Shown: piece by piece, positions 1-64,000 of the stretch
How the letters are laid out: every line of letters begins with the position of its first letter
Position numbering within the stretch: position 1 is the stretch's first letter
DNA from: Tsukamurella tyrosinosolvens
GTDB lineage: Bacteria; Actinomycetota; Actinomycetes; Mycobacteriales; Mycobacteriaceae
Reading direction: 5' to 3'
Assembly: GCF_900104775.1 (NCBI RefSeq)
Contig: NZ_FNSA01000003.1
Span: 3,534,001-3,598,000, forward strand
DNA: 64,000 nucleotides
Position numbers and translations under genes: made by a program
Notes under the pieces: model-generated
Databases searched by the model: none
Told to the model about the DNA's origin: nothing
The model's input: the letters and a program-made list of their open reading frames with translations, nothing else

Positions 1-512
1 GTGAGTAACGGAACGAGTTCTCGCGTCGTCACCAGGTCGTGGATCTCCGGAACATACGCTCGCCGTGCCTGTTTCGCCGCGGATCGGGCGACCGCGCGCC
101 AGCGGGCGACCCCCTTCTCCGCCTTGCCGGAGCCCTTGCCCCCGGAGCCGCCCCCGTCCCATCGCGAGACGCAGCGCGACGCCTGCCACGGGACGATCGC
201 GTCGATCCCCGCCTCGGTGGCGAGCTCGACGGCCAGTTCGGAACGATCGGACTTGGGCAGCGCCTGCACCAGCACCACGCGGGGCGAGGCGGGCGGCACG
301 GTCCAGGTCTCGGCGCAGCGCACCGTCACGTCAGCCTTGCCGACGGCGGTCGCGGTGCACCGGGCGAAGCCGCCGGCACCGTCGGACAGGACGAGCTCCT
401 CGCCCGCTCGGACGCGCCGCACCGCCGCGGCGTGCCGGCCCTCGTCGCCGGCGAGGAGGTACTCCTCCCCCGGCGCGGGCAGCGACTCCGCGAGGAAGAC
501 GGTGGCCGCCAC
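1..512 (-). CDS. rsmE: 16S rRNA (uracil1498-N3)-methyltransferase RsmE, 3' end cut by window
   Basis: Translation from a GTG at 512 gives VAATVFLAESLPAPGEEYLL..., then GRHAAAVRRVRAGEELVLSDGAG and PPASPRVVLVQALPKSDRSE, followed by ELATEAGIDAIVPWQASRCVS. This is the N-terminal PUA-like domain and the start of the SPOUT methyltransferase domain of RsmE, which methylates U1498 of 16S rRNA with SAM. About 170 residues are present; the C-terminal part with the SAM-binding knot lies beyond position 1. It begins only 6 bases after the dnaJ stop, so it is the third gene of the hrcA-dnaJ-rsmE operon. The GTG follows CCGCAG, a weak ribosome site, so the exact start is less sure than the identity. Confidence 0.9.
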   Translation of the reverse strand, partial: MAATVFLAESLPAPGEEYLLAGDEGRHAAAVRRVRAGEELVLSDGAGGFARCTATAVGKADVTVRCAETWTVPPASPRVVLVQALPKSDRSELAVELATEAGIDAIVPWQASRCVSRWDGGGSGGKGSGKAEKGVARWRAVARSAAKQARRAYVPEIHDLVTTRELVPLL

Positions 513-518
513 CTGCGG

Positions 519-1685
519 CTACCGTCCGGCGAAGGTGTCGCGCAGGCGGGAGAAGATGCCGCCGCCCTGGTCCTGGCCGCCGCGGCGCGCGGCGTGCGGG
601 CCCTCGCCCGGGAACAGCGCCTTGAGCTCGCGCAGCTTCTCGGTCTGCTTCTTGTCCAGCCGCGACGGGATCGCGACGTCGAAGTGCACGACGAGGTTGC
701 CGCGCACCTGCGAGTTGACCTGCGGCATGCCGTGGCCGCGCAGCACCGTGGTGTCGCCGGTCTGGGTGCCCGGGGGCACCTCCACCGTGAGCTCGCCGTC
801 GATGACGGTGGGCACGGTGACCTCGGCGCCCAGTGCCGCGTCGAACATCGGGACCCGCGCGGTGACGTGCAGCGTGCTGCCGTCGCGGGTCAGGTACTCG
901 TGCTCGCTCTCGGTGACCTCGACGTAGAGGTCGCCGGCGGGGCCGCCGCCGGGGCCGACCTCGCCCTGCCCCGCCAGCCGCACGCGCATCCCGTCGCCGA
1001 CGCCGGCGGGGATCTTCACGGTGAGGTTGCGGCGCGTGCGGACGCGGCCGTCGCCGCTGCACTTGCTGCAGGGGTTCTCGATGACCTCGCCGACGCCCGA
1101 GCACGTGGGGCACGGCCGGGACGTCATGACCTGGCCCAGGAAGGACCGCTGCACCGACTGCACCTCGCCCTGGCCGTGGCAGGTGGGGCACGTCGACGGC
1201 TTGCTGTCGCCCTCGGTACCGGCGCCCTGGCACTTGTCGCACAGGACCGCGGTGTCGACGGTCAGCTCGCGGCTGACGCCGTTCGCGCACTCGTCGAGGT
1301 CCAGCTCCATACGGATCAGCGCGTCGTTGCCCTCGCGGACCCGGCCGCGGGGGCCGCGTCCTCCGCCGCCCATGCCGCCGCCGAAGAAGGCCTCGAAGAC
1401 GTCGCCCAGGCCGCCACCGCCGAAGCCGCTGAATCCGCCGCCGCCGAAGCCGCCGCCGCCCGGCGCGCTGTCGAGCGGGTCGCCGCCCATGTCCACGACG
1501 CGCCGCTTCTCGGGGTCGCTGAGCACCTCGTAGGCGTCGGAGACGTCGCGGAACTTCTCCTGCGCCGCCTCGTCGGGGTTCACATCGGGGTGCAGCTCGC
1601 GGGCCAGCTTGCGGTACGCGCGCTTGATCTCCTGGTCGGAGGCCTTCGAATCGACCCCGAGGATGCGGTAGTAATCACGTGCCAC
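519..1685 (-). CDS. dnaJ: Chaperone DnaJ (DnaJ2 type)
   Basis: 388 residues. Hsp40 co-chaperone that delivers substrates to DnaK and stimulates its ATPase. J domain at residues 1-65 with the HPD triad at 32-34 (ELHPDVNP), Gly/Phe-rich linker at about 75-115, then four CxxCxGxG zinc motifs between residues 149 and 213 ([32 protein letters not shown]), and the C-terminal substrate-binding domain. The GTG at 1685 was chosen because it gives the standard start [11 protein letters not shown] and follows GAGGGA nine bases upstream. It lies 135 bases downstream of hrcA on the same strand, the usual hrcA-dnaJ2 pairing in actinobacteria, so it is probably under HrcA control. Confidence 0.97.
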
Positions 1686-1820
1686 TGCGGCGAATCCCTC
1701 TAACGTATGGACGACAATCAGCGGACCTGCTCGGACCGCGCTCAACCCATGATTCCACCACAGGGGCGATTCGGACCATTCGCGCTGGTCACCCCGCCGC
1801 GAATCATGCGCGGACGAGCA

Positions 1821-2855
1821 TCAGCGCTCCCCCAGGACCTCGCCCACGTACCGTGCGACCGCCGCGACGGAGGCGATCGTGCCGGGGTAGTCCATGCGGG
1901 TGGGGCCCAGTACGCCGACGCCGCCGAAGATCGCGCCGGGCGCGCCGTAGCCGGTGGAGATCACCGACGCGCCACGCAGGTTCTCGTCCTGAGTCTCCGA
2001 GCCGATCGCGACCGACACCGTGCCCGGCTGCTGCCGCGCCGTGAGCAGCTTGAGGACCACCACCTGCTCCTCCAGCGTCTCGAGCACGCTGCGCAGGGAG
2101 CCGGAGACCGCGTCGAAGTCGGCGGCGTTGCGGGTGAGGTTCGCGGTGCCGCCGAGCACCAGTCGGTCGTCCGCGCGCTCGACGAGGGTCTCGACCAGCA
2201 CCGTCGACACCCGGATCACCGCGTCGCGCAGATCGCGCGGTGCGAGCGGCGCCAGGTCCGCGACGCCCATCGAGGCGTCGGGGATGAGCTTGCCGTGCAC
2301 CGCGGCGCCGAACAGTTCGCGCAGCCGGGAGAGGTCCTCGTCGGAGACCGGACCGCCGAGCTCGACGAGGCGCTGCTCGACGCGGCCCGAGTCGAGGATC
2401 ACTACGAGGAGCAGCCGGGACGGGGCCAGCGCCACCACCTCGAGGTGCCGCACCCGCGCGGAGCTGATCACCGGGTACTGGATGACCGCGACCTGCCGCG
2501 TCAGCTGGGCCAGGAGCCGCACGGAGCGCTGCAGCACGTCGTCGAGGTCGACGCCGGTCTCCAGGAACTGGAGGATGGCGCGCCGCTCGGCGGAGGAGAG
2601 CGGCTTGATCTGCGCGATCCGGTCGACGAACTGCCGGTACCCCTTCTCGGTGGGGATGCGCCCCGAGCTGGTGTGCTGCTGCGTGATGTAGCCCTCGGCC
2701 TCGAGGACCGCCATGTCGTTGCGCACCGTCGCGCTGGAGACGCCGAGCTGGTGCCGGTCCACCAGGGCCTTCGATCCCACGGGCTCGTGGGTCTCGACGT
2801 AGTCGGCCACGATCGCCCGGAGCACCTCGAAGCGCCGGTCCTCCGTCGTCGACAT
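1821..2855 (-). CDS. hrcA: Heat-inducible transcription repressor HrcA
   Basis: 344 residues. Represses heat-shock genes by binding CIRCE operators. The N-terminal winged helix is recognisable ([59 protein letters not shown]), followed by the GAF-like dimer domain and the conserved C-terminal end ([25 protein letters not shown]). The ATG at 2855 is preceded by AGGAGAAAGGA at proper spacing. I could not find a clear CIRCE element (TTAGCACTC-N9-GAGTGCTAA) upstream of hrcA, so autoregulation is not shown by this sequence. It heads the hrcA-dnaJ-rsmE gene set. Confidence 0.97.
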
Positions 2856-2903
2856 CGCGCCGTCCTTTCTCCTGTGGACTTCGAATGTCCAGCTTACGCG
2901 GGC

Positions 2904-2909
2904 TAGAGT
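2904..2909 (+). promoter_or_regulatory. -10 element of probable leaderless promoter (gene at 2916)
   Basis: TAGAGT, followed by six bases and then the GTG start at 2916. At this spacing transcription would begin at or within a base or so of the start codon. No ribosome binding site is present. Inferred, not measured. Confidence 0.55.
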
Positions 2910-2915
2910 CGAGCC

Positions 2916-3269
2916 GTGATCTTCAAGGGCGTACTCGACGGGAAGCCGTACCCGGATCACGGCCTCACCGCCCGCGACTGGTCCCAGATCCCGCCGCAGC
3001 AGGTGCGGCTGAGCGCGATCATCACCACCACCACGGTGCTGGCACTGGACCGCCTGCTCTCCGAGGACTCCACCTTCTACGGCGACCTGTTCCCGCACGC
3101 GGTGCAGTGGAACGGCGACCTCTACCTCGAGGACGGGCTGCACCGGGCCGTGCGGTCGGCGCTGCGCGGGCGCGAGGTGCTGCACTGCCGCGTACACGCG
3201 CTCCCACCCGGCACCCCGCCGCGTCCGGCATCCTCGGGGAGGCACGGCAAGCACGCCCGCCAGGACTGA
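2916..3269 (+). CDS. Conserved actinobacterial protein of unknown function (Rv2375-like)
   Basis: 117 residues ([20 protein letters not shown]...[46 protein letters not shown]). Divergent from hrcA, the same place M. tuberculosis has the small conserved gene Rv2375; the sequence also fits my memory of that family. The stretch [14 protein letters not shown] resembles the nucleotide-binding end of ParB/sulfiredoxin-like small domains, but this is only a resemblance. The last 15 residues are a basic low-complexity tail. Some databases call relatives VapB antitoxin; no toxin gene is next to it, so I do not adopt that. Probably leaderless (see -10 at 2904). Confidence 0.8.
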
Positions 3270-3281
3270 GAGGACTCCCCC

Positions 3282-3911
3282 ATGTCGCGCACCATCCGCC
3301 TGACCGGGTCCGGCATCGCCACCGCGACCCCCGACGTCGTCATCGCCCGGATCGGCGTGGAGTTCCGCGCGGCCGACGTGTCGACGGCCTTCTCCGGCGC
3401 CGGCGAGGCGGCGCACGCGGTGGTCGCCGCCGTCCGCGGGGCCGGGGTGGCGGACGGCGACGTCGCGACGTCGAACCTGGGGCTGCAGGCCGTCGAGACG
3501 GGCCCGTGGGAGGACCGCCGGTTGGAGGGCTACGCCGCCAGCGAGTCGCTCACCGTCACCATCCGCACCGTCGGCGACGCCGCCGCGGTGCTGCAGGCGG
3601 CCGCGGCGGCCGCGGGCGATGCGGCCCGGATCCAGTCCGTCACCTTCGCGCTGTCCGACGGTGCCGCCCCCGCCGCCGCGGCACGCGAGGCCGCGTTCAC
3701 CGATGCGAAGGCGCAGGCCGAGCAGTACGCCGCGCTGTCCGGCGACGCCCTCGGCGCCGTGCTCTCGATCGCCGATGACGGGTCCGGACCACGCACCGAG
3801 GTGCACTTCGCCGCGAAGGCGCTCGGCTCGGCGGCGCCCGCGGGCCCGGCCCTCGAGCCGGGCGAGAAGACCGTCACGGCACGGGTCACCGTCGAATGGG
3901 AGTTGGTGTAA
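3282..3911 (+). CDS. SIMPL domain-containing protein (DUF541), cytoplasmic form
   Basis: 209 residues, whole length matching the SIMPL/DUF541 fold: [19 protein letters not shown] at the start (the GxGxxxxxPD signature), alternating beta strands and Ala-rich helices, [11 protein letters not shown] in the middle, and [14 protein letters not shown] at the end. Family members include periplasmic BP26/OMP28-like proteins and E. coli YggE, linked to oxidative stress; biochemical function is unknown. No signal peptide. It starts 12 bases after the previous gene, so the two are probably co-transcribed. The next gene encodes a lipoprotein paralogue, so this is a tandem pair with one member inside and one outside the membrane. 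Confidence 0.88.
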
Positions 3912-3977
3912 CCGTCCGTTCGTTGCCGTAACGGGCGATCCGCTGCGGCGGCGCGTCCCCGCTGCCACCCTGGGACC

Positions 3978-4724
3978 ATGGCGAACTCGACATCCAGCAC
4001 AGCACGGAAACTGCGCGTCACCGGCGTCGCGCTCCTCGCGGCGGTCGCACTGGGCGGGTCGGTGACGGCGTGCGGCTCGTCGAGCACGTCCAACGACTCG
4101 CCGCGGGAGATCACGGCGGTCGGCACGGGCGACGCCTCGGGCAAGCCCGACGTGCTCACCGTGGAGCTGGCCGTGCAGCACCAGGCGGGCGACGTGACGA
4201 CCGCGCTCAACGACGCCTCGGCGAGCGCGCAGAAGGTGATCGACGCGGCCGGCGCGAACGGCGTCGACAAGAAGGACGTCGCCACCGCGAACGTGCGGGT
4301 CAATCCCCGCTACGGCACCGACCGGCAGATCACGTCGTACGAGGCGACGCAGTCGCTCACGGTGAAGGTCCGCAAGCTCGAGACCGCGTCGAAGCTGCTG
4401 GGCGACCTCGCGACCGCCGGCGGCGACGCGACCCGGATCAGCTCCGTGGGCTTCGACATCGAGAACGACTCCGCGCTCAAGACGACGGCGCGCGACAAGG
4501 CCTTCGCCGAGGCCAAGAGCCGCGCCGAGCAGTACGCCAAGCTCTCCGGCGGCAAGCTCGGCGAGGTCCGCACGGTGACCGAGGGCGCGGCCGCCCGGCC
4601 GACGACGACCCGGCAGTTCTCGGCCCCCGATTCCGCTCCCGGTGTCGCCGCCTCGCCCGTCCCGATCGAGTCCGGCGAGCAGTCGCTGACCGTGACGGTG
4701 ACGGTGGTCTTCGCGCTGTCCTGA
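3978..4724 (+). CDS. SIMPL domain lipoprotein (DUF541)
   Basis: 248 residues. N-terminal lipoprotein signal: basic region (TARKLRVTG), hydrophobic core ([13 protein letters not shown]) and lipobox VTAC with Cys near residue 32, then a Ser-rich linker. The SIMPL domain follows ([22 protein letters not shown] ... [18 protein letters not shown]). It is related to the gene at 3282, with both sharing [18 protein letters not shown] / [19 protein letters not shown], so they arose by duplication. It should sit on the outer face of the cytoplasmic membrane. CACCCT six bases before the ATG is a weak leaderless-type -10. Function of the family is not established. Confidence 0.9.
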
Positions 4725-4740
4725 CCGCCCGCGGGTCGGG

Positions 4741-5913
4741 TCAGCCCAGGATGCGGCGCACCACCCCGTCGGCCAGGAGTCGCCCGGCGTCGGTGAGCAC
4801 GTAGGCGTCACGCGCCCGGTCCAGGTTCCCGACGGCGACCTCGTCCTCGGCCCGGGAGGCCTCGTCGGGCCGGAGCACAGCGAGCGGGATGCCGGACCGC
4901 ATGCGCACGCGCAGCATCACGTCCTCGACGTGACGGTCCTCGTCGGTGAGCACCTCGTGGCCCGCGATCGGCAGCGCCCCGCCCGCCACGGCGTCGGCGT
5001 ACCGGGCGGGGTGCTTGACGTTCCACACCCGTGTCCCGGCGACGTGGCCGTGCGCGCCGGGCCCGGCGCCCCACCAGTTCGCGCCCTCCCAGTACAGCTC
5101 GTTGTGCCGGCACCGGCCCGCCTCCGAGCGTGCCCAGTTCGACACCTCGTACCAGTCGAAGCCCGCGTCCCGCAGGGCCCCGTCGAGCATCTCGTAGCGG
5201 TGCGCCAGCACGTCGTCGTCGGTGTCGGGGAGCTCGCCGCGGCGGATCCGCCGGGCCAGCGCGGTGCCGTCCTCGACGATGAGCGCGTAGGCGGAGACGT
5301 GGTCGACGCCGGCGTCGAGCACCGCGTCGAGCGAGGCCCGCAGGTCGTCGTCGGACTCCCCGGGCGTGCCGTAGATCAGGTCCAGGTTGACGTGGTCGAA
5401 GCCCGCGGCGCGCGCCTCCTTCGCCGCGGCCACCGCCCGCCCGGGTGTGTGCGTGCGGTCCAGCACGCGCAGCACGTGCGCCGCGGCCGACTGCATGCCG
5501 AGGGAGATCCGGGTGAAGCCCGCCTCCCGCAGCCGCGCGAAGAACTCCGGCGAGGTCGACTCGGGGTTCGACTCGGTGGTCACCTCCGCGTCGTCGGCGA
5601 AGGTGAAGTGCCGGCGGGCCGTGTCGAGGAGGGCGGCGAGGCCGTCGCCGCCCAGGAGCGACGGGGTGCCGCCGCCCACGAACACCGTCGACACGGGGAC
5701 GTCGCCGAGCGCGCGACGGGCCAGGGCCAGCTCGCCGTCGATCGCCTCGGCCCACGCCTGCGGCGAGGTCGATGCACCCAGCTCGCCGGCGGTGTAGGTG
5801 TTGAAGTCGCAGTAGCCGCAGCGCGTCGCGCAGAACGGAACGTGCAGGTACAGCCCGAACGGTGACGCGGCACCGTCGAGCCGGCTGAGCTCTGGGGTCG
5901 AGGGCGCGGGCAC
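4741..5913 (-). CDS. hemW: Radical SAM heme chaperone HemW
   Basis: 390 residues. Radical SAM protein of the HemN/HemW group, placed with HemW: it has [21 protein letters not shown] near residue 20, with the CxxxCxxC motif for the 4Fe-4S cluster, and the family signatures [19 protein letters not shown] and [11 protein letters not shown]. It lacks the N-terminal extension of true coproporphyrinogen dehydrogenases. HemW is thought to insert heme into respiratory enzymes. The GTG at 5913 gives [19 protein letters not shown]..., the usual length; the open frame upstream (to 6051) overlaps the leader peptide of the next operon and is not family-like. CAGACT six bases before the GTG may be a leaderless -10. 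Confidence 0.93.
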
Positions 5914-5997
5914 GCATCCAGTCTGGCAGGTCGCCGACCACGGAATTTCGTGCACCGGTGAGCGGAACCCGATTCCTCGTTTCCGCCCAGCCGGTGG

Positions 5998-6003
5998 CAC
6001 AAT
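5998..6003 (+). promoter_or_regulatory. Possible -10 of the cys assimilation operon
   Basis: CACAAT seven bases before the ATG of the leader peptide at 6011. A weak match to TANNNT (first T replaced by C). If correct the leader peptide is translated without a 5' UTR, as described for mycobacterial Cys-rich leaders. Confidence 0.35.
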
Positions 6004-6010
6004 GATCTCG

Positions 6011-6091
6011 ATGGATGGACAGGGTGAGCTGCTGGCGTCGCGCCGGCACATCGATTACCTGCGGGTCTGCAGCAGCGGCTGTCGGGCCTGA
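6011..6091 (+). CDS. Cys-containing leader peptide upstream of sulfite reductase
   Basis: 26-codon reading frame that starts MDGQGELLAS and ends RRHIDYLRVCSSGCRA. The RRH(I/V)DxxRV core followed by Cys residues matches the putative leader peptides found upstream of sulfur genes in Streptomyces and other actinobacteria. Related Cys-rich leaderless ORFs in mycobacteria control downstream cysteine genes by ribosome stalling when cysteine is low. Here two Cys codons (TGC, TGT) lie seven and three codons before the stop. The stop at 6091 is followed by 79 bases before the sir ATG, room for an attenuator structure. An in-frame ATG nine bases upstream (6002) is an alternative start. Confidence 0.75.
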   Translation: MDGQGELLASRRHIDYLRVCSSGCRA

Positions 6092-6170
6092 TTCGCGACG
6101 CCTCTGCCCGCGTCGATTCCCGGAAGCGCCACCAGCCCGGCGCACCATCCCATGAATCCCAGGAGTCTCC

Positions 6171-7895
6171 ATGACGTCGATCGCCGACGCCCCTGTCCCC
6201 TCCGCCGCTGACACCGCCCCGACGCGGCCGGCGCGCACGCGCCCGGTCAAGCGCAAGTCGGAGGGCCAGTGGAAGCTGGGGTACCGCACGCCGCTGAACC
6301 CCAACGAGCAGACCAAGCGCGACGACAACCCGCTCAACGTGCGCGCCCGGATCGAGAACATCTACTCGAAGCAGGGCTTCGACTCGATCGACAAGGCCGA
6401 CCTGCGCGGCCGGATGCGCTGGTGGGGCCTGTACACCCAGCGCGAGCAGGGCTACGACGGCACGTTCACCGGCGACGAGAACATCGATCTGCTCGAGGCG
6501 CCGTACTTCATGATGCGGGTGCGGTGCGACGGCGGGAAGCTCGACGCCGCGCAGTTGCGCACCCTCGGCGGGATCTCGGAGGAGTTCGGACGGAACACCG
6601 CCGACATCTCCGACCGCGAGAACGTGCAGTTCCACTGGATCGAGATCGAGAACGTCCCGGAGATCTGGAAGCGCATCGAGGCCGTCGGCCTCAAGACCAC
6701 CGAGGCCTGCGGCGACTGCCCGCGCGTGGTGCTCGGCTCCCCGCTGGCCGGCGAGTCCTTCGGCGAGGTCCTCGACCCGTCGCCCGCGATCGACGAGATC
6801 GTGCGCCGCTACATCGGCGACCCGAAGTACTCGAACCTGCCCCGCAAGTTCAAGACCGCCATCTCGGGTCAGCAGGACGTGGTCCACGAGATCAACGACG
6901 TGGCCTTCATCGGCGTCGAGCACCCCGAGCACGGCCCCGGCCTCGACCTCTGGGTCGGCGGCGGGCTGTCGACGAACCCGATGCTCGCGCAGCGCGTGGG
7001 CGCCTGGATCCCGCTCGACGAGGTGCCCGACGTCTGGGAGGGCGTTGTCTCGATCTTCCGCGACTACGGCTACCGCCGGCTGCGCTCGAAGGCGCGGCTG
7101 AAGTTCCTGGTCAAGGACTGGGGCATCGAGAAGTTCCGCCAGGTGCTCGAGGACGAGTACCTCGGCCGCAAGCTGATCGACGGCCCCGCTCCCGCACAGC
7201 CGGAGCGTCCCATCGACCACATCGGCGTGCAGAAGCTGCGCAACGGCCTCAACGCCGTCGGCTTCTCCCCCATCGCCGGCCGCGTCTCGGGCACGGTCCT
7301 GAGCAAGGTGGCCGACGCGATGGAGCGGGTCGGCTCCGATCGCGCCTCGTTCACGCCCTACCAGAAGCTCATCGTCCTCGACGTCCCCGATGACCAGGTC
7401 GACTCCCTGATCGACGAGCTGGCGCCGCTGGGCCTGCAGGGCCGCCCGTCGATCTGGCGGCGCAACCTCATCGCGTGCAGCGGCATCGAGTTCTGCAAGC
7501 TCTCCTTCGTCGAGACCCGCAAGCGCTCGCAGGTGCTCGTGCCCGAACTGGAGCAGCGGCTCGCCGACATCAACGCCCAGCTGGACGTCCCGATCACGGT
7601 GAACATCAACGGCTGCCCCAACTCGTGCGGCCGCTCCCAGATCGCCGACATCGGCTTCAAGGGCCAGCTCGTGGACGACCACGAGGGGAATCAAGTCGAG
7701 GGCTTCCAGGTTCACCTTGGTGGAAGCCTCGGGCTCGACAGCGGGTTCGGCCGCAAGCTGCGCCAGCACAAGGTGCTGTCGACGGAGCTCGGGGACTACA
7801 TCGAGCGAGTGGTGCGGAACTTCGTGGCACAGCGCGAGGGCGACGAGCGCTTCGCGCAGTGGACGCTCCGCGCCGCTGAGGAGGACCTGCGATGA
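6171..7895 (+). CDS. sir: Assimilatory sulfite reductase (ferredoxin), NirA/Sir
   Basis: 574 residues. Reduces sulfite to sulfide with six electrons from ferredoxin, using siroheme and a 4Fe-4S cluster. Cluster ligands are visible as Cys436 and Cys442 (CSGIEFC) and Cys482 and Cys486 (NGCPNSC). This is the spacing of the M. tuberculosis NirA enzyme. The two ferredoxin-like half-domains (LEAPYFMMRVRCDGG, NVQFHWIEIENV) and the repeated siroheme domains are present. AGGAG sits six bases before the ATG. First structural gene of sir-cysH-cysD-cysN, with cysH overlapping by four bases. The operon probably responds to cysteine through the leader peptide at 6011. Confidence 0.97.
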   Translation: MTSIADAPVPSAADTAPTRPARTRPVKRKSEGQWKLGYRTPLNPNEQTKRDDNPLNVRARIENIYSKQGFDSIDKADLRGRMRWWGLYTQREQGYDGTFTGDENIDLLEAPYFMMRVRCDGGKLDAAQLRTLGGISEEFGRNTADISDRENVQFHWIEIENVPEIWKRIEAVGLKTTEACGDCPRVVLGSPLAGESFGEVLDPSPAIDEIVRRYIGDPKYSNLPRKFKTAISGQQDVVHEINDVAFIGVEHPEHGPGLDLWVGGGLSTNPMLAQRVGAWIPLDEVPDVWEGVVSIFRDYGYRRLRSKARLKFLVKDWGIEKFRQVLEDEYLGRKLIDGPAPAQPERPIDHIGVQKLRNGLNAVGFSPIAGRVSGTVLSKVADAMERVGSDRASFTPYQKLIVLDVPDDQVDSLIDELAPLGLQGRPSIWRRNLIACSGIEFCKLSFVETRKRSQVLVPELEQRLADINAQLDVPITVNINGCPNSCGRSQIADIGFKGQLVDDHEGNQVEGFQVHLGGSLGLDSGFGRKLRQHKVLSTELGDYIERVVRNFVAQREGDERFAQWTLRAAEEDLR

Positions 7896-8614
7896 CGGCA
7901 CCGTCGAACCCCCTGACCGGACGCGACGCGGACGAGCTCCGCGCCCTCGCGGAGCGCGCGTCGAAGGAGTTGGAGGGCGCCGACCCGCTCACCCTGCTGC
8001 GGTGGACGCTGGACACCTTCGGCGAGGACTTCGTCGTCGCGTCGAACATGCAGGACGGGGTGCTGGTGCACCTCGCCAAGCAGGTGCAGGAGCGGCCGAA
8101 GGTCCTGTTCCTCGACACCGGCTACCACTTCCCCGAGACGATCGGCATGCGCGACGCGGTCGAGTCGATCTACGAGGTGGAGCTGCTGAACGTGACGCCC
8201 GCGCAGAGCGTCGGCGAGCAGGACGCGACCGTCGGCAAGGACCTGTTCGCGACCGACCCGGCGCAGTGCTGCAACCTGCGCAAGGTCGTGCCGCTGCGCG
8301 AGACCCTGTCGGGCTACCGCGCCTGGGTCACCGGTATCCGCCGCGTCGAGTCGCCCACTCGCGCGAACGCGCCCTTCATCTCCTTCGACGAGGGCTTCGG
8401 CCTGCTCAAGGTCAACCCCATCGTCGACTGGTCCGACGAGCAGATGCAGCGGTTCATCGAGGAAAACGGCATCCTGGTGAACCCGCTGGTCGACGAGGGC
8501 TACCCGTCGATCGGCTGCCAGCCCTGCACCAACAAGCCCGCCCCGGGTTCCGATCCTCGAAGCGGCCGCTGGGCCGGTTCGACCAAGACAGAATGCGGAC
8601 TGCACGCCTCATGA
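7892..8614 (+). CDS. cysH: Adenylylsulfate (APS) reductase CysH
   Basis: 240 residues. Reduces activated sulfate to sulfite. It has the Cys pair at 126-127 (QCCNLRK) and the second pair C209/C212 (GCQPC). These bind the 4Fe-4S cluster typical of APS reductases rather than PAPS reductases of the E. coli type. The catalytic Cys235 is in the C-terminal TECGLH motif. The PP-loop ATPase fold carries FLDTGYHFPET. ATGA overlap with sir upstream and with cysD downstream indicates translational coupling. The cluster ligands, together with a CysN that lacks APS kinase, suggest APS is the substrate. Confidence 0.96.
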   Translation: MTAPSNPLTGRDADELRALAERASKELEGADPLTLLRWTLDTFGEDFVVASNMQDGVLVHLAKQVQERPKVLFLDTGYHFPETIGMRDAVESIYEVELLNVTPAQSVGEQDATVGKDLFATDPAQCCNLRKVVPLRETLSGYRAWVTGIRRVESPTRANAPFISFDEGFGLLKVNPIVDWSDEQMQRFIEENGILVNPLVDEGYPSIGCQPCTNKPAPGSDPRSGRWAGSTKTECGLHAS

Positions 8615-9552
8615 CCATCACAGAGCCCACGGAGCCGATCGTGTCCACTGGCGACCCCACGGAGTTCAGCACGCTCGACGCGCTGGAGTCCGAGGCCATC
8701 CACATCTTCCGCGAGGTCGCGGGCGAGTTCGAGCGCCCCGTCATCCTGTTCTCGGGCGGCAAGGACTCGACGGTGCTGCTGCACCTCGCGGTGAAGGCCT
8801 TCTGGCCGGCGCCGCTCCCCTTCGCACTGCTGCACGTGGACACCGGCCACAACCTGCCCGAGGTGCTGGACTTCCGCGACCGGATGGTCGAGAAGTACAA
8901 CCTGCGGCTGCACGTCGCGAAGGTCGAGGACTACCTCGCCGACGGCCGGCTCGAGGAGCGGGCCGACGGGATCCGCAACCCGCTGCAGACGGTGCCGCTG
9001 CTCGACGCCATCTCCGAGAACCGGTTCGACGCCGTCTTCGGCGGCGGCCGCCGCGACGAGGAGCGGGCCCGCGCCAAGGAGCGGATCTTCTCGCTGCGCA
9101 ACGCCTTCGGCCAGTGGGACCCGAAGCGGCAGCGCCCCGAGCTGTGGAACCTGTACAACGGCCGGCACGCGCCGGGCGAGCACGTGCGCGTGTTCCCGAT
9201 CAGCAACTTCACCGAGCTGGACATCTGGCGCTACATCGCCCGCGAGGACATCGAGCTGGCCTCGATCTACTACGCGCACGAGCGCGAGGTCTACTCGCGC
9301 GACGGGATGCTGATGACCTCCGGCGTGTGGGGCGGCCCGCGCGAGGGCGAGGAGGTGCGGACGCTGTCGGTGCGGTACCGCACGGTGGGCGACGGCTCCA
9401 CCACCGGCGCGATCGAGTCCACCGCGTCGAACAACGAGCAGATCATGGCCGAGGTCGCCGCGTCGCGCCTCACCGAGCGCGGCGCCACCCGCGGCGACGA
9501 CCGCGTCTCCGAGGCCGCGATGGAAGACCGCAAGAAGGAAGGCTACTTCTGA
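8611..9552 (+). CDS. cysD: Sulfate adenylyltransferase subunit 2 (CysD)
   Basis: 313 residues. Catalytic subunit of ATP sulfurylase, which makes APS from ATP and sulfate. The PP-loop is SGGKDSTVLLHLAVKAF. Family signatures include HVDTGHNLPEVLDFRD, VFGGGRRDEERARAKERIFS, HVRVFPISNFTELDIWRYI and the C-terminal RKKEGYF. The ATG at 8611 overlaps the cysH stop (ATGA); an in-frame ATG at 8593 is possible but would extend the overlap. The stop overlaps the cysN start (TGATG). Confidence 0.97.
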   Translation: MTITEPTEPIVSTGDPTEFSTLDALESEAIHIFREVAGEFERPVILFSGGKDSTVLLHLAVKAFWPAPLPFALLHVDTGHNLPEVLDFRDRMVEKYNLRLHVAKVEDYLADGRLEERADGIRNPLQTVPLLDAISENRFDAVFGGGRRDEERARAKERIFSLRNAFGQWDPKRQRPELWNLYNGRHAPGEHVRVFPISNFTELDIWRYIAREDIELASIYYAHEREVYSRDGMLMTSGVWGGPREGEEVRTLSVRYRTVGDGSTTGAIESTASNNEQIMAEVAASRLTERGATRGDDRVSEAAMEDRKKEGYF

Positions 9553-10829
9553 TGAGCAGCGCCCCCGCCCTCCTGCGTCTCGCCACCGCGGGTTCCGTCG
9601 ACGACGGCAAGTCCACCCTCGTCGGGCGCCTGCTCTACGACACGAAGTCGGTGCTCGCCGACCAGATCGACGCCGTCACCCGCGCGTCGGTCGACAAGGG
9701 CCTCGACACCCCGGACCTGTCGCTGCTGGTCGACGGCCTGCGCGCCGAGCGCGAGCAGGGCATCACCATCGACGTGGCCTACCGCTACTTCGCGACGCCC
9801 AACCGGTCCTTCATCCTCGCCGACACCCCCGGTCACGTGCAGTACACCCGCAACACGGTGTCCGGCGCCTCGACCGCGCAGGTCGTGATCCTGCTGACCG
9901 ATGCGCGCAAGGGCGTCATCGAGCAGACCCGCCGGCACGCCGCGGTGCTGTCGCTGCTGGGCGTGCCGCGCCTGGTGCTCGCGGTGAACAAGATCGACCT
10001 GGTCGAGGACCCGGCGTCGGTCTTCCAGGAGATCTCCGCGGAGTTCCGCGCGCTGACGGGCTCGCTGGGCTGGGCCGACGACGCCGTCCATGCGATCCCC
10101 GTTTCGGCGCTGCACGGCGACAACGTCGCGTCGCGCTCGGACCAGACGCCGTACTACGACGGCCCGTCGCTCATCGAGCACCTGGAGTCGATCCCGACGG
10201 ATCCCGACACGAAGCCGATCGGGTTCCGCTTCCCGGTGCAGTACGTGATCCGCCCCCGTACCCCCGAGTACCCCGATTACCGCGGCTACGCCGGTCAGGT
10301 GGCCGCGGGCACCGTCGACGTGGGCGACGAGGTGCTCGTGCTCCCCGCCGGCACCCGGAGCCGGGTCGAGCGCATCGACACCCCCGACGGCGCGCTCGCC
10401 TCCGCGCACACCGGGCGCTCGGTGACGGTCGTGCTCGCGGACGACGTGGACGTGAGCCGCGGCGACCTGATCGTCTCCGCCGCCGACGCCCCCGAGCCGC
10501 GCCAGCAGTTCGAGGCCACGGTGTGCTGGCTGGCCGAGAAGCCGCTGCGCATCGGCGCGCGGCTGCTGCTCAAGCACGGCACCAAGACGACGCAGGCGAT
10601 CGTCGGCGGGCTGGACGCGGTGTTCGACGAGCAGAACCTCACCGTCGGCGAGGGCACCACGCTGGAGCTGAACCAGATCGGCCGGATCTCGATCCAGACC
10701 GCGGAGCCGATCGTCGCGGACGACTACGACAAGAACCGGGAGATGGGCTCGTTCCTGCTCATCGATCCCGCCGGCGGCAACACCCTCGCCGCGGGCCTGG
10801 TCGGGAACGCCCTGTCCCACCTGGTCTGA
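9552..10829 (+). CDS. cysN: Sulfate adenylyltransferase subunit 1 (CysN), GTPase
   Basis: 425 residues. GTPase that drives APS synthesis with CysD. G motifs: GSVDDGKST (G1), DTPGHVQYTRN (G3) and NKIDL (G4), followed by EF-Tu-like domains 2 and 3. It ends at VGNALSHLV, whereas M. tuberculosis CysNC continues about 190 residues with an APS kinase domain; that domain is absent and no cysC lies in the window. So PAPS, if made at all, must come from a gene elsewhere. It overlaps cysD by one base and is followed by a strong hairpin. Confidence 0.96.
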   Translation: MSSAPALLRLATAGSVDDGKSTLVGRLLYDTKSVLADQIDAVTRASVDKGLDTPDLSLLVDGLRAEREQGITIDVAYRYFATPNRSFILADTPGHVQYTRNTVSGASTAQVVILLTDARKGVIEQTRRHAAVLSLLGVPRLVLAVNKIDLVEDPASVFQEISAEFRALTGSLGWADDAVHAIPVSALHGDNVASRSDQTPYYDGPSLIEHLESIPTDPDTKPIGFRFPVQYVIRPRTPEYPDYRGYAGQVAAGTVDVGDEVLVLPAGTRSRVERIDTPDGALASAHTGRSVTVVLADDVDVSRGDLIVSAADAPEPRQQFEATVCWLAEKPLRIGARLLLKHGTKTTQAIVGGLDAVFDEQNLTVGEGTTLELNQIGRISIQTAEPIVADDYDKNREMGSFLLIDPAGGNTLAAGLVGNALSHLV

Positions 10830-10848
10830 CGAGGTCACGGTCCGAAAG

Positions 10849-10904
10849 TCGGGTTCTACGACGGTCCGCGGGAGGATTCCGCCGCGGACGGCCGTAGGGC
10901 CCGA
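10849..10904. terminator. Long hairpin between cysN and the Eis-type gene
   Basis: Arms 10849-10871 and 10882-10904 are 23 bases each and pair with only a few mismatches around a ten-base loop. It lies between two convergent genes, so it can serve both strands. There is no U tract on the plus strand (TTCTCGG follows), as is common for actinobacterial terminators. Confidence 0.8.
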
Positions 10905-10919
10905 TTCTCGGTCTCCGCG

Positions 10920-12164
10920 TCAGAACATCTCGACGGCCCATGCCCGACGGGGGCTGAACAGCATCAGGTCGGCGCGGGCGGCGGCCCCGTGGGAGAGCTC
11001 CCGGACCGACCCGACGGCGACGCGGCGTGCGACCGGCTCGTCGGAGAGCCACAGCCGGCCGAGGTCGGTGACGTCGAGCGCGAGGTCGGCGGCTTCGTCG
11101 GTCGGCGTGCAGGTGCCCGCTCCCCCGTCGGTGGAGAGCAGGAACCGCCCGTGCGCCGGGCCGGGGCCGGCACCGTCGAACCCCGGATCGGTCACGTCGA
11201 CCACGAGCCGGCCCGGCGCGGCGTAGGTGCGGGCCGCGAACAGCGCAGGCACGTCGAAGGGCCGGATCCACAGGAAGTCGGTGCGGTTCGACGGCTGCAC
11301 GGTGCGCGGGTCGACGGGGACGGTCGTGGCGATGTCGTCGAGCGGCCGCTGCGAGGCCTCCACCCAGAGCACCCAGTCGATGCTCATCGCGAACGACCAC
11401 AGGTCGCGCTCCGCGGCGGCGTCGACGCCCAGCAGCTCGGTGACCTTCAGCGTGGAGTCGGGGCGGCTGTCGGTCCACTTGGGCGCGACGGTGTACGCGA
11501 GCACGCCCGCGACCTCGCCGGCTCGGCGCAGCACCACGCGCAGCGTCTCGTCGGGGCCGCCGCCGGGCAGGACGCCCGCGGTGCGGCGCAGGTTGATGTC
11601 GAGCTTCGAGACCCGTCCGGGGACGTCGAGCAGCTCGCGGATCCGGATCGACGCGGCGAGGTAGTCCTCGCCGCCGACGTACCGCACCTCGTCGACGGGC
11701 GGCTCCGGCAGTCGGCCGCGGTCGACCGCGATCCGGAGGTCGGTGGACTCCGTGCTCTGCCCGAAGCCGTAGCGGCCGTAGATGGCGTGCTCGGCCGCGA
11801 TGAGGGTGGCCGCCGCGGCGCCGTCGGCGAGGGCGGTCGCGAGGCACTCGCGCATGTGCGTGCCGAGGATGCCGCGGCGACGGTGCGTGGGCAGCACCGT
11901 CACGGCGGAGACCGCGCGGACCGGCACCCGCGCGCCACCGACCGCCGTCAGTTCCTGGTCGAAGGAGAGGAAGGTCCCGACGGTCCGCGCGCCGTCGACC
12001 GCGACCCGGTGGTCGAGCGAATCCAGCTGCGCGGACACCGCTTCGAGCCACTGCTCGGCATCGGGCAGCTTGCTCTGGAAGCCGATGGAGGCGCACTCCT
12101 GGAAGCCGACGAGTTGCTCGCGGGTGGTGACGCGCTGGAAGTCGATACCGCTCGAATCGGTCAT
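10920..12164 (-). CDS. Eis-type GNAT N-acetyltransferase
   Basis: 414 residues, the size of the Eis family (two GNAT-like regions plus an SCP2-like sterol-carrier domain). Acetyl-CoA loop VSAVTVLPTHRRRGILGTHM. The Tyr in AIYGRYGFG (near residue 127) fits the general acid, and the chain ends in Phe (AVEMF), whose carboxylate is the proposed base in Eis. M. tuberculosis Eis acetylates aminoglycosides and host targets. There eis lies between degV and comEA, but in this window that place is empty and this gene sits next to the sulfate transporter. Substrate unknown. The ATG at 12164 was chosen because TACTGT lies seven bases upstream. Confidence 0.85.
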   Translation of the reverse strand: MTDSSGIDFQRVTTREQLVGFQECASIGFQSKLPDAEQWLEAVSAQLDSLDHRVAVDGARTVGTFLSFDQELTAVGGARVPVRAVSAVTVLPTHRRRGILGTHMRECLATALADGAAAATLIAAEHAIYGRYGFGQSTESTDLRIAVDRGRLPEPPVDEVRYVGGEDYLAASIRIRELLDVPGRVSKLDINLRRTAGVLPGGGPDETLRVVLRRAGEVAGVLAYTVAPKWTDSRPDSTLKVTELLGVDAAAERDLWSFAMSIDWVLWVEASQRPLDDIATTVPVDPRTVQPSNRTDFLWIRPFDVPALFAARTYAAPGRLVVDVTDPGFDGAGPGPAHGRFLLSTDGGAGTCTPTDEAADLALDVTDLGRLWLSDEPVARRVAVGSVRELSHGAAARADLMLFSPRRAWAVEMF

Positions 12165-12171
12165 ACCGGCA

Positions 12172-12177
12172 ACAGTA
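12172..12177 (-). promoter_or_regulatory. -10 element of probable leaderless promoter (Eis-type gene)
   Basis: TACTGT on the minus strand, seven bases before the ATG at 12164, in the 28-base gap after cysA. It would let the acetyltransferase be expressed apart from the transporter operon. Confidence 0.5.
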
Positions 12178-12192
12178 CCGGCGCGCACAACC

Positions 12193-13191
12193 CTATTTCG
12201 GCGCCGCGATCTCCGGCACGTGCGTGGCGCGGACGTACACGGAATCGCCCTCCGACAGGTCCAGCGCGGTGGCGTCGCCGCGGGTGATCTGCGCCTGGAA
12301 GCGCTCCCCCGTCGCGGCGTTCTTCAGCTCGACGCGCACCTCGAAGCCGAGGTAGACCACGCGCTCGACCTCGGCGCGCAGGACGCCCGCCTCCTCGGAG
12401 GTGAGGCCGCCGGCGCGGGCCAGCTCGGGCGTGCGGCCCACGCGGATGTCGTGCGGGCGGACCAGGACGCCGTTGAGCCGCGCCACGGAGCCGAGGAACG
12501 ACATGACGAACTCGGTCTCCGGGCGGTCGTAGACGTCCGCGGGCGTGCCGACCTGCTCGATCCGGCCCTTGTTGAGCACCGCGATCCGGTCGGCGATGTC
12601 GAGCGCCTCCTGCTGGTCGTGCGTCACGATCACCGTGGTCACGTGTACCTCGTCGTGCAGGCGGCGCAGCCAGGACCGCAGTTCGTCGCGGACCTTGGCG
12701 TCGAGCGCGCCGAAGGGCTCGTCGAGCAGGAGCACCTGCGGGTCGACGGCCAGCGCGCGGGCGAGCGCCATGCGCTGGCGCTGACCGCCCGACAGCTGCG
12801 CCGGGTAGCGCGACTGGAAGCCGGTGAGCCCCACGACGTCGAGCAGGTCGTCGACCTTGGCCTTCACCTTGGCCGCCGGGAGCTTGCGGATCTTGAGCCC
12901 GAAGGCGACGTTCTCGCGCACCGTCATGTGCTTGAACGCCGCGTAGTGCTGGAAGACGAAGCCGATGTCGCGCTGCTGCGGTGTCGCGTGCGTGACGTCG
13001 ACACCGTTGATCTCGACGAGGCCCGAGTCGAGCCGGTCGAGGCCCGCGATCGAGCGCAGCAGCGTCGACTTGCCGGACCCGGAGGGCCCGAGCAACGCGG
13101 TCAGCGACCCGTCGGGGATCTCCAGGGAGACGTCGTCGAGGGCCGCGAAGTCGCCGTAGCGCTTGTTGGCTCCCACCACGTTAATCGTCAT
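12193..13191 (-). CDS. cysA: Sulfate/thiosulfate ABC transporter ATP-binding protein CysA
   Basis: 332 residues. Walker [10 protein letters not shown] near residue 35, Q-loop [14 protein letters not shown], signature LSGGQRQR, Walker [13 protein letters not shown], and the H-loop VTHDQQEA. The C-terminal third is the TOBE-like regulatory domain ([19 protein letters not shown]). It powers sulfate uptake with CysT, CysW and the lipoprotein SubI. Its start overlaps the end of cysW by 11 bases, so it is the last gene of sbp-cysT-cysW-cysA. Confidence 0.97.
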
Positions 13192-13999
13192 CGCGGTTCC
13201 TCCTGCGGGTCGCTTCGAGCAGGGACATCACCACCAGCGCGACGAGCGCCAGCAGCATGAGCAGCGTCGCGGCGGCGTACGCCCCGAAGGTGTTGTAGTC
13301 GTCGTGGTTGCGCGAGCTCACCAGCAGGGTGAGCGTCTGCGAGATGCCGGGGAAGTTGGACGAGACCATGAGCACGGCGCCGTACTCGCCGAGCGCGCGG
13401 GCGATCGTCAGCACCACGCCGTAGGTCAGGCCCCAGCGGATCGCCGGCAGCGTGATCCGCCAGAACGTCTGCCAGGCGCTGGCGCCGAGGGTCGCGGCGG
13501 CCTGCTCCTGGTCCTGCCCGATCTCGTGCAGCACCGGCTCCACCTCGCGCACCACGAAGGGCAGCGTCACGAAGGTCGTGGCCAGCACCATGCCGGGCAG
13601 CCCGAAGATGATCCGGAAGCCGAGCGATTCGATGCCGCCGAACCAGCCGCCCACGCCCCACAGCATGATGAGCGCGACACCCACGACGACCGGCGAGACG
13701 GCGAAGGGCAGGTCGACCGCGGCCTGCAGCGCGCCCTTGCCCCGGAACTTCCCGCGCGCCAGGGCCAGCGCGACGAGGACGCCGAAGATCACGTTCAGCG
13801 GCACCACGATCGCGACGATGAGCAGCGAGAGCTGCAGCGCCGAGATCGCGGCCGGGGTGGTGATCCACGCCCAGAACTCGCCGAAGCCGCGCTCGAACGA
13901 GCGGTACAGGATCACGCCGATGGGCAGGACCAGCAGCACCAGCAGGTACAGCAGCGCGACGGACCGGAGGCTCAGCACCGTCTTCCTGGAGAGATTCAC
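13181..13999 (-). CDS. cysW: Sulfate ABC transporter permease CysW
   Basis: 272 residues with six predicted membrane segments, beginning [20 protein letters not shown]. The EAA loop is the expected one ([33 protein letters not shown]). The start is a GTG at 13999 that overlaps the stop of a 21-codon frame (GTGA) and follows GAGGAG. No ATG is available at the usual family start. See the mini-frame at 13996 for the odd junction. Confidence 0.94.
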
Positions 14000-14061
14000 T
14001 CGCTGTCCTCCTCGCTGCGCTTGCCGGGGCCACGGCGGGAGGCCGTCACGTCGCCGGTCAT
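13996..14061 (-). CDS. Mini-ORF at the cysT-cysW junction
   Basis: 21 codons ([21 protein letters not shown]) whose ATG overlaps the cysT stop (ATGA) and whose stop overlaps the cysW GTG (GTGA). Its last bases, AAGCG...GAGGAGGACAGCGAGTGA, closely repeat the end of cysT, AAGCGGGAGGAGAACAGCGAATGA. Both copies therefore carry a GAGGAG ribosome site eight bases before a start. The peptide is hydrophilic and unlikely to function as a protein. It may act as a coupling device or be a relic of duplication of the junction. I know of no homologue. Confidence 0.4.
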   Translation of the reverse strand: MTGDVTASRRGPGKRSEEDSE

Positions 14062-14852
14062 TCGCTGTTCTCCTCCCGCTTGGCGGTCCTACTACCGACG
14101 AACCGCATCACCGCCAGCAGTACGAAAGCGATGGCGAGCAGTGCCACGGACACCGCGGACGCGGCCACCTGGTTGTCGACCTCGAGCTGCTGCTGGATGT
14201 ACTGCGAAGCGACCTGCGTCTCGCCGGGGACGTTACCGCCGACGAGGACCACGGAGCCGAACTCGCCGATCGCGCGCGTGAAGGCGAGGCCCGCACCGGA
14301 GAGGATGGCGGGCAGCAGGGTGGGGATGACGATCTTCGCGACGATGACCCGGTTGGGCGCGCCGAGGGAGGCCGCGGCCTCCTCGACCTCACGGTCGAGC
14401 TCGATGAGCACCGGCTGCACCTGCCGGACGACGAAGGGCAGCGTCACGAAGGCCAGCGCGATGACGATGGCCGGCTGGGTCGCGTTGAGCGTCAGCCCGA
14501 TGGGGCTGTCGGGCCCGTACAGCGAGAGCAGCACGATCGACGCGACGATCGTCGGCAGCGCGAAGGGCAGGTCGATGAGCGCGTTGACCACGCCCTTGCC
14601 GGGGAAGTCGTCGCGCACCAGCACCCAGGCGATGACGGTGCCCATGACGACGTTGATCAGCGTCACGAGCAGCGAGACCCACACGGTGATGACCAGCGTG
14701 GAGACGGCGTTCTTCGCGGTGAGCGCCTCCCAGAAGCCCGACCAGCCGTGGTCGAAGGCCTTGGTGGTGATCGCCGCGATCGGCAGCAGCACGATCAGCG
14801 AGATCCACAGCCACGCGACGCCGATGCGCAGCGGGTTGACGAGGCGCCGCAT
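14058..14852 (-). CDS. cysT: Sulfate ABC transporter permease CysT
   Basis: 264 residues, six predicted membrane segments (GVAWLWISLIVLLPIAAITT first). EAA loop at EVEEAAASLGAPNRVIVAKIVIPTLLPAILSG. Partner of CysW in the sulfate importer. The ATG at 14852 overlaps the sbp stop by one base (TGATG). The Lys/Glu-rich end (TAKREENSE) is repeated in the mini-ORF that follows. Confidence 0.96.
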   Translation of the reverse strand: MRRLVNPLRIGVAWLWISLIVLLPIAAITTKAFDHGWSGFWEALTAKNAVSTLVITVWVSLLVTLINVVMGTVIAWVLVRDDFPGKGVVNALIDLPFALPTIVASIVLLSLYGPDSPIGLTLNATQPAIVIALAFVTLPFVVRQVQPVLIELDREVEEAAASLGAPNRVIVAKIVIPTLLPAILSGAGLAFTRAIGEFGSVVLVGGNVPGETQVASQYIQQQLEVDNQVAASAVSVALLAIAFVLLAVMRFVGSRTAKREENSE

Positions 14853-15946
14853 CACTTGCCGCCGTTCTTGTACGCCGCGGCGATCGTGCCCTTGTCGCCG
14901 AACAGCGCCGCGTCGACGGCCGGCCACCCGGTGAGGTCCTTGCCGTTGTTCTTCGCGGCGGTGCCCTTGCCGAGCACGGCACCGAGCTCGTCGACGGTCC
15001 ACAGCCGCTGCGGCTGCGCCGGGAACTGGTGCGCGGTCTCGGCGGCGATCGCCGGGTCGCCCGCCCGGAAGCCCGACCGCGGGATCGCGCGCTGCGCCTC
15101 GGGCGAGAACAGGAAGCCGACGAAGCGCTTCGCCGCCTCAGGGGACTGCGCGGTGTTCACGACGGCCACCGGGAGGTCGATCCGGAAGGACTGCGGCGGG
15201 ATGAAGTACTCGGGCCTGGGCTTGCCCTCCTTCTCGCTCTGCCGCTGCAGGAGCACGGCCTCGCTCTCGTAGCTGAGCAGCACGTCGCCCTGCCCCGATT
15301 CGAACGCGGACGTGGCGTCGCGGCCGGAGCCGGGGCTGACCGTCGTGTGATCGCGGATGAGCTCCTTGACGAAGGCCAGCCCCTTCTCGGGTTCCTGGCC
15401 GCCGTTCGACAGCGCCGCGTACGGCGCGAGGAGATTCCACTTCGCCGAGCCGGAACTCGCCGGGTTCGGCGTGACCACCTCGACGCCGGGCTTGAGCAGG
15501 TCCGCCCAGTCGTGGATGCCCTTGGGGTTCCCGGGGCGGACGACGACGGCGACGAGGGAGGTGAAGGGCACGGACCGCCGCGGGTAGGCCTTCTCCCAGT
15601 CCTTGTCGATGAGCCCGGCCTTGACGATGCGGGTCACGTCGGGCGCGACGGACATGTTCACCACGTCGGCGGGAACGTGCCGCGCGACCTTGCGGGACTG
15701 GTCGCCGGACGCGCCGTAGGACTGCGAGAAGCCCACGTCGGGGTTGGTCTCGCGGAACAGCGGGATGGCCACGTCGAAGGCGGGCTTGGGCGCCGCGAAG
15801 GCGACCAGGTTCACCCGCTTGTCGCCGCTGGAGATGTCGACGCCGTGCGGGTCATCGGTGGAGCCGCCCCCGCACGCCGTGAGCAGCACGGTCAGGGCGA
15901 CCGCGACGATGCTCACAGCACGGCCGCGGAGGCTGGGTCGGATCAC
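14852..15946 (-). CDS. sbp: Sulfate-binding lipoprotein (SubI/Sbp)
   Basis: 364 residues. Lipoprotein signal: SLRGRAVSIVAVALTVLLTAC with lipobox LTAC near residue 24. The mature part matches periplasmic sulfate-binding proteins: NLVAFAAPKPAFDVAIPLF, SYGASGDQSRKV, PADVVNMSV, VTPNPASSGSAKWNLLAPYA and LSYESEAVL. Captures sulfate outside the membrane and hands it to CysTW. The GTG at 15946 follows GAGGAG ten bases upstream; a TTG at 15970 would add eight residues but has no ribosome site. First gene of the transporter operon. Confidence 0.95.
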   Translation of the reverse strand: MIRPSLRGRAVSIVAVALTVLLTACGGGSTDDPHGVDISSGDKRVNLVAFAAPKPAFDVAIPLFRETNPDVGFSQSYGASGDQSRKVARHVPADVVNMSVAPDVTRIVKAGLIDKDWEKAYPRRSVPFTSLVAVVVRPGNPKGIHDWADLLKPGVEVVTPNPASSGSAKWNLLAPYAALSNGGQEPEKGLAFVKELIRDHTTVSPGSGRDATSAFESGQGDVLLSYESEAVLLQRQSEKEGKPRPEYFIPPQSFRIDLPVAVVNTAQSPEAAKRFVGFLFSPEAQRAIPRSGFRAGDPAIAAETAHQFPAQPQRLWTVDELGAVLGKGTAAKNNGKDLTGWPAVDAALFGDKGTIAAAYKNGGK

Positions 15947-15998
15947 GTCTCGCCGTTCTCCTCGGGACAAGGTCAGGCGAGAATCCTACGGAGCGCCG

Positions 15999-16118
15999 TC
16001 AGCGCAGCAGGGCCCACGCGACCACGAGGAGCACCAGCAGCGCGATCAACGCGAGCGTCACCTTCGACTTGGGCACGAGGGCCCGCCATCCGCCGCCTGT
16101 CTCAGACACTCTCGTCAT
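15999..16118 (-). CDS. Mini membrane protein, 39 residues
   Basis: Frame from ATG 16118: MTRVSETGGGWRALVPKSKV, then a single hydrophobic segment TLALIALLVLLVVAWALLR to the end. One predicted membrane helix ending flush with the C terminus. It overlaps the end of the next small gene by 17 bases in another frame and lies 52 bases before the sbp start. M. tuberculosis has small genes (Rv2401, Rv2401A) in the same place between subI and the trehalase gene, which supports its being real. Function unknown. Confidence 0.6.
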   Translation of the reverse strand: MTRVSETGGGWRALVPKSKVTLALIALLVLLVVAWALLR

Positions 16119-16338
16119 TCCCTTCTCCGGCACGCTGACCTGCGACATCGGTGCGACCGGAGCGCTCGAGGCGAGCGTCCAGCGCGTCGGCGACGCGATC
16201 GATGAGAGCGCTGAGGACGCGCACCACCAGCATTGCGATCACTGCGAGTACAACCATCACGAGGCTGACCTGCAGGACGTAGGGCAGCCCGGTGAGCCAC
16301 AGCTCCACCGAGTCCCACCACTGCGCGATCGCATGCAC
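16102..16338 (-). CDS. Small membrane protein, 78 residues
   Basis: Starts at GTG 16338: MHAIAQWWDSVELWLTGLPY, a membrane segment VLQVSLVMVVLAVIAMLVVRVL, an amphipathic basic/acidic helix DRVADALDARLERS and a polar tail. Single-pass protein of unknown function. It lies between the sulfate transporter operon and the trehalase gene, as in mycobacteria. TAGGCT six bases before the GTG makes it a likely leaderless gene and perhaps a promoter for the downstream mini-gene and transporter. Confidence 0.7.
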   Translation of the reverse strand: MHAIAQWWDSVELWLTGLPYVLQVSLVMVVLAVIAMLVVRVLSALIDRVADALDARLERSGRTDVAGQRAGEGNDESV

Positions 16339-16344
16339 CCGACC

Positions 16345-16350
16345 AGCCTA
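16345..16350 (-). promoter_or_regulatory. -10 element of probable leaderless promoter (gene at 16338)
   Basis: TAGGCT on the minus strand, six bases before the GTG. It could also drive the mini-gene at 16118 and the sulfate transporter operon, since no other clear promoter is seen before sbp. Confidence 0.5.
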
Positions 16351-16387
16351 GCGACCGCCGTGCGCGAACCCACCGCCGTGCCTCATC

Positions 16388-18439
16388 ATGGTGTGCATGC
16401 CAGCGAAGAACGACGCCCCGACTCCCGCCGCGTCCGGCCCCGGCGAGCCCGCCGCGTCCGACACCGGCGCACCCGACGCATCCGGCCCGGACGTGCTCGG
16501 CCTCGACGCGCTCGTCACCGACGCACCGTCGATCGGCGACGCCGTCTTCCCGCCCATCCACGACTACGCCTTCCTCTCGGACTGCGAGAACACGTGCCTG
16601 ATCGCACGCGACGGCAGCGTCGAGTGGATGTGCATCCCCCGCCCTGACTCCCCCAGCGTCTTCGGCGCGATCCTGGACCGCGGCGCCGGTTCCTTCCGTC
16701 TCGGGCCGTACGGCGTCAAGGTCCCCGTCGACCGCCGGTACCTGCCGGGCAGCCTCATGCTGGAGACCACGTGGCAGACCTCGACGGGCTGGCTCATCGT
16801 GCGCGACGCGCTCGTGATGGGCCCGTGGCACGACACGAGCACCCGGTCCCGCACGCACCGTCGGACCCCGACGGACTGGGACGCCGAGCACATCCTGCTC
16901 CGCACCGCGCGGTGCGTGTCCGGCACCGTCGAGCTGCAGCTCAACTGCGAGCCGGCCTTCGACTACCACCGGGCCGGCTGCGAGTGGACCTACTCGGCCG
17001 ACGGTTACGGCGAGGCCGTCGCGCGGGCCCGCACGGACTTCGGCGCGAACCCGGAGCTCAAGCTCACCACGAACATGCGGCTGGGACTGGAGGGCCGGGA
17101 GGCCCGGGCGCACACCCGGCTCAAGGAGGGCGACGAGGTCTTCGTCGCCCTGTCCTGGAGCAAGCACCCGGTGCCCCAGACCTACCCCGAGGCGACGCAG
17201 AAGATGTGGGCGACCGCGGAGTCCTGGCGCCAGTGGATCAACCGCGGCCAGTTCCCCGATCACCCGTGGCGCACCTACCTGCAGCGGTCGGCGCTCACCC
17301 TCAAGGGCCTGACGTACTCCCCCACGGGCGCGCTGCTCGCCGCCTCCACCACCTCGCTCCCGGAGACGCCGGGCGGCGTGCGGAACTGGGACTACCGCTA
17401 CGCCTGGGTGCGCGACTCCACGTTCGCGCTGTGGGGCCTGTACACGCTGGGCCTCGACCGGGAGGCCGAGGACTTCTTCTCCTTCATCGCCGACGTCTCC
17501 GGCGCCAACAACGGCGAGCGCCACCCGCTGCAGGTCATGTACGGGGTCGGCGGCGAGCGCACCCTCCTCGAGGAGGAGCTCGGTCACCTCTCCGGGTACG
17601 ACGGTGCGCGGCCCGTCCGGATCGGCAACGGGGCGTTCGACCAGCGCCAGCACGACATCTGGGGCACGATGCTGGACTCGGTGTACCTGAACACCAAGTC
17701 CTCCGAGCGGATCCCGGAGACGCTGTGGCCGGTGCTCAAGGAGCAGGTCGAGGAGGCGCTCAAGCACTGGCGCGAGCCCGACCGCGGCATCTGGGAGGTA
17801 CGCGGCGAGCCGCAGCACTTCACCAGCTCCAAGGTCATGTGCTGGGTCGCGCTGGACCGCGGGGCCAAGCTCGCGGCGATGCACGGGGAGGACGACTACG
17901 CCCGCGAGTGGGCGGAGAAGGCCGAGGTCATCAAGGCCGACATCCTCGAGCACGGCGTCGACGATCGCGGCGTCTTCACCCAGCGCTACGGCTCGCCCGC
18001 GCTCGACGCCTCCCTGCTGCTGGTGCCGCTGCTGCGGTTCCTGCCGTCCGACGACCCGCGGGTCCGGGCGACGGTGCTCGCCATCGCCGATGAGCTCACC
18101 GAGGACGGCCTCGTGCTGCGCTACCGCGTGGAGGAGACCGACGACGGCCTGCACGGCGAGGAGGGCACGTTCACGATCTGCTCGTTCTGGCTGGTCTCGG
18201 CGCTGGTCGAGATCGGCGAGGTCACCCGGGCGCGGGCGCTGTGCGAGCGGCTGCTGGCGTACTCGTCGCCGCTGAAGCTGTACGCGGAGGAGATCGACCC
18301 GAAGTCGGGCAAGCACCTCGGGAACTTCCCGCAGGCGTTCACCCACCTGGCGCTGATCAACGCGGTGGTGCACGTGATCCGGGCCGAGGAGTCGGGCCAC
18401 GACGCGTCCGCGTTCCTTCCCGCACATCACACGCCCTGA
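16388..18439 (+). CDS. Glycoside hydrolase family 15 protein, probable trehalase
   Basis: 683 residues. GH15 signature RNWDYRYAWVRDSTF near residue 330, with the N-terminal beta-sandwich domain (IHDYAFLSDCENTCLIARDGSVEWMCIPRPDSPSVF) and the (alpha/alpha)6 barrel up to GNFPQAFTHLALINAV. In mycobacteria the orthologue (Rv2402 position) is a phosphate- and Mg-dependent trehalase that splits trehalose into two glucoses. The first 45 residues are a Pro/Ala/Gly/Asp-rich extension. An in-frame ATG at 16397 is an alternative start, with CATCAT seven bases before it; no ribosome site is visible for either. Cytoplasmic. Confidence 0.9.
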   Translation: MVCMPAKNDAPTPAASGPGEPAASDTGAPDASGPDVLGLDALVTDAPSIGDAVFPPIHDYAFLSDCENTCLIARDGSVEWMCIPRPDSPSVFGAILDRGAGSFRLGPYGVKVPVDRRYLPGSLMLETTWQTSTGWLIVRDALVMGPWHDTSTRSRTHRRTPTDWDAEHILLRTARCVSGTVELQLNCEPAFDYHRAGCEWTYSADGYGEAVARARTDFGANPELKLTTNMRLGLEGREARAHTRLKEGDEVFVALSWSKHPVPQTYPEATQKMWATAESWRQWINRGQFPDHPWRTYLQRSALTLKGLTYSPTGALLAASTTSLPETPGGVRNWDYRYAWVRDSTFALWGLYTLGLDREAEDFFSFIADVSGANNGERHPLQVMYGVGGERTLLEEELGHLSGYDGARPVRIGNGAFDQRQHDIWGTMLDSVYLNTKSSERIPETLWPVLKEQVEEALKHWREPDRGIWEVRGEPQHFTSSKVMCWVALDRGAKLAAMHGEDDYAREWAEKAEVIKADILEHGVDDRGVFTQRYGSPALDASLLLVPLLRFLPSDDPRVRATVLAIADELTEDGLVLRYRVEETDDGLHGEEGTFTICSFWLVSALVEIGEVTRARALCERLLAYSSPLKLYAEEIDPKSGKHLGNFPQAFTHLALINAVVHVIRAEESGHDASAFLPAHHTP

Positions 18440-18445
18440 CGGCAG

Positions 18446-18451
18446 TAGCGT
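18446..18451 (+). promoter_or_regulatory. -10 element of probable leaderless promoter (GH38 gene)
   Basis: TAGCGT six bases before the ATG at 18458, in the 18-base gap after the trehalase gene. Confidence 0.5.
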
Positions 18452-18457
18452 GCAGGC

Positions 18458-21400
18458 ATGCACGACGACCGGCGGCTGACCGAAGAGCGGCTCGACAGGT
18501 TCACCCGGGAGTTCCTGAACGGGGCGGTGTACTCGCACTGCGCCCCGGTCACCGTCACCGCGTGGGCCGCCCCGGGCGAGCCGGTGCCCTTCGCCGAGGC
18601 GGTGGCGCAGGACTTCACCCCGATCGCCGCCGGCACCCCCTGGGGCGCACCGTGGTCCACGCTGTGGCTCCACGTGACCGGGGCGCCGCCGCCGGACTGG
18701 TCGGGCGCAGACGGTGCGCTCGAGCTCCGCGTCGAGCTCGGTTTCACCGGCGGCCCCGGCTTCAACGCCGAGGCGCTCGTGTACCGCGCGGACGGCACCG
18801 TCGTGAAGGGGATCTCACCGTTCAACGCGTACGTGCCGCTGGAGCCCGGTGCGCCGGTGGACCTGTACATCGAGGCCGCCGCGAACCCCGACTTGGGCGG
18901 CGACTTCGTCTCCCCCACGCATCTCGGTGATCGGGAGACGGCGGGCGACGGTCCGCTGTACCGGCTGGGCACGATCGACCTCGCGCTGCGCGATGTGACG
19001 GTGTGGGAGCTGCAGCAGGACATCTGGACGCTGAACGGCCTGATGCACGAGCTGCCGTTCGACCTGCCCCGACGGCACGAGGTGCTCCGCGCCCTGGAGC
19101 GGATGCTCGATGCGGTGGACCCGCACGACGTCGCCGGCACCGCGGCGGAGGGCAGGGCGGCGCTGGCGCCCGCGCTCGCCTCGCCGGCCCACGGGTCGGC
19201 GCACCGGATCACGGCGGTCGGCCACGCGCACATCGATTCCGCGTGGCTGTGGCCCGTCCGCGAGACGGCCCGCAAGTGCGCGCGGACCTTCGCGAACGTC
19301 GTGGACCTCATGGACCGCGATCCCTCGTTCCGCTTCGCCTGTTCGTCGGCGCAGCAGTTCGCGTGGGTGCGTGATCGGTATCCGGAGCTGTTCGGGCGGA
19401 TCAAGGACCACGTCGCGGCCGGCCGGTTCGTGCCGGTCGGCGGCATGTGGGTCGAGGCCGACACCAACATGCCCGGCGGCGAGGCGATGGCCCGCCAGTT
19501 CGTCATGGGCAAGCGGTTCTTCCTGCACGAGTTCGGGATCGACACCCCGGAGGCGTGGCTCCCCGACTCCTTCGGCTACTCCGCGGCGATGCCGCAGATC
19601 GTCGCCGCGGCGGGCTCGCGGTACTTCCTCACGCAGAAGCTGTCGTGGAACCAGACCAACCTGATGCCGCACTCGACCTTCCTCTGGGAGGGCATCGACG
19701 GCACGGCGCTGTTCACGCACTTCCCGCCCGTCGACAAGTACAACTCGGACCTGTCCGGCGCGGATCTCGCTCGGGCGCAGAAGAACTACCGCGAGCAGGG
19801 CGCGGGCACGCGCTCGCTCGTCCCGTTCGGGTGGGGCGACGGTGGCGGCGGCCCCACCCGGGAGATGCTCGCCGCCGCGGCGCGCACCGCCTCGCTCGAG
19901 GGCTCACCCACCGTCGAGATCGCCTCGCCCGCCGAGTTCTTCGACGCCGCCGCCGCGGAGCTAGCGCACCCGCCGCGCTGGGTGGGTGAGCTGTACCTGG
20001 AGTTCCATCGCGGCACCTACACCTCGCAGGCGAACACCAAGCAGGGCAACCGTCGCAGCGAACACCTACTGCGGGAGGCCGAGCTGTGGGCGGCGACCGC
20101 CGCCGTACGCACCGGATTCGCCTACCCGGCGGAGGAACTCGAGGAGATCTGGCACCTCGTGCTGCTCCAGCAGTTCCACGACATCCTCCCGGGCAGTTCG
20201 ATCGCGTGGGTGCACAAGGACGCGGAGCGGAACTACGCCGCGGTGGCGCGGCGGCTCGAACGGATCATCGCGGCGGCCCTGGAGGCGCTGGCGGGCAGCG
20301 ACTCCCGGACACCGCAGGTCGCGGATGCCGGCGAGCGCCGACTGGTGTTCAACGCCGCGCCGCACGCCCGCGACGGAGTTCCCGCCCTGGGCGCGGTGGT
20401 GGTCGATGCGCCCGGGTCCGTACAACCCGCCCCCGAGGGTTCGGGCTTCCGGCTGGACAACGGCGTGGTGTCGGCGCTGATCGACGCGCGCGGCCTGCTG
20501 GTCTCGCTCGTCGACGCCGCGACCGGCCGGGAGGCGATGGCGGCGCCCGGCAACCTCCTGCAGCTGCACCGCGACATCCCGAACCACTGGGAGGCGTGGG
20601 ACATCGACTCGTTCTACCGCCGCGACGTCACGGACCTCGTCGACGTGGAATCGGTCGCTGTCGACGGCGACGCCGTGGTCGTGCGCCGCGCCTTCGGCGA
20701 CTCGATGATCGTCCAGCGGATCTCGCTGCGCGCGGGCTCCCCCGCCCTCGACATCGTGAGCGACATCGACTGGCACGAGCGGCAGAAGCTGCTCAAGCTC
20801 GCCTTCCCGCTGGACGTGTCGGCCGACCGCAGCGCCGCGGAGACCCAGTTCGGCCACGTGTTCCGGCCGACGCACGCCAACACGTCGTGGGACGCCGCGA
20901 AGTTCGAGATCTGCGCGCACCGCTGGGTGCACGTGGGCGAGCCGGACTACGGCGTCGCCGTCGCGAACGACTCCACGTACGGCCACGACATCACCCGGCT
21001 CACCGCCGATTCCGGCGGCGCAGCGCCCGGCACCGCACCATCGGGCACCTCCGGCACCGTCGTGCGGCTCTCGCTGCTGCGCGCGCCCCGCTACCCCGAT
21101 CCCGAGGCCGATCAGGGTCCGCACCGCCTCGCCGTGTCGGTCCGGCCGGGCGCGACGATCGGCGACGCCGTGGAGGAGGGCTACCGCCGCAACCTCGCGC
21201 CGCGCACGGTGCCCGGCGTGGTCGCGGCGGTCGCCCCGCTCGTCACCGTCGACCACCCGGGCGTGATCGTGGAGGCGGTCAAGCTCGCGGAGGACGGCAG
21301 CGGTGACGTCGTCGTGCGCCTCTACGAGTCCCGCGGCACCCGCGCGGCCGCGACCGTCCATGCCGACTTCGAGCACGACTCCGTCGTCCGCACCGACCTG

Positions 21401-21493
21401 TTGGAGCGCCCGCTCGCCGATCCCGAGCGGACGAGTGAGACGCGACTCACGTTGCGCCCCTTTCAGATCGTCACGCTGCGCTTCCGCCGCTGA
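18458..21493 (+). CDS. Alpha-mannosidase, glycoside hydrolase family 38
   Basis: 1011 residues. GH38 retaining mannosidase with zinc site: GHAHIDSAWLWPVRET near residue 253 (His and Asp zinc ligands), LPDSFGYSAAMPQI near 368 (Asp as nucleophile and ligand) and LQQFHDILPGSSI near 572 (His ligand). The C-terminal part is the galactose-mutarotase-like and beta domains (ALDIVSDIDWHERQKLLKLAFPLDV, LRPFQIVTLRFRR). M. tuberculosis has a similar enzyme (Rv0648) elsewhere. No signal peptide, so it probably acts on internal mannosides. Start supported by TAGCGT six bases upstream. Confidence 0.95.
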   Translation: MHDDRRLTEERLDRFTREFLNGAVYSHCAPVTVTAWAAPGEPVPFAEAVAQDFTPIAAGTPWGAPWSTLWLHVTGAPPPDWSGADGALELRVELGFTGGPGFNAEALVYRADGTVVKGISPFNAYVPLEPGAPVDLYIEAAANPDLGGDFVSPTHLGDRETAGDGPLYRLGTIDLALRDVTVWELQQDIWTLNGLMHELPFDLPRRHEVLRALERMLDAVDPHDVAGTAAEGRAALAPALASPAHGSAHRITAVGHAHIDSAWLWPVRETARKCARTFANVVDLMDRDPSFRFACSSAQQFAWVRDRYPELFGRIKDHVAAGRFVPVGGMWVEADTNMPGGEAMARQFVMGKRFFLHEFGIDTPEAWLPDSFGYSAAMPQIVAAAGSRYFLTQKLSWNQTNLMPHSTFLWEGIDGTALFTHFPPVDKYNSDLSGADLARAQKNYREQGAGTRSLVPFGWGDGGGGPTREMLAAAARTASLEGSPTVEIASPAEFFDAAAAELAHPPRWVGELYLEFHRGTYTSQANTKQGNRRSEHLLREAELWAATAAVRTGFAYPAEELEEIWHLVLLQQFHDILPGSSIAWVHKDAERNYAAVARRLERIIAAALEALAGSDSRTPQVADAGERRLVFNAAPHARDGVPALGAVVVDAPGSVQPAPEGSGFRLDNGVVSALIDARGLLVSLVDAATGREAMAAPGNLLQLHRDIPNHWEAWDIDSFYRRDVTDLVDVESVAVDGDAVVVRRAFGDSMIVQRISLRAGSPALDIVSDIDWHERQKLLKLAFPLDVSADRSAAETQFGHVFRPTHANTSWDAAKFEICAHRWVHVGEPDYGVAVANDSTYGHDITRLTADSGGAAPGTAPSGTSGTVVRLSLLRAPRYPDPEADQGPHRLAVSVRPGATIGDAVEEGYRRNLAPRTVPGVVAAVAPLVTVDHPGVIVEAVKLAEDGSGDVVVRLYESRGTRAAATVHADFEHDSVVRTDLLERPLADPERTSETRLTLRPFQIVTLRFRR

Positions 21494-21526
21494 CGTGTTC
21501 AGCATCACCTCGATCACCGTCCCGCG

Positions 21527-21560
21527 CGGTGATAGCTTGAAGGTTCATCACTATCAACCG
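21527..21560. promoter_or_regulatory. Imperfect inverted repeat upstream of the 50-residue gene
   Basis: GGTGATAG is followed about 15 bases later by CTATCAACC, nearly its reverse complement with one extra base, 27 bases before the start of the small gene at 21587. It may be an operator or a leader hairpin. No regulator gene is adjacent on that strand. Confidence 0.35.
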
Positions 21561-21586
21561 TGATCCTTCGAACCAAGGAGGTCGAG

Positions 21587-21739
21587 ATGCTCAGCGTGCT
21601 GGCATTGATCGCATTCGTCGTCTTCCTCGTCTGGCTGACGAGCGACCGGAACGGCCTGGACTTCCGCGCCCGGGACATCCATCGCGCCGTCGCCGACCGG
21701 GAGAGCCGCACCGACCCGCGCGGCGTGATCGTCTCCTGA
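21587..21739 (+). CDS. Small membrane-anchored protein, 50 residues
   Basis: ATG at 21587 follows AAGGAGG, the strongest ribosome site in this region. The peptide is a signal-anchor MLSVLALIAFVVFLVWLTSD followed by a charged part NGLDFRARDIHRAVADRESR. One membrane segment, with the rest probably cytoplasmic. No family recognised. It has an inverted repeat upstream and a hairpin terminator downstream (21757), so it looks like its own transcription unit. Confidence 0.7.
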   Translation: MLSVLALIAFVVFLVWLTSDRNGLDFRARDIHRAVADRESRTDPRGVIVS

Positions 21740-21756
21740 CGCGGAAGAAAGACGCC

Positions 21757-21785
21757 AGCGGCCGGGCCCGTCCGGCCCGGCTGCT
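21757..21785. terminator. Hairpin between the 50-residue gene and DUF1761 gene
   Basis: Arms 21757-21768 (AGCGGCCGGGCC) and 21774-21785 (GGCCCGGCTGCT) pair over twelve positions with one mismatch around a five-base loop. It lies between convergent genes and can serve both. Confidence 0.75.
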
Positions 21786-21793
21786 GCGGGCGA

Positions 21794-22213
21794 CTACTGG
21801 AGCAGCCCGATGGTCAGCCCCATGCCCACGAACAGCACCAGCTGATACGCGCAGTTGATCACGGTCAGCCGCGTGGGTTTCATCTCGAAGCCGTTGTGCT
21901 GCGCCAGCGTCGAGACCGAGAAGCCCGCCCACGCCGCCGCCCCGACCGCGACACCGAGCCATGGGGAATCGCTGTCGAAGAAGCCGGCCGCGAGCGAGTC
22001 CGCCGCCGCCAGGCCGATCGCCGTCAAGACCAGCGAGGCAACGAAGATCACCATCGGCCCCTTGCCCGCACCGGCCGAGATCTCTTTCGTGACACCGGTC
22101 AGCTTGCGCCACGTCCCGCCCACGAGCCCCCAGTCGCTGTACCAGACGAAGGCGATCACGAACCCGACGACCGTCGCCGCGAGTACCGCGAGCCAGCTGA
22201 TGGTCATGTCCAT
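21794..22213 (-). CDS. DUF1761 family membrane protein
   Basis: 139 residues with four predicted membrane segments: WLAVLAATVVGFVIAFVWYSD, MVIFVASLVLTAIGLAAAD, LGVAVGAAAWAGFSVSTLA and LTVINCAYQLVLFVGMGLTIGLL. The WYSxWGLVGxxWRKLTG loop is typical of DUF1761 proteins, whose function is unknown. The ATG at 22213 follows GAGGAGC. It is divergent from the HxlR regulator at 22267, with nested palindromes in the 53-base gap, so it is a likely target of that regulator. Confidence 0.82.
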   Translation of the reverse strand: MDMTISWLAVLAATVVGFVIAFVWYSDWGLVGGTWRKLTGVTKEISAGAGKGPMVIFVASLVLTAIGLAAADSLAAGFFDSDSPWLGVAVGAAAWAGFSVSTLAQHNGFEMKPTRLTVINCAYQLVLFVGMGLTIGLLQ

Positions 22214-22244
22214 GGGAATCGCTCCTCGGTCGCGCCATCCTGCG

Positions 22245-22265
22245 TATCGACTTGATACAATCAAG
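22245..22265. promoter_or_regulatory. Nested palindromes, probable HxlR operator
   Basis: GTATC-GACTT-GATAC (22244-22258 region) and CTTGA-TACAA-TCAAG (22251-22265) are two perfect inverted repeats that share the central TTGATAC. The second spans the TACAAT -10 of the regulator gene. Placement between divergent genes fits autoregulation plus control of the DUF1761 gene. Exact ends are within a base or two. Confidence 0.55.
22256..22261 (+). promoter_or_regulatory. -10 element of probable leaderless promoter (HxlR gene)
   Basis: TACAAT, close to the sigma-A consensus, five bases before the ATG at 22267. It is buried in a palindrome, so a bound repressor would block it. Confidence 0.6.
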
Positions 22266-22266
22266 C

Positions 22267-22911
22267 ATGGTTGAAAAAGTCAATCGCTCGGCGCCGGCCC
22301 GCTCGTACGGTCAGTTCTGCGCGCTCGCGCGCTCGCTGGACGTGATCGGCGACCGATGGACCCTCCTGATCGTCCGCGAGCTGCTGCCCAGGGCGATGCG
22401 GTACGGCGAGCTGAAGACCTCGCTCGCGGGAATCGCGACGAACCTCTTGGCGGACCGACTGCGCAGCCTCGAAGCGAACGGGATCGTCGAGCGCCACCTC
22501 GACGGTGCGGGTGTGGTCTATCGACTCACGCCGTGGGGCGCGGAGCTCCGCGAGCCGATGGAGGCGCTCGGGCGGTGGGGAATCCCCCTCCTAGCCTCAG
22601 GACGCGGCGACGACGCGTTCCAGCCGCGCTGGCTCACACTCGCCGTCCCGGCACTGCTCCGAGGCCGCACCGCGTCGCCGAGCGTCGAGGTCGGGATCGA
22701 GACCGAGGGATTCCTCATGCTCGTCCGCATCGATGAGACCGGCCCGTCGGCGGTTGTACCGGCGGAGCGACCCGGCACGGTGCTGAGCGCCTCGCCGGAT
22801 GTCGTCGTCGGCCTCGCGACCGGCACGGTCTCGGTCGAGGAGGCGATCGCGCAGGGTGGGCTCGACGGTGATCCGTCTCCGCTGCGAGCGGTGTTCCGGG
22901 CGGGTCAGTAG
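22267..22911 (+). CDS. HxlR-type transcriptional regulator with SCP2-like domain
   Basis: 214 residues. N-terminal winged helix of the HxlR type (SYGQFCALARSLDVIGDRWTLLIVRELL, GELKTSLAGIATNLLADRLRSLEANGIV, YRLTPWGAELREPMEALGRWG). The C-terminal half (TEGFLMLVRIDETGPSAVV, VVVGLATGTVSVEEAIAQGGL) resembles an SCP2/alkyl-sulfatase-type lipid-binding domain, which may sense a ligand. Start chosen at 22267 because the TACAAT hexamer lies five bases upstream; an ATG 15 bases earlier would overlap it. It converges with the HNH gene, the two ends overlapping by seven bases. Confidence 0.87.
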   Translation: MVEKVNRSAPARSYGQFCALARSLDVIGDRWTLLIVRELLPRAMRYGELKTSLAGIATNLLADRLRSLEANGIVERHLDGAGVVYRLTPWGAELREPMEALGRWGIPLLASGRGDDAFQPRWLTLAVPALLRGRTASPSVEVGIETEGFLMLVRIDETGPSAVVPAERPGTVLSASPDVVVGLATGTVSVEEAIAQGGLDGDPSPLRAVFRAGQ

Positions 22912-24947
22912 GGCGGCGGACCGTCGAACGACGGTGCGCGGCGCGGTCGCGGCACACCGAGGGCGGCGACGAGACCGTCTTCGAACTCGCTCAGGGGTGC
23001 GCAGTGTCGGGACCGCTCCGCTTCCATCGTCGCAATATTCCGGCGGCGCAGCCTCTCTCGGCGCGCGTGCTCGCGCTGCAGGCGAGTTCGTACGCCGGCA
23101 GCGGCTTCCGCACGCGGCGAAATCGCACGCTCGGGGACGATCCACTCGACGCGTGCGAGGTCCGGAAAGAGTTCCAGGACGACGCCGTGCGGATCGACGA
23201 TGTAGCGCCGGCCGTCCGGCGAGGCCCACAGGATCCGCCCATCATTCAACCTCGCGTCGATCCACTGGCCCGCGGTCTTCAGCTGGTGATGGGCGACGCA
23301 CAGCGGCTGGATCTGGTCCGCCGTCGTCCCACCTCCCAACTCCGGGGCGCGGTGGTCGTACTCGCGACGATGATCGATCTGCGCCCGCGACGCGGGGCGG
23401 TTGCAGAAGGGGAACACGCAGCGCGGAAACAACAGCCGCAGGTACCGGCGCAGGTCCGCCGATGGCCGGTACCCGGCGCTGCCGCGCGCCCGCACCACCG
23501 CACCGCCTCGCGATGCGCGGCTGGTCGTTTCCGACGGGCCGGGGCCTCCCACATCGCTCGATCCGATGTCCATCCGCCGGCCACCCGGTGGCGGAGCGCC
23601 GGCGGGACCGGTATCCGGGCCTCGGTCTCCATCGGGCGGTGAGCCTCCGGCCGGCCCGGGATCGTCGGGCTCGGGATCATCAGGGCCATCGCCCGCAGGC
23701 CCGCCCCACGGCCCGGAGTGCCCCTCGATGCGGGCGACGATCTCGGCGAAGGTGAACGCGATGTCGTGCGTCGCACGCGTGGAACCCGCGTCGTCCACCG
23801 CAGTCAACGACGGCTCGGCACCGACGTCGGGCGCGAGCGTCTCCGAGGAGTCGGCGATCCGCCGCCCGAACGGCCGGACCTTCGCGTCGTCCCGTGCGGC
23901 GAGTTCGCGCGCGTGAGCGCCGGTGATCGGCCCGTGCCCCACCAGATACGCGAACCCGCTCGCATCGCCGGCCCCCTCCGCCTCGCTGCCGCCACCTGCG
24001 ACATCGGTGGTCGTATCCGCAGGGTCGGCGAGGTCCCTCTCGTTCACCACCACGTTGATCATCGTGATGAAGCGGGTGATCACGCCGTCGGCATCCGGTT
24101 CGCCCTGGTAGCGAGCTTCGCGGTACCTGCATTCCGCTGTCTCGCACTGGCACCCGAGCGTGGAGTAACCGCGGGTGAGCTGCATCAGACCATCGGCGTA
24201 TCGCTGGGGCAGCGTCCGCGGATCCTCCGCGCACACGGTGCCTGCGATGTAGTCCACCCGCGTCGACAGTTCGGCAGTGTCCTGCGCCGGCAGGAGCGCG
24301 AACGCCGCCGCCATCCCGTCCTCCTCGGGGCGGAACGTGACCCGGCGGTCCTGCTCGGCCGCCCGACGGCGCCGCTCCACCGCCTCGGGATCGATCTGAT
24401 CCACCACCAGGTCGGCGGCCTCGCGCAGCGCAGGGAGCGCGAGCACTTCGTACTGCCGAGTCAGGCGCTCCGCGAGGCGCCCGTCGAAGACCCGCACCTG
24501 TTCCGCACTGAGCACGCGCGAACGCGTCAACGCGACCTCTCCGGCCTTCGGCGAGATCACGCCCTCGCCGATCAGCGAGAGTATCCGCGGGATGCGCTCC
24601 ACGAGGCCGACCGCGACCTCGATCGCGTGCGCGGCGGCGGACGGCCCCACGCGCATAGCTGTGGAGGCCTGTGCCTCCAGCGCCTCCGCCGCAGCGGAGA
24701 GCCGACGCCGCGCCTGCACCGCTTCCACATAATCGCCCGGCTGCGCCAGGTACTCGGCCTCGTCGTCCGCGTACATCACCCGGTGCAGCGCGTACACGGT
24801 GGTCATGGTGCGACAGAAGGCACGATTCTCACTCCGCCGTTGTTCGAACAGAACCTGGGCCACCGCGCACGGGTCGACACCAGCAGCGGCGAGCCCCTGA
24901 GGGATAATATCCCCAGGTAGATCGAGCAACGCCGACGGAATGGCCAT
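22905..24947 (-). CDS. DUF222/HNH endonuclease domain protein (13E12 repeat family)
   Basis: 680 residues. N-terminal DUF222 region (YVEAVQARRRLSAAAEALEAQAS ... ISPKAGEVALTRSR, ALPALREAADLVVDQIDPEAV) and a C-terminal HNH nuclease with zinc-binding Cys residues and the His triad: FPRCVFPFCNRPASRAQIDH, then PLCVAHHQLKT. Between them, about residues 400-480, lies a Gly/Pro/Asp-rich linker. Members of this family are multicopy in Mycobacteriales and have been called 13E12 repeats; their job is unknown. The nuclease residues look intact. TAGAAT six bases before the ATG suggests leaderless expression. GGATAATATCC near the start codon (24901-24911) is a palindrome inside the gene. Confidence 0.9.
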   Translation of the reverse strand: MAIPSALLDLPGDIIPQGLAAAGVDPCAVAQVLFEQRRSENRAFCRTMTTVYALHRVMYADDEAEYLAQPGDYVEAVQARRRLSAAAEALEAQASTAMRVGPSAAAHAIEVAVGLVERIPRILSLIGEGVISPKAGEVALTRSRVLSAEQVRVFDGRLAERLTRQYEVLALPALREAADLVVDQIDPEAVERRRRAAEQDRRVTFRPEEDGMAAAFALLPAQDTAELSTRVDYIAGTVCAEDPRTLPQRYADGLMQLTRGYSTLGCQCETAECRYREARYQGEPDADGVITRFITMINVVVNERDLADPADTTTDVAGGGSEAEGAGDASGFAYLVGHGPITGAHARELAARDDAKVRPFGRRIADSSETLAPDVGAEPSLTAVDDAGSTRATHDIAFTFAEIVARIEGHSGPWGGPAGDGPDDPEPDDPGPAGGSPPDGDRGPDTGPAGAPPPGGRRMDIGSSDVGGPGPSETTSRASRGGAVVRARGSAGYRPSADLRRYLRLLFPRCVFPFCNRPASRAQIDHRREYDHRAPELGGGTTADQIQPLCVAHHQLKTAGQWIDARLNDGRILWASPDGRRYIVDPHGVVLELFPDLARVEWIVPERAISPRAEAAAGVRTRLQREHARRERLRRRNIATMEAERSRHCAPLSEFEDGLVAALGVPRPRRAPSFDGPPPY

Positions 24948-24953
24948 AGCCCC

Positions 24954-24959
24954 ATTCTA
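24954..24959 (-). promoter_or_regulatory. -10 element of probable leaderless promoter (HNH gene)
   Basis: TAGAAT on the minus strand, six bases before the ATG at 24947. The flanking 24948-25043 stretch between the HNH and peptidase genes is more AT-rich than its surroundings and holds no gene. Confidence 0.55.
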
Positions 24960-25043
24960 CGCCCGTATTTGCGATAGCGCCATCAGAATCGAACATTTCA
25001 TCGGATCCCATGACACCGGTATCTGGGGCGTCGACACAATCCG

Positions 25044-27080
25044 CTACGGCGTCAGGCCGCGACGCTCCAGCAGCGGCGTGATGTCCGGGTCGGCGCCGCG
25101 GAAGTCGCGGTACGCCTGCGACGCATCGACGCTCCCGCCGCGGGAGAGCACGGCCGTACGGAGCTTCTCGCCGTTCTCGCGCGTCGGACCGTCGTGCGCG
25201 GTGAACCAGGCGGACGCGTCGGCGTCGAGCACCTCCGACCAGATGTAGCTGTAGTAGCCGGCGCTGTAGCCGCCGGAGAAGATGTGGTTGAAGAACGGGC
25301 CGCGGTACCGCGGCGGCACGCCGGCCACGTCGAGCCCGGCGTCGGCGAGCGCCGCGGCCTCGAAGGCCTCCACGTCGGCGACGACCGTGCCCGGCTCGAT
25401 CATGTGCCACGCCAGGTCGATCACGGCCGCCGCCAGGTATTCGACGGTGCCGAATCCCTCACCGCGCGTACCGGGCTCGAGCACCGACCGCCGGAGTCCG
25501 GCGGGCAACGGCTCGCCGGTCTCGTAGTGCCGGGCGTACCCGTCGAGGATCGTCGGCCACGCGGCGAACATCTCGTTGAACTGGGACGGGAACTCCACGA
25601 AGTCGCGCGGCACGCTGGTCCCCGAGAAGTACGGGTAGGTGACGTCCGAGAGCAGGCCGTGCAGCGCGTGCCCGAACTCATGGAAGACAGTGGTCACCTC
25701 GTCGCGCGTGAGCAGCGCGGGGCGCCCCGCGGGCGGCCGGACGAAGTTGCAGACGTTGATGATCACGGGCCGCGCATCGAGCAGCGCCGACTGGTCCACG
25801 AAGCTGGTCATCCACGCTCCTCCGCGCTTGCTCGGCCGCGCGAAGTAGTCCCCGATGAACAGGCCGAGCGGCGTACCGTCGGGCCCGGTGACCTGCCACG
25901 CCCGCGCGTCCGGGTGGTACAGCGCGAGATCGGTGCGCTCGGTGAAAGCGAGCCCGTACATCCGCGACGCGGCCTCGAACACGCCGTTCTCGATGACTGT
26001 GTCGAGCGCGAGGAAGTCGCTGAGCTGCGGCCCCTCCGCGCCGCCGTCCCCCGCCTGCGCGCGCTGCTCGGCGATGCGGGCGTAGTACGGCCAGTCCCAG
26101 GCCTCGATCGGATGCCCGGCGAGCTCCTCCAGTTCGGCGCGCTCGGCGGCGGCGTTCCGCGCGGCCGGGGCGGCGAGGTCGCGCAGCATCCCGAGGGCCG
26201 CTTCGGCGGTCCCCGCGGTCTGGTCGGCGATCTGGTACGCCGCGTGGTGCGGGTACCCGAAGAGCGCGGCCCGCTCGGCGCGCAGGGCCGCGACGCGGGC
26301 GATCAACTCGCGGGTGTCGTTCTCGCCGCCGCGCGTGTTCCGCTCCGACGAGGCCTCGAAGACCTTCCGGCGCGACTCGCGGTCCGTCAGCCGCGCGAGG
26401 TTCGGCTGGTTGAGCGGATACCCCAGGGCCAGCAGGTATCCCTCGCGACCGGCCTCCTGCGCCGCGGCGCGAGCGGCGGCGACGGCATCCGCGTCCAGGC
26501 CGTCGAGCTCGGCCTCGGTCGCGAAATGCACGGCGGAGGCGTTGGTCTCGGCAAGGGTGCGCCGGGAGAACTCGGTCGTGAGCTCGGCGAGCTCGGTGTT
26601 GATCGTCCGAAGCCGTTCCTGCGCCGCGGCGTCCAGCCCCGCGCCCGCACGGGCGAAACGCAGGTGGTACCGCTCGAGGAGGCGCTGCTGCTCGGCATCG
26701 AGCCCGAGATCGCCACGCCGGGTGTATAGCTCATCGATGCGGGCGAACAACGCCGCATCCATGAGGATCGCGTCGAAGTGCGCCGACCACCGCGGCGAGA
26801 TCGCCGCCTGCGCGGCCTCCAACGCGTCGGTGCGGTCGGTGGAGGTCAGCGAGAAGAAGACCGCGGCCACCCGCCCCAGGTCCTGACCGGCGCGTTCCAT
26901 CGCCTCGACGGTGTTCTCGAACGTGGCGGGCTCGGGATTCTCGGCGATCGCCGCGATGTCCCGACGGTGCCGGGCGAAGCCCTCGGCGAAGGCCGCCTCG
27001 TAGTCCGCGTCCGCGAACGCGGCGAAGTCCGGCAGGGCGAAGGGCAGGGTGCTGGGGGCGAGTACGGCATCGACGGTCAC
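25044..27080 (-). CDS. M3 family metallopeptidase (peptidyl-dipeptidase Dcp / oligopeptidase)
   Basis: 678 residues. Zinc peptidase with HExxH in VFHEFGHALHGLLSD (near residue 465) and the third ligand in the downstream EFPSQFNEMF helix. Other M3 signatures: NVCNFVRPP, GGAWMTSFVDQS, GPFFNHIFSGGYSAGYYSYIWSEVLDADA. Similar to bacterial Dcp, which removes dipeptides from the C terminus of oligopeptides in the cytoplasm. GTG at 27080 (VTVDAVLAPSTLPF) was chosen over an upstream frame because TAGGTT lies seven bases before it. No signal peptide. Confidence 0.95.
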   Translation of the reverse strand: MTVDAVLAPSTLPFALPDFAAFADADYEAAFAEGFARHRRDIAAIAENPEPATFENTVEAMERAGQDLGRVAAVFFSLTSTDRTDALEAAQAAISPRWSAHFDAILMDAALFARIDELYTRRGDLGLDAEQQRLLERYHLRFARAGAGLDAAAQERLRTINTELAELTTEFSRRTLAETNASAVHFATEAELDGLDADAVAAARAAAQEAGREGYLLALGYPLNQPNLARLTDRESRRKVFEASSERNTRGGENDTRELIARVAALRAERAALFGYPHHAAYQIADQTAGTAEAALGMLRDLAAPAARNAAAERAELEELAGHPIEAWDWPYYARIAEQRAQAGDGGAEGPQLSDFLALDTVIENGVFEAASRMYGLAFTERTDLALYHPDARAWQVTGPDGTPLGLFIGDYFARPSKRGGAWMTSFVDQSALLDARPVIINVCNFVRPPAGRPALLTRDEVTTVFHEFGHALHGLLSDVTYPYFSGTSVPRDFVEFPSQFNEMFAAWPTILDGYARHYETGEPLPAGLRRSVLEPGTRGEGFGTVEYLAAAVIDLAWHMIEPGTVVADVEAFEAAALADAGLDVAGVPPRYRGPFFNHIFSGGYSAGYYSYIWSEVLDADASAWFTAHDGPTRENGEKLRTAVLSRGGSVDASQAYRDFRGADPDITPLLERRGLTP

Positions 27081-27087
27081 GCAGACG

Positions 27088-27093
27088 AACCTA
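27088..27093 (-). promoter_or_regulatory. -10 element of probable leaderless promoter (M3 peptidase)
   Basis: TAGGTT on the minus strand, seven bases before the GTG at 27080. Confidence 0.55.
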
Positions 27094-27166
27094 CCCGGAC
27101 AAGTCCTCACACGGCCTGAGTAGTTCCACGGATTCCGAGCCGCCGCGGCCCGGCGATGCTGATTCC

Positions 27167-27556
27167 ATGAGCGATCCGATAGCCCTCCCCACCCTGTTCA
27201 CCACCGAGCCCGCGCCGCGCACGCAGCGCTCCACGGCGGCGGACACCGCGGCGAGCGTCGTGCTGTGGATCCTGTTCCTCGGCACCGCGTACGTCGCGGC
27301 GATGTTCGCCGGCTTCTACGCGATGGCGGCCGACGGGTGCCCGCCCGGCCCCTGCGCCGCCTCGGACAAGGCCGGCGCCGCGATCCTCCTGCAGTGGGCG
27401 GGCATCGCCGCGATCGTCGTGGGCATCGGAGTCGTCACCGTCCTGCGGGCGCGCAGGCGGCGGTACACCTTCTACTGGCCGCTCGCCGGGATCGGCCTCG
27501 TCGTGCTCTGCACCGTCGTCACGGGCAGCATGGCGAACACGGCAATGACGCTGTGA
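27167..27556 (+). CDS. Membrane protein with Cx4C motif (tandem copy 1)
   Basis: 129 residues, three predicted membrane segments: SVVLWILFLGTAYVAAMFAGFYAM, AAILLQWAGIAAIVVGIGVVTVL and FYWPLAGIGLVVLCTVVTGSMA. An outside loop carries DGCPPGPC (Cys-x4-Cys, possibly a disulfide). The short loop RARRRRYTFYWPL precedes the last segment. The next gene repeats this plan, so the two are diverged duplicates. The stop overlaps the start of copy 2 (GTGA). Family not recognised. Confidence 0.78.
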   Translation: MSDPIALPTLFTTEPAPRTQRSTAADTAASVVLWILFLGTAYVAAMFAGFYAMAADGCPPGPCAASDKAGAAILLQWAGIAAIVVGIGVVTVLRARRRRYTFYWPLAGIGLVVLCTVVTGSMANTAMTL

Positions 27557-27891
27557 GCACGCCCTCGCGGCCGGTGGCGGAGCCATTGTTCGGCGGTCTG
27601 CTGCTCTGCGTCCTCGGCGTGGCCAACCTGTTCGCCGTCGTGTGGGCGGGGCTGGCCTTCGCGATGGCGTCGGATCCGTGCGCCTGGGAGGACTGCGCAT
27701 CCACCGGGTTGCCCCGTTTGGGGATCGCCGTCGCGTACTCCGGTGCCGGAGTAGGTGCACTCGTCGCTCTCGTCGGCTACGGCAGAGCTTTCGACGACCG
27801 ACGGATCACATTCATCTGGCCGATCATCGGCTTCGCCTTCACCGTGGTCGGCTGGCTCATCGGGGCGTGGCTCGCCGCGCCCGTCCGGTGA
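27553..27891 (+). CDS. Membrane protein with Cx4C motif (tandem copy 2)
   Basis: 112 residues with the same plan as its upstream neighbour: membrane segment (LFGGLLLCVLGVANLFAVVWAGLAFAM), loop with SDPCAWEDC (Cys-x4-Cys), membrane segment (RLGIAVAYSGAGVGALVALVGY), then FDDRRITFIWPIIGFAFTVVGWLIGAWLA. GTG start overlaps the preceding stop. Likely to act together with copy 1, perhaps as a heterodimer; this is inference. No known domain recognised. Confidence 0.75.
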   Translation: MSTPSRPVAEPLFGGLLLCVLGVANLFAVVWAGLAFAMASDPCAWEDCASTGLPRLGIAVAYSGAGVGALVALVGYGRAFDDRRITFIWPIIGFAFTVVGWLIGAWLAAPVR

Positions 27892-27894
27892 TGC

Positions 27895-28548
27895 TCAGTC
27901 GGTGACGTGGATGCCCAGGTGCGCGGCGAAGACCTCCGCCAGGCCGAGCACCTGCAGGTGCGACATGGTGACGCCGGCGATGCCCTCGAGCCCGCGGATC
28001 CGCTCGACCTGCAGGCCCCGAAGGTCGACGTGCTGCAGCTTCGCCCGCGTCACGTCGATCTCACCGGCGGTGCAGTCCTCGAACGAGACCCGGGTGAGCG
28101 TCGCGTCGCCCGCGTCGATGCCGTCGAGCATGCAGCCCCGGAAGATCACGTCGGTGAGGCCCGCGCCGCGCAGGTTCACGAAGCCCAGCCGGACGTCGGT
28201 GAAGACGACGGAACGCAGCTTGGAGTCCATCAGTTCGACGGCGCCGATCCGTGCATCGTCGACCTCGACCTGGCGGAACGTGGACCGCGATGCCCGGAAG
28301 CCCGTGGCGAACAGCGCGCTGATCCTCGTCTCCAGGAACGCCGACTCCGTGAAGACCGCATCCCGGACCTCCCAGCCCTCGAGCTTGCACTCGCTGAACG
28401 TGATCCCGCTGAGGTCACGTCCCTGAACGGTGGGGCCCGCGAAGCGTCGGCGGTCCTCGGTGTCCCCCGGCATCAGTTCGTCGGTGTTCCCGTCTTCGAG
28501 ATCGCCGAGGCGCAGGGGCGAGATCTTCGGTGCGACGAGGCCGGCCAT
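27895..28548 (-). CDS. Pentapeptide repeat protein
   Basis: 217 residues. The middle shows the A(D/N)LxF spacing of a right-handed beta helix, for example GRDLSGITFSECKLEGWEV, DARIGAVELMDSKLRSVVF, VNLRGAGLTDVIFRGCMLDG and DVTRAKLQHVDLRGLQV. Some actinobacterial pentapeptide proteins (MfpA, QnrB type) mimic DNA and protect gyrase, but most have no known role and the repeats here are loose. It ends four bases after the stop of the membrane pair (convergent). The upstream 150 bases (28549-28698) hold no gene. Confidence 0.83.
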   Translation of the reverse strand: MAGLVAPKISPLRLGDLEDGNTDELMPGDTEDRRRFAGPTVQGRDLSGITFSECKLEGWEVRDAVFTESAFLETRISALFATGFRASRSTFRQVEVDDARIGAVELMDSKLRSVVFTDVRLGFVNLRGAGLTDVIFRGCMLDGIDAGDATLTRVSFEDCTAGEIDVTRAKLQHVDLRGLQVERIRGLEGIAGVTMSHLQVLGLAEVFAAHLGIHVTD

Positions 28549-28698
28549 CAGACGATCTCCCCCGTGGCGAGAGGTGCGTTTCTGGCGGCGGTAGCGGCGT
28601 CGACGTTCACGGAGACGAACGTACCTCCCGCCACCGACAACCGGCCCGAATCCCAGGTCGGAGACCGATGCGCGGGAACGCCCGCCCGGCTCCGCGCC

Positions 28699-29667
28699 TC
28701 AGCCGAACAGTCCGCCGACGGCCCGCAGCCGGGCCTCGGCGTCGGCGGCGATGGACGTGACCACGTCGCGGGCCGGGCGCACCTCGTCGACGAGGCCCGC
28801 GGCCTGGCCCGCGTACACGACGCCGACCTCGGGCAACGCACCGTCGTAGGCGGCACTCACCGCTTCTTCCGTACCGGAGGACGCCTCGACACCATCGCCG
28901 TCGTGCCAGCGGTCGGTGAAGTCGTTGGTGAGCGCGCGCCCGAACCAACGCGTGGGCCAGGGCTGGTGCCGCGCTTTGTCGAAGACGTCGGTGTACACGG
29001 TGTCGGTGCTCCGAGCCTTGAGCAGAGCCGGGATCGCGTAGTCGGGTCCGACGGTCTCGGGCGAGGCGAGCAGGGCGGTACCGATGAGCGCGCCCTGCGC
29101 TCCCGCGGCCAGCACGGCGGCCAGGCCCGCACCGGTACCGATGCCGCCGGCGGCGAGCACGGGGAGGTCGGTGGCGCGGAGCACCTCCTGCAGAAGCGGC
29201 AGCGTCGCGATCCGGCCGGTGTGCCCGCCGGCCTCACCACCCTGCGCGACGACGGCGTCGACGCCCGCGGCCTCGACCTCCCGGAGGTCCTCGACGGAGT
29301 TGATCTGCGAGATCACCACGGCACCGGCGTCCTTGACCCGCTGCACGAACGGCGCAGGATCGCCGAACGACAGCGAGACCACCTTCGGCCGCGCTGCGAG
29401 CACGGAATCCAACAGCTCCGGACTGTCTGCGAGCGACCAGGTCTGCAACCCGAAGGCCAGCGGGGCGTCCTCGCCCGCGGCGGCTCGGATCACGCGCAGT
29501 TGCTCGTCGATCCACTCGGGCGTGGCGTACCGCGCGGCGCCGATCATGCCGAGACCACCCGCGGCCGTCACCTGCCCCGCGAGCTCACCGCCGGCGCGGC
29601 CACCCATGGGGGCGCCGAGGATGGGCAGGTCGATGTCCAGGGTGCGCGTCAGCCAGGTGTTCCACAC
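28699..29667 (-). CDS. Nitronate monooxygenase (FMN-dependent, NPD type)
   Basis: 322 residues, TIM barrel of the 2-nitropropane dioxygenase family. It has LDIDLPILGAPMGGRAGGELA at the start, the FMN/phosphate-binding VVAQGGEAGGHTGRIAT and LAAGGIGTGAGLAAVLAAGAQGALIGTALLASPE. Oxidises alkyl nitronates such as propionate-3-nitronate. The GTG at 29667 (VWNTWLTRTLDIDLP) has TAGCCT seven bases upstream. Divergent from the winged-helix gene at 29702, with only 34 bases between the two start codons. Confidence 0.9.
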   Translation of the reverse strand: MWNTWLTRTLDIDLPILGAPMGGRAGGELAGQVTAAGGLGMIGAARYATPEWIDEQLRVIRAAAGEDAPLAFGLQTWSLADSPELLDSVLAARPKVVSLSFGDPAPFVQRVKDAGAVVISQINSVEDLREVEAAGVDAVVAQGGEAGGHTGRIATLPLLQEVLRATDLPVLAAGGIGTGAGLAAVLAAGAQGALIGTALLASPETVGPDYAIPALLKARSTDTVYTDVFDKARHQPWPTRWFGRALTNDFTDRWHDGDGVEASSGTEEAVSAAYDGALPEVGVVYAGQAAGLVDEVRPARDVVTSIAADAEARLRAVGGLFG

Positions 29668-29674
29668 ACCGACG

Positions 29675-29680
29675 AGGCTA
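29675..29680 (-). promoter_or_regulatory. -10 element of probable leaderless promoter (nitronate monooxygenase)
   Basis: TAGCCT on the minus strand, seven bases before the GTG at 29667. Confidence 0.5.
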
Positions 29681-29701
29681 CGCCCGTGGAAGGATGCGGC
29701 C

Positions 29702-30811
29702 ATGGGCACCACTGATCCCGAGATCCGCCGCATCCGCGCGCTCCGCCTCCGCGCCCAGGGACTGGTGCCCGGCGTCCGGGACTGGCGCACCGCCCCGGAC
29801 GCGGCGCGCGGCATGCTCGCGATCCAGGCGCAGGACGGTGCCGCAGCGCGGTTCGCGCTCTCGCTCAGGGCGTCCGAGCGCCCCGACGACGCCTCGGTCC
29901 TCGCCGACCTGGCCGAGCGGCGGATCACCCGGAATCGACCCGCCCGAGGCACGCTGCAGATCACCGCGCCGGAGGACCTGCACTGGCTCAGCGCCGCGCT
30001 CACGGTCCGCTCACGCGCGGAGGCCGCGAAGCGCCGCCCGCAGCTCGGGATCACGGACACGATGATGGCGGACGCCGAGCGGATCATCCGTGCGGAACTG
30101 GTGGGCGGCGCGTCGAGAACCCGCCCCGAGCTCGTCGCCGCGTGCGCGGACGCGGGACTGCCACTGGACAACTCGCAGACCGGTCACATCCTGCGCGACC
30201 TCACCGAGCTCATGGCGATCGTCTTCGCCGACCCCGCACCGAAGACCGACGTCTTCGCCCTCGCCGACGACTGGGTCGCCGAGCGCCGGGATCCGGACCA
30301 CGCCCTCGGTGAGGCGGTCTCCCGATTCGTCGCCGCCCGCGGCCCGGTGACCCGGCAGGACATCGGGAAATGGGCGTACCTCCCGATGGGCGCCGTGGAC
30401 GAGGGCATCGACGCCGCGGGCGACGCCGTCGAACGGGTTCGCCTCGCCGGCACCACCTACCTGGTGGCGCCCGGCACCGTCGACCTGACGGACGCGCAGG
30501 TCGACGAGGCCCTGGCGCGCCCCTTGCTGCTTCCGGGCTTCGACGAGTACATCATCGGATACGGCTCCCGCGCACCGCAGCTCGACGAATCGTTCCTCAA
30601 CCGGATCGTGCCGGGACGCAACGGCGTCTTCAAGCCGATGGTGGTGATCGACGGCGAGATCGTGGGCGTGTGGACCAAGAAGGCCACCGCGAAGACGGTG
30701 ACCGTCACCATCGAGCCGTTCACGAAGATCACCGCTGCGGCGAAGCGCCGCCTCGTCGGCCCCACCCGCGACTACGGGCGGTTCCTCGGACTCGAGGCGA
30801 CGCTCGCCTGA
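29702..30811 (+). CDS. Winged helix DNA-binding domain protein (HTH_42 / COG3214 type)
   Basis: 369 residues. Recognised by the start IRALRLRAQGLVPG, then AARGMLAIQAQDGAAARFALSLRA, RGTLQITAPEDLHWL, SRFVAARGPVTRQDIGKWA and LLPGFDEYIIGYGSR, ending in a short beta region with TVTIEPFTKIT. The family contains three winged-helix modules. Related YcaQ is a DNA glycosylase that unhooks interstrand cross-links, so a DNA repair role is possible but not shown. The ATG at 29702 follows GGAAGGA. Confidence 0.85.
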   Translation: MGTTDPEIRRIRALRLRAQGLVPGVRDWRTAPDAARGMLAIQAQDGAAARFALSLRASERPDDASVLADLAERRITRNRPARGTLQITAPEDLHWLSAALTVRSRAEAAKRRPQLGITDTMMADAERIIRAELVGGASRTRPELVAACADAGLPLDNSQTGHILRDLTELMAIVFADPAPKTDVFALADDWVAERRDPDHALGEAVSRFVAARGPVTRQDIGKWAYLPMGAVDEGIDAAGDAVERVRLAGTTYLVAPGTVDLTDAQVDEALARPLLLPGFDEYIIGYGSRAPQLDESFLNRIVPGRNGVFKPMVVIDGEIVGVWTKKATAKTVTVTIEPFTKITAAAKRRLVGPTRDYGRFLGLEATLA

Positions 30812-30814
30812 CCG

Positions 30815-30834
30815 CGCGCGCTCAGTTGCGCGCG
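30815..30834. terminator. Short GC hairpin between convergent genes
   Basis: CGCGCGC (30815-30821) and GCGCGCG (30828-30834) form a seven-base stem around TCAGTT. It overlaps the stop codon of the secreted protein gene on the minus strand. Confidence 0.4.
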
Positions 30835-31217
30835 ACGAAGTAGTTGTTGCTGTAGTTGATGTCGAAACTGCTGGTCGCGGTGTGCACCCAGGTCGACCGG
30901 AACGGGCAGCCCCAGGTCGGCACGGTTCGTGTGACCGCGAAACCCTGGCCGGGCGCGAGCGACGCGCGGCCCTGTCCCCCACCGCCGCCGAAACCGAGCC
31001 AGACGTTGACCGCGGGCACGTTGCCGTTGTTGCGGACGTAGCCGTGATCCGTCTGCGAGTTCGTCTCGGCCCGGCCCGGCAGGGGGCCTCCGCACGAGAT
31101 ACCTCCCGTGACCTGCAGATCCACGATGGGCACGAAGGCGCTCGCGGACGGCGCGGAGACCATGGTGGCGGCCCCGGCGATCGCGACCGATGCGGCCGCC
31201 AATGCAATCTTCCTCAT
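30822..31217 (-). CDS. Secreted protein, tandem paralogue 1
   Basis: 131 residues. Sec signal peptide MRKIALAAASVAIAGAATMV with a probable cut after SASA, near residue 27. The mature part contains VDLQVTGGISCGGPLPGRAE, then DHGYVRNNG, LAPGQGF, WGCPFRSTW and the C-terminal SNNYFVARN. Two Cys (GGISC, WGC) may form a disulfide. It shares most of these blocks with the gene at 31484, so the two are duplicates. The beta-rich pattern and LAPGQ motif suggest an immunoglobulin-like (CARDB-type) fold, but this is a guess. The ATG follows GGGGAA. Confidence 0.8.
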   Translation of the reverse strand: MRKIALAAASVAIAGAATMVSAPSASAFVPIVDLQVTGGISCGGPLPGRAETNSQTDHGYVRNNGNVPAVNVWLGFGGGGGQGRASLAPGQGFAVTRTVPTWGCPFRSTWVHTATSSFDINYSNNYFVARN

Positions 31218-31430
31218 GATTCGATTCCCCACTTCCCCGATCGAACTTCTTCGGACGCGGCGCATTTTCGACCGCGGGCGCCGAGAGTGGCGCTGTCTGG
31301 TTTGTCGAGGAGCCCGGCAGCGGCGTTACGGACGACGGGTCACGATCCGGGCTCGATCTCCTCGAATCCCGTTATCTTTCCGCCACTTCCGCGCAACCGT
31401 GCCGAAAGGGAGACTCCGGTGGGCACACGG

Positions 31431-31462
31431 GTCGGCCCCGAACCGCGCGGTCCGGGGCCGAC
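31431..31462 (-). terminator. Hairpin downstream of secreted paralogue 2
   Basis: Perfect ten-base stem GTCGGCCCCG (31431-31440) with CGGGGCCGAC (31453-31462) around a twelve-base loop, 21 bases after the stop of the gene at 31484. The rest of the 266-base gap (31218-31483) holds no gene; it carries the upstream region of paralogue 1. Confidence 0.75.
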
Positions 31463-31483
31463 GGCGAGCGAATCGTCCGCGCG

Positions 31484-31885
31484 TCAGTTGCGCGCCACCC
31501 ACCAGTTGTTGCCGCCGTTGATGTCGTACGTACTCGTCGACGACTTCACGGAGATCGCGCGGAACGGGCAGCCCCAGCTCGGCACCACCTGCTCGATCTG
31601 GAGCGACTGGCCGGGAGCCAGCATCCCGGCGGACTTGCTCGCGCCGCCGTTGAACCACACCCGCACGTCGTACGCCGTACCGGGACCGTGATTGGTGACC
31701 CAGCCGTGGTCGATCAGCGAATTCGGCTCCGGCCTGTCGGGCAGCGGCCCGCCGCAACTGACGTAGCCGAAGGCCTGCAGATCGACGTACGGCGGCGCGG
31801 GATCCGCGGCGGCCGCACCGACCGAGAGCATCGACGCCACGCCCGCGATCGCGAGCCCGAGCACTCCGGTTGTCCTCATGTTCAT
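31484..31885 (-). CDS. Secreted protein, tandem paralogue 2
   Basis: 133 residues. Signal peptide MNMRTTGVLGLAIAGVASML with cleavage after GAAA or AAAADPA. The mature domain repeats the blocks of paralogue 1: VDLQAFGYVSCGGPLPDRPE, DHGWVTNHG, LAPGQSL, WGCPFRAISV, NNWWVARN. Both keep the two Cys and the aromatic pair before the final Val-Ala-Arg-Asn. Start at ATG 31885 after GGGGAGATC. The hairpin at 31431 ends its transcript, so the pair is transcribed separately. Confidence 0.8.
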   Translation of the reverse strand: MNMRTTGVLGLAIAGVASMLSVGAAAADPAPPYVDLQAFGYVSCGGPLPDRPEPNSLIDHGWVTNHGPGTAYDVRVWFNGGASKSAGMLAPGQSLQIEQVVPSWGCPFRAISVKSSTSTYDINGGNNWWVARN

Positions 31886-32051
31886 GGTTGATCTCCCCAA
31901 TCCTCCGTCGAACGACGACTGGCCGCCGGGGGCGGCCCGGCATCGATGTGATGCCGGTCACATTGTCGCGCGATCAGGAAAGAAAACCAATGTTCATCAC
32001 AACAGAAGGGGCGGAAGTGCCTGAAGTTTCCCGTGATTCGACCCGGACGGC

Positions 32052-32513
32052 TCAGGAGGCGGGCGCGACCTCGGGCGTCTTCACGTGAACCGCATCGACA
32101 AGGGTGCGCAGCTCAGGTTGCTCCGCCGCCTCCGCCAAGGCGTCGCGGAGCACCCGCTCGTGCGTCGGGCGCGCCGCGGCGAGCAACTCCCACCCGGCGG
32201 GGGTCAACTCGGTGTAGATGCCGCGACGGTCGTCGGCGCACAGAATCCGAGTGAGCAGCCCCCGATCCTCGAGCCGCGTGACCAGCCGCGTGGTCGCACT
32301 ACTGGACAACGCCGCAGCCCGGGCGAGCTGCCGCATGCGCATGTGCCAGCCGTCCTGGCGACTCAGCGCGTCGAGCACCGTGAACTCGACGACCGAGAGG
32401 TCGTGGCCGGTCTGCAGCGATCGCTCGAGCTCGTTCTCGATGAGCGCATGCAGAGCGACCAGCGTGCGCCAGCCCTGCGCGCGGATCTCCACCGCGTCGT
32501 CGGCGATACCCAT
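32052..32513 (-). CDS. MarR family transcriptional regulator
   Basis: 153 residues. Winged helix with DLSVVEFTVLDALSRQDGWHMRMRQLARAAALSSSATTRLVTRLEDRGLLTR and the wing LCADDRRGIYTELTPAG. ATG at 32513 follows AAAGGGG. Divergent from the MFS pump at 32664 with repeats in the gap, the standard layout of a MarR repressor that controls an efflux pump and itself. The ligand is unknown. Confidence 0.93.
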   Translation of the reverse strand: MGIADDAVEIRAQGWRTLVALHALIENELERSLQTGHDLSVVEFTVLDALSRQDGWHMRMRQLARAAALSSSATTRLVTRLEDRGLLTRILCADDRRGIYTELTPAGWELLAAARPTHERVLRDALAEAAEQPELRTLVDAVHVKTPEVAPAS

Positions 32514-32560
32514 GGTCAGCGCCCCTTTCGTCGTGACGCCCAGCATATCACCTTGCGAGG

Positions 32561-32629
32561 ATTACCGGCGTGTGCAACTATCTATTCGTTGTGCGTGCAA
32601 CTACTGCAGACGCCGGTGATTGCAGACGC
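32561..32629. promoter_or_regulatory. Repeat-rich control region between marR and MFS genes
   Basis: GTGCAACTA occurs at 32572-32580 and 32595-32603, 23 bases apart. TGCAGACGC occurs at 32605-32613 and 32621-32629. ATTACCGGCG (32561-32570) and CGCCGGTGAT (32611-32620) form an inverted pair with one mismatch. These are candidate operator half-sites; which one the MarR protein binds cannot be told. Confidence 0.45.
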
Positions 32630-32663
32630 GCTCATACCATCCCCTCATCCCTAAGGAATCGTC

Positions 32664-33854
32664 ATGCCCATCGCGCTCCTCGCGCTCGCCCTCGGGGGCT
32701 TCGGCATCGGACTGACCGAGTTCGTCATCATGGGCCTTCTCCCGGAGGTCGCCGCCGACTTCGCCGTCACCGAGACCGTCGCCGGCTACCTCATCTCCGG
32801 ATACGCGCTCTCCGTGGCCGTCGGTGGCATCATCCTGACCGCCGGCCTCGGGCGGGTGAACCGCAAGCACGCCCTGCTGGGGCTGCTGGTCCTGTTCATC
32901 GCCGGCAACCTCATGTCGGCCCTCGCCGGCAGCTACGAGTTCATGCTCGCCGGGCGGGTCGTCGCCGCGCTGTGCCACGGCGCCTTCTTCGGCATCGGCG
33001 CGGTCGTCGCCGCCGACCTCGTGCCCGAGAACCGCCGCGCCGCAGCGATCTCCATCATGTTCGCGGGCCTGACCGTCTCGAACGTCCTCGGCGTGCCGCT
33101 GGGCACCTTCCTCGGTCAGGCCGCCGGGTGGCGCTCCACCTTCTGGGCCATCACCATCATCGGAGTCATCGCGCTCGTCGGCATCGCCGTGCTGGTCCGG
33201 CCGACGCCCGCCCCGGCGACCGGCGCGCATCCGTTCGCCGAGTTCCGGATCTTCCGCAGCCCCCAGGTGTGGCTGTCGATGCTGGTCACCGTGCTCGGCT
33301 ACGGCGGCATGTTCGGCGCCTTCACCTACATCGCCTTCACCTTCACCGAGGTCAGCGGCTTCGCGTCGTCGTCCGTGCCCTGGCTACTCGTGCTGTTCGG
33401 CGCCGGCCTGTTCGCCGGTAACCTGCTCGGCGGCCGCGCCGCCGACCGCAACCTGCCGCTCACGCTCATCGTCCTGCTCGCCGCCCTGACGGTCCTTCTC
33501 GGCGTCTTCGCGCTCACCGCCACATCCCAGATCGCGACGGTCATCGCGCTGGTCCTCATGGGCGCCTTCGGTTTCGCGACCGTGCCGGGCCTGCAGATGC
33601 GGATCATGAACTACGCCGGCGACGCCCCCACTCTCGCCTCCGGCGCCAACATCGCCGCGTTCAACCTGGGCAACGCCTTCGGCGCCTGGGCCGGCGGGCT
33701 CACCCTCGCAGCCGGGCTCGGCTACGTCTCGCCGCTCTGGGTGGGCGCCGGCATCACCCTGGCCGGCCTGGTGGCCTACGTCGTCGCCACCCGCGTCGCC
33801 GGTGGCGAGCACGCCCCCGACGCGGCGACCGCGCCCGTTCCCGTCGCCGCGTGA
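32664..33854 (+). CDS. MFS transporter, DHA1/AraJ type
   Basis: 396 residues, twelve predicted membrane segments. Opens with LLALALGGFGIGLTEFVIMGLLPEVA, typical of the AraJ/Cmlr subfamily; motif A between helices 2 and 3 is present in altered form (LGRVNRKHALL), and the middle has FRSPQVWLSMLVTVLGYGG. Proton-driven export of drugs or sugars is known for the family; the substrate here is unknown. Probably repressed by the divergent MarR protein and co-transcribed with the aldo-keto reductase 41 bases downstream. Confidence 0.93.
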   Translation: MPIALLALALGGFGIGLTEFVIMGLLPEVAADFAVTETVAGYLISGYALSVAVGGIILTAGLGRVNRKHALLGLLVLFIAGNLMSALAGSYEFMLAGRVVAALCHGAFFGIGAVVAADLVPENRRAAAISIMFAGLTVSNVLGVPLGTFLGQAAGWRSTFWAITIIGVIALVGIAVLVRPTPAPATGAHPFAEFRIFRSPQVWLSMLVTVLGYGGMFGAFTYIAFTFTEVSGFASSSVPWLLVLFGAGLFAGNLLGGRAADRNLPLTLIVLLAALTVLLGVFALTATSQIATVIALVLMGAFGFATVPGLQMRIMNYAGDAPTLASGANIAAFNLGNAFGAWAGGLTLAAGLGYVSPLWVGAGITLAGLVAYVVATRVAGGEHAPDAATAPVPVAA

Positions 33855-33895
33855 GCGCCCCGAACCACCACCCTTCCCACACCGAGGAGAACCCC

Positions 33896-34720
33896 ATGAC
33901 CACCATCCCCACCGTCACCCTGAACGACGGAGTCCTCATGCCGCAGGTCGGCTTCGGCGTCTTCCAGGTCCCCGACGACGAGGCGCAGCGCGCCGTCGAG
34001 GCGGCTCTCGAGGCCGGCTACCGCAGCATCGACACCGCCATGATCTACGGCAACGAGGCGGGCGTGGGCCGCGCCCTCGCCGCCTCCGGCGTTCCCCGCG
34101 AGGAGCTCTTCGTCACCACCAAGCTGTGGGTCGCGGACCTCGGCGCGGGGCGCGCCCGCCCGGCGCTCGACGCGAGCCTCGATCGCCTCGGCCTCGACCA
34201 CGTCGACCTGTACCTCATCCACTGGCCCGCACCGGAGACCGACGCCTACCTCGACACGTGGCGGGAACTGCAGGGCCTCCGCGGCGCGGGCACCCGCTCG
34301 ATCGGCGTCTCCAACTTCCTCCCCGAGCACCTCGACCGGGTCGCCGCGCTCGGCGGGATCCTGCCCTCCGTCAACCAGATCGAGCTTCATCCCGCCCTCC
34401 AGAACCGCGCGACGACGGCTGCTAACCGTCGCCTCGGCATCGCGACCGAGGCCTGGAGCCCGCTCGCCCAGGGCGCGGCCCTCGACTCCCCCGCGGTCAC
34501 CACGGCTGCGGCCCGCCATGGCGTCACGCCCGCGCAGGTGGTGCTGCGGTGGCACCTGCAGCACGGCACCGTCGTCATCCCGAAGTCGGTGACGCCCAGC
34601 CGCATCGCCGCGAACCTCGCCCTGTTCGGCTTCACCCTCGACGACGCGGAGATCGCCGCGATCGACGCGCTGGAGGCCGACGGCAGGACCGGACCGCACC
34701 CCGCCGCGTTCAACGGCTGA
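33896..34720 (+). CDS. Aldo/keto reductase
   Basis: 274 residues. Catalytic tetrad visible: Asp in YRSIDTAMIYGNE, Tyr in the same motif, Lys in LFVTTKLWV and His in YLIHWPAPE. NADPH-binding end TVVIPKSVTPSRIAANLALFGFTLDD. Most like actinobacterial 2,5-diketo-gluconate reductase/methylglyoxal reductase types. ATG at 33896 follows GAGGAG. Together with the MFS pump it may detoxify and remove a carbonyl compound; this is inference from adjacency. Confidence 0.94.
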   Translation: MTTIPTVTLNDGVLMPQVGFGVFQVPDDEAQRAVEAALEAGYRSIDTAMIYGNEAGVGRALAASGVPREELFVTTKLWVADLGAGRARPALDASLDRLGLDHVDLYLIHWPAPETDAYLDTWRELQGLRGAGTRSIGVSNFLPEHLDRVAALGGILPSVNQIELHPALQNRATTAANRRLGIATEAWSPLAQGAALDSPAVTTAAARHGVTPAQVVLRWHLQHGTVVIPKSVTPSRIAANLALFGFTLDDAEIAAIDALEADGRTGPHPAAFNG

Positions 34721-34794
34721 GCGCTCCGTCCAGGCGCCGGGTCTCGCACGCCCCGGGCCGTCGATCGGCTCGATGTGCAAGGACCCGACGGGAC

Positions 34795-34815
34795 CGCGGG
34801 AGAGTTCCTCCCGCG
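34795..34815 (+). terminator. Hairpin after the aldo/keto reductase gene
   Basis: CGCGGGAG (34795-34802) pairs with CTCCCGCG (34808-34815) around a five-base loop, 75 bases after the stop. No U tract. Confidence 0.5.
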
Positions 34816-34844
34816 CCCGCGGCGCGGCCCCGGGAGGACCCGCG

Positions 34845-34870
34845 ATCCGACGGTGCGGTCACCGTCGGAT
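34845..34870 (-). terminator. Hairpin after lepA containing the GCACCGTCG motif
   Basis: Perfect eleven-base stem ATCCGACGGTG / CACCGTCGGAT with a four-base loop, two bases from the lepA stop. The left arm plus loop contains CGACGGTGC, the repeated 9-mer of this window; the right arm carries an inverted near-copy. Confidence 0.8.
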
Positions 34871-34872
34871 CA

Positions 34873-36771
<1,899 letters not shown>

Positions 36772-36789
36772 ACGTCACCCTCCAGTTTC

Positions 36790-37431
36790 TCATGCCGCCG
36801 GGAACGGCCGCACCATGGTGAGCTGGTGGACCCGCGCGCCGCGGTGCCGGACGCCCGGCACCGTCGGGCTGGGGCCGTACGGGACGAACCCGCACCGCTC
36901 GAAGAACCGCACCGCTCGAACGTTCTCGACCAGCGTCTGCAGGTGGCAGCCGGCGCCGCCCAGGGCCTCCGTCCAGGCCGCCATCAGCCCGTACGCCGCC
37001 CCCGTCCCGCGGGCTTCGGGAGCCACGTCGATGTGCAGGTGGGCCGGCCACCGGTCGTCCTTGAGCTCGCCGGAGGCCGACGGTTCGCGGCGGCACACCG
37101 TTGCGAGGTCGAGCGCGGCGCGCCCGAGGAACCGGACCGTCGCCGGGCGCAGCAGCGCCGCCGGGCTGCGGAACGCGGCGATCAACCGGTCGTCCTCCGC
37201 CGGCAGCGACGACCCCGGCGGGCACCCCGTCAGGTAACCGACGAGCGCACCGTCGGCCTCGGCGACGAAGAGCGATCCGGGGCAGTGCTCGATGTAGGGG
37301 TCCAGGTAGACGGCCCGTTCGGACGCGGGATGGCGCCACAGCTCGCCCGACGGCGAGCCCTCCCCCGCCCGCACGAACAGGGCGCGCAGGGCGCGCGCGT
37401 CGGCGTCGCGGTAGGCACGGATCACGGCCAC
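36790..37431 (-). CDS. GNAT family N-acetyltransferase
   Basis: 213 residues. Acetyl-CoA fold with LHIDVAPEARGTGAAYGLMAAW (motif A, Arg-x-x-Gly-x-Gly/Ala) and LVENVRAVRFFERCGFVPYG (motif B). Substrate unknown. It is transcribed toward lepA with an 18-base gap and is divergent from betT. GTG at 37431 or 37425 could start it; no clear ribosome site distinguishes them. Confidence 0.88.
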   Translation of the reverse strand: MAVIRAYRDADARALRALFVRAGEGSPSGELWRHPASERAVYLDPYIEHCPGSLFVAEADGALVGYLTGCPPGSSLPAEDDRLIAAFRSPAALLRPATVRFLGRAALDLATVCRREPSASGELKDDRWPAHLHIDVAPEARGTGAAYGLMAAWTEALGGAGCHLQTLVENVRAVRFFERCGFVPYGPSPTVPGVRHRGARVHQLTMVRPFPAA

Positions 37432-37483
37432 AGCGCCGCGTCCGGGTAATGACCGTCCTCGTCCGGTTTCACGCCCACCACGG

Positions 37484-37489
37484 TAACGT
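37484..37489 (+). promoter_or_regulatory. -10 element upstream of betT
   Basis: TAACGT eight bases before the ATG at 37498; leaderless or nearly so. No ribosome site is seen. Confidence 0.45.
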
Positions 37490-37497
37490 CGAACGAC

Positions 37498-39672
37498 ATG
37501 AGTGATTCTGAATCCTCACGAACTTCGAAACCAGTAGAGACCACACCGACACCGACGAGCTCCTTGAACCGCCGAGTCTTCTTCGCCGCCGCAGGCTCGG
37601 TCCTCGCACTCGCCCTCTGGGCACTCGCGTCTCCCGAGACCGCGGAGAGCGTGATCAGCGGCGTGGTCGACGTCATCACCACCTGGTTCGGCTGGTGGTA
37701 CTTCCTCCTGGCGACGGGCATCGTCGGCGTCGTCGTCTTCATCGGCCTCAGCCGCTACGGCACCTACCGCCTCGGCCCCGAGGAGTCGCGCCCCGAGTAC
37801 AGCCTCTTCACCTGGACGTCGATGCTCTTCGCGGCGGGCATCGGGATCGACCTGATGTTCTTCTCGGTCGCGGAACCCGTGAGCCACTACATGAACCCGC
37901 CCATCGGCACGGGCGAGACCAACCACGCCGCGCGCGAGGCCGTCACCTGGACGGTCTTCCACTACGGCGTCACCGGATGGGCGATGTACGCGCTGATGGG
38001 CGGCGCTCTCGCCTACTTCGCGTTCCGCCACAACCTTCCGCTGACCATCCGGGCCGCGCTGTATCCCATCCTCGGCAAGCGGGTTCACGGCCGGCTCGGG
38101 GACGCGGTCGACGTGGCCGCGGTGCTCGGCACGATCTTCGGTATCGCGACCTCGCTGGGCATCGGCATCGTCCAGCTCAACTACGGCCTGCACGAGCTCT
38201 TCGGCATCCCGCAGGGCAAGGCCGCGCAGATCGGCCTCATCGTGCTGTCGGTGATCGTCGCGACGATCTCGGCGACGTCCGGTGTCGACAAGGGCATCCG
38301 GCGGCTCAGCGAGCTCAACGTGATCCTGGCGATCCTCCTGCTCGTCTACATCCTGGTGGCGGGCCGCTCCGACTTCCTGCTCAACGGCCTGGTGCAGAAC
38401 ACCGGCGACTACCTCTCGACCTTCCTCGACCGCACCATGGACACGTTCGCGTGGGGTCAGATCAACCCGGAGACCGCCGGCAACGACCCCCGCGGCTGGC
38501 TCGACTCGTGGACCCTGTTCTTCTGGGCGTGGTGGGTGGCGTGGGCGCCGTTCGTGGGACTGTTCCTCGCCCGGATCTCCCGCGGCCGCACCCTGCGCCA
38601 GTTCGTCTTCGGTGTCCTCGTCGTGCCCTTCAGCTTCATCCTGCTGTGGATCTCGGTGTTCGGGAACAGCGCGCTCGAGGTCGCCCGCGGCGACAAGGCG
38701 TTCGCCGAGGCCACCGCCTCGATGCCCGAGGTGGGCTTCTACTCGCTGCTGGAGAAGTACCCCGGCGCACCGCTGTTGCTCGCGATCGCCACCATCACGG
38801 GCCTGCTGTTCTACGTCACCAGCGCCGACTCCGGCTCCCTGGTGATGGGCAACTTCACCTCGAAGCTGTCCGACCCGATGGCGGACTGCGCCCGCAGTAC
38901 CCGCATCTTCTGGTCCTTCGCGATCGGCCTGCTGACGCTCGCGATGCTGTTCGCGGGCAACGACGGCTCGATCGTGACGCTGCAGAAGGCGACCATCATC
39001 ATGGGCCTGCCCTTCTCCTTCGTGCTCGCCCTGGTGGGCATCGCGCTGCTGCGGGCCCTGCACACCGAGTCCTACAAGCAGGACAGCTACCGCACCGCCC
39101 TGCCGAAGTCGCTCGCGGCCGGGCGCGGCAGCGGCGAGCCCGGCAGCTGGCGCCGCCGTCTCCTCGCGACCGTCCAGTACCCGGGCCGGGCAGCGACGCT
39201 GCGCTTCCTCGAGAACTCGGTGGCGCCCGCGATGCGGGACGTCGCAGCGGAATTCGCCGCCGAGGGCGTCTCCGCCACCGTCGACGAATCGGGACGCAGC
39301 GAGTCGCTGCCGTCGCCGACGCTCAAGGTCGACCTCGCCGGCGAGCCGCACTTCGAGTACTGCGTGTGGCCCGTCTCGGCGCCGGCCCCGAGCTACGCGA
39401 TCCTGGCGCAGCGCTCGGACGATCGCTACTTCCGGTGCGAGGTCTACCTCGCCGAGGGCTCGCAGGGCTACACGCTGGGCGGCTACACCCGCGAGCAGAT
39501 CATCGGCGACATCCTCGACCAGTACGAGCGGCACCTGGGCTACCTGCACCTGCGCCGCGCCGCGACCGACCACCACGACGGCCACGACGGCCACGACGAA
39601 TCGGCCGGCACCCGAACCGATCCCGAACCCGACCCCGAAGCGTCCACGGAACCCGAAGGGACACCCGCATGA
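37498..39672 (+). CDS. betT: BCCT family choline/betaine transporter
   Basis: 724 residues with twelve predicted membrane segments. BCCT signatures include MLFAAGIGIDLMFFSVAEPVSHY and the Trp-rich helix FFWAWWVAWAPFVGLFLARISRGRT. The IDLMFF rather than IGLMFF form and the long C-terminal domain (about residues 540-724) fit BetT-type choline carriers. The tail ends in a His/Asp-rich patch (TDHHDGHDGHDE) and an acidic/proline stretch, features that could serve osmosensing or metal binding. It is followed by betB (ATGA overlap) and betA, so choline is the likely substrate. Confidence 0.92.
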   Translation: MSDSESSRTSKPVETTPTPTSSLNRRVFFAAAGSVLALALWALASPETAESVISGVVDVITTWFGWWYFLLATGIVGVVVFIGLSRYGTYRLGPEESRPEYSLFTWTSMLFAAGIGIDLMFFSVAEPVSHYMNPPIGTGETNHAAREAVTWTVFHYGVTGWAMYALMGGALAYFAFRHNLPLTIRAALYPILGKRVHGRLGDAVDVAAVLGTIFGIATSLGIGIVQLNYGLHELFGIPQGKAAQIGLIVLSVIVATISATSGVDKGIRRLSELNVILAILLLVYILVAGRSDFLLNGLVQNTGDYLSTFLDRTMDTFAWGQINPETAGNDPRGWLDSWTLFFWAWWVAWAPFVGLFLARISRGRTLRQFVFGVLVVPFSFILLWISVFGNSALEVARGDKAFAEATASMPEVGFYSLLEKYPGAPLLLAIATITGLLFYVTSADSGSLVMGNFTSKLSDPMADCARSTRIFWSFAIGLLTLAMLFAGNDGSIVTLQKATIIMGLPFSFVLALVGIALLRALHTESYKQDSYRTALPKSLAAGRGSGEPGSWRRRLLATVQYPGRAATLRFLENSVAPAMRDVAAEFAAEGVSATVDESGRSESLPSPTLKVDLAGEPHFEYCVWPVSAPAPSYAILAQRSDDRYFRCEVYLAEGSQGYTLGGYTREQIIGDILDQYERHLGYLHLRRAATDHHDGHDGHDESAGTRTDPEPDPEASTEPEGTPA

Positions 39673-41183
39673 CCGAACCCACCCTGTTCATCGACGGCGC
39701 CTGGCGCCACAGCGCCGACGGCGGCACGCGCACCATCGTCTGCCCCGCCGACGGCACCGAGGTCGCCGTCGTCGACGAGGCCACCGCCGCCGACACCGAG
39801 GCCGCGATCGCCGCGGCCCGCCGCGCCTTCGACACCGGCCCCTGGCCGCACACCCCGGCGGCCGAGCGGGGCGACCTGCTGCTGCGCGTCGCCGACGCTC
39901 TCGACCGCCGCCGCGACGAGTTCGCCCGCGCGGAGACGCTGGATACCGGCAAGCGGCTGTACGAGTCGGAGCTCGACATGGCCGACATCGCCGCCTGCTT
40001 CCGCTACTTCGGCAAGCTCGCCGGGCAGGACAGCGGCCGCATCGTGGACGCCGGCTCCGCCGACGTCGCCTCGCAGATCGTCTACGAGCCCGTCGGCGTC
40101 TGCGGCATGATCACGCCCTGGAACTACCCGCTCCTGCAGGCCGCGTGGAAGGTCGCGCCCGCCCTGGCGGCCGGCGACACCTTCGTGCTCAAGCCCTCCG
40201 AACTCACCCCGCACACGTCGATCCTGCTCATGCAGGTGCTCCAGGAGGTGGGGCTGCCCGACGGCGTCGCCAATCTCGTGCTGGGCGCCGGCGCGCAGGC
40301 GGGCGCCCCGCTGTCGACCCACCCGGACGTGGACCTGGTGTCCTTCACCGGCGGCCTCGTGACGGGCCGGATCATCGCCGCGAACGCCGCCGGCACGGTC
40401 AAGAAGGTCGCGCTCGAGCTGGGCGGAAAGAACCCCAATGTGATCTTCGCGGACGCCTGCGCGACGCCCGAGGGCCTCGCCGCCGCGGTCGACAACGCGC
40501 TCAACGCCGCCTTCCTGCACTCCGGGCAGGTGTGCTCCGCCGGTGCGCGCCTGGTGGTCGAGGCCTCGGTGCACGACGCCTTCGTCGACGAGCTGGTCCG
40601 CCGCGCCGAGGGCATCCGCCAGGGCCTCCCCTACGCCGAGGGCACCGAGACCGGTCCGCTGATCTCCGCCGCGCACCGCGACAAGGTGCACGCCTACGTC
40701 GAGAAGGCCCGCGAGGACGGCGCCGTGGTCCGCACGGGCGGCGCCTTCGCGACGGGCGACCAGGGCTCGGGCGCGCTCGACGCCGGGTACTTCTACCTCC
40801 CGACGGTGCTGGACCGCTGCGACCCGTCGATGGCGTGCGTGCACGACGAGGCCTTCGGGCCCACCGTCACCGTCGAGACCTTCGAGACCGAGGACGAGGC
40901 CGTGGCGATCGCCAACGACACCGAGTACGGACTCGCGGGCGCCGTCTGGTCGGCCGACGGCGGCCGCGCCAAGCGCGTCGCGCGCCGGCTGCGGCACGGC
41001 ACCGTCTGGATCAACGACTTCGGCCCCTACCTCCCCCAAGCAGAGTGGGGCGGCTTCGGCGCCTCGGGCATCGGGCGCGAGCTCGGGCCCACCGGCCTCG
41101 GCGAGTACCTCGAGGCCAAGCACGTGTACGAGAACCTGCGGCCGTCCGTGACCGGATGGTTCGCCGAGCGGAAGGACGCCTAG
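39669..41183 (+). CDS. betB: Betaine-aldehyde dehydrogenase
   Basis: 504 residues. NAD(P)-dependent aldehyde dehydrogenase: GVCGMITPWNYPLLQAAWKVAPALAAGDTFVLKPSE, Rossmann loop FTGGLVTGRII (Gly where most ALDHs have Ser), the general base Glu in ALELGGKNPN (near residue 250) and the catalytic Cys in HSGQVCSAGARL (near 288). Oxidises betaine aldehyde to glycine betaine. Overlaps betT by four bases and betA by one. Confidence 0.93.
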   Translation: MTEPTLFIDGAWRHSADGGTRTIVCPADGTEVAVVDEATAADTEAAIAAARRAFDTGPWPHTPAAERGDLLLRVADALDRRRDEFARAETLDTGKRLYESELDMADIAACFRYFGKLAGQDSGRIVDAGSADVASQIVYEPVGVCGMITPWNYPLLQAAWKVAPALAAGDTFVLKPSELTPHTSILLMQVLQEVGLPDGVANLVLGAGAQAGAPLSTHPDVDLVSFTGGLVTGRIIAANAAGTVKKVALELGGKNPNVIFADACATPEGLAAAVDNALNAAFLHSGQVCSAGARLVVEASVHDAFVDELVRRAEGIRQGLPYAEGTETGPLISAAHRDKVHAYVEKAREDGAVVRTGGAFATGDQGSGALDAGYFYLPTVLDRCDPSMACVHDEAFGPTVTVETFETEDEAVAIANDTEYGLAGAVWSADGGRAKRVARRLRHGTVWINDFGPYLPQAEWGGFGASGIGRELGPTGLGEYLEAKHVYENLRPSVTGWFAERKDA

Positions 41184-42766
41184 TGACCTCTGGGGACGCA
41201 CGGGACGAGGACGTCTTCGACTACGTGGTGGTGGGCGCCGGATCGGCCGGGGCCGCCGTCGCCGCCCGCCTGTCCGAGGACCCGACGGTGACGGTCTGCC
41301 TACTGGAGGCGGGACCGTCGGACGTGGGCGACGAGGCGATCCTGCAGCTGGACCGATGGATGGAGCTGCTGGAGTCGGGCTACGACTGGGACTACCCGAT
41401 CGAGCCGCAGGAGAACGGCAACTCCTTCATGCGGCACGCCCGCGCGAAGGTGCTGGGCGGCTGCAGCTCCCACAACAGCTGCATCGCCTTCTGGGCGCCG
41501 CGCGAGGACCTCGACTCCTGGGAGCGGGATCACGGCGCCACCGGCTGGGGCGCGGATTCGGTGTACCGCCTGTACCCGACGATCGAGACCAACGACGCCC
41601 CCGGCGATCATCACGGGCGGTCCGGGCCGGTGCACATCATGTCCGTGCCCCCGAAGGACCCCTGCGGCGTCGCGCTGCTGGATTCCTGTGCGGAGGTGGG
41701 CATCCCGCGGGCCGAGTTCAACACGGGCTCGACGGTGATCAACGGCGCCGGCTTCTTCCAGATCAACCGCCGCTCCGACGGGACGCGCTCGTCCTCGTCG
41801 GTGAGCTACCTGCACCCCGTCCTGGACCGGGAGAACCTCACGATCCGCACCGGAGCGTGGGCGAAGAAGGTGGTCTTCGACGCCACCGGGGACGTGCCGC
41901 GCGCCGTGGCGGTGGACATCACCGACAACGCCTTCGGGCGGACGACGCGGGTGGGTGCGCGCCGCGAGGTGATCGTGAGCGCGGGCGCCATCGACTCGCC
42001 GAAACTGCTCATGCTCTCGGGGATCGGCCCCGCGGATCACCTGCGCGAGACGGGCGTCGAGGTGCTCGTCGACTCCCCCGGGGTGGGGGCGCACCTGCAG
42101 GATCACCCGGAAGGAGTGATCGGCTTCGAGACCGCGAAGCCGATGGTCCGCGAGTCCACGCAGTGGTGGGAGATCGGCATCTTCACGCCCACCGAGTACG
42201 GCCTCGACCGGCCGGACCTGATGATGCACTACGGCAGCGTCCCGTTCGATATGCACACGCTGCGTCAGGGGTACCCGACGGCCGAGAACACCTTCTGCCT
42301 CACGCCGAACGTCACGCACGCGCGCTCGCGCGGCACCGTCCGGCTGCGGTCGCGGGACTTCCGGGACAAGCCCCGGGTGGACCCGCGGTACTTCACGGAC
42401 CCCGAGGGGCACGACATGAAGGTGATGATCGCGGGCATCCGGAAGGCGCGGGAGATCGCCGAGGCGGGGCCGCTCAAGGAGTGGATCGAGCGGGAGCTGT
42501 ACCCGGGCCCGGGCGCGCAGACCGACGCCGAGCTCGCCGACTACATCCGTCGCACGCACAACACGGTCTACCACCCGGTGGGGACCGTGCGCATGGGCGC
42601 CGTCGACGACCCGATGTCGCCGCTGGACCCCGAGCTGCGGGTCAAGGGCACCGCGGGCCTGCGGGTGGCGGACGCCTCGGTGTTCCCCGAGCACACGACG
42701 GTGAACCCGAACATCACCGTGATGCTGGTCGGCGAGCGGTGTGCGGAGCTCGTCTCGGGCAGGTGA
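41183..42766 (+). CDS. betA: Choline dehydrogenase (GMC oxidoreductase)
   Basis: 527 residues. FAD-binding VVVGAGSAGAAVAARLSED at residues 13-31, GMC signatures AKVLGGCSSHNSCIAFW and GAIDSPKLLMLSGIGP, and the active-site region NTVYHPVGTVRMG and VNPNITVMLVGERCAEL. First step of betaine synthesis (choline to betaine aldehyde). The GTG at 41183 overlaps the betB stop (TAGTG). Members of the GMC family vary in substrate, so the choline assignment rests on the neighbours. No betI-type regulator is present in the operon. Confidence 0.9.
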   Translation: MTSGDARDEDVFDYVVVGAGSAGAAVAARLSEDPTVTVCLLEAGPSDVGDEAILQLDRWMELLESGYDWDYPIEPQENGNSFMRHARAKVLGGCSSHNSCIAFWAPREDLDSWERDHGATGWGADSVYRLYPTIETNDAPGDHHGRSGPVHIMSVPPKDPCGVALLDSCAEVGIPRAEFNTGSTVINGAGFFQINRRSDGTRSSSSVSYLHPVLDRENLTIRTGAWAKKVVFDATGDVPRAVAVDITDNAFGRTTRVGARREVIVSAGAIDSPKLLMLSGIGPADHLRETGVEVLVDSPGVGAHLQDHPEGVIGFETAKPMVRESTQWWEIGIFTPTEYGLDRPDLMMHYGSVPFDMHTLRQGYPTAENTFCLTPNVTHARSRGTVRLRSRDFRDKPRVDPRYFTDPEGHDMKVMIAGIRKAREIAEAGPLKEWIERELYPGPGAQTDAELADYIRRTHNTVYHPVGTVRMGAVDDPMSPLDPELRVKGTAGLRVADASVFPEHTTVNPNITVMLVGERCAELVSGR

Positions 42767-42776
42767 CCTTCGGCCG

Positions 42777-43739
42777 CTACAGGCGGGCCGGGAGGCCGAA
42801 GGCCTCGAACCGGTCCGCCTGGTCCAGGCACGTGGTCACGCGGGTGATCCGGGCACCGTCGGACTCGACGACGACGAGGGCGAACGGGCGCATCCCGCCC
42901 CCGTCGCCGGGCGCGTACTGCCCGAAGGCCGGTGTGCCGTTCGCCGTCGTCGGGACGAGGCGGTGGCCGACGCAGGCGTCGCCCGAGCCGAACAGCGCCG
43001 CGTAGTCGGCGGCACCCCGCAGCCAGAAGGCGACGGGCGGCATGGAGAAGACCACGTCCTCCGCGAGCAGGGCCGCCAGGCCGGCCACGTCGTGCCGTTC
43101 GAAGGCGCGGACGAAGCCGTCGAGCAGCCGGGCGTCCACCTCGCCGGCGGGAACGTCCGACGGTGCGGGCCCCGCCCCCGCGAGCACCTTCCGGGCGCGC
43201 TGCAGCGAGGAATGCGCCGCGGCCGCGCTGATCCCCAGCATCGCCGCGGTCTCGGCGGCGCTGTGCCGGTACACGTCGCGCAGCACCAGCACCGCGCGCT
43301 GCGACGGCGTGAGGTGCTGCAGCGCCGCGACGAAGGCCATCCGGATGGTCTCGTGCCGCTCGGCGGCTGCGGCCGGATCGCCGCCGGCGTCCGGCAGTGG
43401 CGTCACCCAGCTGCCGGGCCGCAGCTCCGCGAACGGTTGATCCCCCGCGCCGTTCCGGTCCGACAGGTCCGTCGGGAGCGCCTTGCGCGGGGCGGCGCGG
43501 AGCAGGTCGATGCAGTACCGGGACGCGATGGCGTACGCCCAGGTCCGGACGCTCGCGCGCGCCGGATCGTAGGTCGACCGCGTGCGCCACAGCCGCAGGA
43601 GCACCTCCTGCGCGGCGTCCTCGGCGCCCGTCCCGTCGCCGATCATCCGGTAGCAGTAGCGGACCAGCTCGGGGCGCAGCTCGCCGAGGAGTCCCTCGTC
43701 GATCACCGCCCCGTCGACTGCTGCCACAGTCGCGATCAT
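42777..43739 (-). CDS. ECF sigma factor with C-terminal SnoaL-like domain (SigG type)
   Basis: 320 residues. Region 2 ELVRYCYRMIGDGTGAEDAAQEVLLRLWR, linker, region 4 LTPSQRAVLVLRDVYRHSAAETAAMLGISAAAAHSSLQRAR, then a SnoaL/NTF2-like domain (LLDGFVRAFERHDVAGLAALLAEDVVFSMPP). The architecture fits the TIGR02960/SigG family, in which the C-terminal domain replaces an anti-sigma factor. Its ATG overlaps the stop of the upstream mycothiol-type gene (ATGA), so that protein is a candidate partner. It converges with betA ten bases away. Confidence 0.92.
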   Translation of the reverse strand: MIATVAAVDGAVIDEGLLGELRPELVRYCYRMIGDGTGAEDAAQEVLLRLWRTRSTYDPARASVRTWAYAIASRYCIDLLRAAPRKALPTDLSDRNGAGDQPFAELRPGSWVTPLPDAGGDPAAAAERHETIRMAFVAALQHLTPSQRAVLVLRDVYRHSAAETAAMLGISAAAAHSSLQRARKVLAGAGPAPSDVPAGEVDARLLDGFVRAFERHDVAGLAALLAEDVVFSMPPVAFWLRGAADYAALFGSGDACVGHRLVPTTANGTPAFGQYAPGDGGGMRPFALVVVESDGARITRVTTCLDQADRFEAFGLPARL

Positions 43740-44347
43740 CCCACGGCGGCGGGGTCCGGGACGGGGCGTCGGCCCGTCGCGATCAGGACGATCGTGGCCG
43801 TCGGCAGTGGGACGTCCTGGGGGCCGTCACCGAGGACCAGGTCGGAGTCGACGGCGGTCAGGCGCAGGCCCGCGAGGTCGACGCCGAAGAAGGCGAGGCC
43901 CTCCGCGGTCGACCCGGCCACCGTCGCCGCGAGCACCTCGGGCGCCGGGCCGGGCAGGCCCAGCGGGACGGTGATGTCGAGGCCGTGGATCACCTCGTGG
44001 GCGAGCGCGCCCTGCGTCGCGCCGGGCCCCGGCGTCCACCGGCTCGCGACGCGCGCCTGCTGGATCGCCAGCAGCTCGGCGTCGGAGTAGCGGGCGACGT
44101 CGTCGCGGGCGGTGCGGTCGACCGCGGCGTTGATGTCACCGCCGGCCTCGGCGAGGGCGGCCCCGAACTCCTCCTGGGTCTGGGTGTCGGTCATGTTGAG
44201 GTGCGCGACCACCTCGCGCACGCGCCAGCCCTCGCAGAGCGAGTCGGAGGCCCACTGCGCGGAGGTGAGATCCGCCAGCAGCGCGGCCATGCGAGTTCGC
44301 TCGGCGACGGTGGCGTCGTACAGGTCGGTATCTGTTCGGATGGTCAT
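43736..44347 (-). CDS. TIGR03086/mycothiol maleylpyruvate isomerase-like DinB-fold protein
   Basis: 203 residues. N-terminal four-helix DinB/MDMPI domain: ERTRMAALLADLTSAQWASDSLCEGWRVREVVAHL, with the metal-ligand helix GALAHEVIHGLDITVPLG. The C-terminal part carries the beta/alpha domain (VLGDGPQDVPLPTATIVLIATG). Family members bind zinc and mycothiol or take part in thiol-dependent detoxification. The ATG at 44347 follows AGGAG. Co-transcribed with the sigma factor gene and overlapping it by four bases. Confidence 0.85.
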   Translation of the reverse strand: MTIRTDTDLYDATVAERTRMAALLADLTSAQWASDSLCEGWRVREVVAHLNMTDTQTQEEFGAALAEAGGDINAAVDRTARDDVARYSDAELLAIQQARVASRWTPGPGATQGALAHEVIHGLDITVPLGLPGPAPEVLAATVAGSTAEGLAFFGVDLAGLRLTAVDSDLVLGDGPQDVPLPTATIVLIATGRRPVPDPAAVG

Positions 44348-44440
44348 GGCGGTCTCCTGTGCTCGGAACGGGTCGTCACAGGTACATACGAGCGGGACCG
44401 CCGGAATTCGTCGCGCGAGCGACCATCGACGGTCCGGGCC

Positions 44441-44446
44441 TATCCT
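44441..44446 (+). promoter_or_regulatory. -10 element of probable leaderless promoter (PemK-like gene)
   Basis: TATCCT seven bases before the ATG at 44454. GAGGGG between them could also be read as a ribosome site at a short distance if transcription started earlier. Confidence 0.5.
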
Positions 44447-44453
44447 GAGGGGT

Positions 44454-45068
44454 ATGGCGAACGACTTCACCCGCTTCGCGGCCGTGGCGGCCAAGCTCGC
44501 ACGCGAGCACGGGCCGCGGCTCGCCGCGCAGGTCGTGAACAGTCCCCCGGTCCGCGCGGGCCGGGACGCGATCACCCAGGTGGTCACGCAGACCGTGAAC
44601 CAGGCGCTCGGCCTGGAGGCTCCGCCGGAGCCCAAGGAGTTCACGCCGGGCCGGCCCGTCACCCGCACGTTCACGCCGACCGCACTGATGGCGCGCGGCG
44701 TCTTCTACGCCCCGCAACTCGACGGGCAGGCCGATCCGGGCGAGATCGTGTGGACGTGGGTGGAGTTCGAGGAGACGACGGGGCCGAACGCGGGCCAGGG
44801 CAAGGACCGGCCGGTGCTGGTGGTCGGGCGGTCGGTGAACAGCCTGCTCGGGCTCATGCTCTCCAGCCAGGAGCGGCACATGGGCGACCCGGACTGGGTC
44901 GGCATCGGCTCCGGCCCGTGGGACGCGGATCAGCGGCCCTCCTGGGTGCGACTCGACCGCGTCCTCGACGTGCCGGAGGACGGCATCCGCCGCGAGGGCG
45001 CGGTGCTCGACCGTCGGCGGTTCGAGTCCGTCGCGCAGCGCCTGCGCGACGACTACGGCTGGAGCTGA
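44454..45068 (+). CDS. PemK/MazF-fold protein (Rv2405-like)
   Basis: 204 residues. N-terminal helical part of about 70 residues (FTRFAAVAAKLAREHGPRLA), then a PemK-like beta barrel with FYAPQLDGQADPGEIVWTWVEFEE and the signature GQGKDRPVLVVGR, ending in RRRFESVAQRLRDDYGWS. Placed beside the same genes as M. tuberculosis Rv2405. The fold is that of endoribonuclease toxins, but no antitoxin gene is adjacent and conserved chromosomal position suggests a housekeeping role. Confidence 0.83.
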   Translation: MANDFTRFAAVAAKLAREHGPRLAAQVVNSPPVRAGRDAITQVVTQTVNQALGLEAPPEPKEFTPGRPVTRTFTPTALMARGVFYAPQLDGQADPGEIVWTWVEFEETTGPNAGQGKDRPVLVVGRSVNSLLGLMLSSQERHMGDPDWVGIGSGPWDADQRPSWVRLDRVLDVPEDGIRREGAVLDRRRFESVAQRLRDDYGWS

Positions 45069-45069
45069 G

Positions 45070-45477
45070 TCAATCAATGACGGCGGCGACGGCCTCCACC
45101 TCGACGAGCTGGTCGTCGTAGCCGAGAACCGTGACGCCCATCAAAGTGCTGGGCACGTCGTGGTCCGCGAATGCTGCGCGGACCACGTCCCATGCGGTCA
45201 CGAGGTCATGCCGCCGCGTCGACGCGACGAGCACGCGGGTATACGCGACGTCCTCGAGCCGGGCTCCTGCGGCGTCCAACGCGAGTTGCAGGTTCTCGAC
45301 GCACCGCGCGGCCTGCACCGCGTAGTCTCCAGCCCCGACGATGCGCCCGCCCGCGTCAAGCGGGCACGCGCCGGCGGGGAATACCAGCCGAGCCTCGGCG
45401 CACGCCGTCGACGCGTAGGCGTACTGCGCGACATCGCTGAGCAGCGTCGACCTGATCAACCGAATGTGATCGGACAT
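45070..45477 (-). CDS. RidA family protein (YjgF/YER057c/UK114)
   Basis: 135 residues. RidA fold: VFPAGACPLDAGGRIVGAGDYAVQAARCVENLQLALDAAGARLEDVAYTRVLVAS and DVPSTLMGVTVLGYDDQLVEVEAVA. RidA proteins hydrolyse reactive enamine/imine intermediates made by PLP enzymes. The catalytic Arg of the RidA subgroup (Arg105 in E. coli, in PARxxV) is not obvious here, where the equivalent is STLMGVTVL, so this belongs to another Rid subgroup. CAGGCT seven bases before the ATG is a weak leaderless -10. Confidence 0.88.
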   Translation of the reverse strand: MSDHIRLIRSTLLSDVAQYAYASTACAEARLVFPAGACPLDAGGRIVGAGDYAVQAARCVENLQLALDAAGARLEDVAYTRVLVASTRRHDLVTAWDVVRAAFADHDVPSTLMGVTVLGYDDQLVEVEAVAAVID

Positions 45478-45508
45478 GCCAGCGAGCCTGCCACAATTCG
45501 TAGCTGAG

Positions 45509-46195
45509 TCAGCCCAGCACCTCGACGACCTTCCGCGCGGTCGCCTTGGCGGAGCCGGGGTTCTGCCCGGTGACGAGGTTGCCGTCGGAGATCGCGTACG
45601 AGACGAACGGGAGCTTGGCCTTCTCGTAGAGCGCGCCCCGCTTCGTCATCTCCTCCTCCGCGTTGTACGGGACCAGCTTGTCGACGCGCGCGAGCACCTC
45701 CTCCTGCCAGGCGAAACCCGTCACCTTTCGGCCGGCGACGAGGTATTCGCCGTTCGAGAGCCGCGTGTTGAGCAGTCCGCAGTAGCCGTGGCAGACGGAG
45801 GAGACGACGCCGCCGCGCTCGAAGATCTCGCGGCTGATCCGCTGCAGCCCCTCGCTGTCCGGGAAGTCGTACATCACGGCGTGACCGCCGGTGAAGAAGA
45901 TCGCGTCGAACTCCGCCGGGTCGATCTCCTCGGGGCCGCGCGTGTCGTCCAGCAGGGCCATCCGCGCGGGGTCGGCGCGCCAGGCCTTCGCCGTCCTGTC
46001 GTAGTTCGGGAACTTCAGCGACCGCGGTTCGAGCGGCACCGCGCCGCCCTGCGGGCTGACGAGCACCTGCTCGAAGCCCGCCTCCTCGAAGACGTGCCAG
46101 GCGTGGGTGAGCTCGGAGAGCCACAGGCCCGTCGCGTGCGACGGGTCGTCGTAGTGGCCGACGTTGGTGACGACGTTCAGGATGCGCTTCGACAT
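45509..46195 (-). CDS. DJ-1/PfpI family protein (Hsp31/glyoxalase III-like)
   Basis: 228 residues. Class I glutamine amidotransferase-like fold: ILNVVTNVGHYDDPSHATGLWLSEL, FDAIFFTGGHAVMYDFPDS and the nucleophile elbow VVSSVCHGYCGLLNT with Cys near residue 134. End: FVSYAISDGNLVTGQNPGSAKATARKVVEVL. Similar proteins degrade methylglyoxal or repair glycated proteins. A perfect inverted repeat (46230-46262) lies just upstream, so it is probably repressor controlled. Confidence 0.9.
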   Translation of the reverse strand: MSKRILNVVTNVGHYDDPSHATGLWLSELTHAWHVFEEAGFEQVLVSPQGGAVPLEPRSLKFPNYDRTAKAWRADPARMALLDDTRGPEEIDPAEFDAIFFTGGHAVMYDFPDSEGLQRISREIFERGGVVSSVCHGYCGLLNTRLSNGEYLVAGRKVTGFAWQEEVLARVDKLVPYNAEEEMTKRGALYEKAKLPFVSYAISDGNLVTGQNPGSAKATARKVVEVLG

Positions 46196-46229
46196 GGTGT
46201 GACTCCCGGCGAACGACTGCGGTTAACAC

Positions 46230-46262
46230 TGCTTACATTAGCGTGACCGGTCCATGTAAGCA
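46230..46262. promoter_or_regulatory. Perfect inverted repeat upstream of the PfpI gene
   Basis: TGCTTACAT (46230-46238) and ATGTAAGCA (46254-46262) are exact reverse complements separated by 15 bases; the start codon is 35 bases away. A third partial copy, GCATACAT, follows at about 46265. Typical of a dimeric repressor operator (MarR, TetR or HxlR class). No such regulator gene is adjacent. Confidence 0.65.
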
Positions 46263-46283
46263 ACGCATACATCGGTTGATCGT

Positions 46284-48779
46284 TCAGTCGTTCAGGTGCT
46301 CCCGCAGGAACCGGCCCGTCACGCTCGCCTTCGCCGCCGCGACGTCCTCGGGAGCTCCCTCCGCGACGACGGTGCCGCCCGCGGCCCCGCCGCCCGGGCC
46401 CAGGTCGATGACGTGGTCGGCGTTGGCGATCATGTCCAGGTCGTGCTCGACCACGATCACCGTCGCCCCGCGGTCGACGAGCCGCTGCAGCACGCCGAGG
46501 AGCACGCGCACGTCCCGCGGGTGCAGGCCCACCGAGGGCTCGTCGAGCACGAAGACCGCGTCGGACTGGTCGCGGCCCAGCTCCCCCGCCAGCTTGAGCC
46601 GCTGCGCCTCACCGCCGGACAGGGCCGGAGTCGCCTCGCCCAGGGTCAGGTAACCGAGACCGAGGTCCGCGAGAGTGCGCAACTTCTTCGCGATCCGCGG
46701 CACCGGCACCGCCTCCACGGCCTCGCGGACGCTGAGCGCCAGCAGGTCCGGCAGGGACAGCCCGTCGGGTTCGGGCCACCGCACCGCGGAGGCCTCGGGG
46801 GCGTACCGTCGGCCCAGGCAGGCCGGGCATTCGATGTCGACGTCCGGCAGGAACTGCACGTCCAGCGAGACCTGCCCGGTGCCGTCGCACCGCGGGCAGC
46901 GCAGCGAGCCCGTGTTGTACGAGAACGCACCGGCCTTGAGATCTGCGGCCTTCGCGGCGGCGGTCTTCGCGTACTCGCGGCGGAGGTCGTCGAGCACGCC
47001 GCTGTAAGTCGCGACCGTCGAGCGCACGTTGACGCCGATGGGGGTGGCGTCCACGAGATTCACGCGGCCGAGCCCCGGTGCGTCGAGCGCGGTGACGTGC
47101 GTGGGGAGCGGCTCCCCCGCGGCCGCGGCGGTGAGCGCGGGCACGAGCCCCTCGAGCACCAGCGTGGACTTGCCGGAGCCGGAGACCCCGGTGACCGCCG
47201 TGACCCGGCCCACGGGGACCTCGACGGCGAGCGCGTGCACCGTGTGGATCGGCGCGGTCGCGAGGCGGATCCGGCCGCGTGCGAAGACCTCCCCGTCCGT
47301 GGTGCGCGGCCTGGTGCGGACGGGTTCGCGGCCGGCCAGGAAGGGGCCGAGGACGGACGCCCCATCGGCCTCGATCTCGGCGACGGTGCCCTGCGCGACG
47401 AGGCGTCCCCCCTCGGCGCCCGAGCCGGGACCGATCTCGATCAGGTGCTCGGCCTCGCGCAGCACGTCGAGGTCGTGGTCGACGACGACCACCGAGTTCC
47501 CGTCCCGTAGCAGGTCCCGGATCACGCCGAGCAGGCCCTCGACGTTCGCGGGGTGCAGACCGACCGACGGCTCGTCGAGCACGTACAGCACCCCGGTGGT
47601 GCGGTTGCGGACCGCCCGCGCGAGCTGCACCCGCTGCCGCTCGCCGGTCGACAGGGTCGCGGCGGCGCGGTCCAGGCCGAGATAGCCGAGGCCGAGCTCC
47701 ACGAGGCGCCGGGCGATCGACTGCAGGGTGTCGACGAGGATCGTCGCCATCGATCGCATGTCCGCGGGCAGCGGTCCGACGGTGCCCGGCGCCCACGCGA
47801 GCACCTCGTCGAGTGTCAGGGCGGTGACGTCGGCGAGCCCGAGGTCGCCGATCCGCGGCGCCCGCGCCTCCGGGCTCAGCCGGGACCCGCCGCAGTCGGG
47901 GCACGGCCCGGCGTGCACGAACCGGTTGATCCGGCCGAGGCCCGCCTCGGTGGTCGCCTTGCCGAGCGCCTCCTGCACGGCGGCGTTCGCGCTGCGGTAC
48001 GTGAAGTTGACCTCGAAGAGCTTGCCGTTCTTGCTGGTGACCGCGACCTTGCGCTTCTCGGCGGGGCCGTGCAGCACGATCTCCCGCTCGGCGTCGGTCA
48101 GCTCGGCGTACGGCACGTCGATGCGGACGCCGAGGTCGGCGACGACCTGCGGCATGAAGGAGAAGCCGAACATCGACCAGGGCGCGACGGCACCGTCGGC
48201 GATGGTCTTCGACGGGTCCGGCACCAGCGCGGCCCCGTCGATCGCGCGGACGACGCCCGTGCCCGCGCAGGTGGGACAGGCACCGTCGGAGTTGAAGGCC
48301 AACGACTCCGCGCCGGGCGGCGTGAAGACCGCCCCGCACTCCGGGCAGGTGAGGTCGAACCCCGCGGCGACGTCGATGGTCGGGCCGAGGCGGTGGCCGT
48401 TGGGGCAGCGGTGCGAGGCGAGGCGGGAGAACATGAGCCGCAGCACGTTCAGCAGTTCGGTGCTGGTGCCGAAGGTGCTACGCACGCCGGGGACGCCGGG
48501 CCGCTGCCGCAGCGCGAGCGCCGCGGGGACGTGCTCCACGGAGTCGACGGCCGCGCGCGGCGCCTGGGCCATGCGGCGGCGCGTGTACGTCGACAGGGCC
48601 TCCAGGTAGCGGCGCGAACCCTCGGCGTAGAGCACACCCATCGCGAGCGACGACTTCCCGCTGCCGGAGACGCCGGCGATCGCCACGAGGCGGCGCAGCG
48701 GCACGTCGACGTCGAGCGAGCGCAGGTTGTGCACCCGGGCCCCGCGGACGGCGATCCGCAGCGGGGTGTCGTCGGTCAT
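46284..48779 (-). CDS. UvrA-like excinuclease ATPase (UvrA2/DrrC type)
   Basis: 831 residues. Two ABC modules: Walker A GVSGSGKSSLAMGVLYAEGSR near residue 37 and [14 protein letters not shown] near 533; signatures LSTGERQRVQLARAV and LSGGEAQRLKLAGEL. Zinc Cys pairs are present at CPECG, CPTCAGTG, CPDCGGSRLSPEAR and CPRCDGTG, CPACLGRRY. It is over 100 residues shorter than UvrA and lacks most of the UvrB-binding insertion, as in UvrA2 proteins linked to resistance against DNA-binding drugs. Second copy, not the housekeeping uvrA. Confidence 0.93.
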   Translation of the reverse strand: MTDDTPLRIAVRGARVHNLRSLDVDVPLRRLVAIAGVSGSGKSSLAMGVLYAEGSRRYLEALSTYTRRRMAQAPRAAVDSVEHVPAALALRQRPGVPGVRSTFGTSTELLNVLRLMFSRLASHRCPNGHRLGPTIDVAAGFDLTCPECGAVFTPPGAESLAFNSDGACPTCAGTGVVRAIDGAALVPDPSKTIADGAVAPWSMFGFSFMPQVVADLGVRIDVPYAELTDAEREIVLHGPAEKRKVAVTSKNGKLFEVNFTYRSANAAVQEALGKATTEAGLGRINRFVHAGPCPDCGGSRLSPEARAPRIGDLGLADVTALTLDEVLAWAPGTVGPLPADMRSMATILVDTLQSIARRLVELGLGYLGLDRAAATLSTGERQRVQLARAVRNRTTGVLYVLDEPSVGLHPANVEGLLGVIRDLLRDGNSVVVVDHDLDVLREAEHLIEIGPGSGAEGGRLVAQGTVAEIEADGASVLGPFLAGREPVRTRPRTTDGEVFARGRIRLATAPIHTVHALAVEVPVGRVTAVTGVSGSGKSTLVLEGLVPALTAAAAGEPLPTHVTALDAPGLGRVNLVDATPIGVNVRSTVATYSGVLDDLRREYAKTAAAKAADLKAGAFSYNTGSLRCPRCDGTGQVSLDVQFLPDVDIECPACLGRRYAPEASAVRWPEPDGLSLPDLLALSVREAVEAVPVPRIAKKLRTLADLGLGYLTLGEATPALSGGEAQRLKLAGELGRDQSDAVFVLDEPSVGLHPRDVRVLLGVLQRLVDRGATVIVVEHDLDMIANADHVIDLGPGGGAAGGTVVAEGAPEDVAAAKASVTGRFLREHLND

Positions 48780-48792
48780 GCGCGGTGGGCGG

Positions 48793-49635
48793 TCATGCGA
48801 GGCGGGTGATCTCCACGACGACGTCGAGGTCCGAGGCCCCGCCGCCGGCAATGACGCCGCGCAGGGGCGGGACGTCGGCGTAGTCGCGGCCCACGCCCAC
48901 CGAGACGTGCCGCTCGCCGATGGGGACGTCGTTGGTCGGATCGTAGCCGCGCCACTGCCCCGTCCACGCCTCGATCCAGGCGTGCGATTCCCCCGCCACC
49001 GTCGACCCGACCTCGGCGTCGCGCTGCGGATGCAGGTACCCCGAGACGTACCGGGCGGGGATGCCGACGCTGCGCAGGAGGAGCAGCGTCAGGTGCGCGT
49101 AGTCCTGGCAGACGCCCTTGCGCTCGTCCCAGGCGTCGATCGCCGACGAGTGGACGCCCGTCGTGCCGGGCACGTAATCCAGTTCCTCGTGCACCCAGCG
49201 GCACACCGCGAGCACGGCCTCGTCGAGCTCGCGGTCCTTGACGAGCTTCTTCGCCTGCGCGGTGAGCTTGCGGTGCTTCGGCACGTAGTCGGTGTAGCTG
49301 AGCAGCTCGTCGAACCGGTCGCGGACGCGGTCGGTCTCCAGCTCGTCCCAGCCGACCACCTCGCCGCTGTCGTCGGCCGCCTCGGTCTCCACGACGGAGG
49401 CACCGGTAACCTCGAGCGCGGTGTGCGGCGCGTGCAGGTCGAAGGCGGTGACCGCGGTGCCCCAGTAATCGGTGTAGCGGTACGCGCGGGTGGCGGGCAC
49501 CGTCTCCACGCGGTTGAGGATGACGTTCTGCCGCTGGTCGCTGCGCGGCGTCAGGCGGGCCTCGTTGTACGACGAGGTGACCGGCGCGTTGTAGCCGAAA
49601 CCGGTGGAGTGCACGACTCGAAGACGCCAGCTCAC
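48793..49635 (-). CDS. Transglutaminase-like cysteine peptidase domain protein
   Basis: 280 residues. N-terminal beta domain (RLRVVHSTGFGYNAPVTSSYNEARLTP), then the transglutaminase core with Cys in ERKGVCQDYAHLTLLLLRSVGIPARYVSGYL (near residue 175), His in GESHAWIEAW (near 216) and Asp in YDPTNDVPIG (near 232). GTG at 49635 overlaps the stop of the alpha-E gene (GTGA). Last gene of the ATP-grasp/alpha-E/transglutaminase operon conserved in mycobacteria (Rv2409c-Rv2411c order). Biological substrate unknown. Confidence 0.93.
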   Translation of the reverse strand: MSWRLRVVHSTGFGYNAPVTSSYNEARLTPRSDQRQNVILNRVETVPATRAYRYTDYWGTAVTAFDLHAPHTALEVTGASVVETEAADDSGEVVGWDELETDRVRDRFDELLSYTDYVPKHRKLTAQAKKLVKDRELDEAVLAVCRWVHEELDYVPGTTGVHSSAIDAWDERKGVCQDYAHLTLLLLRSVGIPARYVSGYLHPQRDAEVGSTVAGESHAWIEAWTGQWRGYDPTNDVPIGERHVSVGVGRDYADVPPLRGVIAGGGASDLDVVVEITRLA

Positions 49636-50618
49636 AGCTCCCCCTCCAGGATGGTGTCGATGTCGCCCCGGGCGCGGGCGTCGGTCCACGCGACGTACGG
49701 CGTCACGTGGAAGTAGCGGGCGGTGACGGCCTCGCCGGCGGCTTGCCCCAGTTCTTGCAGCGCGAGGAGCCGGCGCTGCAGGTCCTCGAGGAGCTCGCCC
49801 GGGGCGAGGAACTCGAGCTCGCCGCGGGCGCGGCCGAGGAGGCGCTGCGCCTCGGTGCGGGTGCCGAGGCGGCCCTCGCGCCCGCCCTCGATGGCGTTGA
49901 GGCAGTCCTCCGCCGTGGTGAGGGCGTGGATCACCGACCGCGGGAACAGCCGGTCGACGAGGATGAACTCGACGACGCGGGTGGCGTCGAGGACGCCGCG
50001 GTGGGTGCGCAGGTAGGTGTCGTGCGCGCCCGTCGCGCGGAGCACCGTGACCCAGGTCGGGGCGTTCGCCCGGTCGCCGGCGCGCGAGAGGAGCAGGCGC
50101 ACCGCCATGTCCATCCGCTCGATGGAGCGCCCCAGCAGCAGGAAGCGGTAGCCCTCGTCGCGCGAGAGCGTCGAGTCGGTGAGGCCGGAGAACATCGCCG
50201 CGCGGTTCTTGATGTAGTTGAGGAACTCGTGCGGGCCGAGCCGCCGGGCAGCACGCTCGCGCTCGGCGAGGCCGTTGTACGTGGCGTTGAGGCACTCCCA
50301 CATCTCGGAGCTGGTGACCTCCCGTGCGCCGCGGGCGTTCTCCCGGGCGGAGGCGACGGTGGCGGCGATCGACCCGCTGCCCGGGTCCCGGTTGTACGCG
50401 ACGACCTCGGTGACCGAACGCAGGTCGAGCGGCTGGTCGGCGGGCGGCTCCGGGATGCCGAGGACGCGGACGAGCTGCCGGGAGACGCGGTCCTCGTCGA
50501 CGGTGGCGTCCTCGAGGAACTGGTGCACGGTGACGTCGAGCATGCGGGCGGTGTCGTCGGCGCGTTCGGCGTACCGGCCGATCCAGTACAGCGCCTCCGC
50601 GTTACGGGCGAGCATCAC
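49632..50618 (-). CDS. Alpha-E domain protein (DUF403)
   Basis: 328 residues, all helical, rich in Glu/Arg. Recognised by [55 protein letters not shown] and FLLLGRSIERMDMAVRLLLSRAGD. The function of alpha-E proteins is unknown, but they almost always occur with a circularly permuted ATP-grasp enzyme and a transglutaminase, as here. GGAGG precedes both GTG 50618 and ATG 50615; either could be the start. It overlaps both neighbours. Confidence 0.92.
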   Translation of the reverse strand: MMLARNAEALYWIGRYAERADDTARMLDVTVHQFLEDATVDEDRVSRQLVRVLGIPEPPADQPLDLRSVTEVVAYNRDPGSGSIAATVASARENARGAREVTSSEMWECLNATYNGLAERERAARRLGPHEFLNYIKNRAAMFSGLTDSTLSRDEGYRFLLLGRSIERMDMAVRLLLSRAGDRANAPTWVTVLRATGAHDTYLRTHRGVLDATRVVEFILVDRLFPRSVIHALTTAEDCLNAIEGGREGRLGTRTEAQRLLGRARGELEFLAPGELLEDLQRRLLALQELGQAAGEAVTARYFHVTPYVAWTDARARGDIDTILEGEL

Positions 50619-52263
50619 GGACCTCCTCTCGTGCCTGCTGTTGCTGTTGGTCCTGCGAGCTGAGCTCGGGCCCGAGCTCCACCTGCTGCTGCTCGGCGAG
50701 GTCCCGGCTCGGGACCACCTCCACGCCTTCGAGTTCCGCCTCGGCGGCCGACGACCGGGCCGCGAGCACCCAGGTGTCCTTGGAGCCGCCGCCCTGGCTC
50801 GAGTTCACGACGAGCGAGCCCTCGGGCAGCGCGACGCGGGTGAGGCCGCCGGGCAGCACCCACACGTCGTCGCCGTCGTTGACCGCGAACGGCCGCAGGT
50901 CGACGTGCCGCGGGCGAGCCTGCTCGCCGATCTTGGTGGGCACCGTCGACAGCTGCATGACCGGCTGCGCGATCCAGCCGCGCGGATCGGCGACGACCTT
51001 GCGGCGCATCGTCGCGAGCTCCTTCTCGCTCGCGTCGGGGCCGAAGACGATGCCGTAGCCGCCGGAGCCCTCGACGGGCTTGATCACCAGCTCGTCGATC
51101 CGGTCGAGCACCTCCTCCCGCTCGTCGTCGAGCCAGCAGCGCAGGGTGTCGACGTTCTGCAGCATCGGCTTCTCGCCGAGGTAGTAGTCGATGATGTCGG
51201 GGACGTACGTGTAGGTCAGCTTGTCGTCCGCGACGCCGTTGCCGACCGCGGAGCTGATCACGACGTTGCCCGCGCGGGCGGCGTTGAGCAGGCCCGCGAC
51301 GCCGAGCACCGAGTTGGGGAGGAACTGCATCGGGTCGAGGAACTCGTCGTCGATGCGGCGGTAGATCACGTCGACCTGCTGCTCACCGCTCGTCGTGCGC
51401 ATGTAGACCACGTTGTCGCGGCAGAAGAGGTCGCGGCCCTCGACCAGCTCGACGCCCATCTGCCGGGCGAGCAGCGAGTGCTCGAAGTACGCCGAGTTCG
51501 CCATGCCCGGGGTGAGCACGACCACCGTGGGGTCGGCCTCGTTGGAGGCGGCGGAGCGGCGCAGCGCGCGCAGCAGGTGGGAGCTGTAGTCGGCGACGGC
51601 GCGCACGCGGTGCCGCTGGAACAGGTCCGGGAAGACCTGTGCCATCGTCCGGCGGTTCTCCATGACGTAACTCACGCCCGACGGGGACCGCAGGTTGTCC
51701 TCGAGGACGCGGAAGGTGCCCTCCGCATCGCGGATGAGGTCGATGCCCGCGACGTGGATGCGCACGCCGTTGGGCGGCCGGATGCCCGCGGCCTGCCGGT
51801 GGAAGTGGGCGCAGGAGGTGACCAGCCGCTTCGGCACGACGCCGTCGCGCAGGATCTCCTGCTCCGAGTAGATGTCGTCGAGGAACATCTCCAGCGCCTG
51901 CACGCGCTGCTTGATGCCCTTCTCCAGGCGGTTCCACTCCGCGGCGGCGATGACCCGCGGCACCAGGTCGAGTGGGAACGGCCGCTCACGACCCTCCAGC
52001 GAGAAGGTGATGCCCTGGTCGATGAAGGCGGCGCCGAGGGCGTCGACGCGGGCCGCCAGGTCCGACTCGTCGGCCGAGGAGAGGGCGCCGAAGATCCGCT
52101 TGTACGGGGTGCGGACGGTGCCGTCGTCGGCGAACATCTCGTCGAACGCCCGCCCGAACGACGGTGCGTCGTCGTAGCCCCCGAAGAGGGGCGCCTCGTC
52201 GGACAAGCGGGGGGCGGCGGCCTGCTTCCGGGTCGCGGACTTGGCCTGTTTCTGCGGGGTCAC
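50602..52263 (-). CDS. Circularly permuted type 2 ATP-grasp protein (DUF404/DUF407)
   Basis: 553 residues. Signatures: [88 protein letters not shown] and the ATP-binding [22 protein letters not shown]-grasp enzymes join a carboxylate to an amine; comparative genomics links this type to an unidentified peptide or protein modification. GTG at 52263 has CACGAT six bases upstream. The C terminus is Gln/Glu-rich ([16 protein letters not shown]). First gene of the operon with alpha-E and transglutaminase. Confidence 0.93.
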
Positions 52264-52384
52264 TCGGCCATCGTGCCGCACCCGCGCGGTTTCGGCAGCG
52301 CTCTCGTTCACGGCGTGGCAATGTGAGTGTCGGACGCCGTTCCCGCAGGCGGTGCCACGATTTGGGTTGTGTCCGGGCCGCTGG

Positions 52385-52390
52385 TAACCT
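52385..52390 (+). promoter_or_regulatory. Possible -10 of the rpsT promoter
   Basis: TAACCT with TTTGGG 18 bases upstream (52361-52366) as a weak -35. This would give a 5' UTR of roughly 50 bases before the GTG at 52446. The 182-base gap (52264-52445) holds no other gene. Confidence 0.35.
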
Positions 52391-52445
52391 GGTACGTCGG
52401 CAGTCAGTACCGGCTGCCCCTTTCGAGACAAGAGAGTTTGAACGC

Positions 52446-52706
52446 GTGGCCAACATCAAGTCCCAGATCAAGCGGATCAAGACCAACGAGCGCAACCGCC
52501 TGCGCAACCAGTCGGCGAAGTCGTCGCTGCGTACCGCCATCCGCCACTTCCGCGAGGCCATCGAGGCCGGGGACAAGGCCAAGGCCGGCGAGCTCCTGGT
52601 GAGCACCAGCCGCCAGCTCGACAAGGCCGCCAGCGCCGGCGTCATCCACGCCAACCAGGCCGCCAACAAGAAGTCGGCCCTCTCGCTGGCTCTCAACAAG
52701 CTCTGA
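52446..52706 (+). CDS. rpsT: 30S ribosomal protein S20
   Basis: 86 residues, full length: [38 protein letters not shown] ... [32 protein letters not shown]. Binds 16S rRNA in early 30S assembly. GTG start after the AAGAGAG region. Stands alone on the plus strand between minus-strand operons, as in mycobacteria, and is followed by a structured terminator. Confidence 0.99.
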
Positions 52707-52728
52707 TCTTCCGCTAGACGCGCGTATC

Positions 52729-52784
52729 ACCGCGCCGCACCACCCACCGGCACCACGCGGGCCGGCCTGGTACGGCGCGGTTTT
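52729..52784 (+). terminator. rpsT terminator
   Basis: ACCGCGCCG (52729-52737) pairs with CGGCGCGGT (52773-52781), enclosing an inner CCGGC/GCCGG stem, and ends in TTTT. It is the only terminator in this window with a U tract. Confidence 0.8.
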
Positions 52785-52792
52785 CGCGTATC

Positions 52793-52816
52793 CGGGTGCG
52801 GATGGCTGAGCACCCG
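52793..52816 (-). terminator. Possible holA terminator
   Basis: CGGGTGC (52793-52799) pairs with GCACCCG (52810-52816) around a ten-base loop, nine bases past the holA stop. Confidence 0.45.
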
Positions 52817-52824
52817 CGCTCCTG

Positions 52825-53826
52825 TCAGCCCGCGAGCGTGGCGACCCTGCGGACCGCGATCTCCAGCGCGTAGTCCGGATCCGCCGCCTGGCCCTTCACG
52901 TCGGCGTTGGCCGCGGCGACGGCCTGCAGCGCCCCGGCGACGTTCTCGGCACGCCACCGTCGCGCGACCTGCGTCATCTTCTTCACCTTCCACGGCGCCA
53001 TGCCCAGCTCCCCCGCGTCCCGGTACTGATCGGGGGTGCGGCCGAGGCCGCGGATGCGCGCGACGGAGTGCACCGCGTCCGCGAGCGCGTCGGCGATGAG
53101 CACGTGCGGCGTACCGCGGTGCTGGGCCCACCGCAGGGCCTCCAGCGCCGCCGCGACCTGCCCGGCGACGGCCTTGTCGGCGATCTCGAATCCGGTGACC
53201 TCGGCGCGGCCCGCGTAGTAGCGGTGCACCGCGGCAAGGTCGACGCGGCCGCCCGTGTCGGCGACGAGTTGCGCGATCGCCGCGGCGAGCTCGCGCAGGT
53301 CCTTGCCCACGGAGTCCACCAGCAGGTCCACCAGCTCGTCGGAGACGCGCACCTTCTGCGCCCGGAACTCGGACTTGGCGAAGTCCGCGCGGTCGCGCGC
53401 GGACGTGATGGTGGGCACCTCGACCAGCTCCGCGCCGGCCTTCTTCAGTGCGGCGACCATCGACTTCGCCCGGCCGCCGCCGCTGTGCTCGATCACGAGG
53501 GTGATGCCGTCCGGCGGGTTCTTCGCCGCCTCGACGATCAGATCGACCGGGGCCTTACCGGCCTCGCCCGCGGACTCGAGGACGACGATGCGCTCCTCGG
53601 CGAACAGCGACGGGCTCAGCAGCTCCACGAGCTCGGACTGGTCGACGTCGCCGGCGCGGATCCGGGTGACCGGCACGGCGTCACCCGCGCCGCCCGGCAG
53701 CCCCATGCCCCCGTCTCCTGCGGCCGTGCGCGCCGACTCGACGATCGCCGAGACCGCCCGCTCCACCAGGAGGCCCTCGGTCCCCACCACCACGTGTACG
53801 CGCGCGCTGTCCACCACGGCTCCCAT
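52825..53826 (-). CDS. holA: DNA polymerase III subunit delta
   Basis: 333 residues. Clamp-loader subunit. Signatures: VHVVVGTEGLLVERAVSAIV, RIRAGDVDQSELVELLSPSLFAEERIVVLESAGEAGK, VIEHSGGGRAKSMV, VGKDLRELAAAIAQLVADTGGRVDLAAVHRYYAGRAEVTGFEIADKAV. The ATG at 53826 (MGAVVDSARVHVVVG) and a GTG at 53817 are both possible; AAGTAT seven bases before the GTG is a weak -10. In either case the 5' end lies inside the 3' part of comEC (see finding). Confidence 0.94.
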   Translation of the reverse strand: MGAVVDSARVHVVVGTEGLLVERAVSAIVESARTAAGDGGMGLPGGAGDAVPVTRIRAGDVDQSELVELLSPSLFAEERIVVLESAGEAGKAPVDLIVEAAKNPPDGITLVIEHSGGGRAKSMVAALKKAGAELVEVPTITSARDRADFAKSEFRAQKVRVSDELVDLLVDSVGKDLRELAAAIAQLVADTGGRVDLAAVHRYYAGRAEVTGFEIADKAVAGQVAAALEALRWAQHRGTPHVLIADALADAVHSVARIRGLGRTPDQYRDAGELGMAPWKVKKMTQVARRWRAENVAGALQAVAAANADVKGQAADPDYALEIAVRRVATLAG

Positions 53827-55294
53827 ACTTCCAGACCCCACCGACGACGACGCACGCCACGACGAGCGCGACGCCCGTGCCCGCGCCACCCGGCACGGCG
53901 ACGACGCCGATCCGCGCGCACCACCGCGCGACCGCGATCACCCACCACAGCTCCGGCCCCGTCGCCCGCACCGCCAGCGCTGCGGCCGGGGCCGCGATCG
54001 GGGCCGCCACGGCGGCGAGGGTCCCCACGACCGTGATGACCGGGATCACCGGCCCGGCCAGCAGGTTCGCCGCCACCCCGCCCAGCGGCACGCGGCCCGA
54101 GAAGGCGATGACGAGCGGCAGCGTCACCACCTGAGCGACCAGTGTGACCGCGAGCAGGCCGGCGAGGGTGTCCGGCACCCGCGACGCGACCAGGCGGTCG
54201 CGGACCACGGGCGACCACAGCACCAGCCCGGCCGTCGCCGCCACCGAGAGCGCGAAGCCGATGTCGCGGGCCAGCGCCGGCCGCACCAGCATCAGCACGA
54301 TGACCGCCGCGAACAGGGCGACGAGCGGCTGCCGGCCGCGCCGCAACGCCAGCGCGGCCACCCCGACGAGCCCCATCACCGCGGCCCGCACCACCGATCC
54401 GGTCGGACCCACCAACCCGACGAAGGCGACGATCGCCACCGTCGTCACCGCGGCCCGCGCCGCGAGCGGCAGGCCCGCCGCCGCGCACAGCCCGAGCACG
54501 CACAGCGCGATGATCGCGAAGTTGGCGCCGCTCACCGCCGTCAGGTGGGTGAGGCCGGAGTCCTGGAAGTCGCCGCGCACCGTCGGTAGCGTCGCGGACT
54601 CGTCGCCCAGCACGAGTGCGGGCAGGAGCCCTGCCGCGTCGACCGGCAGCGCCTCAGCGGCCACCGCCGCCAGCGCGCGACGGACCGCCGCGGCCGCCCG
54701 GAAGTACGGCGGCGCGCGGCTGAGCACCGTCGGCTCCCCCGACCCGACGAGCACTGCGGCCACGAGGCCCGGCCGCGTGCTCCGCAGCACCGTCGCGCGG
54801 ATCGAGACCGTCTCGCCGGGCACGAGGCCGCCGAGGTCCTGCGTCGCGCCGAGGAGGAGCACTCCCCCGCGCGCGGGCACGACGGCATCGGTTCCAACCG
54901 CCAGGGCCGTCGCGGGCACGAGGACCCGCGAGGCGTCGAGGTGCCCGCCCGGATCGCCGGAGCGCTGCCGCGGCCACTCGTCGACCTCGAGCACCACCTC
55001 GACCGCGCCCGCGCCGTCGAAGTCGGCGATCGCGGCGCGTTCCCGGTCGTGCACGCGCACGGCGACCGAGGCGGCGACGCCCGCGCCCAACCCCGCCGCG
55101 GCGGCCACCACCAGGCACACCGCCTGCGCCAGCGGCCGTGGATCGCGCCGCCGGAACACCGCGGCGCCCACCGCCACCGCCGCCAGCCCCGCCGTCACCC
55201 ACCACGCCGCGGCGGCGGAGTTCAGGGCGACCGCGGCGGCCGCCCAGCAGGCGATAGCCGCCGGGAGCAGCCGCAGGTCGAGCCGCTCGTGCAC
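53681..55294 (-). CDS. comEC: ComEC/Rec2 competence-type membrane protein
   Basis: 537 residues. Multi-pass competence domain: GLTHLTAVSGANFAIIALCVLGLCAAAGLP and GPTGSVVRAAVMGLVGVAALALRRGRQPLVALFAAVIVLML. It has the N-terminal OB-like part but no metallo-beta-lactamase domain, as in the short mycobacterial form. The membrane part ends near VVACVVVGGVWKYGSR. The last ~45 residues (GGQRARTRGGGDRGPPGGAGG...) are read from DNA that also encodes the start of HolA in another frame. ComEC forms the DNA uptake channel in competent bacteria; uptake in this group is not shown. Confidence 0.9.
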   Translation of the reverse strand: MHERLDLRLLPAAIACWAAAAVALNSAAAAWWVTAGLAAVAVGAAVFRRRDPRPLAQAVCLVVAAAAGLGAGVAASVAVRVHDRERAAIADFDGAGAVEVVLEVDEWPRQRSGDPGGHLDASRVLVPATALAVGTDAVVPARGGVLLLGATQDLGGLVPGETVSIRATVLRSTRPGLVAAVLVGSGEPTVLSRAPPYFRAAAAVRRALAAVAAEALPVDAAGLLPALVLGDESATLPTVRGDFQDSGLTHLTAVSGANFAIIALCVLGLCAAAGLPLAARAAVTTVAIVAFVGLVGPTGSVVRAAVMGLVGVAALALRRGRQPLVALFAAVIVLMLVRPALARDIGFALSVAATAGLVLWSPVVRDRLVASRVPDTLAGLLAVTLVAQVVTLPLVIAFSGRVPLGGVAANLLAGPVIPVITVVGTLAAVAAPIAAPAAALAVRATGPELWWVIAVARWCARIGVVAVPGGAGTGVALVVACVVVGGVWKYGSRGGQRARTRGGGDRGPPGGAGGLGDRRVGAHGRRRRGHGAAGRRG

Positions 55295-55295
55295 G

Positions 55296-56243
55296 TCACA
55301 CCGTGGCCATCGGCTTGATCTTGGCGAGCTTCGCGTCCCCGATCCCGCTCACCTTCCCGAGGTCGTCGACGGTGCGGAAGGGCCCGTTCTTGTCGCGGTA
55401 GGCGATGATCGCGGCGGCGGTCGCCGCGCCGACGCCGGGGAGCCGGTCGAGCTCCGTCGCGCTCGCGGTGTTGATGTTCACAGTGCCCGTCGCAGTCGCT
55501 GTTCCTCCAGCCGCGCCCGAGCCGGGCGTCGGCGTTGCCGCCGCCGCGGACCCCGAGCGCACCGAGCTGCGCAACGTCACCCCCGCCTTCGCGTCCACCA
55601 CGCCGACGACCACCTGATCACCGTCGCGCAGGGGCTGCGCCAGGTTCAGGCTCGCGGTGTCGGCACCGCCGAGCGCCCCGCGGGCCGCGGTCAGCGCGTC
55701 GGCCACCCGCGCGCCGGGCCGCAACCGGTGCAGCCCCGGCGCCCGGACCAGACCGACCACCGCCACCACCAGCTCCGACGGTGCCGCGCTCGGCCCGGGC
55801 GCGGCACCGGACCCCGCCGGCGCCGACGACGAGCCCGCCGACGACACGGTCGGCTCCACCGACGCCGACGCGCCCGCGAAATCGACCACCGGATACTGCC
55901 CGCCGCCCTCGCGCGACGGTCCGAGCACCGCCACCGCCGCCACGACGGCGGCGATCACGCCCACCACGACGAGTGCCACCGCGGCGCGCGGTGTGGTCCT
56001 GACCTTCTCGACCGTGGAGCGCCACCCCGTCGGCTCCTGGTCGTCCCAGAAATCGTCGTCCTCCATCCGCACCCGTCGCGACGGCGCGCCCCCGCCGTCG
56101 AACGCGGCTCCGCCGTCGACCGCGTCGCCGTCCCGGCCACCGTCGCCCCGGACGGGCGCGAACTCCTCGAGCCACGCCGGCCGCGCGAAGATCTGCTCCT
56201 CCGCGACGCCGGTCCCGGCCACTGCCTCTCGTTCGCCGTTCAT
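55296..56243 (-). CDS. comEA: ComEA family helix-hairpin-helix DNA-binding protein
   Basis: 315 residues. Long polar N-terminal region (about 85 residues), one membrane anchor AVALVVVGVIAAVVAAVAVLG, Ser/Pro/Gly linker, SLBB domain (ELVVAVVGLVRAPGLHRLRPGARVADALTAARGALGGAD) and a C-terminal double helix-hairpin-helix (VNINTASATELDRLPGVGAATAAAIIAYRDKNGPFRTVDDLGKVSGIGDAKLAKI). Binds double-stranded DNA at the membrane. One base separates its stop from the comEC GTG. TAGGTT six bases before the ATG suggests a leaderless transcript. Confidence 0.94.
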   Translation of the reverse strand: MNGEREAVAGTGVAEEQIFARPAWLEEFAPVRGDGGRDGDAVDGGAAFDGGGAPSRRVRMEDDDFWDDQEPTGWRSTVEKVRTTPRAAVALVVVGVIAAVVAAVAVLGPSREGGGQYPVVDFAGASASVEPTVSSAGSSSAPAGSGAAPGPSAAPSELVVAVVGLVRAPGLHRLRPGARVADALTAARGALGGADTASLNLAQPLRDGDQVVVGVVDAKAGVTLRSSVRSGSAAAATPTPGSGAAGGTATATGTVNINTASATELDRLPGVGAATAAAIIAYRDKNGPFRTVDDLGKVSGIGDAKLAKIKPMATV

Positions 56244-56249
56244 GCGACG

Positions 56250-56255
56250 AACCTA
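56250..56255 (-). promoter_or_regulatory. -10 element of probable leaderless promoter (comEA)
   Basis: TAGGTT on the minus strand, six bases before the ATG at 56243. The 125-base gap to degV (56244-56368) has no gene; in M. tuberculosis eis lies here. Confidence 0.55.
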
Positions 56256-56368
56256 GAGCGCGGGCATCGTCGGAAAACCCGCAGAGAAGCAAGAAGCAGA
56301 GCGCCTGTGGATAACCCCGAACCTGTGGAGGAACGCCTCGGACGCGCCGGAACCGTCGCCGCGGTGTG

Positions 56369-57223
56369 CTAGGCCGGATCCGCGCCGTCGACCAGCGCCG
56401 GAGCGACCGCGACGCCCACCGCGCCGGGGCCGAGATGCGCCGCGATCGTGCCGCCGAACGGGCCGATCACCAGCTCCTGGAGCTGCGGGAACTCCTCCTC
56501 GACCAGGGCGGCCACGTGCTCGGCCGCCTCCGGCGCCTCGACGTGGTGCACGGCGACCCGCGCGGGCCGGTTCCCCAGGTGCTGCGAGGCGAGCGCCGCG
56601 AGCTGATCGCGGGCGCGGGAGACCGTGCGGGTCTTGCGCTCGGAGACGATCCGGCCGTCCTGCAGCCGCAGCACCGGCACGATCTGCAGGGCGCCGCCGA
56701 GCAGCTTCGCCAGGGCGCTCACCCGGCCGCCGGCCCGCAGATGATCCAGTGTCGCGACACAGAAGAAGCCCTCGGCACCGTCGAGTACCTGGCGCGCGGC
56801 CTCGGCGACCTCGTCGGCGGACGCCCCGGCACGGGCGAGCCGCGCGGCCTCGAGCACGCCGAAGCCCATCGCCATGTCGATGCAGCGCGAGTCGACCACG
56901 GTGATCCCCGCGTCCATGAGCGCCGCCTGCGCCACGGCGGTCGAGTACGTGGAGCTCAGGTGCGAGCTCATCGTGATCACCACGACCCCGTCGCCGTCGG
57001 CCTCGGCGACCGCGGCGGCGAGCACCTCGCGGACCTCGCCGACCGACGGGCCGGACGTGGTCACGCCCTCCTTGACGAACCGGTCCGCCTGATAGCCGGT
57101 GCCGTAGTCGATGTACTCGCTCTCGCCCGACAGCACGTGCAGCGGCAGGATGCGGATGCCCATGTCGGCGACCCGCTCGGGCGCGATCGCGGCCGACGCA
57201 TCGGTCACCACGACGACGCTCAT
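56369..57223 (-). CDS. DegV family fatty-acid-binding protein
   Basis: 284 residues. DegV fold: VVVVTDASAAIAPERVADMGIRILPLHVL (TDS-like motif), VVITMSSHLSSTYSTAVAQAAL (fatty-acid carboxylate-binding Ser), VVDSRCIDMAMGFGVLEAARLA and FFCVATLDHLRAGGRVSALAKLLGGALQIVPVL. Related FakB proteins present fatty acids to the kinase FakA; no fakA is nearby. The ATG overlaps the octT stop (ATGA), so it is the last gene of nadD-rsfS-gpgP-octT-degV. Confidence 0.93.
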   Translation of the reverse strand: MSVVVVTDASAAIAPERVADMGIRILPLHVLSGESEYIDYGTGYQADRFVKEGVTTSGPSVGEVREVLAAAVAEADGDGVVVITMSSHLSSTYSTAVAQAALMDAGITVVDSRCIDMAMGFGVLEAARLARAGASADEVAEAARQVLDGAEGFFCVATLDHLRAGGRVSALAKLLGGALQIVPVLRLQDGRIVSERKTRTVSRARDQLAALASQHLGNRPARVAVHHVEAPEAAEHVAALVEEEFPQLQELVIGPFGGTIAAHLGPGAVGVAVAPALVDGADPA

Positions 57224-57945
57224 CGCGCACCCCCTTCATCGCGCAGCGCGCGCAGCACCCGCTGCGCCACCTGCTCGTGCATCTCGAACGACCAGTGGAT
57301 CCCGTCGATGTTATTGATCCCCAGGTCGAACGACCACTCGCACAGGTCACGCAGGGGGACGGTGGGCACGCCGGCACCGTCGGACCACTCCCGCATCGCC
57401 CGTCGCGTGCGCGCCCACCCGGGGTGCGCGAAGGAGTAGGCGAGCGCCCGGTGCGTGGGCGGCTCGAGCACGGCGATCGGCGCCTCCGGCCGCAGGGAGT
57501 GGAGCGAGTCGTAGGTCTTGCCGAGGTAGTCGACGGTGACCTTCGGCGGCAGCGCCATCGGCCAGCCCACCGGCGAGAAGACCCTCTGGATCGTGGCGTA
57601 GCCGTCGCGGGCGCGGGCGCGCAGCGACGCGGGGCGCAGGTAGCGGATCTGCTCGCGAATCGCGGTCGGCAGCGGCGAGGGCAGCGAATCCATGCCACCG
57701 AGTGCCAGCACCGCCGCCTCGACGGTCGGCACGGCCGCCCAGACGCGGGGGTCCTGCGTCACGCACCACCAGCCGTCGCGCGTGGTCCACCCGACGCGGG
57801 CGAACAGCTCGCAGCGCAGCCCCAGCTCCGCGGCCACCAGGTTGGGCCAGATCCGCGGATCGGAGGTCGGCAGCGCACCCTCGGGCCCGTAGAAGCCCAG
57901 GGAGTCGCTGAGCACCAGGAGCGTGCCGGTCGGGGAATCGCTCAC
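57220..57945 (-). CDS. octT: Glucosylglycerate octanoyltransferase (OctT), SGNH fold
   Basis: 241 residues. SGNH-hydrolase-type fold: LLVLSDSLGFYGPEGALPTSDPRIWPNLVAAELG (GDSL-like block with DS), AAVLALGGMDSLPSPLP (block III) and DGIHWSFEMHEQVAQRV (catalytic Asp/His block). The orthologue in mycobacteria (Rv2418c) adds octanoate to (di)glucosylglycerate, an early step in methylglucose lipopolysaccharide synthesis. It overlaps gpgP (GTGA), which makes the substrate's precursor, which supports the call. Confidence 0.87.
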   Translation of the reverse strand: MSDSPTGTLLVLSDSLGFYGPEGALPTSDPRIWPNLVAAELGLRCELFARVGWTTRDGWWCVTQDPRVWAAVPTVEAAVLALGGMDSLPSPLPTAIREQIRYLRPASLRARARDGYATIQRVFSPVGWPMALPPKVTVDYLGKTYDSLHSLRPEAPIAVLEPPTHRALAYSFAHPGWARTRRAMREWSDGAGVPTVPLRDLCEWSFDLGINNIDGIHWSFEMHEQVAQRVLRALRDEGGAR

Positions 57946-58649
57946 TGGACCTCGGGGGCGGGCCGGGTCGAGGAGTCGAGGTCCGAGGAGGCGTTCCACA
58001 CGTCGAGCCGCCACCGCGTCGCGTCTCCGTGCGCGGAGAGTTGTACCCAGCTGCAGTTGCCGAGGCCGCCGAGGACCGGCCAATGGTCGACGGGCAGGTC
58101 CAGAAGCCGGGCGGTCAGGGCCGCGATCAGTCCGCCGTGCGCGACCAGGATCACGGGCCGCTCGCTCGAGCCCCATTCGGAGAGCCGCTCGCTGAGCTCC
58201 GTCACCAGAGGGTACGACCGCGCGGCCACATCCACCCGGGCCTCCCCGCCGGGCGGCGCCCACTCGGGAGCGTCGCGCCACCGTCGGCGTGCGCCGGGCA
58301 TGTACGCGTCGACTTCGTGGTGGGTCATGCCCTGCCAGTCGCCCAGCATGGTCTCCCGCAGCCGGACATCGGTCTCGACTGTGCCGCCGGTCACCGCCGC
58401 GAGCGCGTCCGCGGTGTCGCGGGCGCGGCGCAGGTCGGAGCTGACGATGGCGATGGGGTCGCGGTCGCCGAGCGCGTCGGCGGCCGCGGCGGCCTGCCGC
58501 CGCCCCAGGTCGGTGAGGTCGGTGTCGAGCTGGCCCTGCATGCGGCCCTCGGCGTTCGACGCGGTCTGGCCGTGCCGGAGCAGGATGAGCCGGCGCACCG
58601 TCGGGGTCAGGCGCTCGACCGACGAGTCGAGCCCGTCCTCCACGTGCAT
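57942..58649 (-). CDS. gpgP: Glucosyl-3-phosphoglycerate phosphatase (GpgP), histidine phosphatase
   Basis: 235 residues. Histidine phosphatase signature LILLRHGQTASNAEGRMQGQLDTDLTDLGRRQA (catalytic His near residue 24), SSDLRRARDTADAL, LRETMLGDWQG and the second His in LVAHGGLIAALT. In mycobacteria the gene at this place (Rv2419c) removes phosphate from glucosyl-3-phosphoglycerate. The ATG at 58649 overlaps the rsfS stop by one base. Confidence 0.88.
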   Translation of the reverse strand: MHVEDGLDSSVERLTPTVRRLILLRHGQTASNAEGRMQGQLDTDLTDLGRRQAAAAADALGDRDPIAIVSSDLRRARDTADALAAVTGGTVETDVRLRETMLGDWQGMTHHEVDAYMPGARRRWRDAPEWAPPGGEARVDVAARSYPLVTELSERLSEWGSSERPVILVAHGGLIAALTARLLDLPVDHWPVLGGLGNCSWVQLSAHGDATRWRLDVWNASSDLDSSTRPAPEVQ

Positions 58650-59065
58650 CAGGCGCCCTCGCGGTCCCCGTCGGTGCCCGCGGAACCCTCGGCCGGGGCG
58701 TGCTCGCCCAGGCCCTCGACCTCGATGCGCGGGCAGTCCTTCCACAGCTTCTCGAGGGCGTAGTACTCGCGCTCCTCCTCGTGGAAGACGTGCACGACGA
58801 TGTCGAGGAAGTCCAGCAGCGCCCAGCGGCCCTCGCGCGCACCCTCGCGGCGGGTGGGCTTGACGCCGGCCTCGCGGAGCTGGTCCTCGACCTCCTCGAC
58901 GATGGCGTTCACCTGCCGCTCGTTGCTCGCCGAGGCGATGACGAAGGCCTCGGTCAGCACCAGCTGCTCGGAGACGTCGAGCACGACGACGTCGCTCGCG
59001 AGCTTGTCGTCGGCCGCACGGGCCGCGACGGCGGCGAGGGTACGGGCCTGATCGGATGCGGTCAT
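58649..59065 (-). CDS. rsfS: Ribosome silencing factor RsfS
   Basis: 138 residues. Signatures [52 protein letters not shown] and [41 protein letters not shown]. Binds L14 and blocks subunit joining when nutrients are low. The last 20 residues are an acidic/Gly tail. Overlaps nadD by four bases. Confidence 0.97.
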
Positions 59066-59733
59066 GATCCTCCTGGGTTCACGGTCTTGTCCGGTGCCGG
59101 ACGGCTCTGATAGAGAGCGCGCTTGGCGATGTACTGCACCACGCCGTCGGGCACGAGGTACCAGACGGGCCGTCCGGCGTCGGCGCGCGCGCGACAGTCG
59201 GTCGACGAGATGGCCAGCGCGGGCACCTCCACGAGGAACAATCTATCCTTCGGCACGTCCGACAGGTGATCCGCGGCCAGCTGGTAGCCGGGCCGGGAGA
59301 CGCCGATGAACGTCGCGAGGCCGAACAGCTCCTCCCAGTCCTGCCAGCTGAGGATCGACGCGAGGGCGTCGGCGCCGGTGATGAAGAACAGGTCCGTGTC
59401 GGGGTTCTGCCGGTGCAGATCGCGCAGCGTGTCCACGGTGTAGGTGTCGCCGCCGCGGTCGATGTCGACGCGGCTGACGGAGAAGCGCGGGTTCGAGGCG
59501 GTCGCGATGACCGTCATCAGGTAGCGGTCCTCGGCGGGCGTGACCTCGCTCTTCTGCCACGGCCGGCCGGTGGGGACGAAGATCACCTCGTCGAGGTCGA
59601 ACCGGTCCGCCACCTCGCTGGCGGCCACGAGGTGGCCGTGGTGGATCGGGTCGAAGGTCCCACCCATGACGCCGACGCGACGGCGACCCTGATCGCTGCC
59701 GCGATGGTGCCCGGCGGTACTGGACTCACGCAT
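59062..59733 (-). CDS. nadD: Nicotinate-nucleotide adenylyltransferase
   Basis: 223 residues. Nucleotidyltransferase motif [15 protein letters not shown] near residue 22, [33 protein letters not shown] and the [15 protein letters not shown] motif (IS(S/A)T) of NadD. Makes deamido-NAD from nicotinate mononucleotide and ATP. TAGGAT eight bases before the ATG fits a leaderless transcript that would carry nadD-rsfS-gpgP-octT-degV. Confidence 0.97.
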
Positions 59734-59741
59734 AACGGACC

Positions 59742-59747
59742 ATCCTA
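59742..59747 (-). promoter_or_regulatory. -10 element upstream of nadD
   Basis: TAGGAT on the minus strand, eight bases before the ATG at 59733. Confidence 0.5.
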
Positions 59748-59764
59748 TGCACCCCGCCGCCGGG

Positions 59765-61273
59765 TCAGACCGGCAGCAGGCGCCCGATGACCTCGGCCAG
59801 CTGCCCCGCGGTGCGGCACTCGTACATGTCGATGAGCCGCCCGTACTTGTCCGCGACCGAATCGCCCGTCCCCCACGACGCCCTGCGCTCGGGGTTGAGC
59901 CAGAACGCGTGCCGCGCCTTGTCGACGAGCTCGTCGAGCTCCGCGAGCGCGGGATCGGTGTGGTTGGACCGGGCGTCGCCGAGGATGAGCAGCGTGCCGC
60001 GGTGCGTGACCGCGTCGGGGAAGTCGCGGACGAACGTGCGCAGCACGTTCCCGTAGTCGGAGCCGCCGAACCGCGCGACGTTGGTCTCCCGGATCACCCG
60101 GTCGAACATGTCCACGACGGTGTCGACGGTGAGCGTCCGCGACGGGTCGATGTAGTCGGTGATCTCGTCCACCGAGTCGACGAAGCCGAACACCCGGATC
60201 TTGGAGAACTCCGCGCTGAGCGCGTGCGTGAGCAGCAGCGTGAAGTTGGAGAAGCCCGCGACGGAGCCGGAGAGGTCGCACAGCAGCACGAGCTCGGGCT
60301 TGGTCGGCCGGGGTCGACGGTGCGCCAGATCGATCGGCACGCCGCCCGTCGACATCGACTTGCGCAGCGTGCGGCGCAGGTCGATGGGGCCGCGGCGGGC
60401 GCGGCGGCGCCGCACCAGCAGGCGCGTGGAGAGCTGCCGGGCCAGCGGCCGGACGGTCTGCTCCATGCGGTGCAGCTCGGTGCGGGTGGCGGCGAAGAAG
60501 GCGACGTTCTCCGGCAGCTGCGGCGCGGCGTACTGCGCGACGGCCTCGGGCCCCCGTCGGGCCGCCATGGCGACGGAGGTGAGCTCGGTGACCCGCTCAG
60601 TGAGCCCGGCGACGCGCGAGCGCGCGACCCGCCGGGCGGACTCGTACTCGAAGCTGCCGGGCGCGGCGCCCTCCTCGCCCGCTGCCGCGAGCAAGCCGTT
60701 GGCGATGGCGGCGATGAGCGTCTGCGGGTTGAGCGCCTTGAGCGCCTGGTACGACGAGAAGGCGGTGCCCGTGGCGGAGTTGTACTCGCCCAGCTGCTCG
60801 ACGATCTGGCTGGCGATCCCGTCGTGGTCGCCGCCTGCCACGAGCGCGGCGACGGCCTCCTGCCGCAGCGCCTCGCGGACCGCGTCCGGATCGGGCGGGG
60901 TGTCGGCGGCCGGCATCTTCAACGGGTCGACCTGGTCGGGCGCCTCCCCGGGCGCACCGGAGCAGCCCTCCCCGCCGGAACCGGAGGCACCGTCGGGCCC
61001 TGTCCCCGCGGCACCGAAGCCGCCGCGGACCGGGAAGTACAGGTCGAAGATGACGTCGAAGGTCTTGCGGTGCATCTGCTCGCGCAGCAGCACCGCGGCG
61101 AGGCCCTCGCGGAGCTGGCCGCGGTCGGTGAGGTCGAGCACTGTCAGCACCTCGGCGGCGGTGATCGCCTCGCCCGGGCCGATGGCCATGCCGCGCTCGC
61201 GGAGCGTCCGCACGAAGGCGTGCAGGTGCGTATCCAGAGGCGTGCCGGCGCCCGGATCCCGCACGGTGGTCAT
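59765..61273 (-). CDS. VWA domain-containing protein (CoxE-like)
   Basis: 502 residues. N-terminal helical region, a Gly/Pro-rich linker with repeated Cys and Ser (about residues 85-120), then the von Willebrand A domain ([39 protein letters not shown]) with the MIDAS motif DLSGS and the later [12 protein letters not shown] and [10 protein letters not shown]. Similar to CoxE and Rv2425c. VWA proteins of this type work with a MoxR ATPase as a metal- or protein-remodelling pair. Its ATG overlaps the MoxR stop (ATGA). Confidence 0.92.
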
Positions 61274-62175
61274 GACAGGCCCAGCGCCGCGGCGGCGGTC
61301 TCGATGTCGACCTGGTGCTTGAGCACCACGCCGAGCGTCGAGCGGAGCGCGCCCTTGTCGATGGAGCCGCTGGCGCTGCCGGTGATGCCGAGCGCGAGGA
61401 GGGTGCGGCACCAGTCGAGCGTCTCCGAGACGGAGGGCTTCTTCTTCAGGTCCAGGCCGCGCAGCGTCGAGATGACGCGCAACAGCTGCTGCGCGACCTC
61501 GGTCGGCAGGTCGGGGACGCGGCTGCGGATGATCGACAGCTCCAGCTCGGCGTCCGGGAAGTCGATGTGCAGGTAGAGGCAGCGGCGCTTGAGCGCCTCC
61601 GACAGCTCGCGGGTGGCGTTCGAGGTGAGGAAGACCAGCGGCTTGCGCTCGGCGACGATCGTCCCGAGCTCGGGCACCGTCACCGCGTAGTCCGAGAGGA
61701 CCTCCAGCAGCAGGCCCTCGAACTCGAGGTCGGCCTTGTCGGCCTCGTCGATGAGCAGGACCGACGGTCCGCCGTCCCGCACGGCCTGCAGGAGGGGCCG
61801 CGGGAGGAGGAACTCCTCGGAGAAGACGTCCTGCTTGGTGTCGTCCCAGTCGCCGTCGTTGCCCGAGGACTGGATGCGCAGGATCTGCTTGGCGTGGTTC
61901 CACTCGTACAGGGCGCGCGCCTCGTCGATGCCCTCGTAGCACTGCAGGCGGACGAAGCGGGCGGCGCGGGCCTGGGAGCAGGCGCGGGCCAGCTCGGTCT
62001 TGCCGACGCCGGCCGGGCCCTCCACGAGGAGCGGCTTGCCCAGCTTGTCGGCGAGGAACACGGCCGTGGCGGTGGCGATCGACGGGATGTAGCCGGTCTC
62101 GCGCAGCGCCGCGGCGACGTCGTCGACGCTGGTGAACAGGGCCGTGGGCGCGGGGGTCGTGATGTCGGTGCTCAG
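61270..62175 (-). CDS. MoxR-type AAA+ ATPase (CoxD-like), apparent CTG start
   Basis: 301 residues if read from CTG 62175. Walker A LLVEGPAGVGKTELARACSQ, Walker B SVLLIDEADKADLEFEGLLLEVLSD, sensor 1 FLTSNATRELSEALKRRCLYL. The family N terminus (LFTSVDDVAAALRETGYIPSIATATAVFLADKLGKP) needs to be included, and no ATG, GTG or TTG lies in frame between the stop of the upstream gene's frame and that region. The CTG overlaps the preceding stop as CTGA and follows GGAAGG by seven bases, mimicking the ATGA couplings seen elsewhere. Works with the VWA protein downstream. Confidence 0.9.
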   Translation of the reverse strand: MSTDITTPAPTALFTSVDDVAAALRETGYIPSIATATAVFLADKLGKPLLVEGPAGVGKTELARACSQARAARFVRLQCYEGIDEARALYEWNHAKQILRIQSSGNDGDWDDTKQDVFSEEFLLPRPLLQAVRDGGPSVLLIDEADKADLEFEGLLLEVLSDYAVTVPELGTIVAERKPLVFLTSNATRELSEALKRRCLYLHIDFPDAELELSIIRSRVPDLPTEVAQQLLRVISTLRGLDLKKKPSVSETLDWCRTLLALGITGSASGSIDKGALRSTLGVVLKHQVDIETAAAALGLS

Positions 62176-62624
62176 CGTGCAGCCTTCCGTTTGAGGACCT
62201 CCTTCGAGAAGCCCTTCGACGCGATCTCTGCACTCATCTTCACACCCTTGCGCACGACGAAGCCGGGCAGCGTGATCTTGAGGTCGATGTTCATCTCGCA
62301 CAACACGTGCACCTTGTCGTCCCCGATGGGCGTGAGCTGGTAGTACCCGCCCTGGGACCGCACCGCCATGCCCTCGCCCTCGGACTGCCACGCGACCCTG
62401 GTCTCGGGCGTGAACTCGTACCGGAAGCGCATGGTGTCGCTGATGCCGACGATGCCGGCCTCGACCTCGACGACGCGCGGATCGCCCGCCGCATCGCGCT
62501 CGGCGACGGTCACCCGCTTGTGCGAGGACGACCACGCGGGGAGGGATTCGACGTCCAGCAGCGTCGCGTACGCGAGCGCGGCGGGGGCGTCGATCTCGAA
62601 CTCGACCTTCTCGGTGATTGCCAT
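62172..62624 (-). CDS. SRPBCC (START-like) family protein, tandem copy 1
   Basis: 150 residues. SRPBCC fold: EKVEFEIDAPAALAYATLLDVESLPAWSSSHKRVTVAERD, RFRYEFTPETRVAWQSEGEGMAVRSQGGYYQLTPIGDDKVHVLCEMNIDLKITLPGFVVRKGVK, end KEVLKRKAAR. Hydrophobic ligand-binding cavity is known for the fold; ligand unknown. It shares the whole plan with the gene at 62681. TAGATT six bases before the ATG. The stop is fused to the MoxR CTG start. Confidence 0.9.
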   Translation of the reverse strand: MAITEKVEFEIDAPAALAYATLLDVESLPAWSSSHKRVTVAERDAAGDPRVVEVEAGIVGISDTMRFRYEFTPETRVAWQSEGEGMAVRSQGGYYQLTPIGDDKVHVLCEMNIDLKITLPGFVVRKGVKMSAEIASKGFSKEVLKRKAAR

Positions 62625-62630
62625 CGCAAC

Positions 62631-62636
62631 AATCTA
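62631..62636 (-). promoter_or_regulatory. -10 element of probable leaderless promoter (SRPBCC copy 1)
   Basis: TAGATT on the minus strand, six bases before the ATG at 62624. Would drive SRPBCC copy 1, MoxR and VWA. Confidence 0.55.
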
Positions 62637-62680
62637 GCGGTGTCGCCGGGCCCCGCCGAAGGGAGCCCGGCGGCGGACCG

Positions 62681-63130
62681 TCAGGCCGCGGCCTTGCGCT
62701 TCATGACCTCTTTGGTGAGGCCGTTCTTGATGATGTCCATGGCGAGCTTGATGCCCTTCTTCACGACGAAGCCGGGCGCCTTGACCTTGGGGTCGAGGTA
62801 CATCGTGACCTTGACGTGGGTCTGGTCGTCGCCCTTGGGCGAGAGCTCGTAGATGCCGCCCTGGCTGCGCACGGCGGTGCCCTCGTTGCGGGTGTCCCAC
62901 TTGCAGCTGACGTCGGTGAAGACGTAGTCGAAGGTCAGGTTGTCGCTGAACATCATGAGGCCGACCGAGGCGTCGACCACGCTGGGGCGGCCGTTCGCGT
63001 CGCGCTCGACGACCTTGACGTTGCTGTGCGCCGACGACCAGTCCGGCAGGGCCTCGACGTCGGCGAGCGTGTCGAGGACCAGCGTGACCGGGGCGTCGAT
63101 GTCGAATTCGAGGGACTCGTTGATTGCCAT
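62681..63130 (-). CDS. SRPBCC (START-like) family protein, tandem copy 2
   Basis: 149 residues, paralogue of its downstream neighbour: ESLEFDIDAPVTLVLDTLADVEALPDWSSAHSNVKVVERD, GTAVRSQGGIYELSPKGDDQTHVKVTMYLDPKVKAPGFVVKKGIK and KEVMKRKAAA. Similar small SRPBCC proteins are found in tandem in mycobacteria. It lies 56 bases upstream of copy 1 and has its own TAGGTT -10 six bases before the ATG. Confidence 0.9.
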   Translation of the reverse strand: MAINESLEFDIDAPVTLVLDTLADVEALPDWSSAHSNVKVVERDANGRPSVVDASVGLMMFSDNLTFDYVFTDVSCKWDTRNEGTAVRSQGGIYELSPKGDDQTHVKVTMYLDPKVKAPGFVVKKGIKLAMDIIKNGLTKEVMKRKAAA

Positions 63131-63136
63131 GGCGAC

Positions 63137-63142
63137 AACCTA
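63137..63142 (-). promoter_or_regulatory. -10 element of probable leaderless promoter (SRPBCC copy 2)
   Basis: TAGGTT on the minus strand, six bases before the ATG at 63130. Confidence 0.55.
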
Positions 63143-63176
63143 CCGGGCCGCGCGCCGGGTGTAAGCGGGGTCGGGA

Positions 63177-64000
63177 TTACCGGGGCCGGACGTGCCCGTC
63201 GCCCCACGCGATCCACTTGGTGGACGTCAGCTCGGGCAGGCCCATCGGGCCGCGGGCGTGCAGTTTCTGCGTCGAGATACCGATCTCCGCACCGAAGCCG
63301 AATTGTTCCCCGTCGGTGAAGGTGGTGGAGGCGTTGACCATCACCGCGGCCGCGTCGACGCGGGTGGTGAAGGCGCGGGCGGCGGCGAGGTCGCCGGTGA
63401 CGATGGCCTCGGTGTGCCCGGTGCCGTAGTGGTCGATGTGTTCGATCGCCTGATCCAGCCCGTCGACGATCTTCACCGCGACGTCGAGGCTGAGGTACTC
63501 GTCGGCCCAGTCCGTCTCGGTGGCCGGCACCATGCCGGTCTCGTCGCCGTGCACGATCACGCCCTCGGCCTGGAAGGTGCCGAGCAGGCGGGGCAGGAAG
63601 GTATCGGCGAGTGCGCGGTCCACGAGCACGGTCTCGACGGTGTTGCACACGCTGGGCCGGCGGGTCTTGGCGTTGAGCACGATCTGCTCGGCCATGTCGA
63701 GGTCGGCCGCGGGGTGGACGTAGATGTGGCAGTTGCCCGTGCCGGTCTCGATGGTGGGCACGGTCGCGTCGCGCACGACGGCCGCGATGAGCCCGGCACC
63801 TCCGCGCGGGATGACCACGTCGACGAGGCCCCGGGCGCGGATCAGCGCGGTGACGCTGGCGCGGGAGTCGGCGGAGAGGAGCGCGACCGCGTCGGGCGTG
63901 ATGCCGCTCGCCTCGAGGGACTCGCGCAGCACGGCGACCAGGGCGGCGTTCGACGAGGCGGCCGAGCTGGAGCCGCGCAGCAGCACCGCGTTGCCCGACT
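63177..64000 (-). CDS. proA: Glutamate-5-semialdehyde dehydrogenase, 5' end cut by window
   Basis: 274 residues of the C-terminal part. Signatures: [73 protein letters not shown], the catalytic Cys in [16 protein letters not shown], and [41 protein letters not shown]. Reduces gamma-glutamyl phosphate to the semialdehyde in proline synthesis. The N terminus lies past position 64000. Sits next to the SRPBCC/MoxR/VWA genes; in M. tuberculosis proA is likewise next to the MoxR/VWA pair. Confidence 0.97.

Follow-up and report, generated by a model that had tools for sequence, protein, structure and literature searches.

A codon-overriding 9-mer in the genus Tsukamurella, a candidate self-DNA uptake tag

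Abundance of the 9-mer

The 9-mer GCACCGTCG occurs in Tsukamurella tyrosinosolvens in an excess that is established to be neither chance nor a product of codon use. Its best explanation, which we hold to be evenly balanced between right and wrong, is that the word serves as a DNA-uptake-sequence-like tag for recognizing self-DNA and owes its spread to molecular drive. In the window, that is, the whole stretch of 64,000 nucleotides analyzed, 50 exact copies were found between positions 376 and 60995 (31 on the plus and 19 on the minus strand), making it the most frequent 9-mer there (the runner-up has 45). The sequence-only reading from which this work started had recognized the abundance but miscounted the copies as 48 (30 plus, 18 minus), and its excess of more than 20-fold came down to about 11-fold against a dinucleotide shuffle (4.6 copies expected, 9 in the highest of 100 shuffles). 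The related string CACCGTCG occurs 80 times in the window and is preceded by G in 50 of them. The claim that it is much rarer without this G therefore held as to proportion, but the forms preceded by the other three bases still lie about 2-fold above the null.

In the whole genome (5.28 Mb), which matches T. tyrosinosolvens at 100% identity over 22.6 kb, there are 3,277 copies, near equally divided between the strands (1644/1633), while the reversed word used as a control gave 42 and 41. Codon-level null models were run on a genome sample of 795 genes (0.73 Mb), in which 473 copies were observed. Shuffling the codons within each gene gave 82.6 (a 5.7-fold excess), and also keeping the context of the wobble and next base gave 116 (4.1-fold). 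Against both shuffles GCACCGTCG ranks first among 9-mers, so that the excess stands in the sampled genes both against a codon-preserving null and beside other 9-mers.

Copies in the window and gene-end hairpins

The spacing of the copies is random. On the plus strand they are located at 376..384 (in an RsmE-type gene, 3-512), 2198..2206, 2723..2731, 3565..3573, 5870..5878, 7898..7906, 10309..10317, 11170..11178, 16523..16531 (in a trehalase/GH15 gene, 16388-18439), 16855..16863, 16923..16931, 18795..18803, 21054..21062, 27510..27518, 28838..28846, 30474..30482, 34566..34574, 35177..35185 (in lepA), 36858..36866, 37247..37255, 42853..42861, 48190..48198, 48280..48288, 50940..50948, 54577..54585, 54724..54732 and 54787..54795 (these three in comEC), 56775..56783, 57374..57382, 58595..58603 and 60987..60995. 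Those on the minus strand are at 3656..3664, 8768..8776, 11878..11886, 17599..17607, 18069..18077, 22500..22508, 22929..22937 (in a DUF222 gene, 22905-24806), 25442..25450, 26962..26970, 34848..34856, 40801..40809, 43158..43166, 46367..46375 (in a UvrA-like gene, 46284-48779), 47381..47389, 47777..47785, 52159..52167, 55367..55375 and 55776..55784 (both in comEA) and 60315..60323. Widespread genes of the window carry no more copies than less widespread ones.

The non-coding copy at 34848..34856 forms the left arm of a hairpin (34844..34871) situated directly 3' of the lepA stop, between convergent genes. Its mirror copy at 34859-34867 has one mismatch and the computed fold is −22.9 kcal/mol; the inverted near-copy described earlier after lepA is therefore real. 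Of the copies that fall outside called genes (66), 14 are accompanied within 40 bp by a mirror copy with no or one mismatch; a permuted control gave 2.3, and direct near-copies accompany 6. Eleven of the 12 mirrored pairs outside called genes are located 3' of a gene. Mirrored pairs in terminator-like hairpins thus exceed chance.

Distribution, conservation and footprint

In 14 of 16 Tsukamurella species the density ranges between 0.43 and 0.82 copies per kb, while the two basal species have 0.17 and 0.27 per kb and resemble the outgroups. The range over the genus (0.17-0.82 per kb) is of the order of that of known uptake sequences. Relative to codon shuffles, the word is 4.6-10.8-fold enriched in the nine crown species sampled and 3.1-fold in the two basal ones. 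The other genera sampled are themselves enriched 2.25-3.05-fold, so that some of the excess is not peculiar to the T. tyrosinosolvens genome. In crown species where 9-mers were ranked, GCACCGTCG was first or second, against 45th to 425th in four outgroup samples.

The footprint extends over about 14 bp (approximately SSGCACCGTCGRRC), the constrained flank lying mainly at −2 to +3. In the 1142 cases in which the amino acid is unchanged, the codon within the copy is identical 970 times, whereas the behavior of these codons at other sites predicts 756; synonymous change is thus about halved, while five other 9-mers used as controls were at 0.94-1.14 of expectation. The effect is gone within 12 bp, and divergence at 12-600 bp from the copies is not reduced, which indicates that there is no recombination footprint. 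The observed/expected ratio falls with the number of mismatches, from 6.0 for none to 1.46, 1.15, 1.07, 1.02 and 0.98 for one to five. The excess of Haemophilus and Neisseria uptake sequences likewise declines with mismatches, and since other over-represented words behave in a similar manner (PMC1939737), the curve is not specific to uptake sequences.

Uptake genes and the proposed mechanism

As had been noted beforehand, both comEC and comEA are in the window; they lie on its minus strand. The first (53681..55294; Pfam Competence, E 1.9e-45) encodes a candidate DNA-translocation channel and the second (55296..56222; HHH_3, E 1.1e-22; SLBB, 1.6e-8) a candidate DNA receptor with SLBB and helix-hairpin-helix domains. 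Of 61 relatives searched, 60 have ComEC and 59 the Flp pilin family; both are order-wide, so that they leave the restriction of the word to the genus unexplained. The analogy with uptake sequences proposed earlier is partly supported, as the best-fitting one for a word that is neither codon- nor chance-derived, but the presence of ComEC explains nothing about the genus. What favors the analogy is the genus restriction, density, equal strands, mismatch curve, mirrored hairpins, conserved synonymous sites and uptake genes taken together. Several of these features are expected for any motif under drive or selection. Points that weigh against an uptake tag are the random spacing of the copies, their no greater number in widespread window genes and the lack of a recombination footprint.

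According to the mechanism that we propose, a DNA-binding component of uptake (a minor pilin of the Flp/Tad pilus, ComEA or another receptor) would favor word-bearing DNA, fragments of which would enter through ComEA/ComEC and recombine at the homologous place. Consequently, mutations making or perfecting a copy would spread and those destroying one would be replaced. Over time copies would build up on both strands, in frames tolerated by the proteins and in gene-end hairpins, at the cost of preferred codons, and chiefly in DNA that the genus has carried for a long time. We infer that a protein reads GCACCGTCG, that this protein belongs to uptake, and that natural transformation occurs, or once occurred, in Tsukamurella. 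In the open-access literature, no paper was found naming both Tsukamurella and natural competence.

Uptake sequences have been described in Pasteurellaceae and Neisseriaceae (PMC1939737, PMC7811141). The Tsukamurella word, likened to these DUS and USS from sequence alone, shares with them a short asymmetric form (9-12-mers), about one copy per one to two kb on both strands, clade restriction, an excess declining with mismatches, a sparse presence in the mobile DNA analyzed and mirrored pairs in gene-end hairpins. The actinobacterial envelope, however, differs from that of DUS and USS bearers, and one phage, TPA2, also carries the Tsukamurella word. Moreover, a search of 16 Tsukamurella genomes for type IV prepilins (N_methyl) gave no match in 15 of them and, therefore, a ComP-type receptor is lacking, unlike in Neisseria, where the known DUS receptor is a ComP-type minor pilin (PMC3630211).

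Tsukamurella has a tadA-tadB-tadC-flp-tadE-tadG cluster, and on this kind of cluster depends the natural transformation of Micrococcus luteus (PMC4322843). Both belong to the same phylum and share this gene order and ComEA/ComEC (PMC4322843, PMC12849477), although M. luteus needs two such clusters, compared with the one examined in Tsukamurella. The term uptake sequence does not occur in the main text of PMC4322843. Among the 15 TadA-bearing Tsukamurella species, 7 have a split or broken cluster, including the strain of the window, whose tadA is split; the difference in density between these seven species and the other eight (0.52 and 0.64 per kb, respectively) is not significant (p 0.23).

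A fuller version, tentative and leaning slightly to the doubtful side, is that the word would be the first self-DNA uptake tag found, as far as searched, in a Gram-positive/actinobacterial lineage, read by a Flp/Tad-pilus machine and not by a type IV pilus. Its origin would postdate the divergence of the two basal species, and the machine would be disabled repeatedly by integrative elements that are in conflict with it and insert into tadA and flp. No report of an uptake tag of this kind in Actinomycetota was found in the literature. If true, such a tag would have originated independently in a distantly related phylum, which would indicate a different type of receptor, and the series from background (outgroups, basal Tsukamurella) to strong would let origin and spread be traced stepwise. 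Should the word serve something other than uptake, a codon-forcing 9-mer across most of the genus would still probably have a novel reader.

Mobile DNA and alternative explanations

The recently acquired DNA examined has a low density of GCACCGTCG, with the exception of phage TPA2. Stretches of five tadA-borne elements have 19 copies in 163 kb, and two 20-kb islands have none, against about 12 expected in each at host density. Tsukamurella phage TPA2 carries 17 copies (3.9 expected), the word being third among the 4658 9-mers listed, and this enrichment counts against an uptake tag because uptake does not predict it. It suits better a rather unlikely but serious alternative, in which GCACCGTCG would be the binding site of a putative intracellular protein (nucleoid, recombination or nuclease-protection, with a non-polar Chi-like effect) giving a small benefit to any DNA resident in Tsukamurella. 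The bounded footprint, equal strands and local conservation are in agreement with such a site, as are the lack of a TPA2-like enrichment in three related Gordonia phages (pooled, 14 copies; 8.1 expected) and the second half of plasmid pTpau01, with 38 copies in 49.8 kb (6 in the first 50 kb). Against it, phages TIN2 and TIN3 are not enriched (3 and 2 copies; 1.5 and 1.3 expected), and no replichore polarity was found among the sampled copies (207/451, p 0.09), unlike E. coli Chi, which is polar.

It is improbable that a DNA modification enzyme, or modification-dependent mismatch repair, makes and maintains the word mutationally, in the manner of HIP1 (GCGATCGC) of cyanobacteria. As HIP1, the word has thousands of copies and is clade-restricted. 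HIP sequences have been linked to methyltransferases, with a repair model proposed (PMC4390886), and those of that study are palindromic, whereas the Tsukamurella 9-mer has no dyad symmetry. In addition, conversion into the word should drain its one-mismatch forms, yet these are over-represented at most positions (except 5 and 8).

An ordinary bias of codon pairs and composition is very improbable as the whole explanation. The enrichment in other genera and in basal Tsukamurella indicates that some of the excess stems from context in general, but the crown values and ranks exceed it. Moreover, minor codons are chosen at sites where this completes the word, as claimed in the sequence-only reading. 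Gly GGT rises from 8.4% overall to 60.4% (168/278) in GAC GGN GC preceded by C, and Ala GCA from 3.5% to 68.4% (80/117) ahead of CCG TCG. The copies also fall in several reading frames, as that reading had stated, and outside genes. In the window there were 15 in antisense+2, 13 in sense+1, 8 in antisense+1, 6 in sense+0 and 4 in sense+2, the remaining four lying outside called genes; three of these four sit in comEC, which was missed by the gene caller used and, therefore, counted as such.

Finally, a polar chromosome signal (KOPS/SRS for FtsK, or polar Chi), suggested by a short, abundant and asymmetric word, is scarcely credible, since the absence of strand polarity excludes the KOPS-like role raised earlier and disfavors a Chi-like one of the E. 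coli type. The 35 stretches compared showed no strand heterogeneity (p 0.64). With dnaA in contig C1, and provided that C1 and C3 belong to a single circle, the terminus would lie near C3:2.3-2.65 Mb; plus copies were 131 of 274 to its left and 101 of 177 to its right. The two halves of the chromosome thus differ slightly (Fisher p 0.067), but far too little for such a signal.

Excess and Maintenance of the Word

The excess of the 9-mer GCACCGTCG (the word) is real, specific and maintained, and neither codons, nor composition, nor replication polarity account for it. It was the most frequent 9-mer of the window, with 50 exact copies (31 plus, 19 minus) versus a mean of 4.6 and a maximum of 9 in 100 dinucleotide shuffles. 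Genome-wide (5,281,118 bases, four contigs) there were 1644 forward and 1633 reverse copies, or 0.62 per kb, while the reversed word used as a control gave 42 and 41. Over 22.6 kb the window matched a record of Tsukamurella tyrosinosolvens NCTC13231 with 100% identity, and among named genomes the eight loci nearest by ComEA were all from Tsukamurella.

A high-order Markov ranking misled, since the sub-words of the word are inflated by the word itself; codon shuffles took its place. The sample comprised 40 genome stretches plus the window (0.86 Mb), with 803 called genes, of which 795 were used. The home-made gene caller covered 85% of this sample and missed comEC; since it was incomplete, some of the 66 copies counted outside called genes are coding, including three in the window. 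When synonymous codons were shuffled within each of the 795 genes, 82.6 copies were expected versus 473 observed (5.7-fold), which upheld the excess beyond codon preservation proposed in the sequence-only reading; preserving the wobble/next-base context as well raised the expectation to 116. The word ranked first among 9-mers under both nulls, and the top 9- to 11-mers mostly overlapped it; in the 8-mer ranking, unrelated words came next, with lower scores. A few other words, such as CTCCCCCGC, CGGGGGAG and GATCACCA, were conspicuous under the context-preserving null. In the sampled genes of this genome, CTCCCCCGC was strongly over-represented (65 vs. 14.6 expected under that null) and CGCGCGCGC strongly depleted (82 vs. 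291).

The copies had also been said to fall in several reading frames and to override codon choice, and both descriptions hold. Coding copies were spread over several frames, 239 in sense and 234 in antisense. The Gly codon GGT, used at 8.4% overall, reached 60.4% (168/278) within C|GAC GGN GC and 17% (8/46) in the same context when the preceding base was not C. Likewise, the Ala codon GCA rose from 3.5% overall to 68.4% (80/117) ahead of CCG TCG, with 16% (5/32) ahead of CCG and a different Ser codon.

To assess maintenance, 55 window genes were tried in alignments with orthologs from up to 14 species, considering the codons whose third base lies inside a copy. Where the amino acid was unchanged, 970 of 1142 such codons were identical, versus 756 predicted from the same codons elsewhere; the reverse direction gave 812 of 886 versus 603, and for five control 9-mers the ratio to expectation was 0.94 to 1.14. 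Divergence within 12 bp of copies common to both species was 0.47 of expectation, in a bin biased by the choice of shared copies. Beyond 12 bp it was 0.96–1.05 of expectation, and no recombination footprint around the copies was found at that distance.

Structure of the Word and Its Possible Nature

The observed-to-expected ratio fell from 6.0 for the perfect word to 1.46, 1.15, 1.07, 1.02, and 0.98 for one to five mismatches. Among one-mismatch forms, enrichment was about 2–3-fold for changes at position 1, at 2 to A or G, at 4 to G or T, and at 9 to A or T, and about 1.3–1.6-fold for those at 6 and 7. No such form was enriched at position 8, nor at position 5 save C to T in small numbers (7 vs. 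3.8); at position 3, neither G nor T was enriched and C was 1.4-fold. Against a frame-matched null the flanks were constrained from −2 to +3, and nothing clear was seen from +4 onward; T was avoided at −2 and −1 and C at +1, A was favoured at +2 and C strongly favoured at +3. Upstream position −7 deviated as well. In the 63 copies wholly outside called genes, S occupied −1 and −2 in 59 cases each, R occupied +1 in 52 and +2 in 47, and C occupied +3 in 32. Together, word and flanks look like a site, about 14 bp long, that a protein may recognize. The word-bearing sequence named for a 25-bp duplex is SSGCACCGTCGRRC.

Of the known kinds of repeated words, uptake sequences are the best match. Six of their features were decidable; five were found for the word and one, the type of receptor, was not. 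We consider the chances that the word is a DNA uptake tag to be about even. An intracellular binding site seems distinctly less likely. The polarity to be expected of the KOPS-like and Chi-like roles suggested by the sequence-only reading was not seen: 207 of 451 copies lay on one replication strand (p 0.09). The dnaA gene lies in contig C1, and the strand assignment supposes that C1 and C3 form one circle, so that C3 splits into two replichores near 2.3–2.65 Mb. Strand ratios were homogeneous over 35 stretches (p 0.64); a strand bias was apparent in the first-listed places only, which the sampled sequence shows to be unrepresentative. Among the matches listed in the open-access literature, which leaves most subscription papers outside its scope, none reported that the word is over-represented or described an uptake sequence for Actinobacteria.

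Even spacing of the copies was ruled out, their spacing being random, and genome-wide, perfect copies were not paired at close range more often than expected. Of the 66 copies lying at least partly outside called genes, 14 had a mirror copy (up to one mismatch) within 40 bp, versus 2.3 in permuted controls and six direct near-copies. These 14 copies form 12 mirrored pairs, among them the inverted near-copy noticed earlier at lepA; 11 pairs lie 3′ of a gene and seven between convergent genes. Read by eye, the predicted fold pairs both copies in all but two (loci L013 and L032), that is, in 10 of the 12. Among coding copies, 46 of 473 had a mirror versus 15.6 expected; as direct near-copies numbered 36, the signal there is weak, and it is clear only outside called genes.

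Distribution among Genomes and Mobile DNA

Among 151 genomes, the 16 of Tsukamurella carried 827–4002 copies and the 135 others 44–940. At 0.165 per kb, the sparsest Tsukamurella is level with the densest of those 135 (about 0.17), and the highest outside the genus in 346 phylum-wide genomes was about 0.27 per kb (G211). Enrichment over codon shuffles was 4.6–10.8-fold in nine non-basal Tsukamurella (every one sampled in this way), 3.1-fold in the basal species G006 and G007, and 2.25–3.05-fold in five outgroup samples; a 2–3-fold portion of the excess is common to other genera. The word ranked 45th–425th among 9-mers in four outgroup samples (that of Nocardia was too small), second in G007 and 14th in G006. 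A clear dialect in the basal species was rejected, as no more than a weak signal was seen: in G007, CACCGTCG was about equally enriched whichever base came first, and in G006 CAACGTCG was enriched too. A tree of 17 proteins placed G006 and G007 as basal, followed by G009 and G012 and then the remaining Tsukamurella. Densities in this order were 0.17 and 0.27, 0.43 and 0.48, and 0.52–0.82 per kb; since they rise along the tree, the strong excess grew within Tsukamurella.

In the window, widespread genes showed no surplus of copies: 40 widespread genes carried 0.71 copies per kb, 12 less widespread ones 1.26 and three rare ones 0.60. Two 20-kb stretches, L022 (with a C5-methylase gene) and L045 (with a metal-type P-ATPase), had no copies versus about 12 expected at host density. 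In plasmid pTpau01 (NC_014159; L115, L142), the first 50 kb, with several transposases and a relaxase, had six copies, and the remainder, with non-ribosomal peptide synthetases, 38. Phages TIN2, TIN3, and TIN4 had 3, 2, and 2 copies, respectively, in their first 50 kb. Phage TPA2 (L075, L141) carried 17 versus 3.9 expected, and this enrichment is the chief fact against a pure uptake reading. All 17 lay within its first 50 kb, with none in the last 11.4 kb. Three related Gordonia phages (50 kb each) had 14 copies in total versus 8.1.

Uptake Genes and the Flp/Tad Cluster

The window holds two candidate uptake genes, those for ComEC (53681–55294) and ComEA (55296–56222). ComEC was rejected as an explanation of the genus restriction because it is order-wide. 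A search for type IV prepilins was negative in 15 of the 16 Tsukamurella, and a type IV pilin was discarded as the receptor. A Pfam search for TadE in the same 16 gave three weak matches; one of these loci (L147), read directly, is a compact Flp/Tad cluster, mostly missed by the TadE model. Natural transformation of Micrococcus luteus is reported to rely on Flp/Tad clusters (PMC4322843, PMC12849477). The Flp pilin family was present in 59 of 61 relatives.

In five of the 15 Tsukamurella with TadA, tadA is in two pieces, 15–43 kb apart: in the window's own genome (C3:4704368–4748328; L173, L191–L193) and in G004, G008, G010, and G013 (L194–L200). The pieces end and resume at about residue 322–326 (from residue 299–305 for G004 and G008, with a stop read through). 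A gene with the same initial residues adjoins the 3′ piece in all five, the cargo being variable, and Pfam found a phage-integrase domain in each of three full-length copies submitted to it (G004, G008, G013). The fetched stretches of these elements held 19 copies of the word in 162.8 kb (0.12 per kb). In G007, tadA was found only up to residue 326. At L179 (G009) and L180 (G010), flp was broken beside a gene for a serine recombinase, the two breaks falling at different codons. These findings agree, circumstantially, with the cluster serving competence; conflict between mobile elements and transformation is described in the literature, as is the interruption of the competence gene comEC by transposable elements in a different bacterium (PMC12637031, PMC12955456). 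Word density did not differ significantly between species with a split or broken Tad locus and those with an intact one (p 0.23), two of the eight counted as intact (G002, G003) having only tadA and flp matches. At L177 (G007), flp lacks a normal 5′ end, and in an order-level relative (G108) tadA is likewise in two pieces, 47 kb apart.

Some database records deserve mention. Three T. tyrosinosolvens NCTC13231 records labelled as plasmids (NZ_LR134454, NZ_LR134456, and NZ_LR134460) are apparently pieces of chromosome; LR134460 bears the ComEA/ComEC region of the window and LR134456 matches a 20-kb stretch of C1, the dnaA contig. A record filed as Kitasatospora arboriphila (L064) is possibly mislabelled or contaminated, its match coordinates, identity and G+C being the same as those of Williamsia muralis BULT 1.1 (L063).
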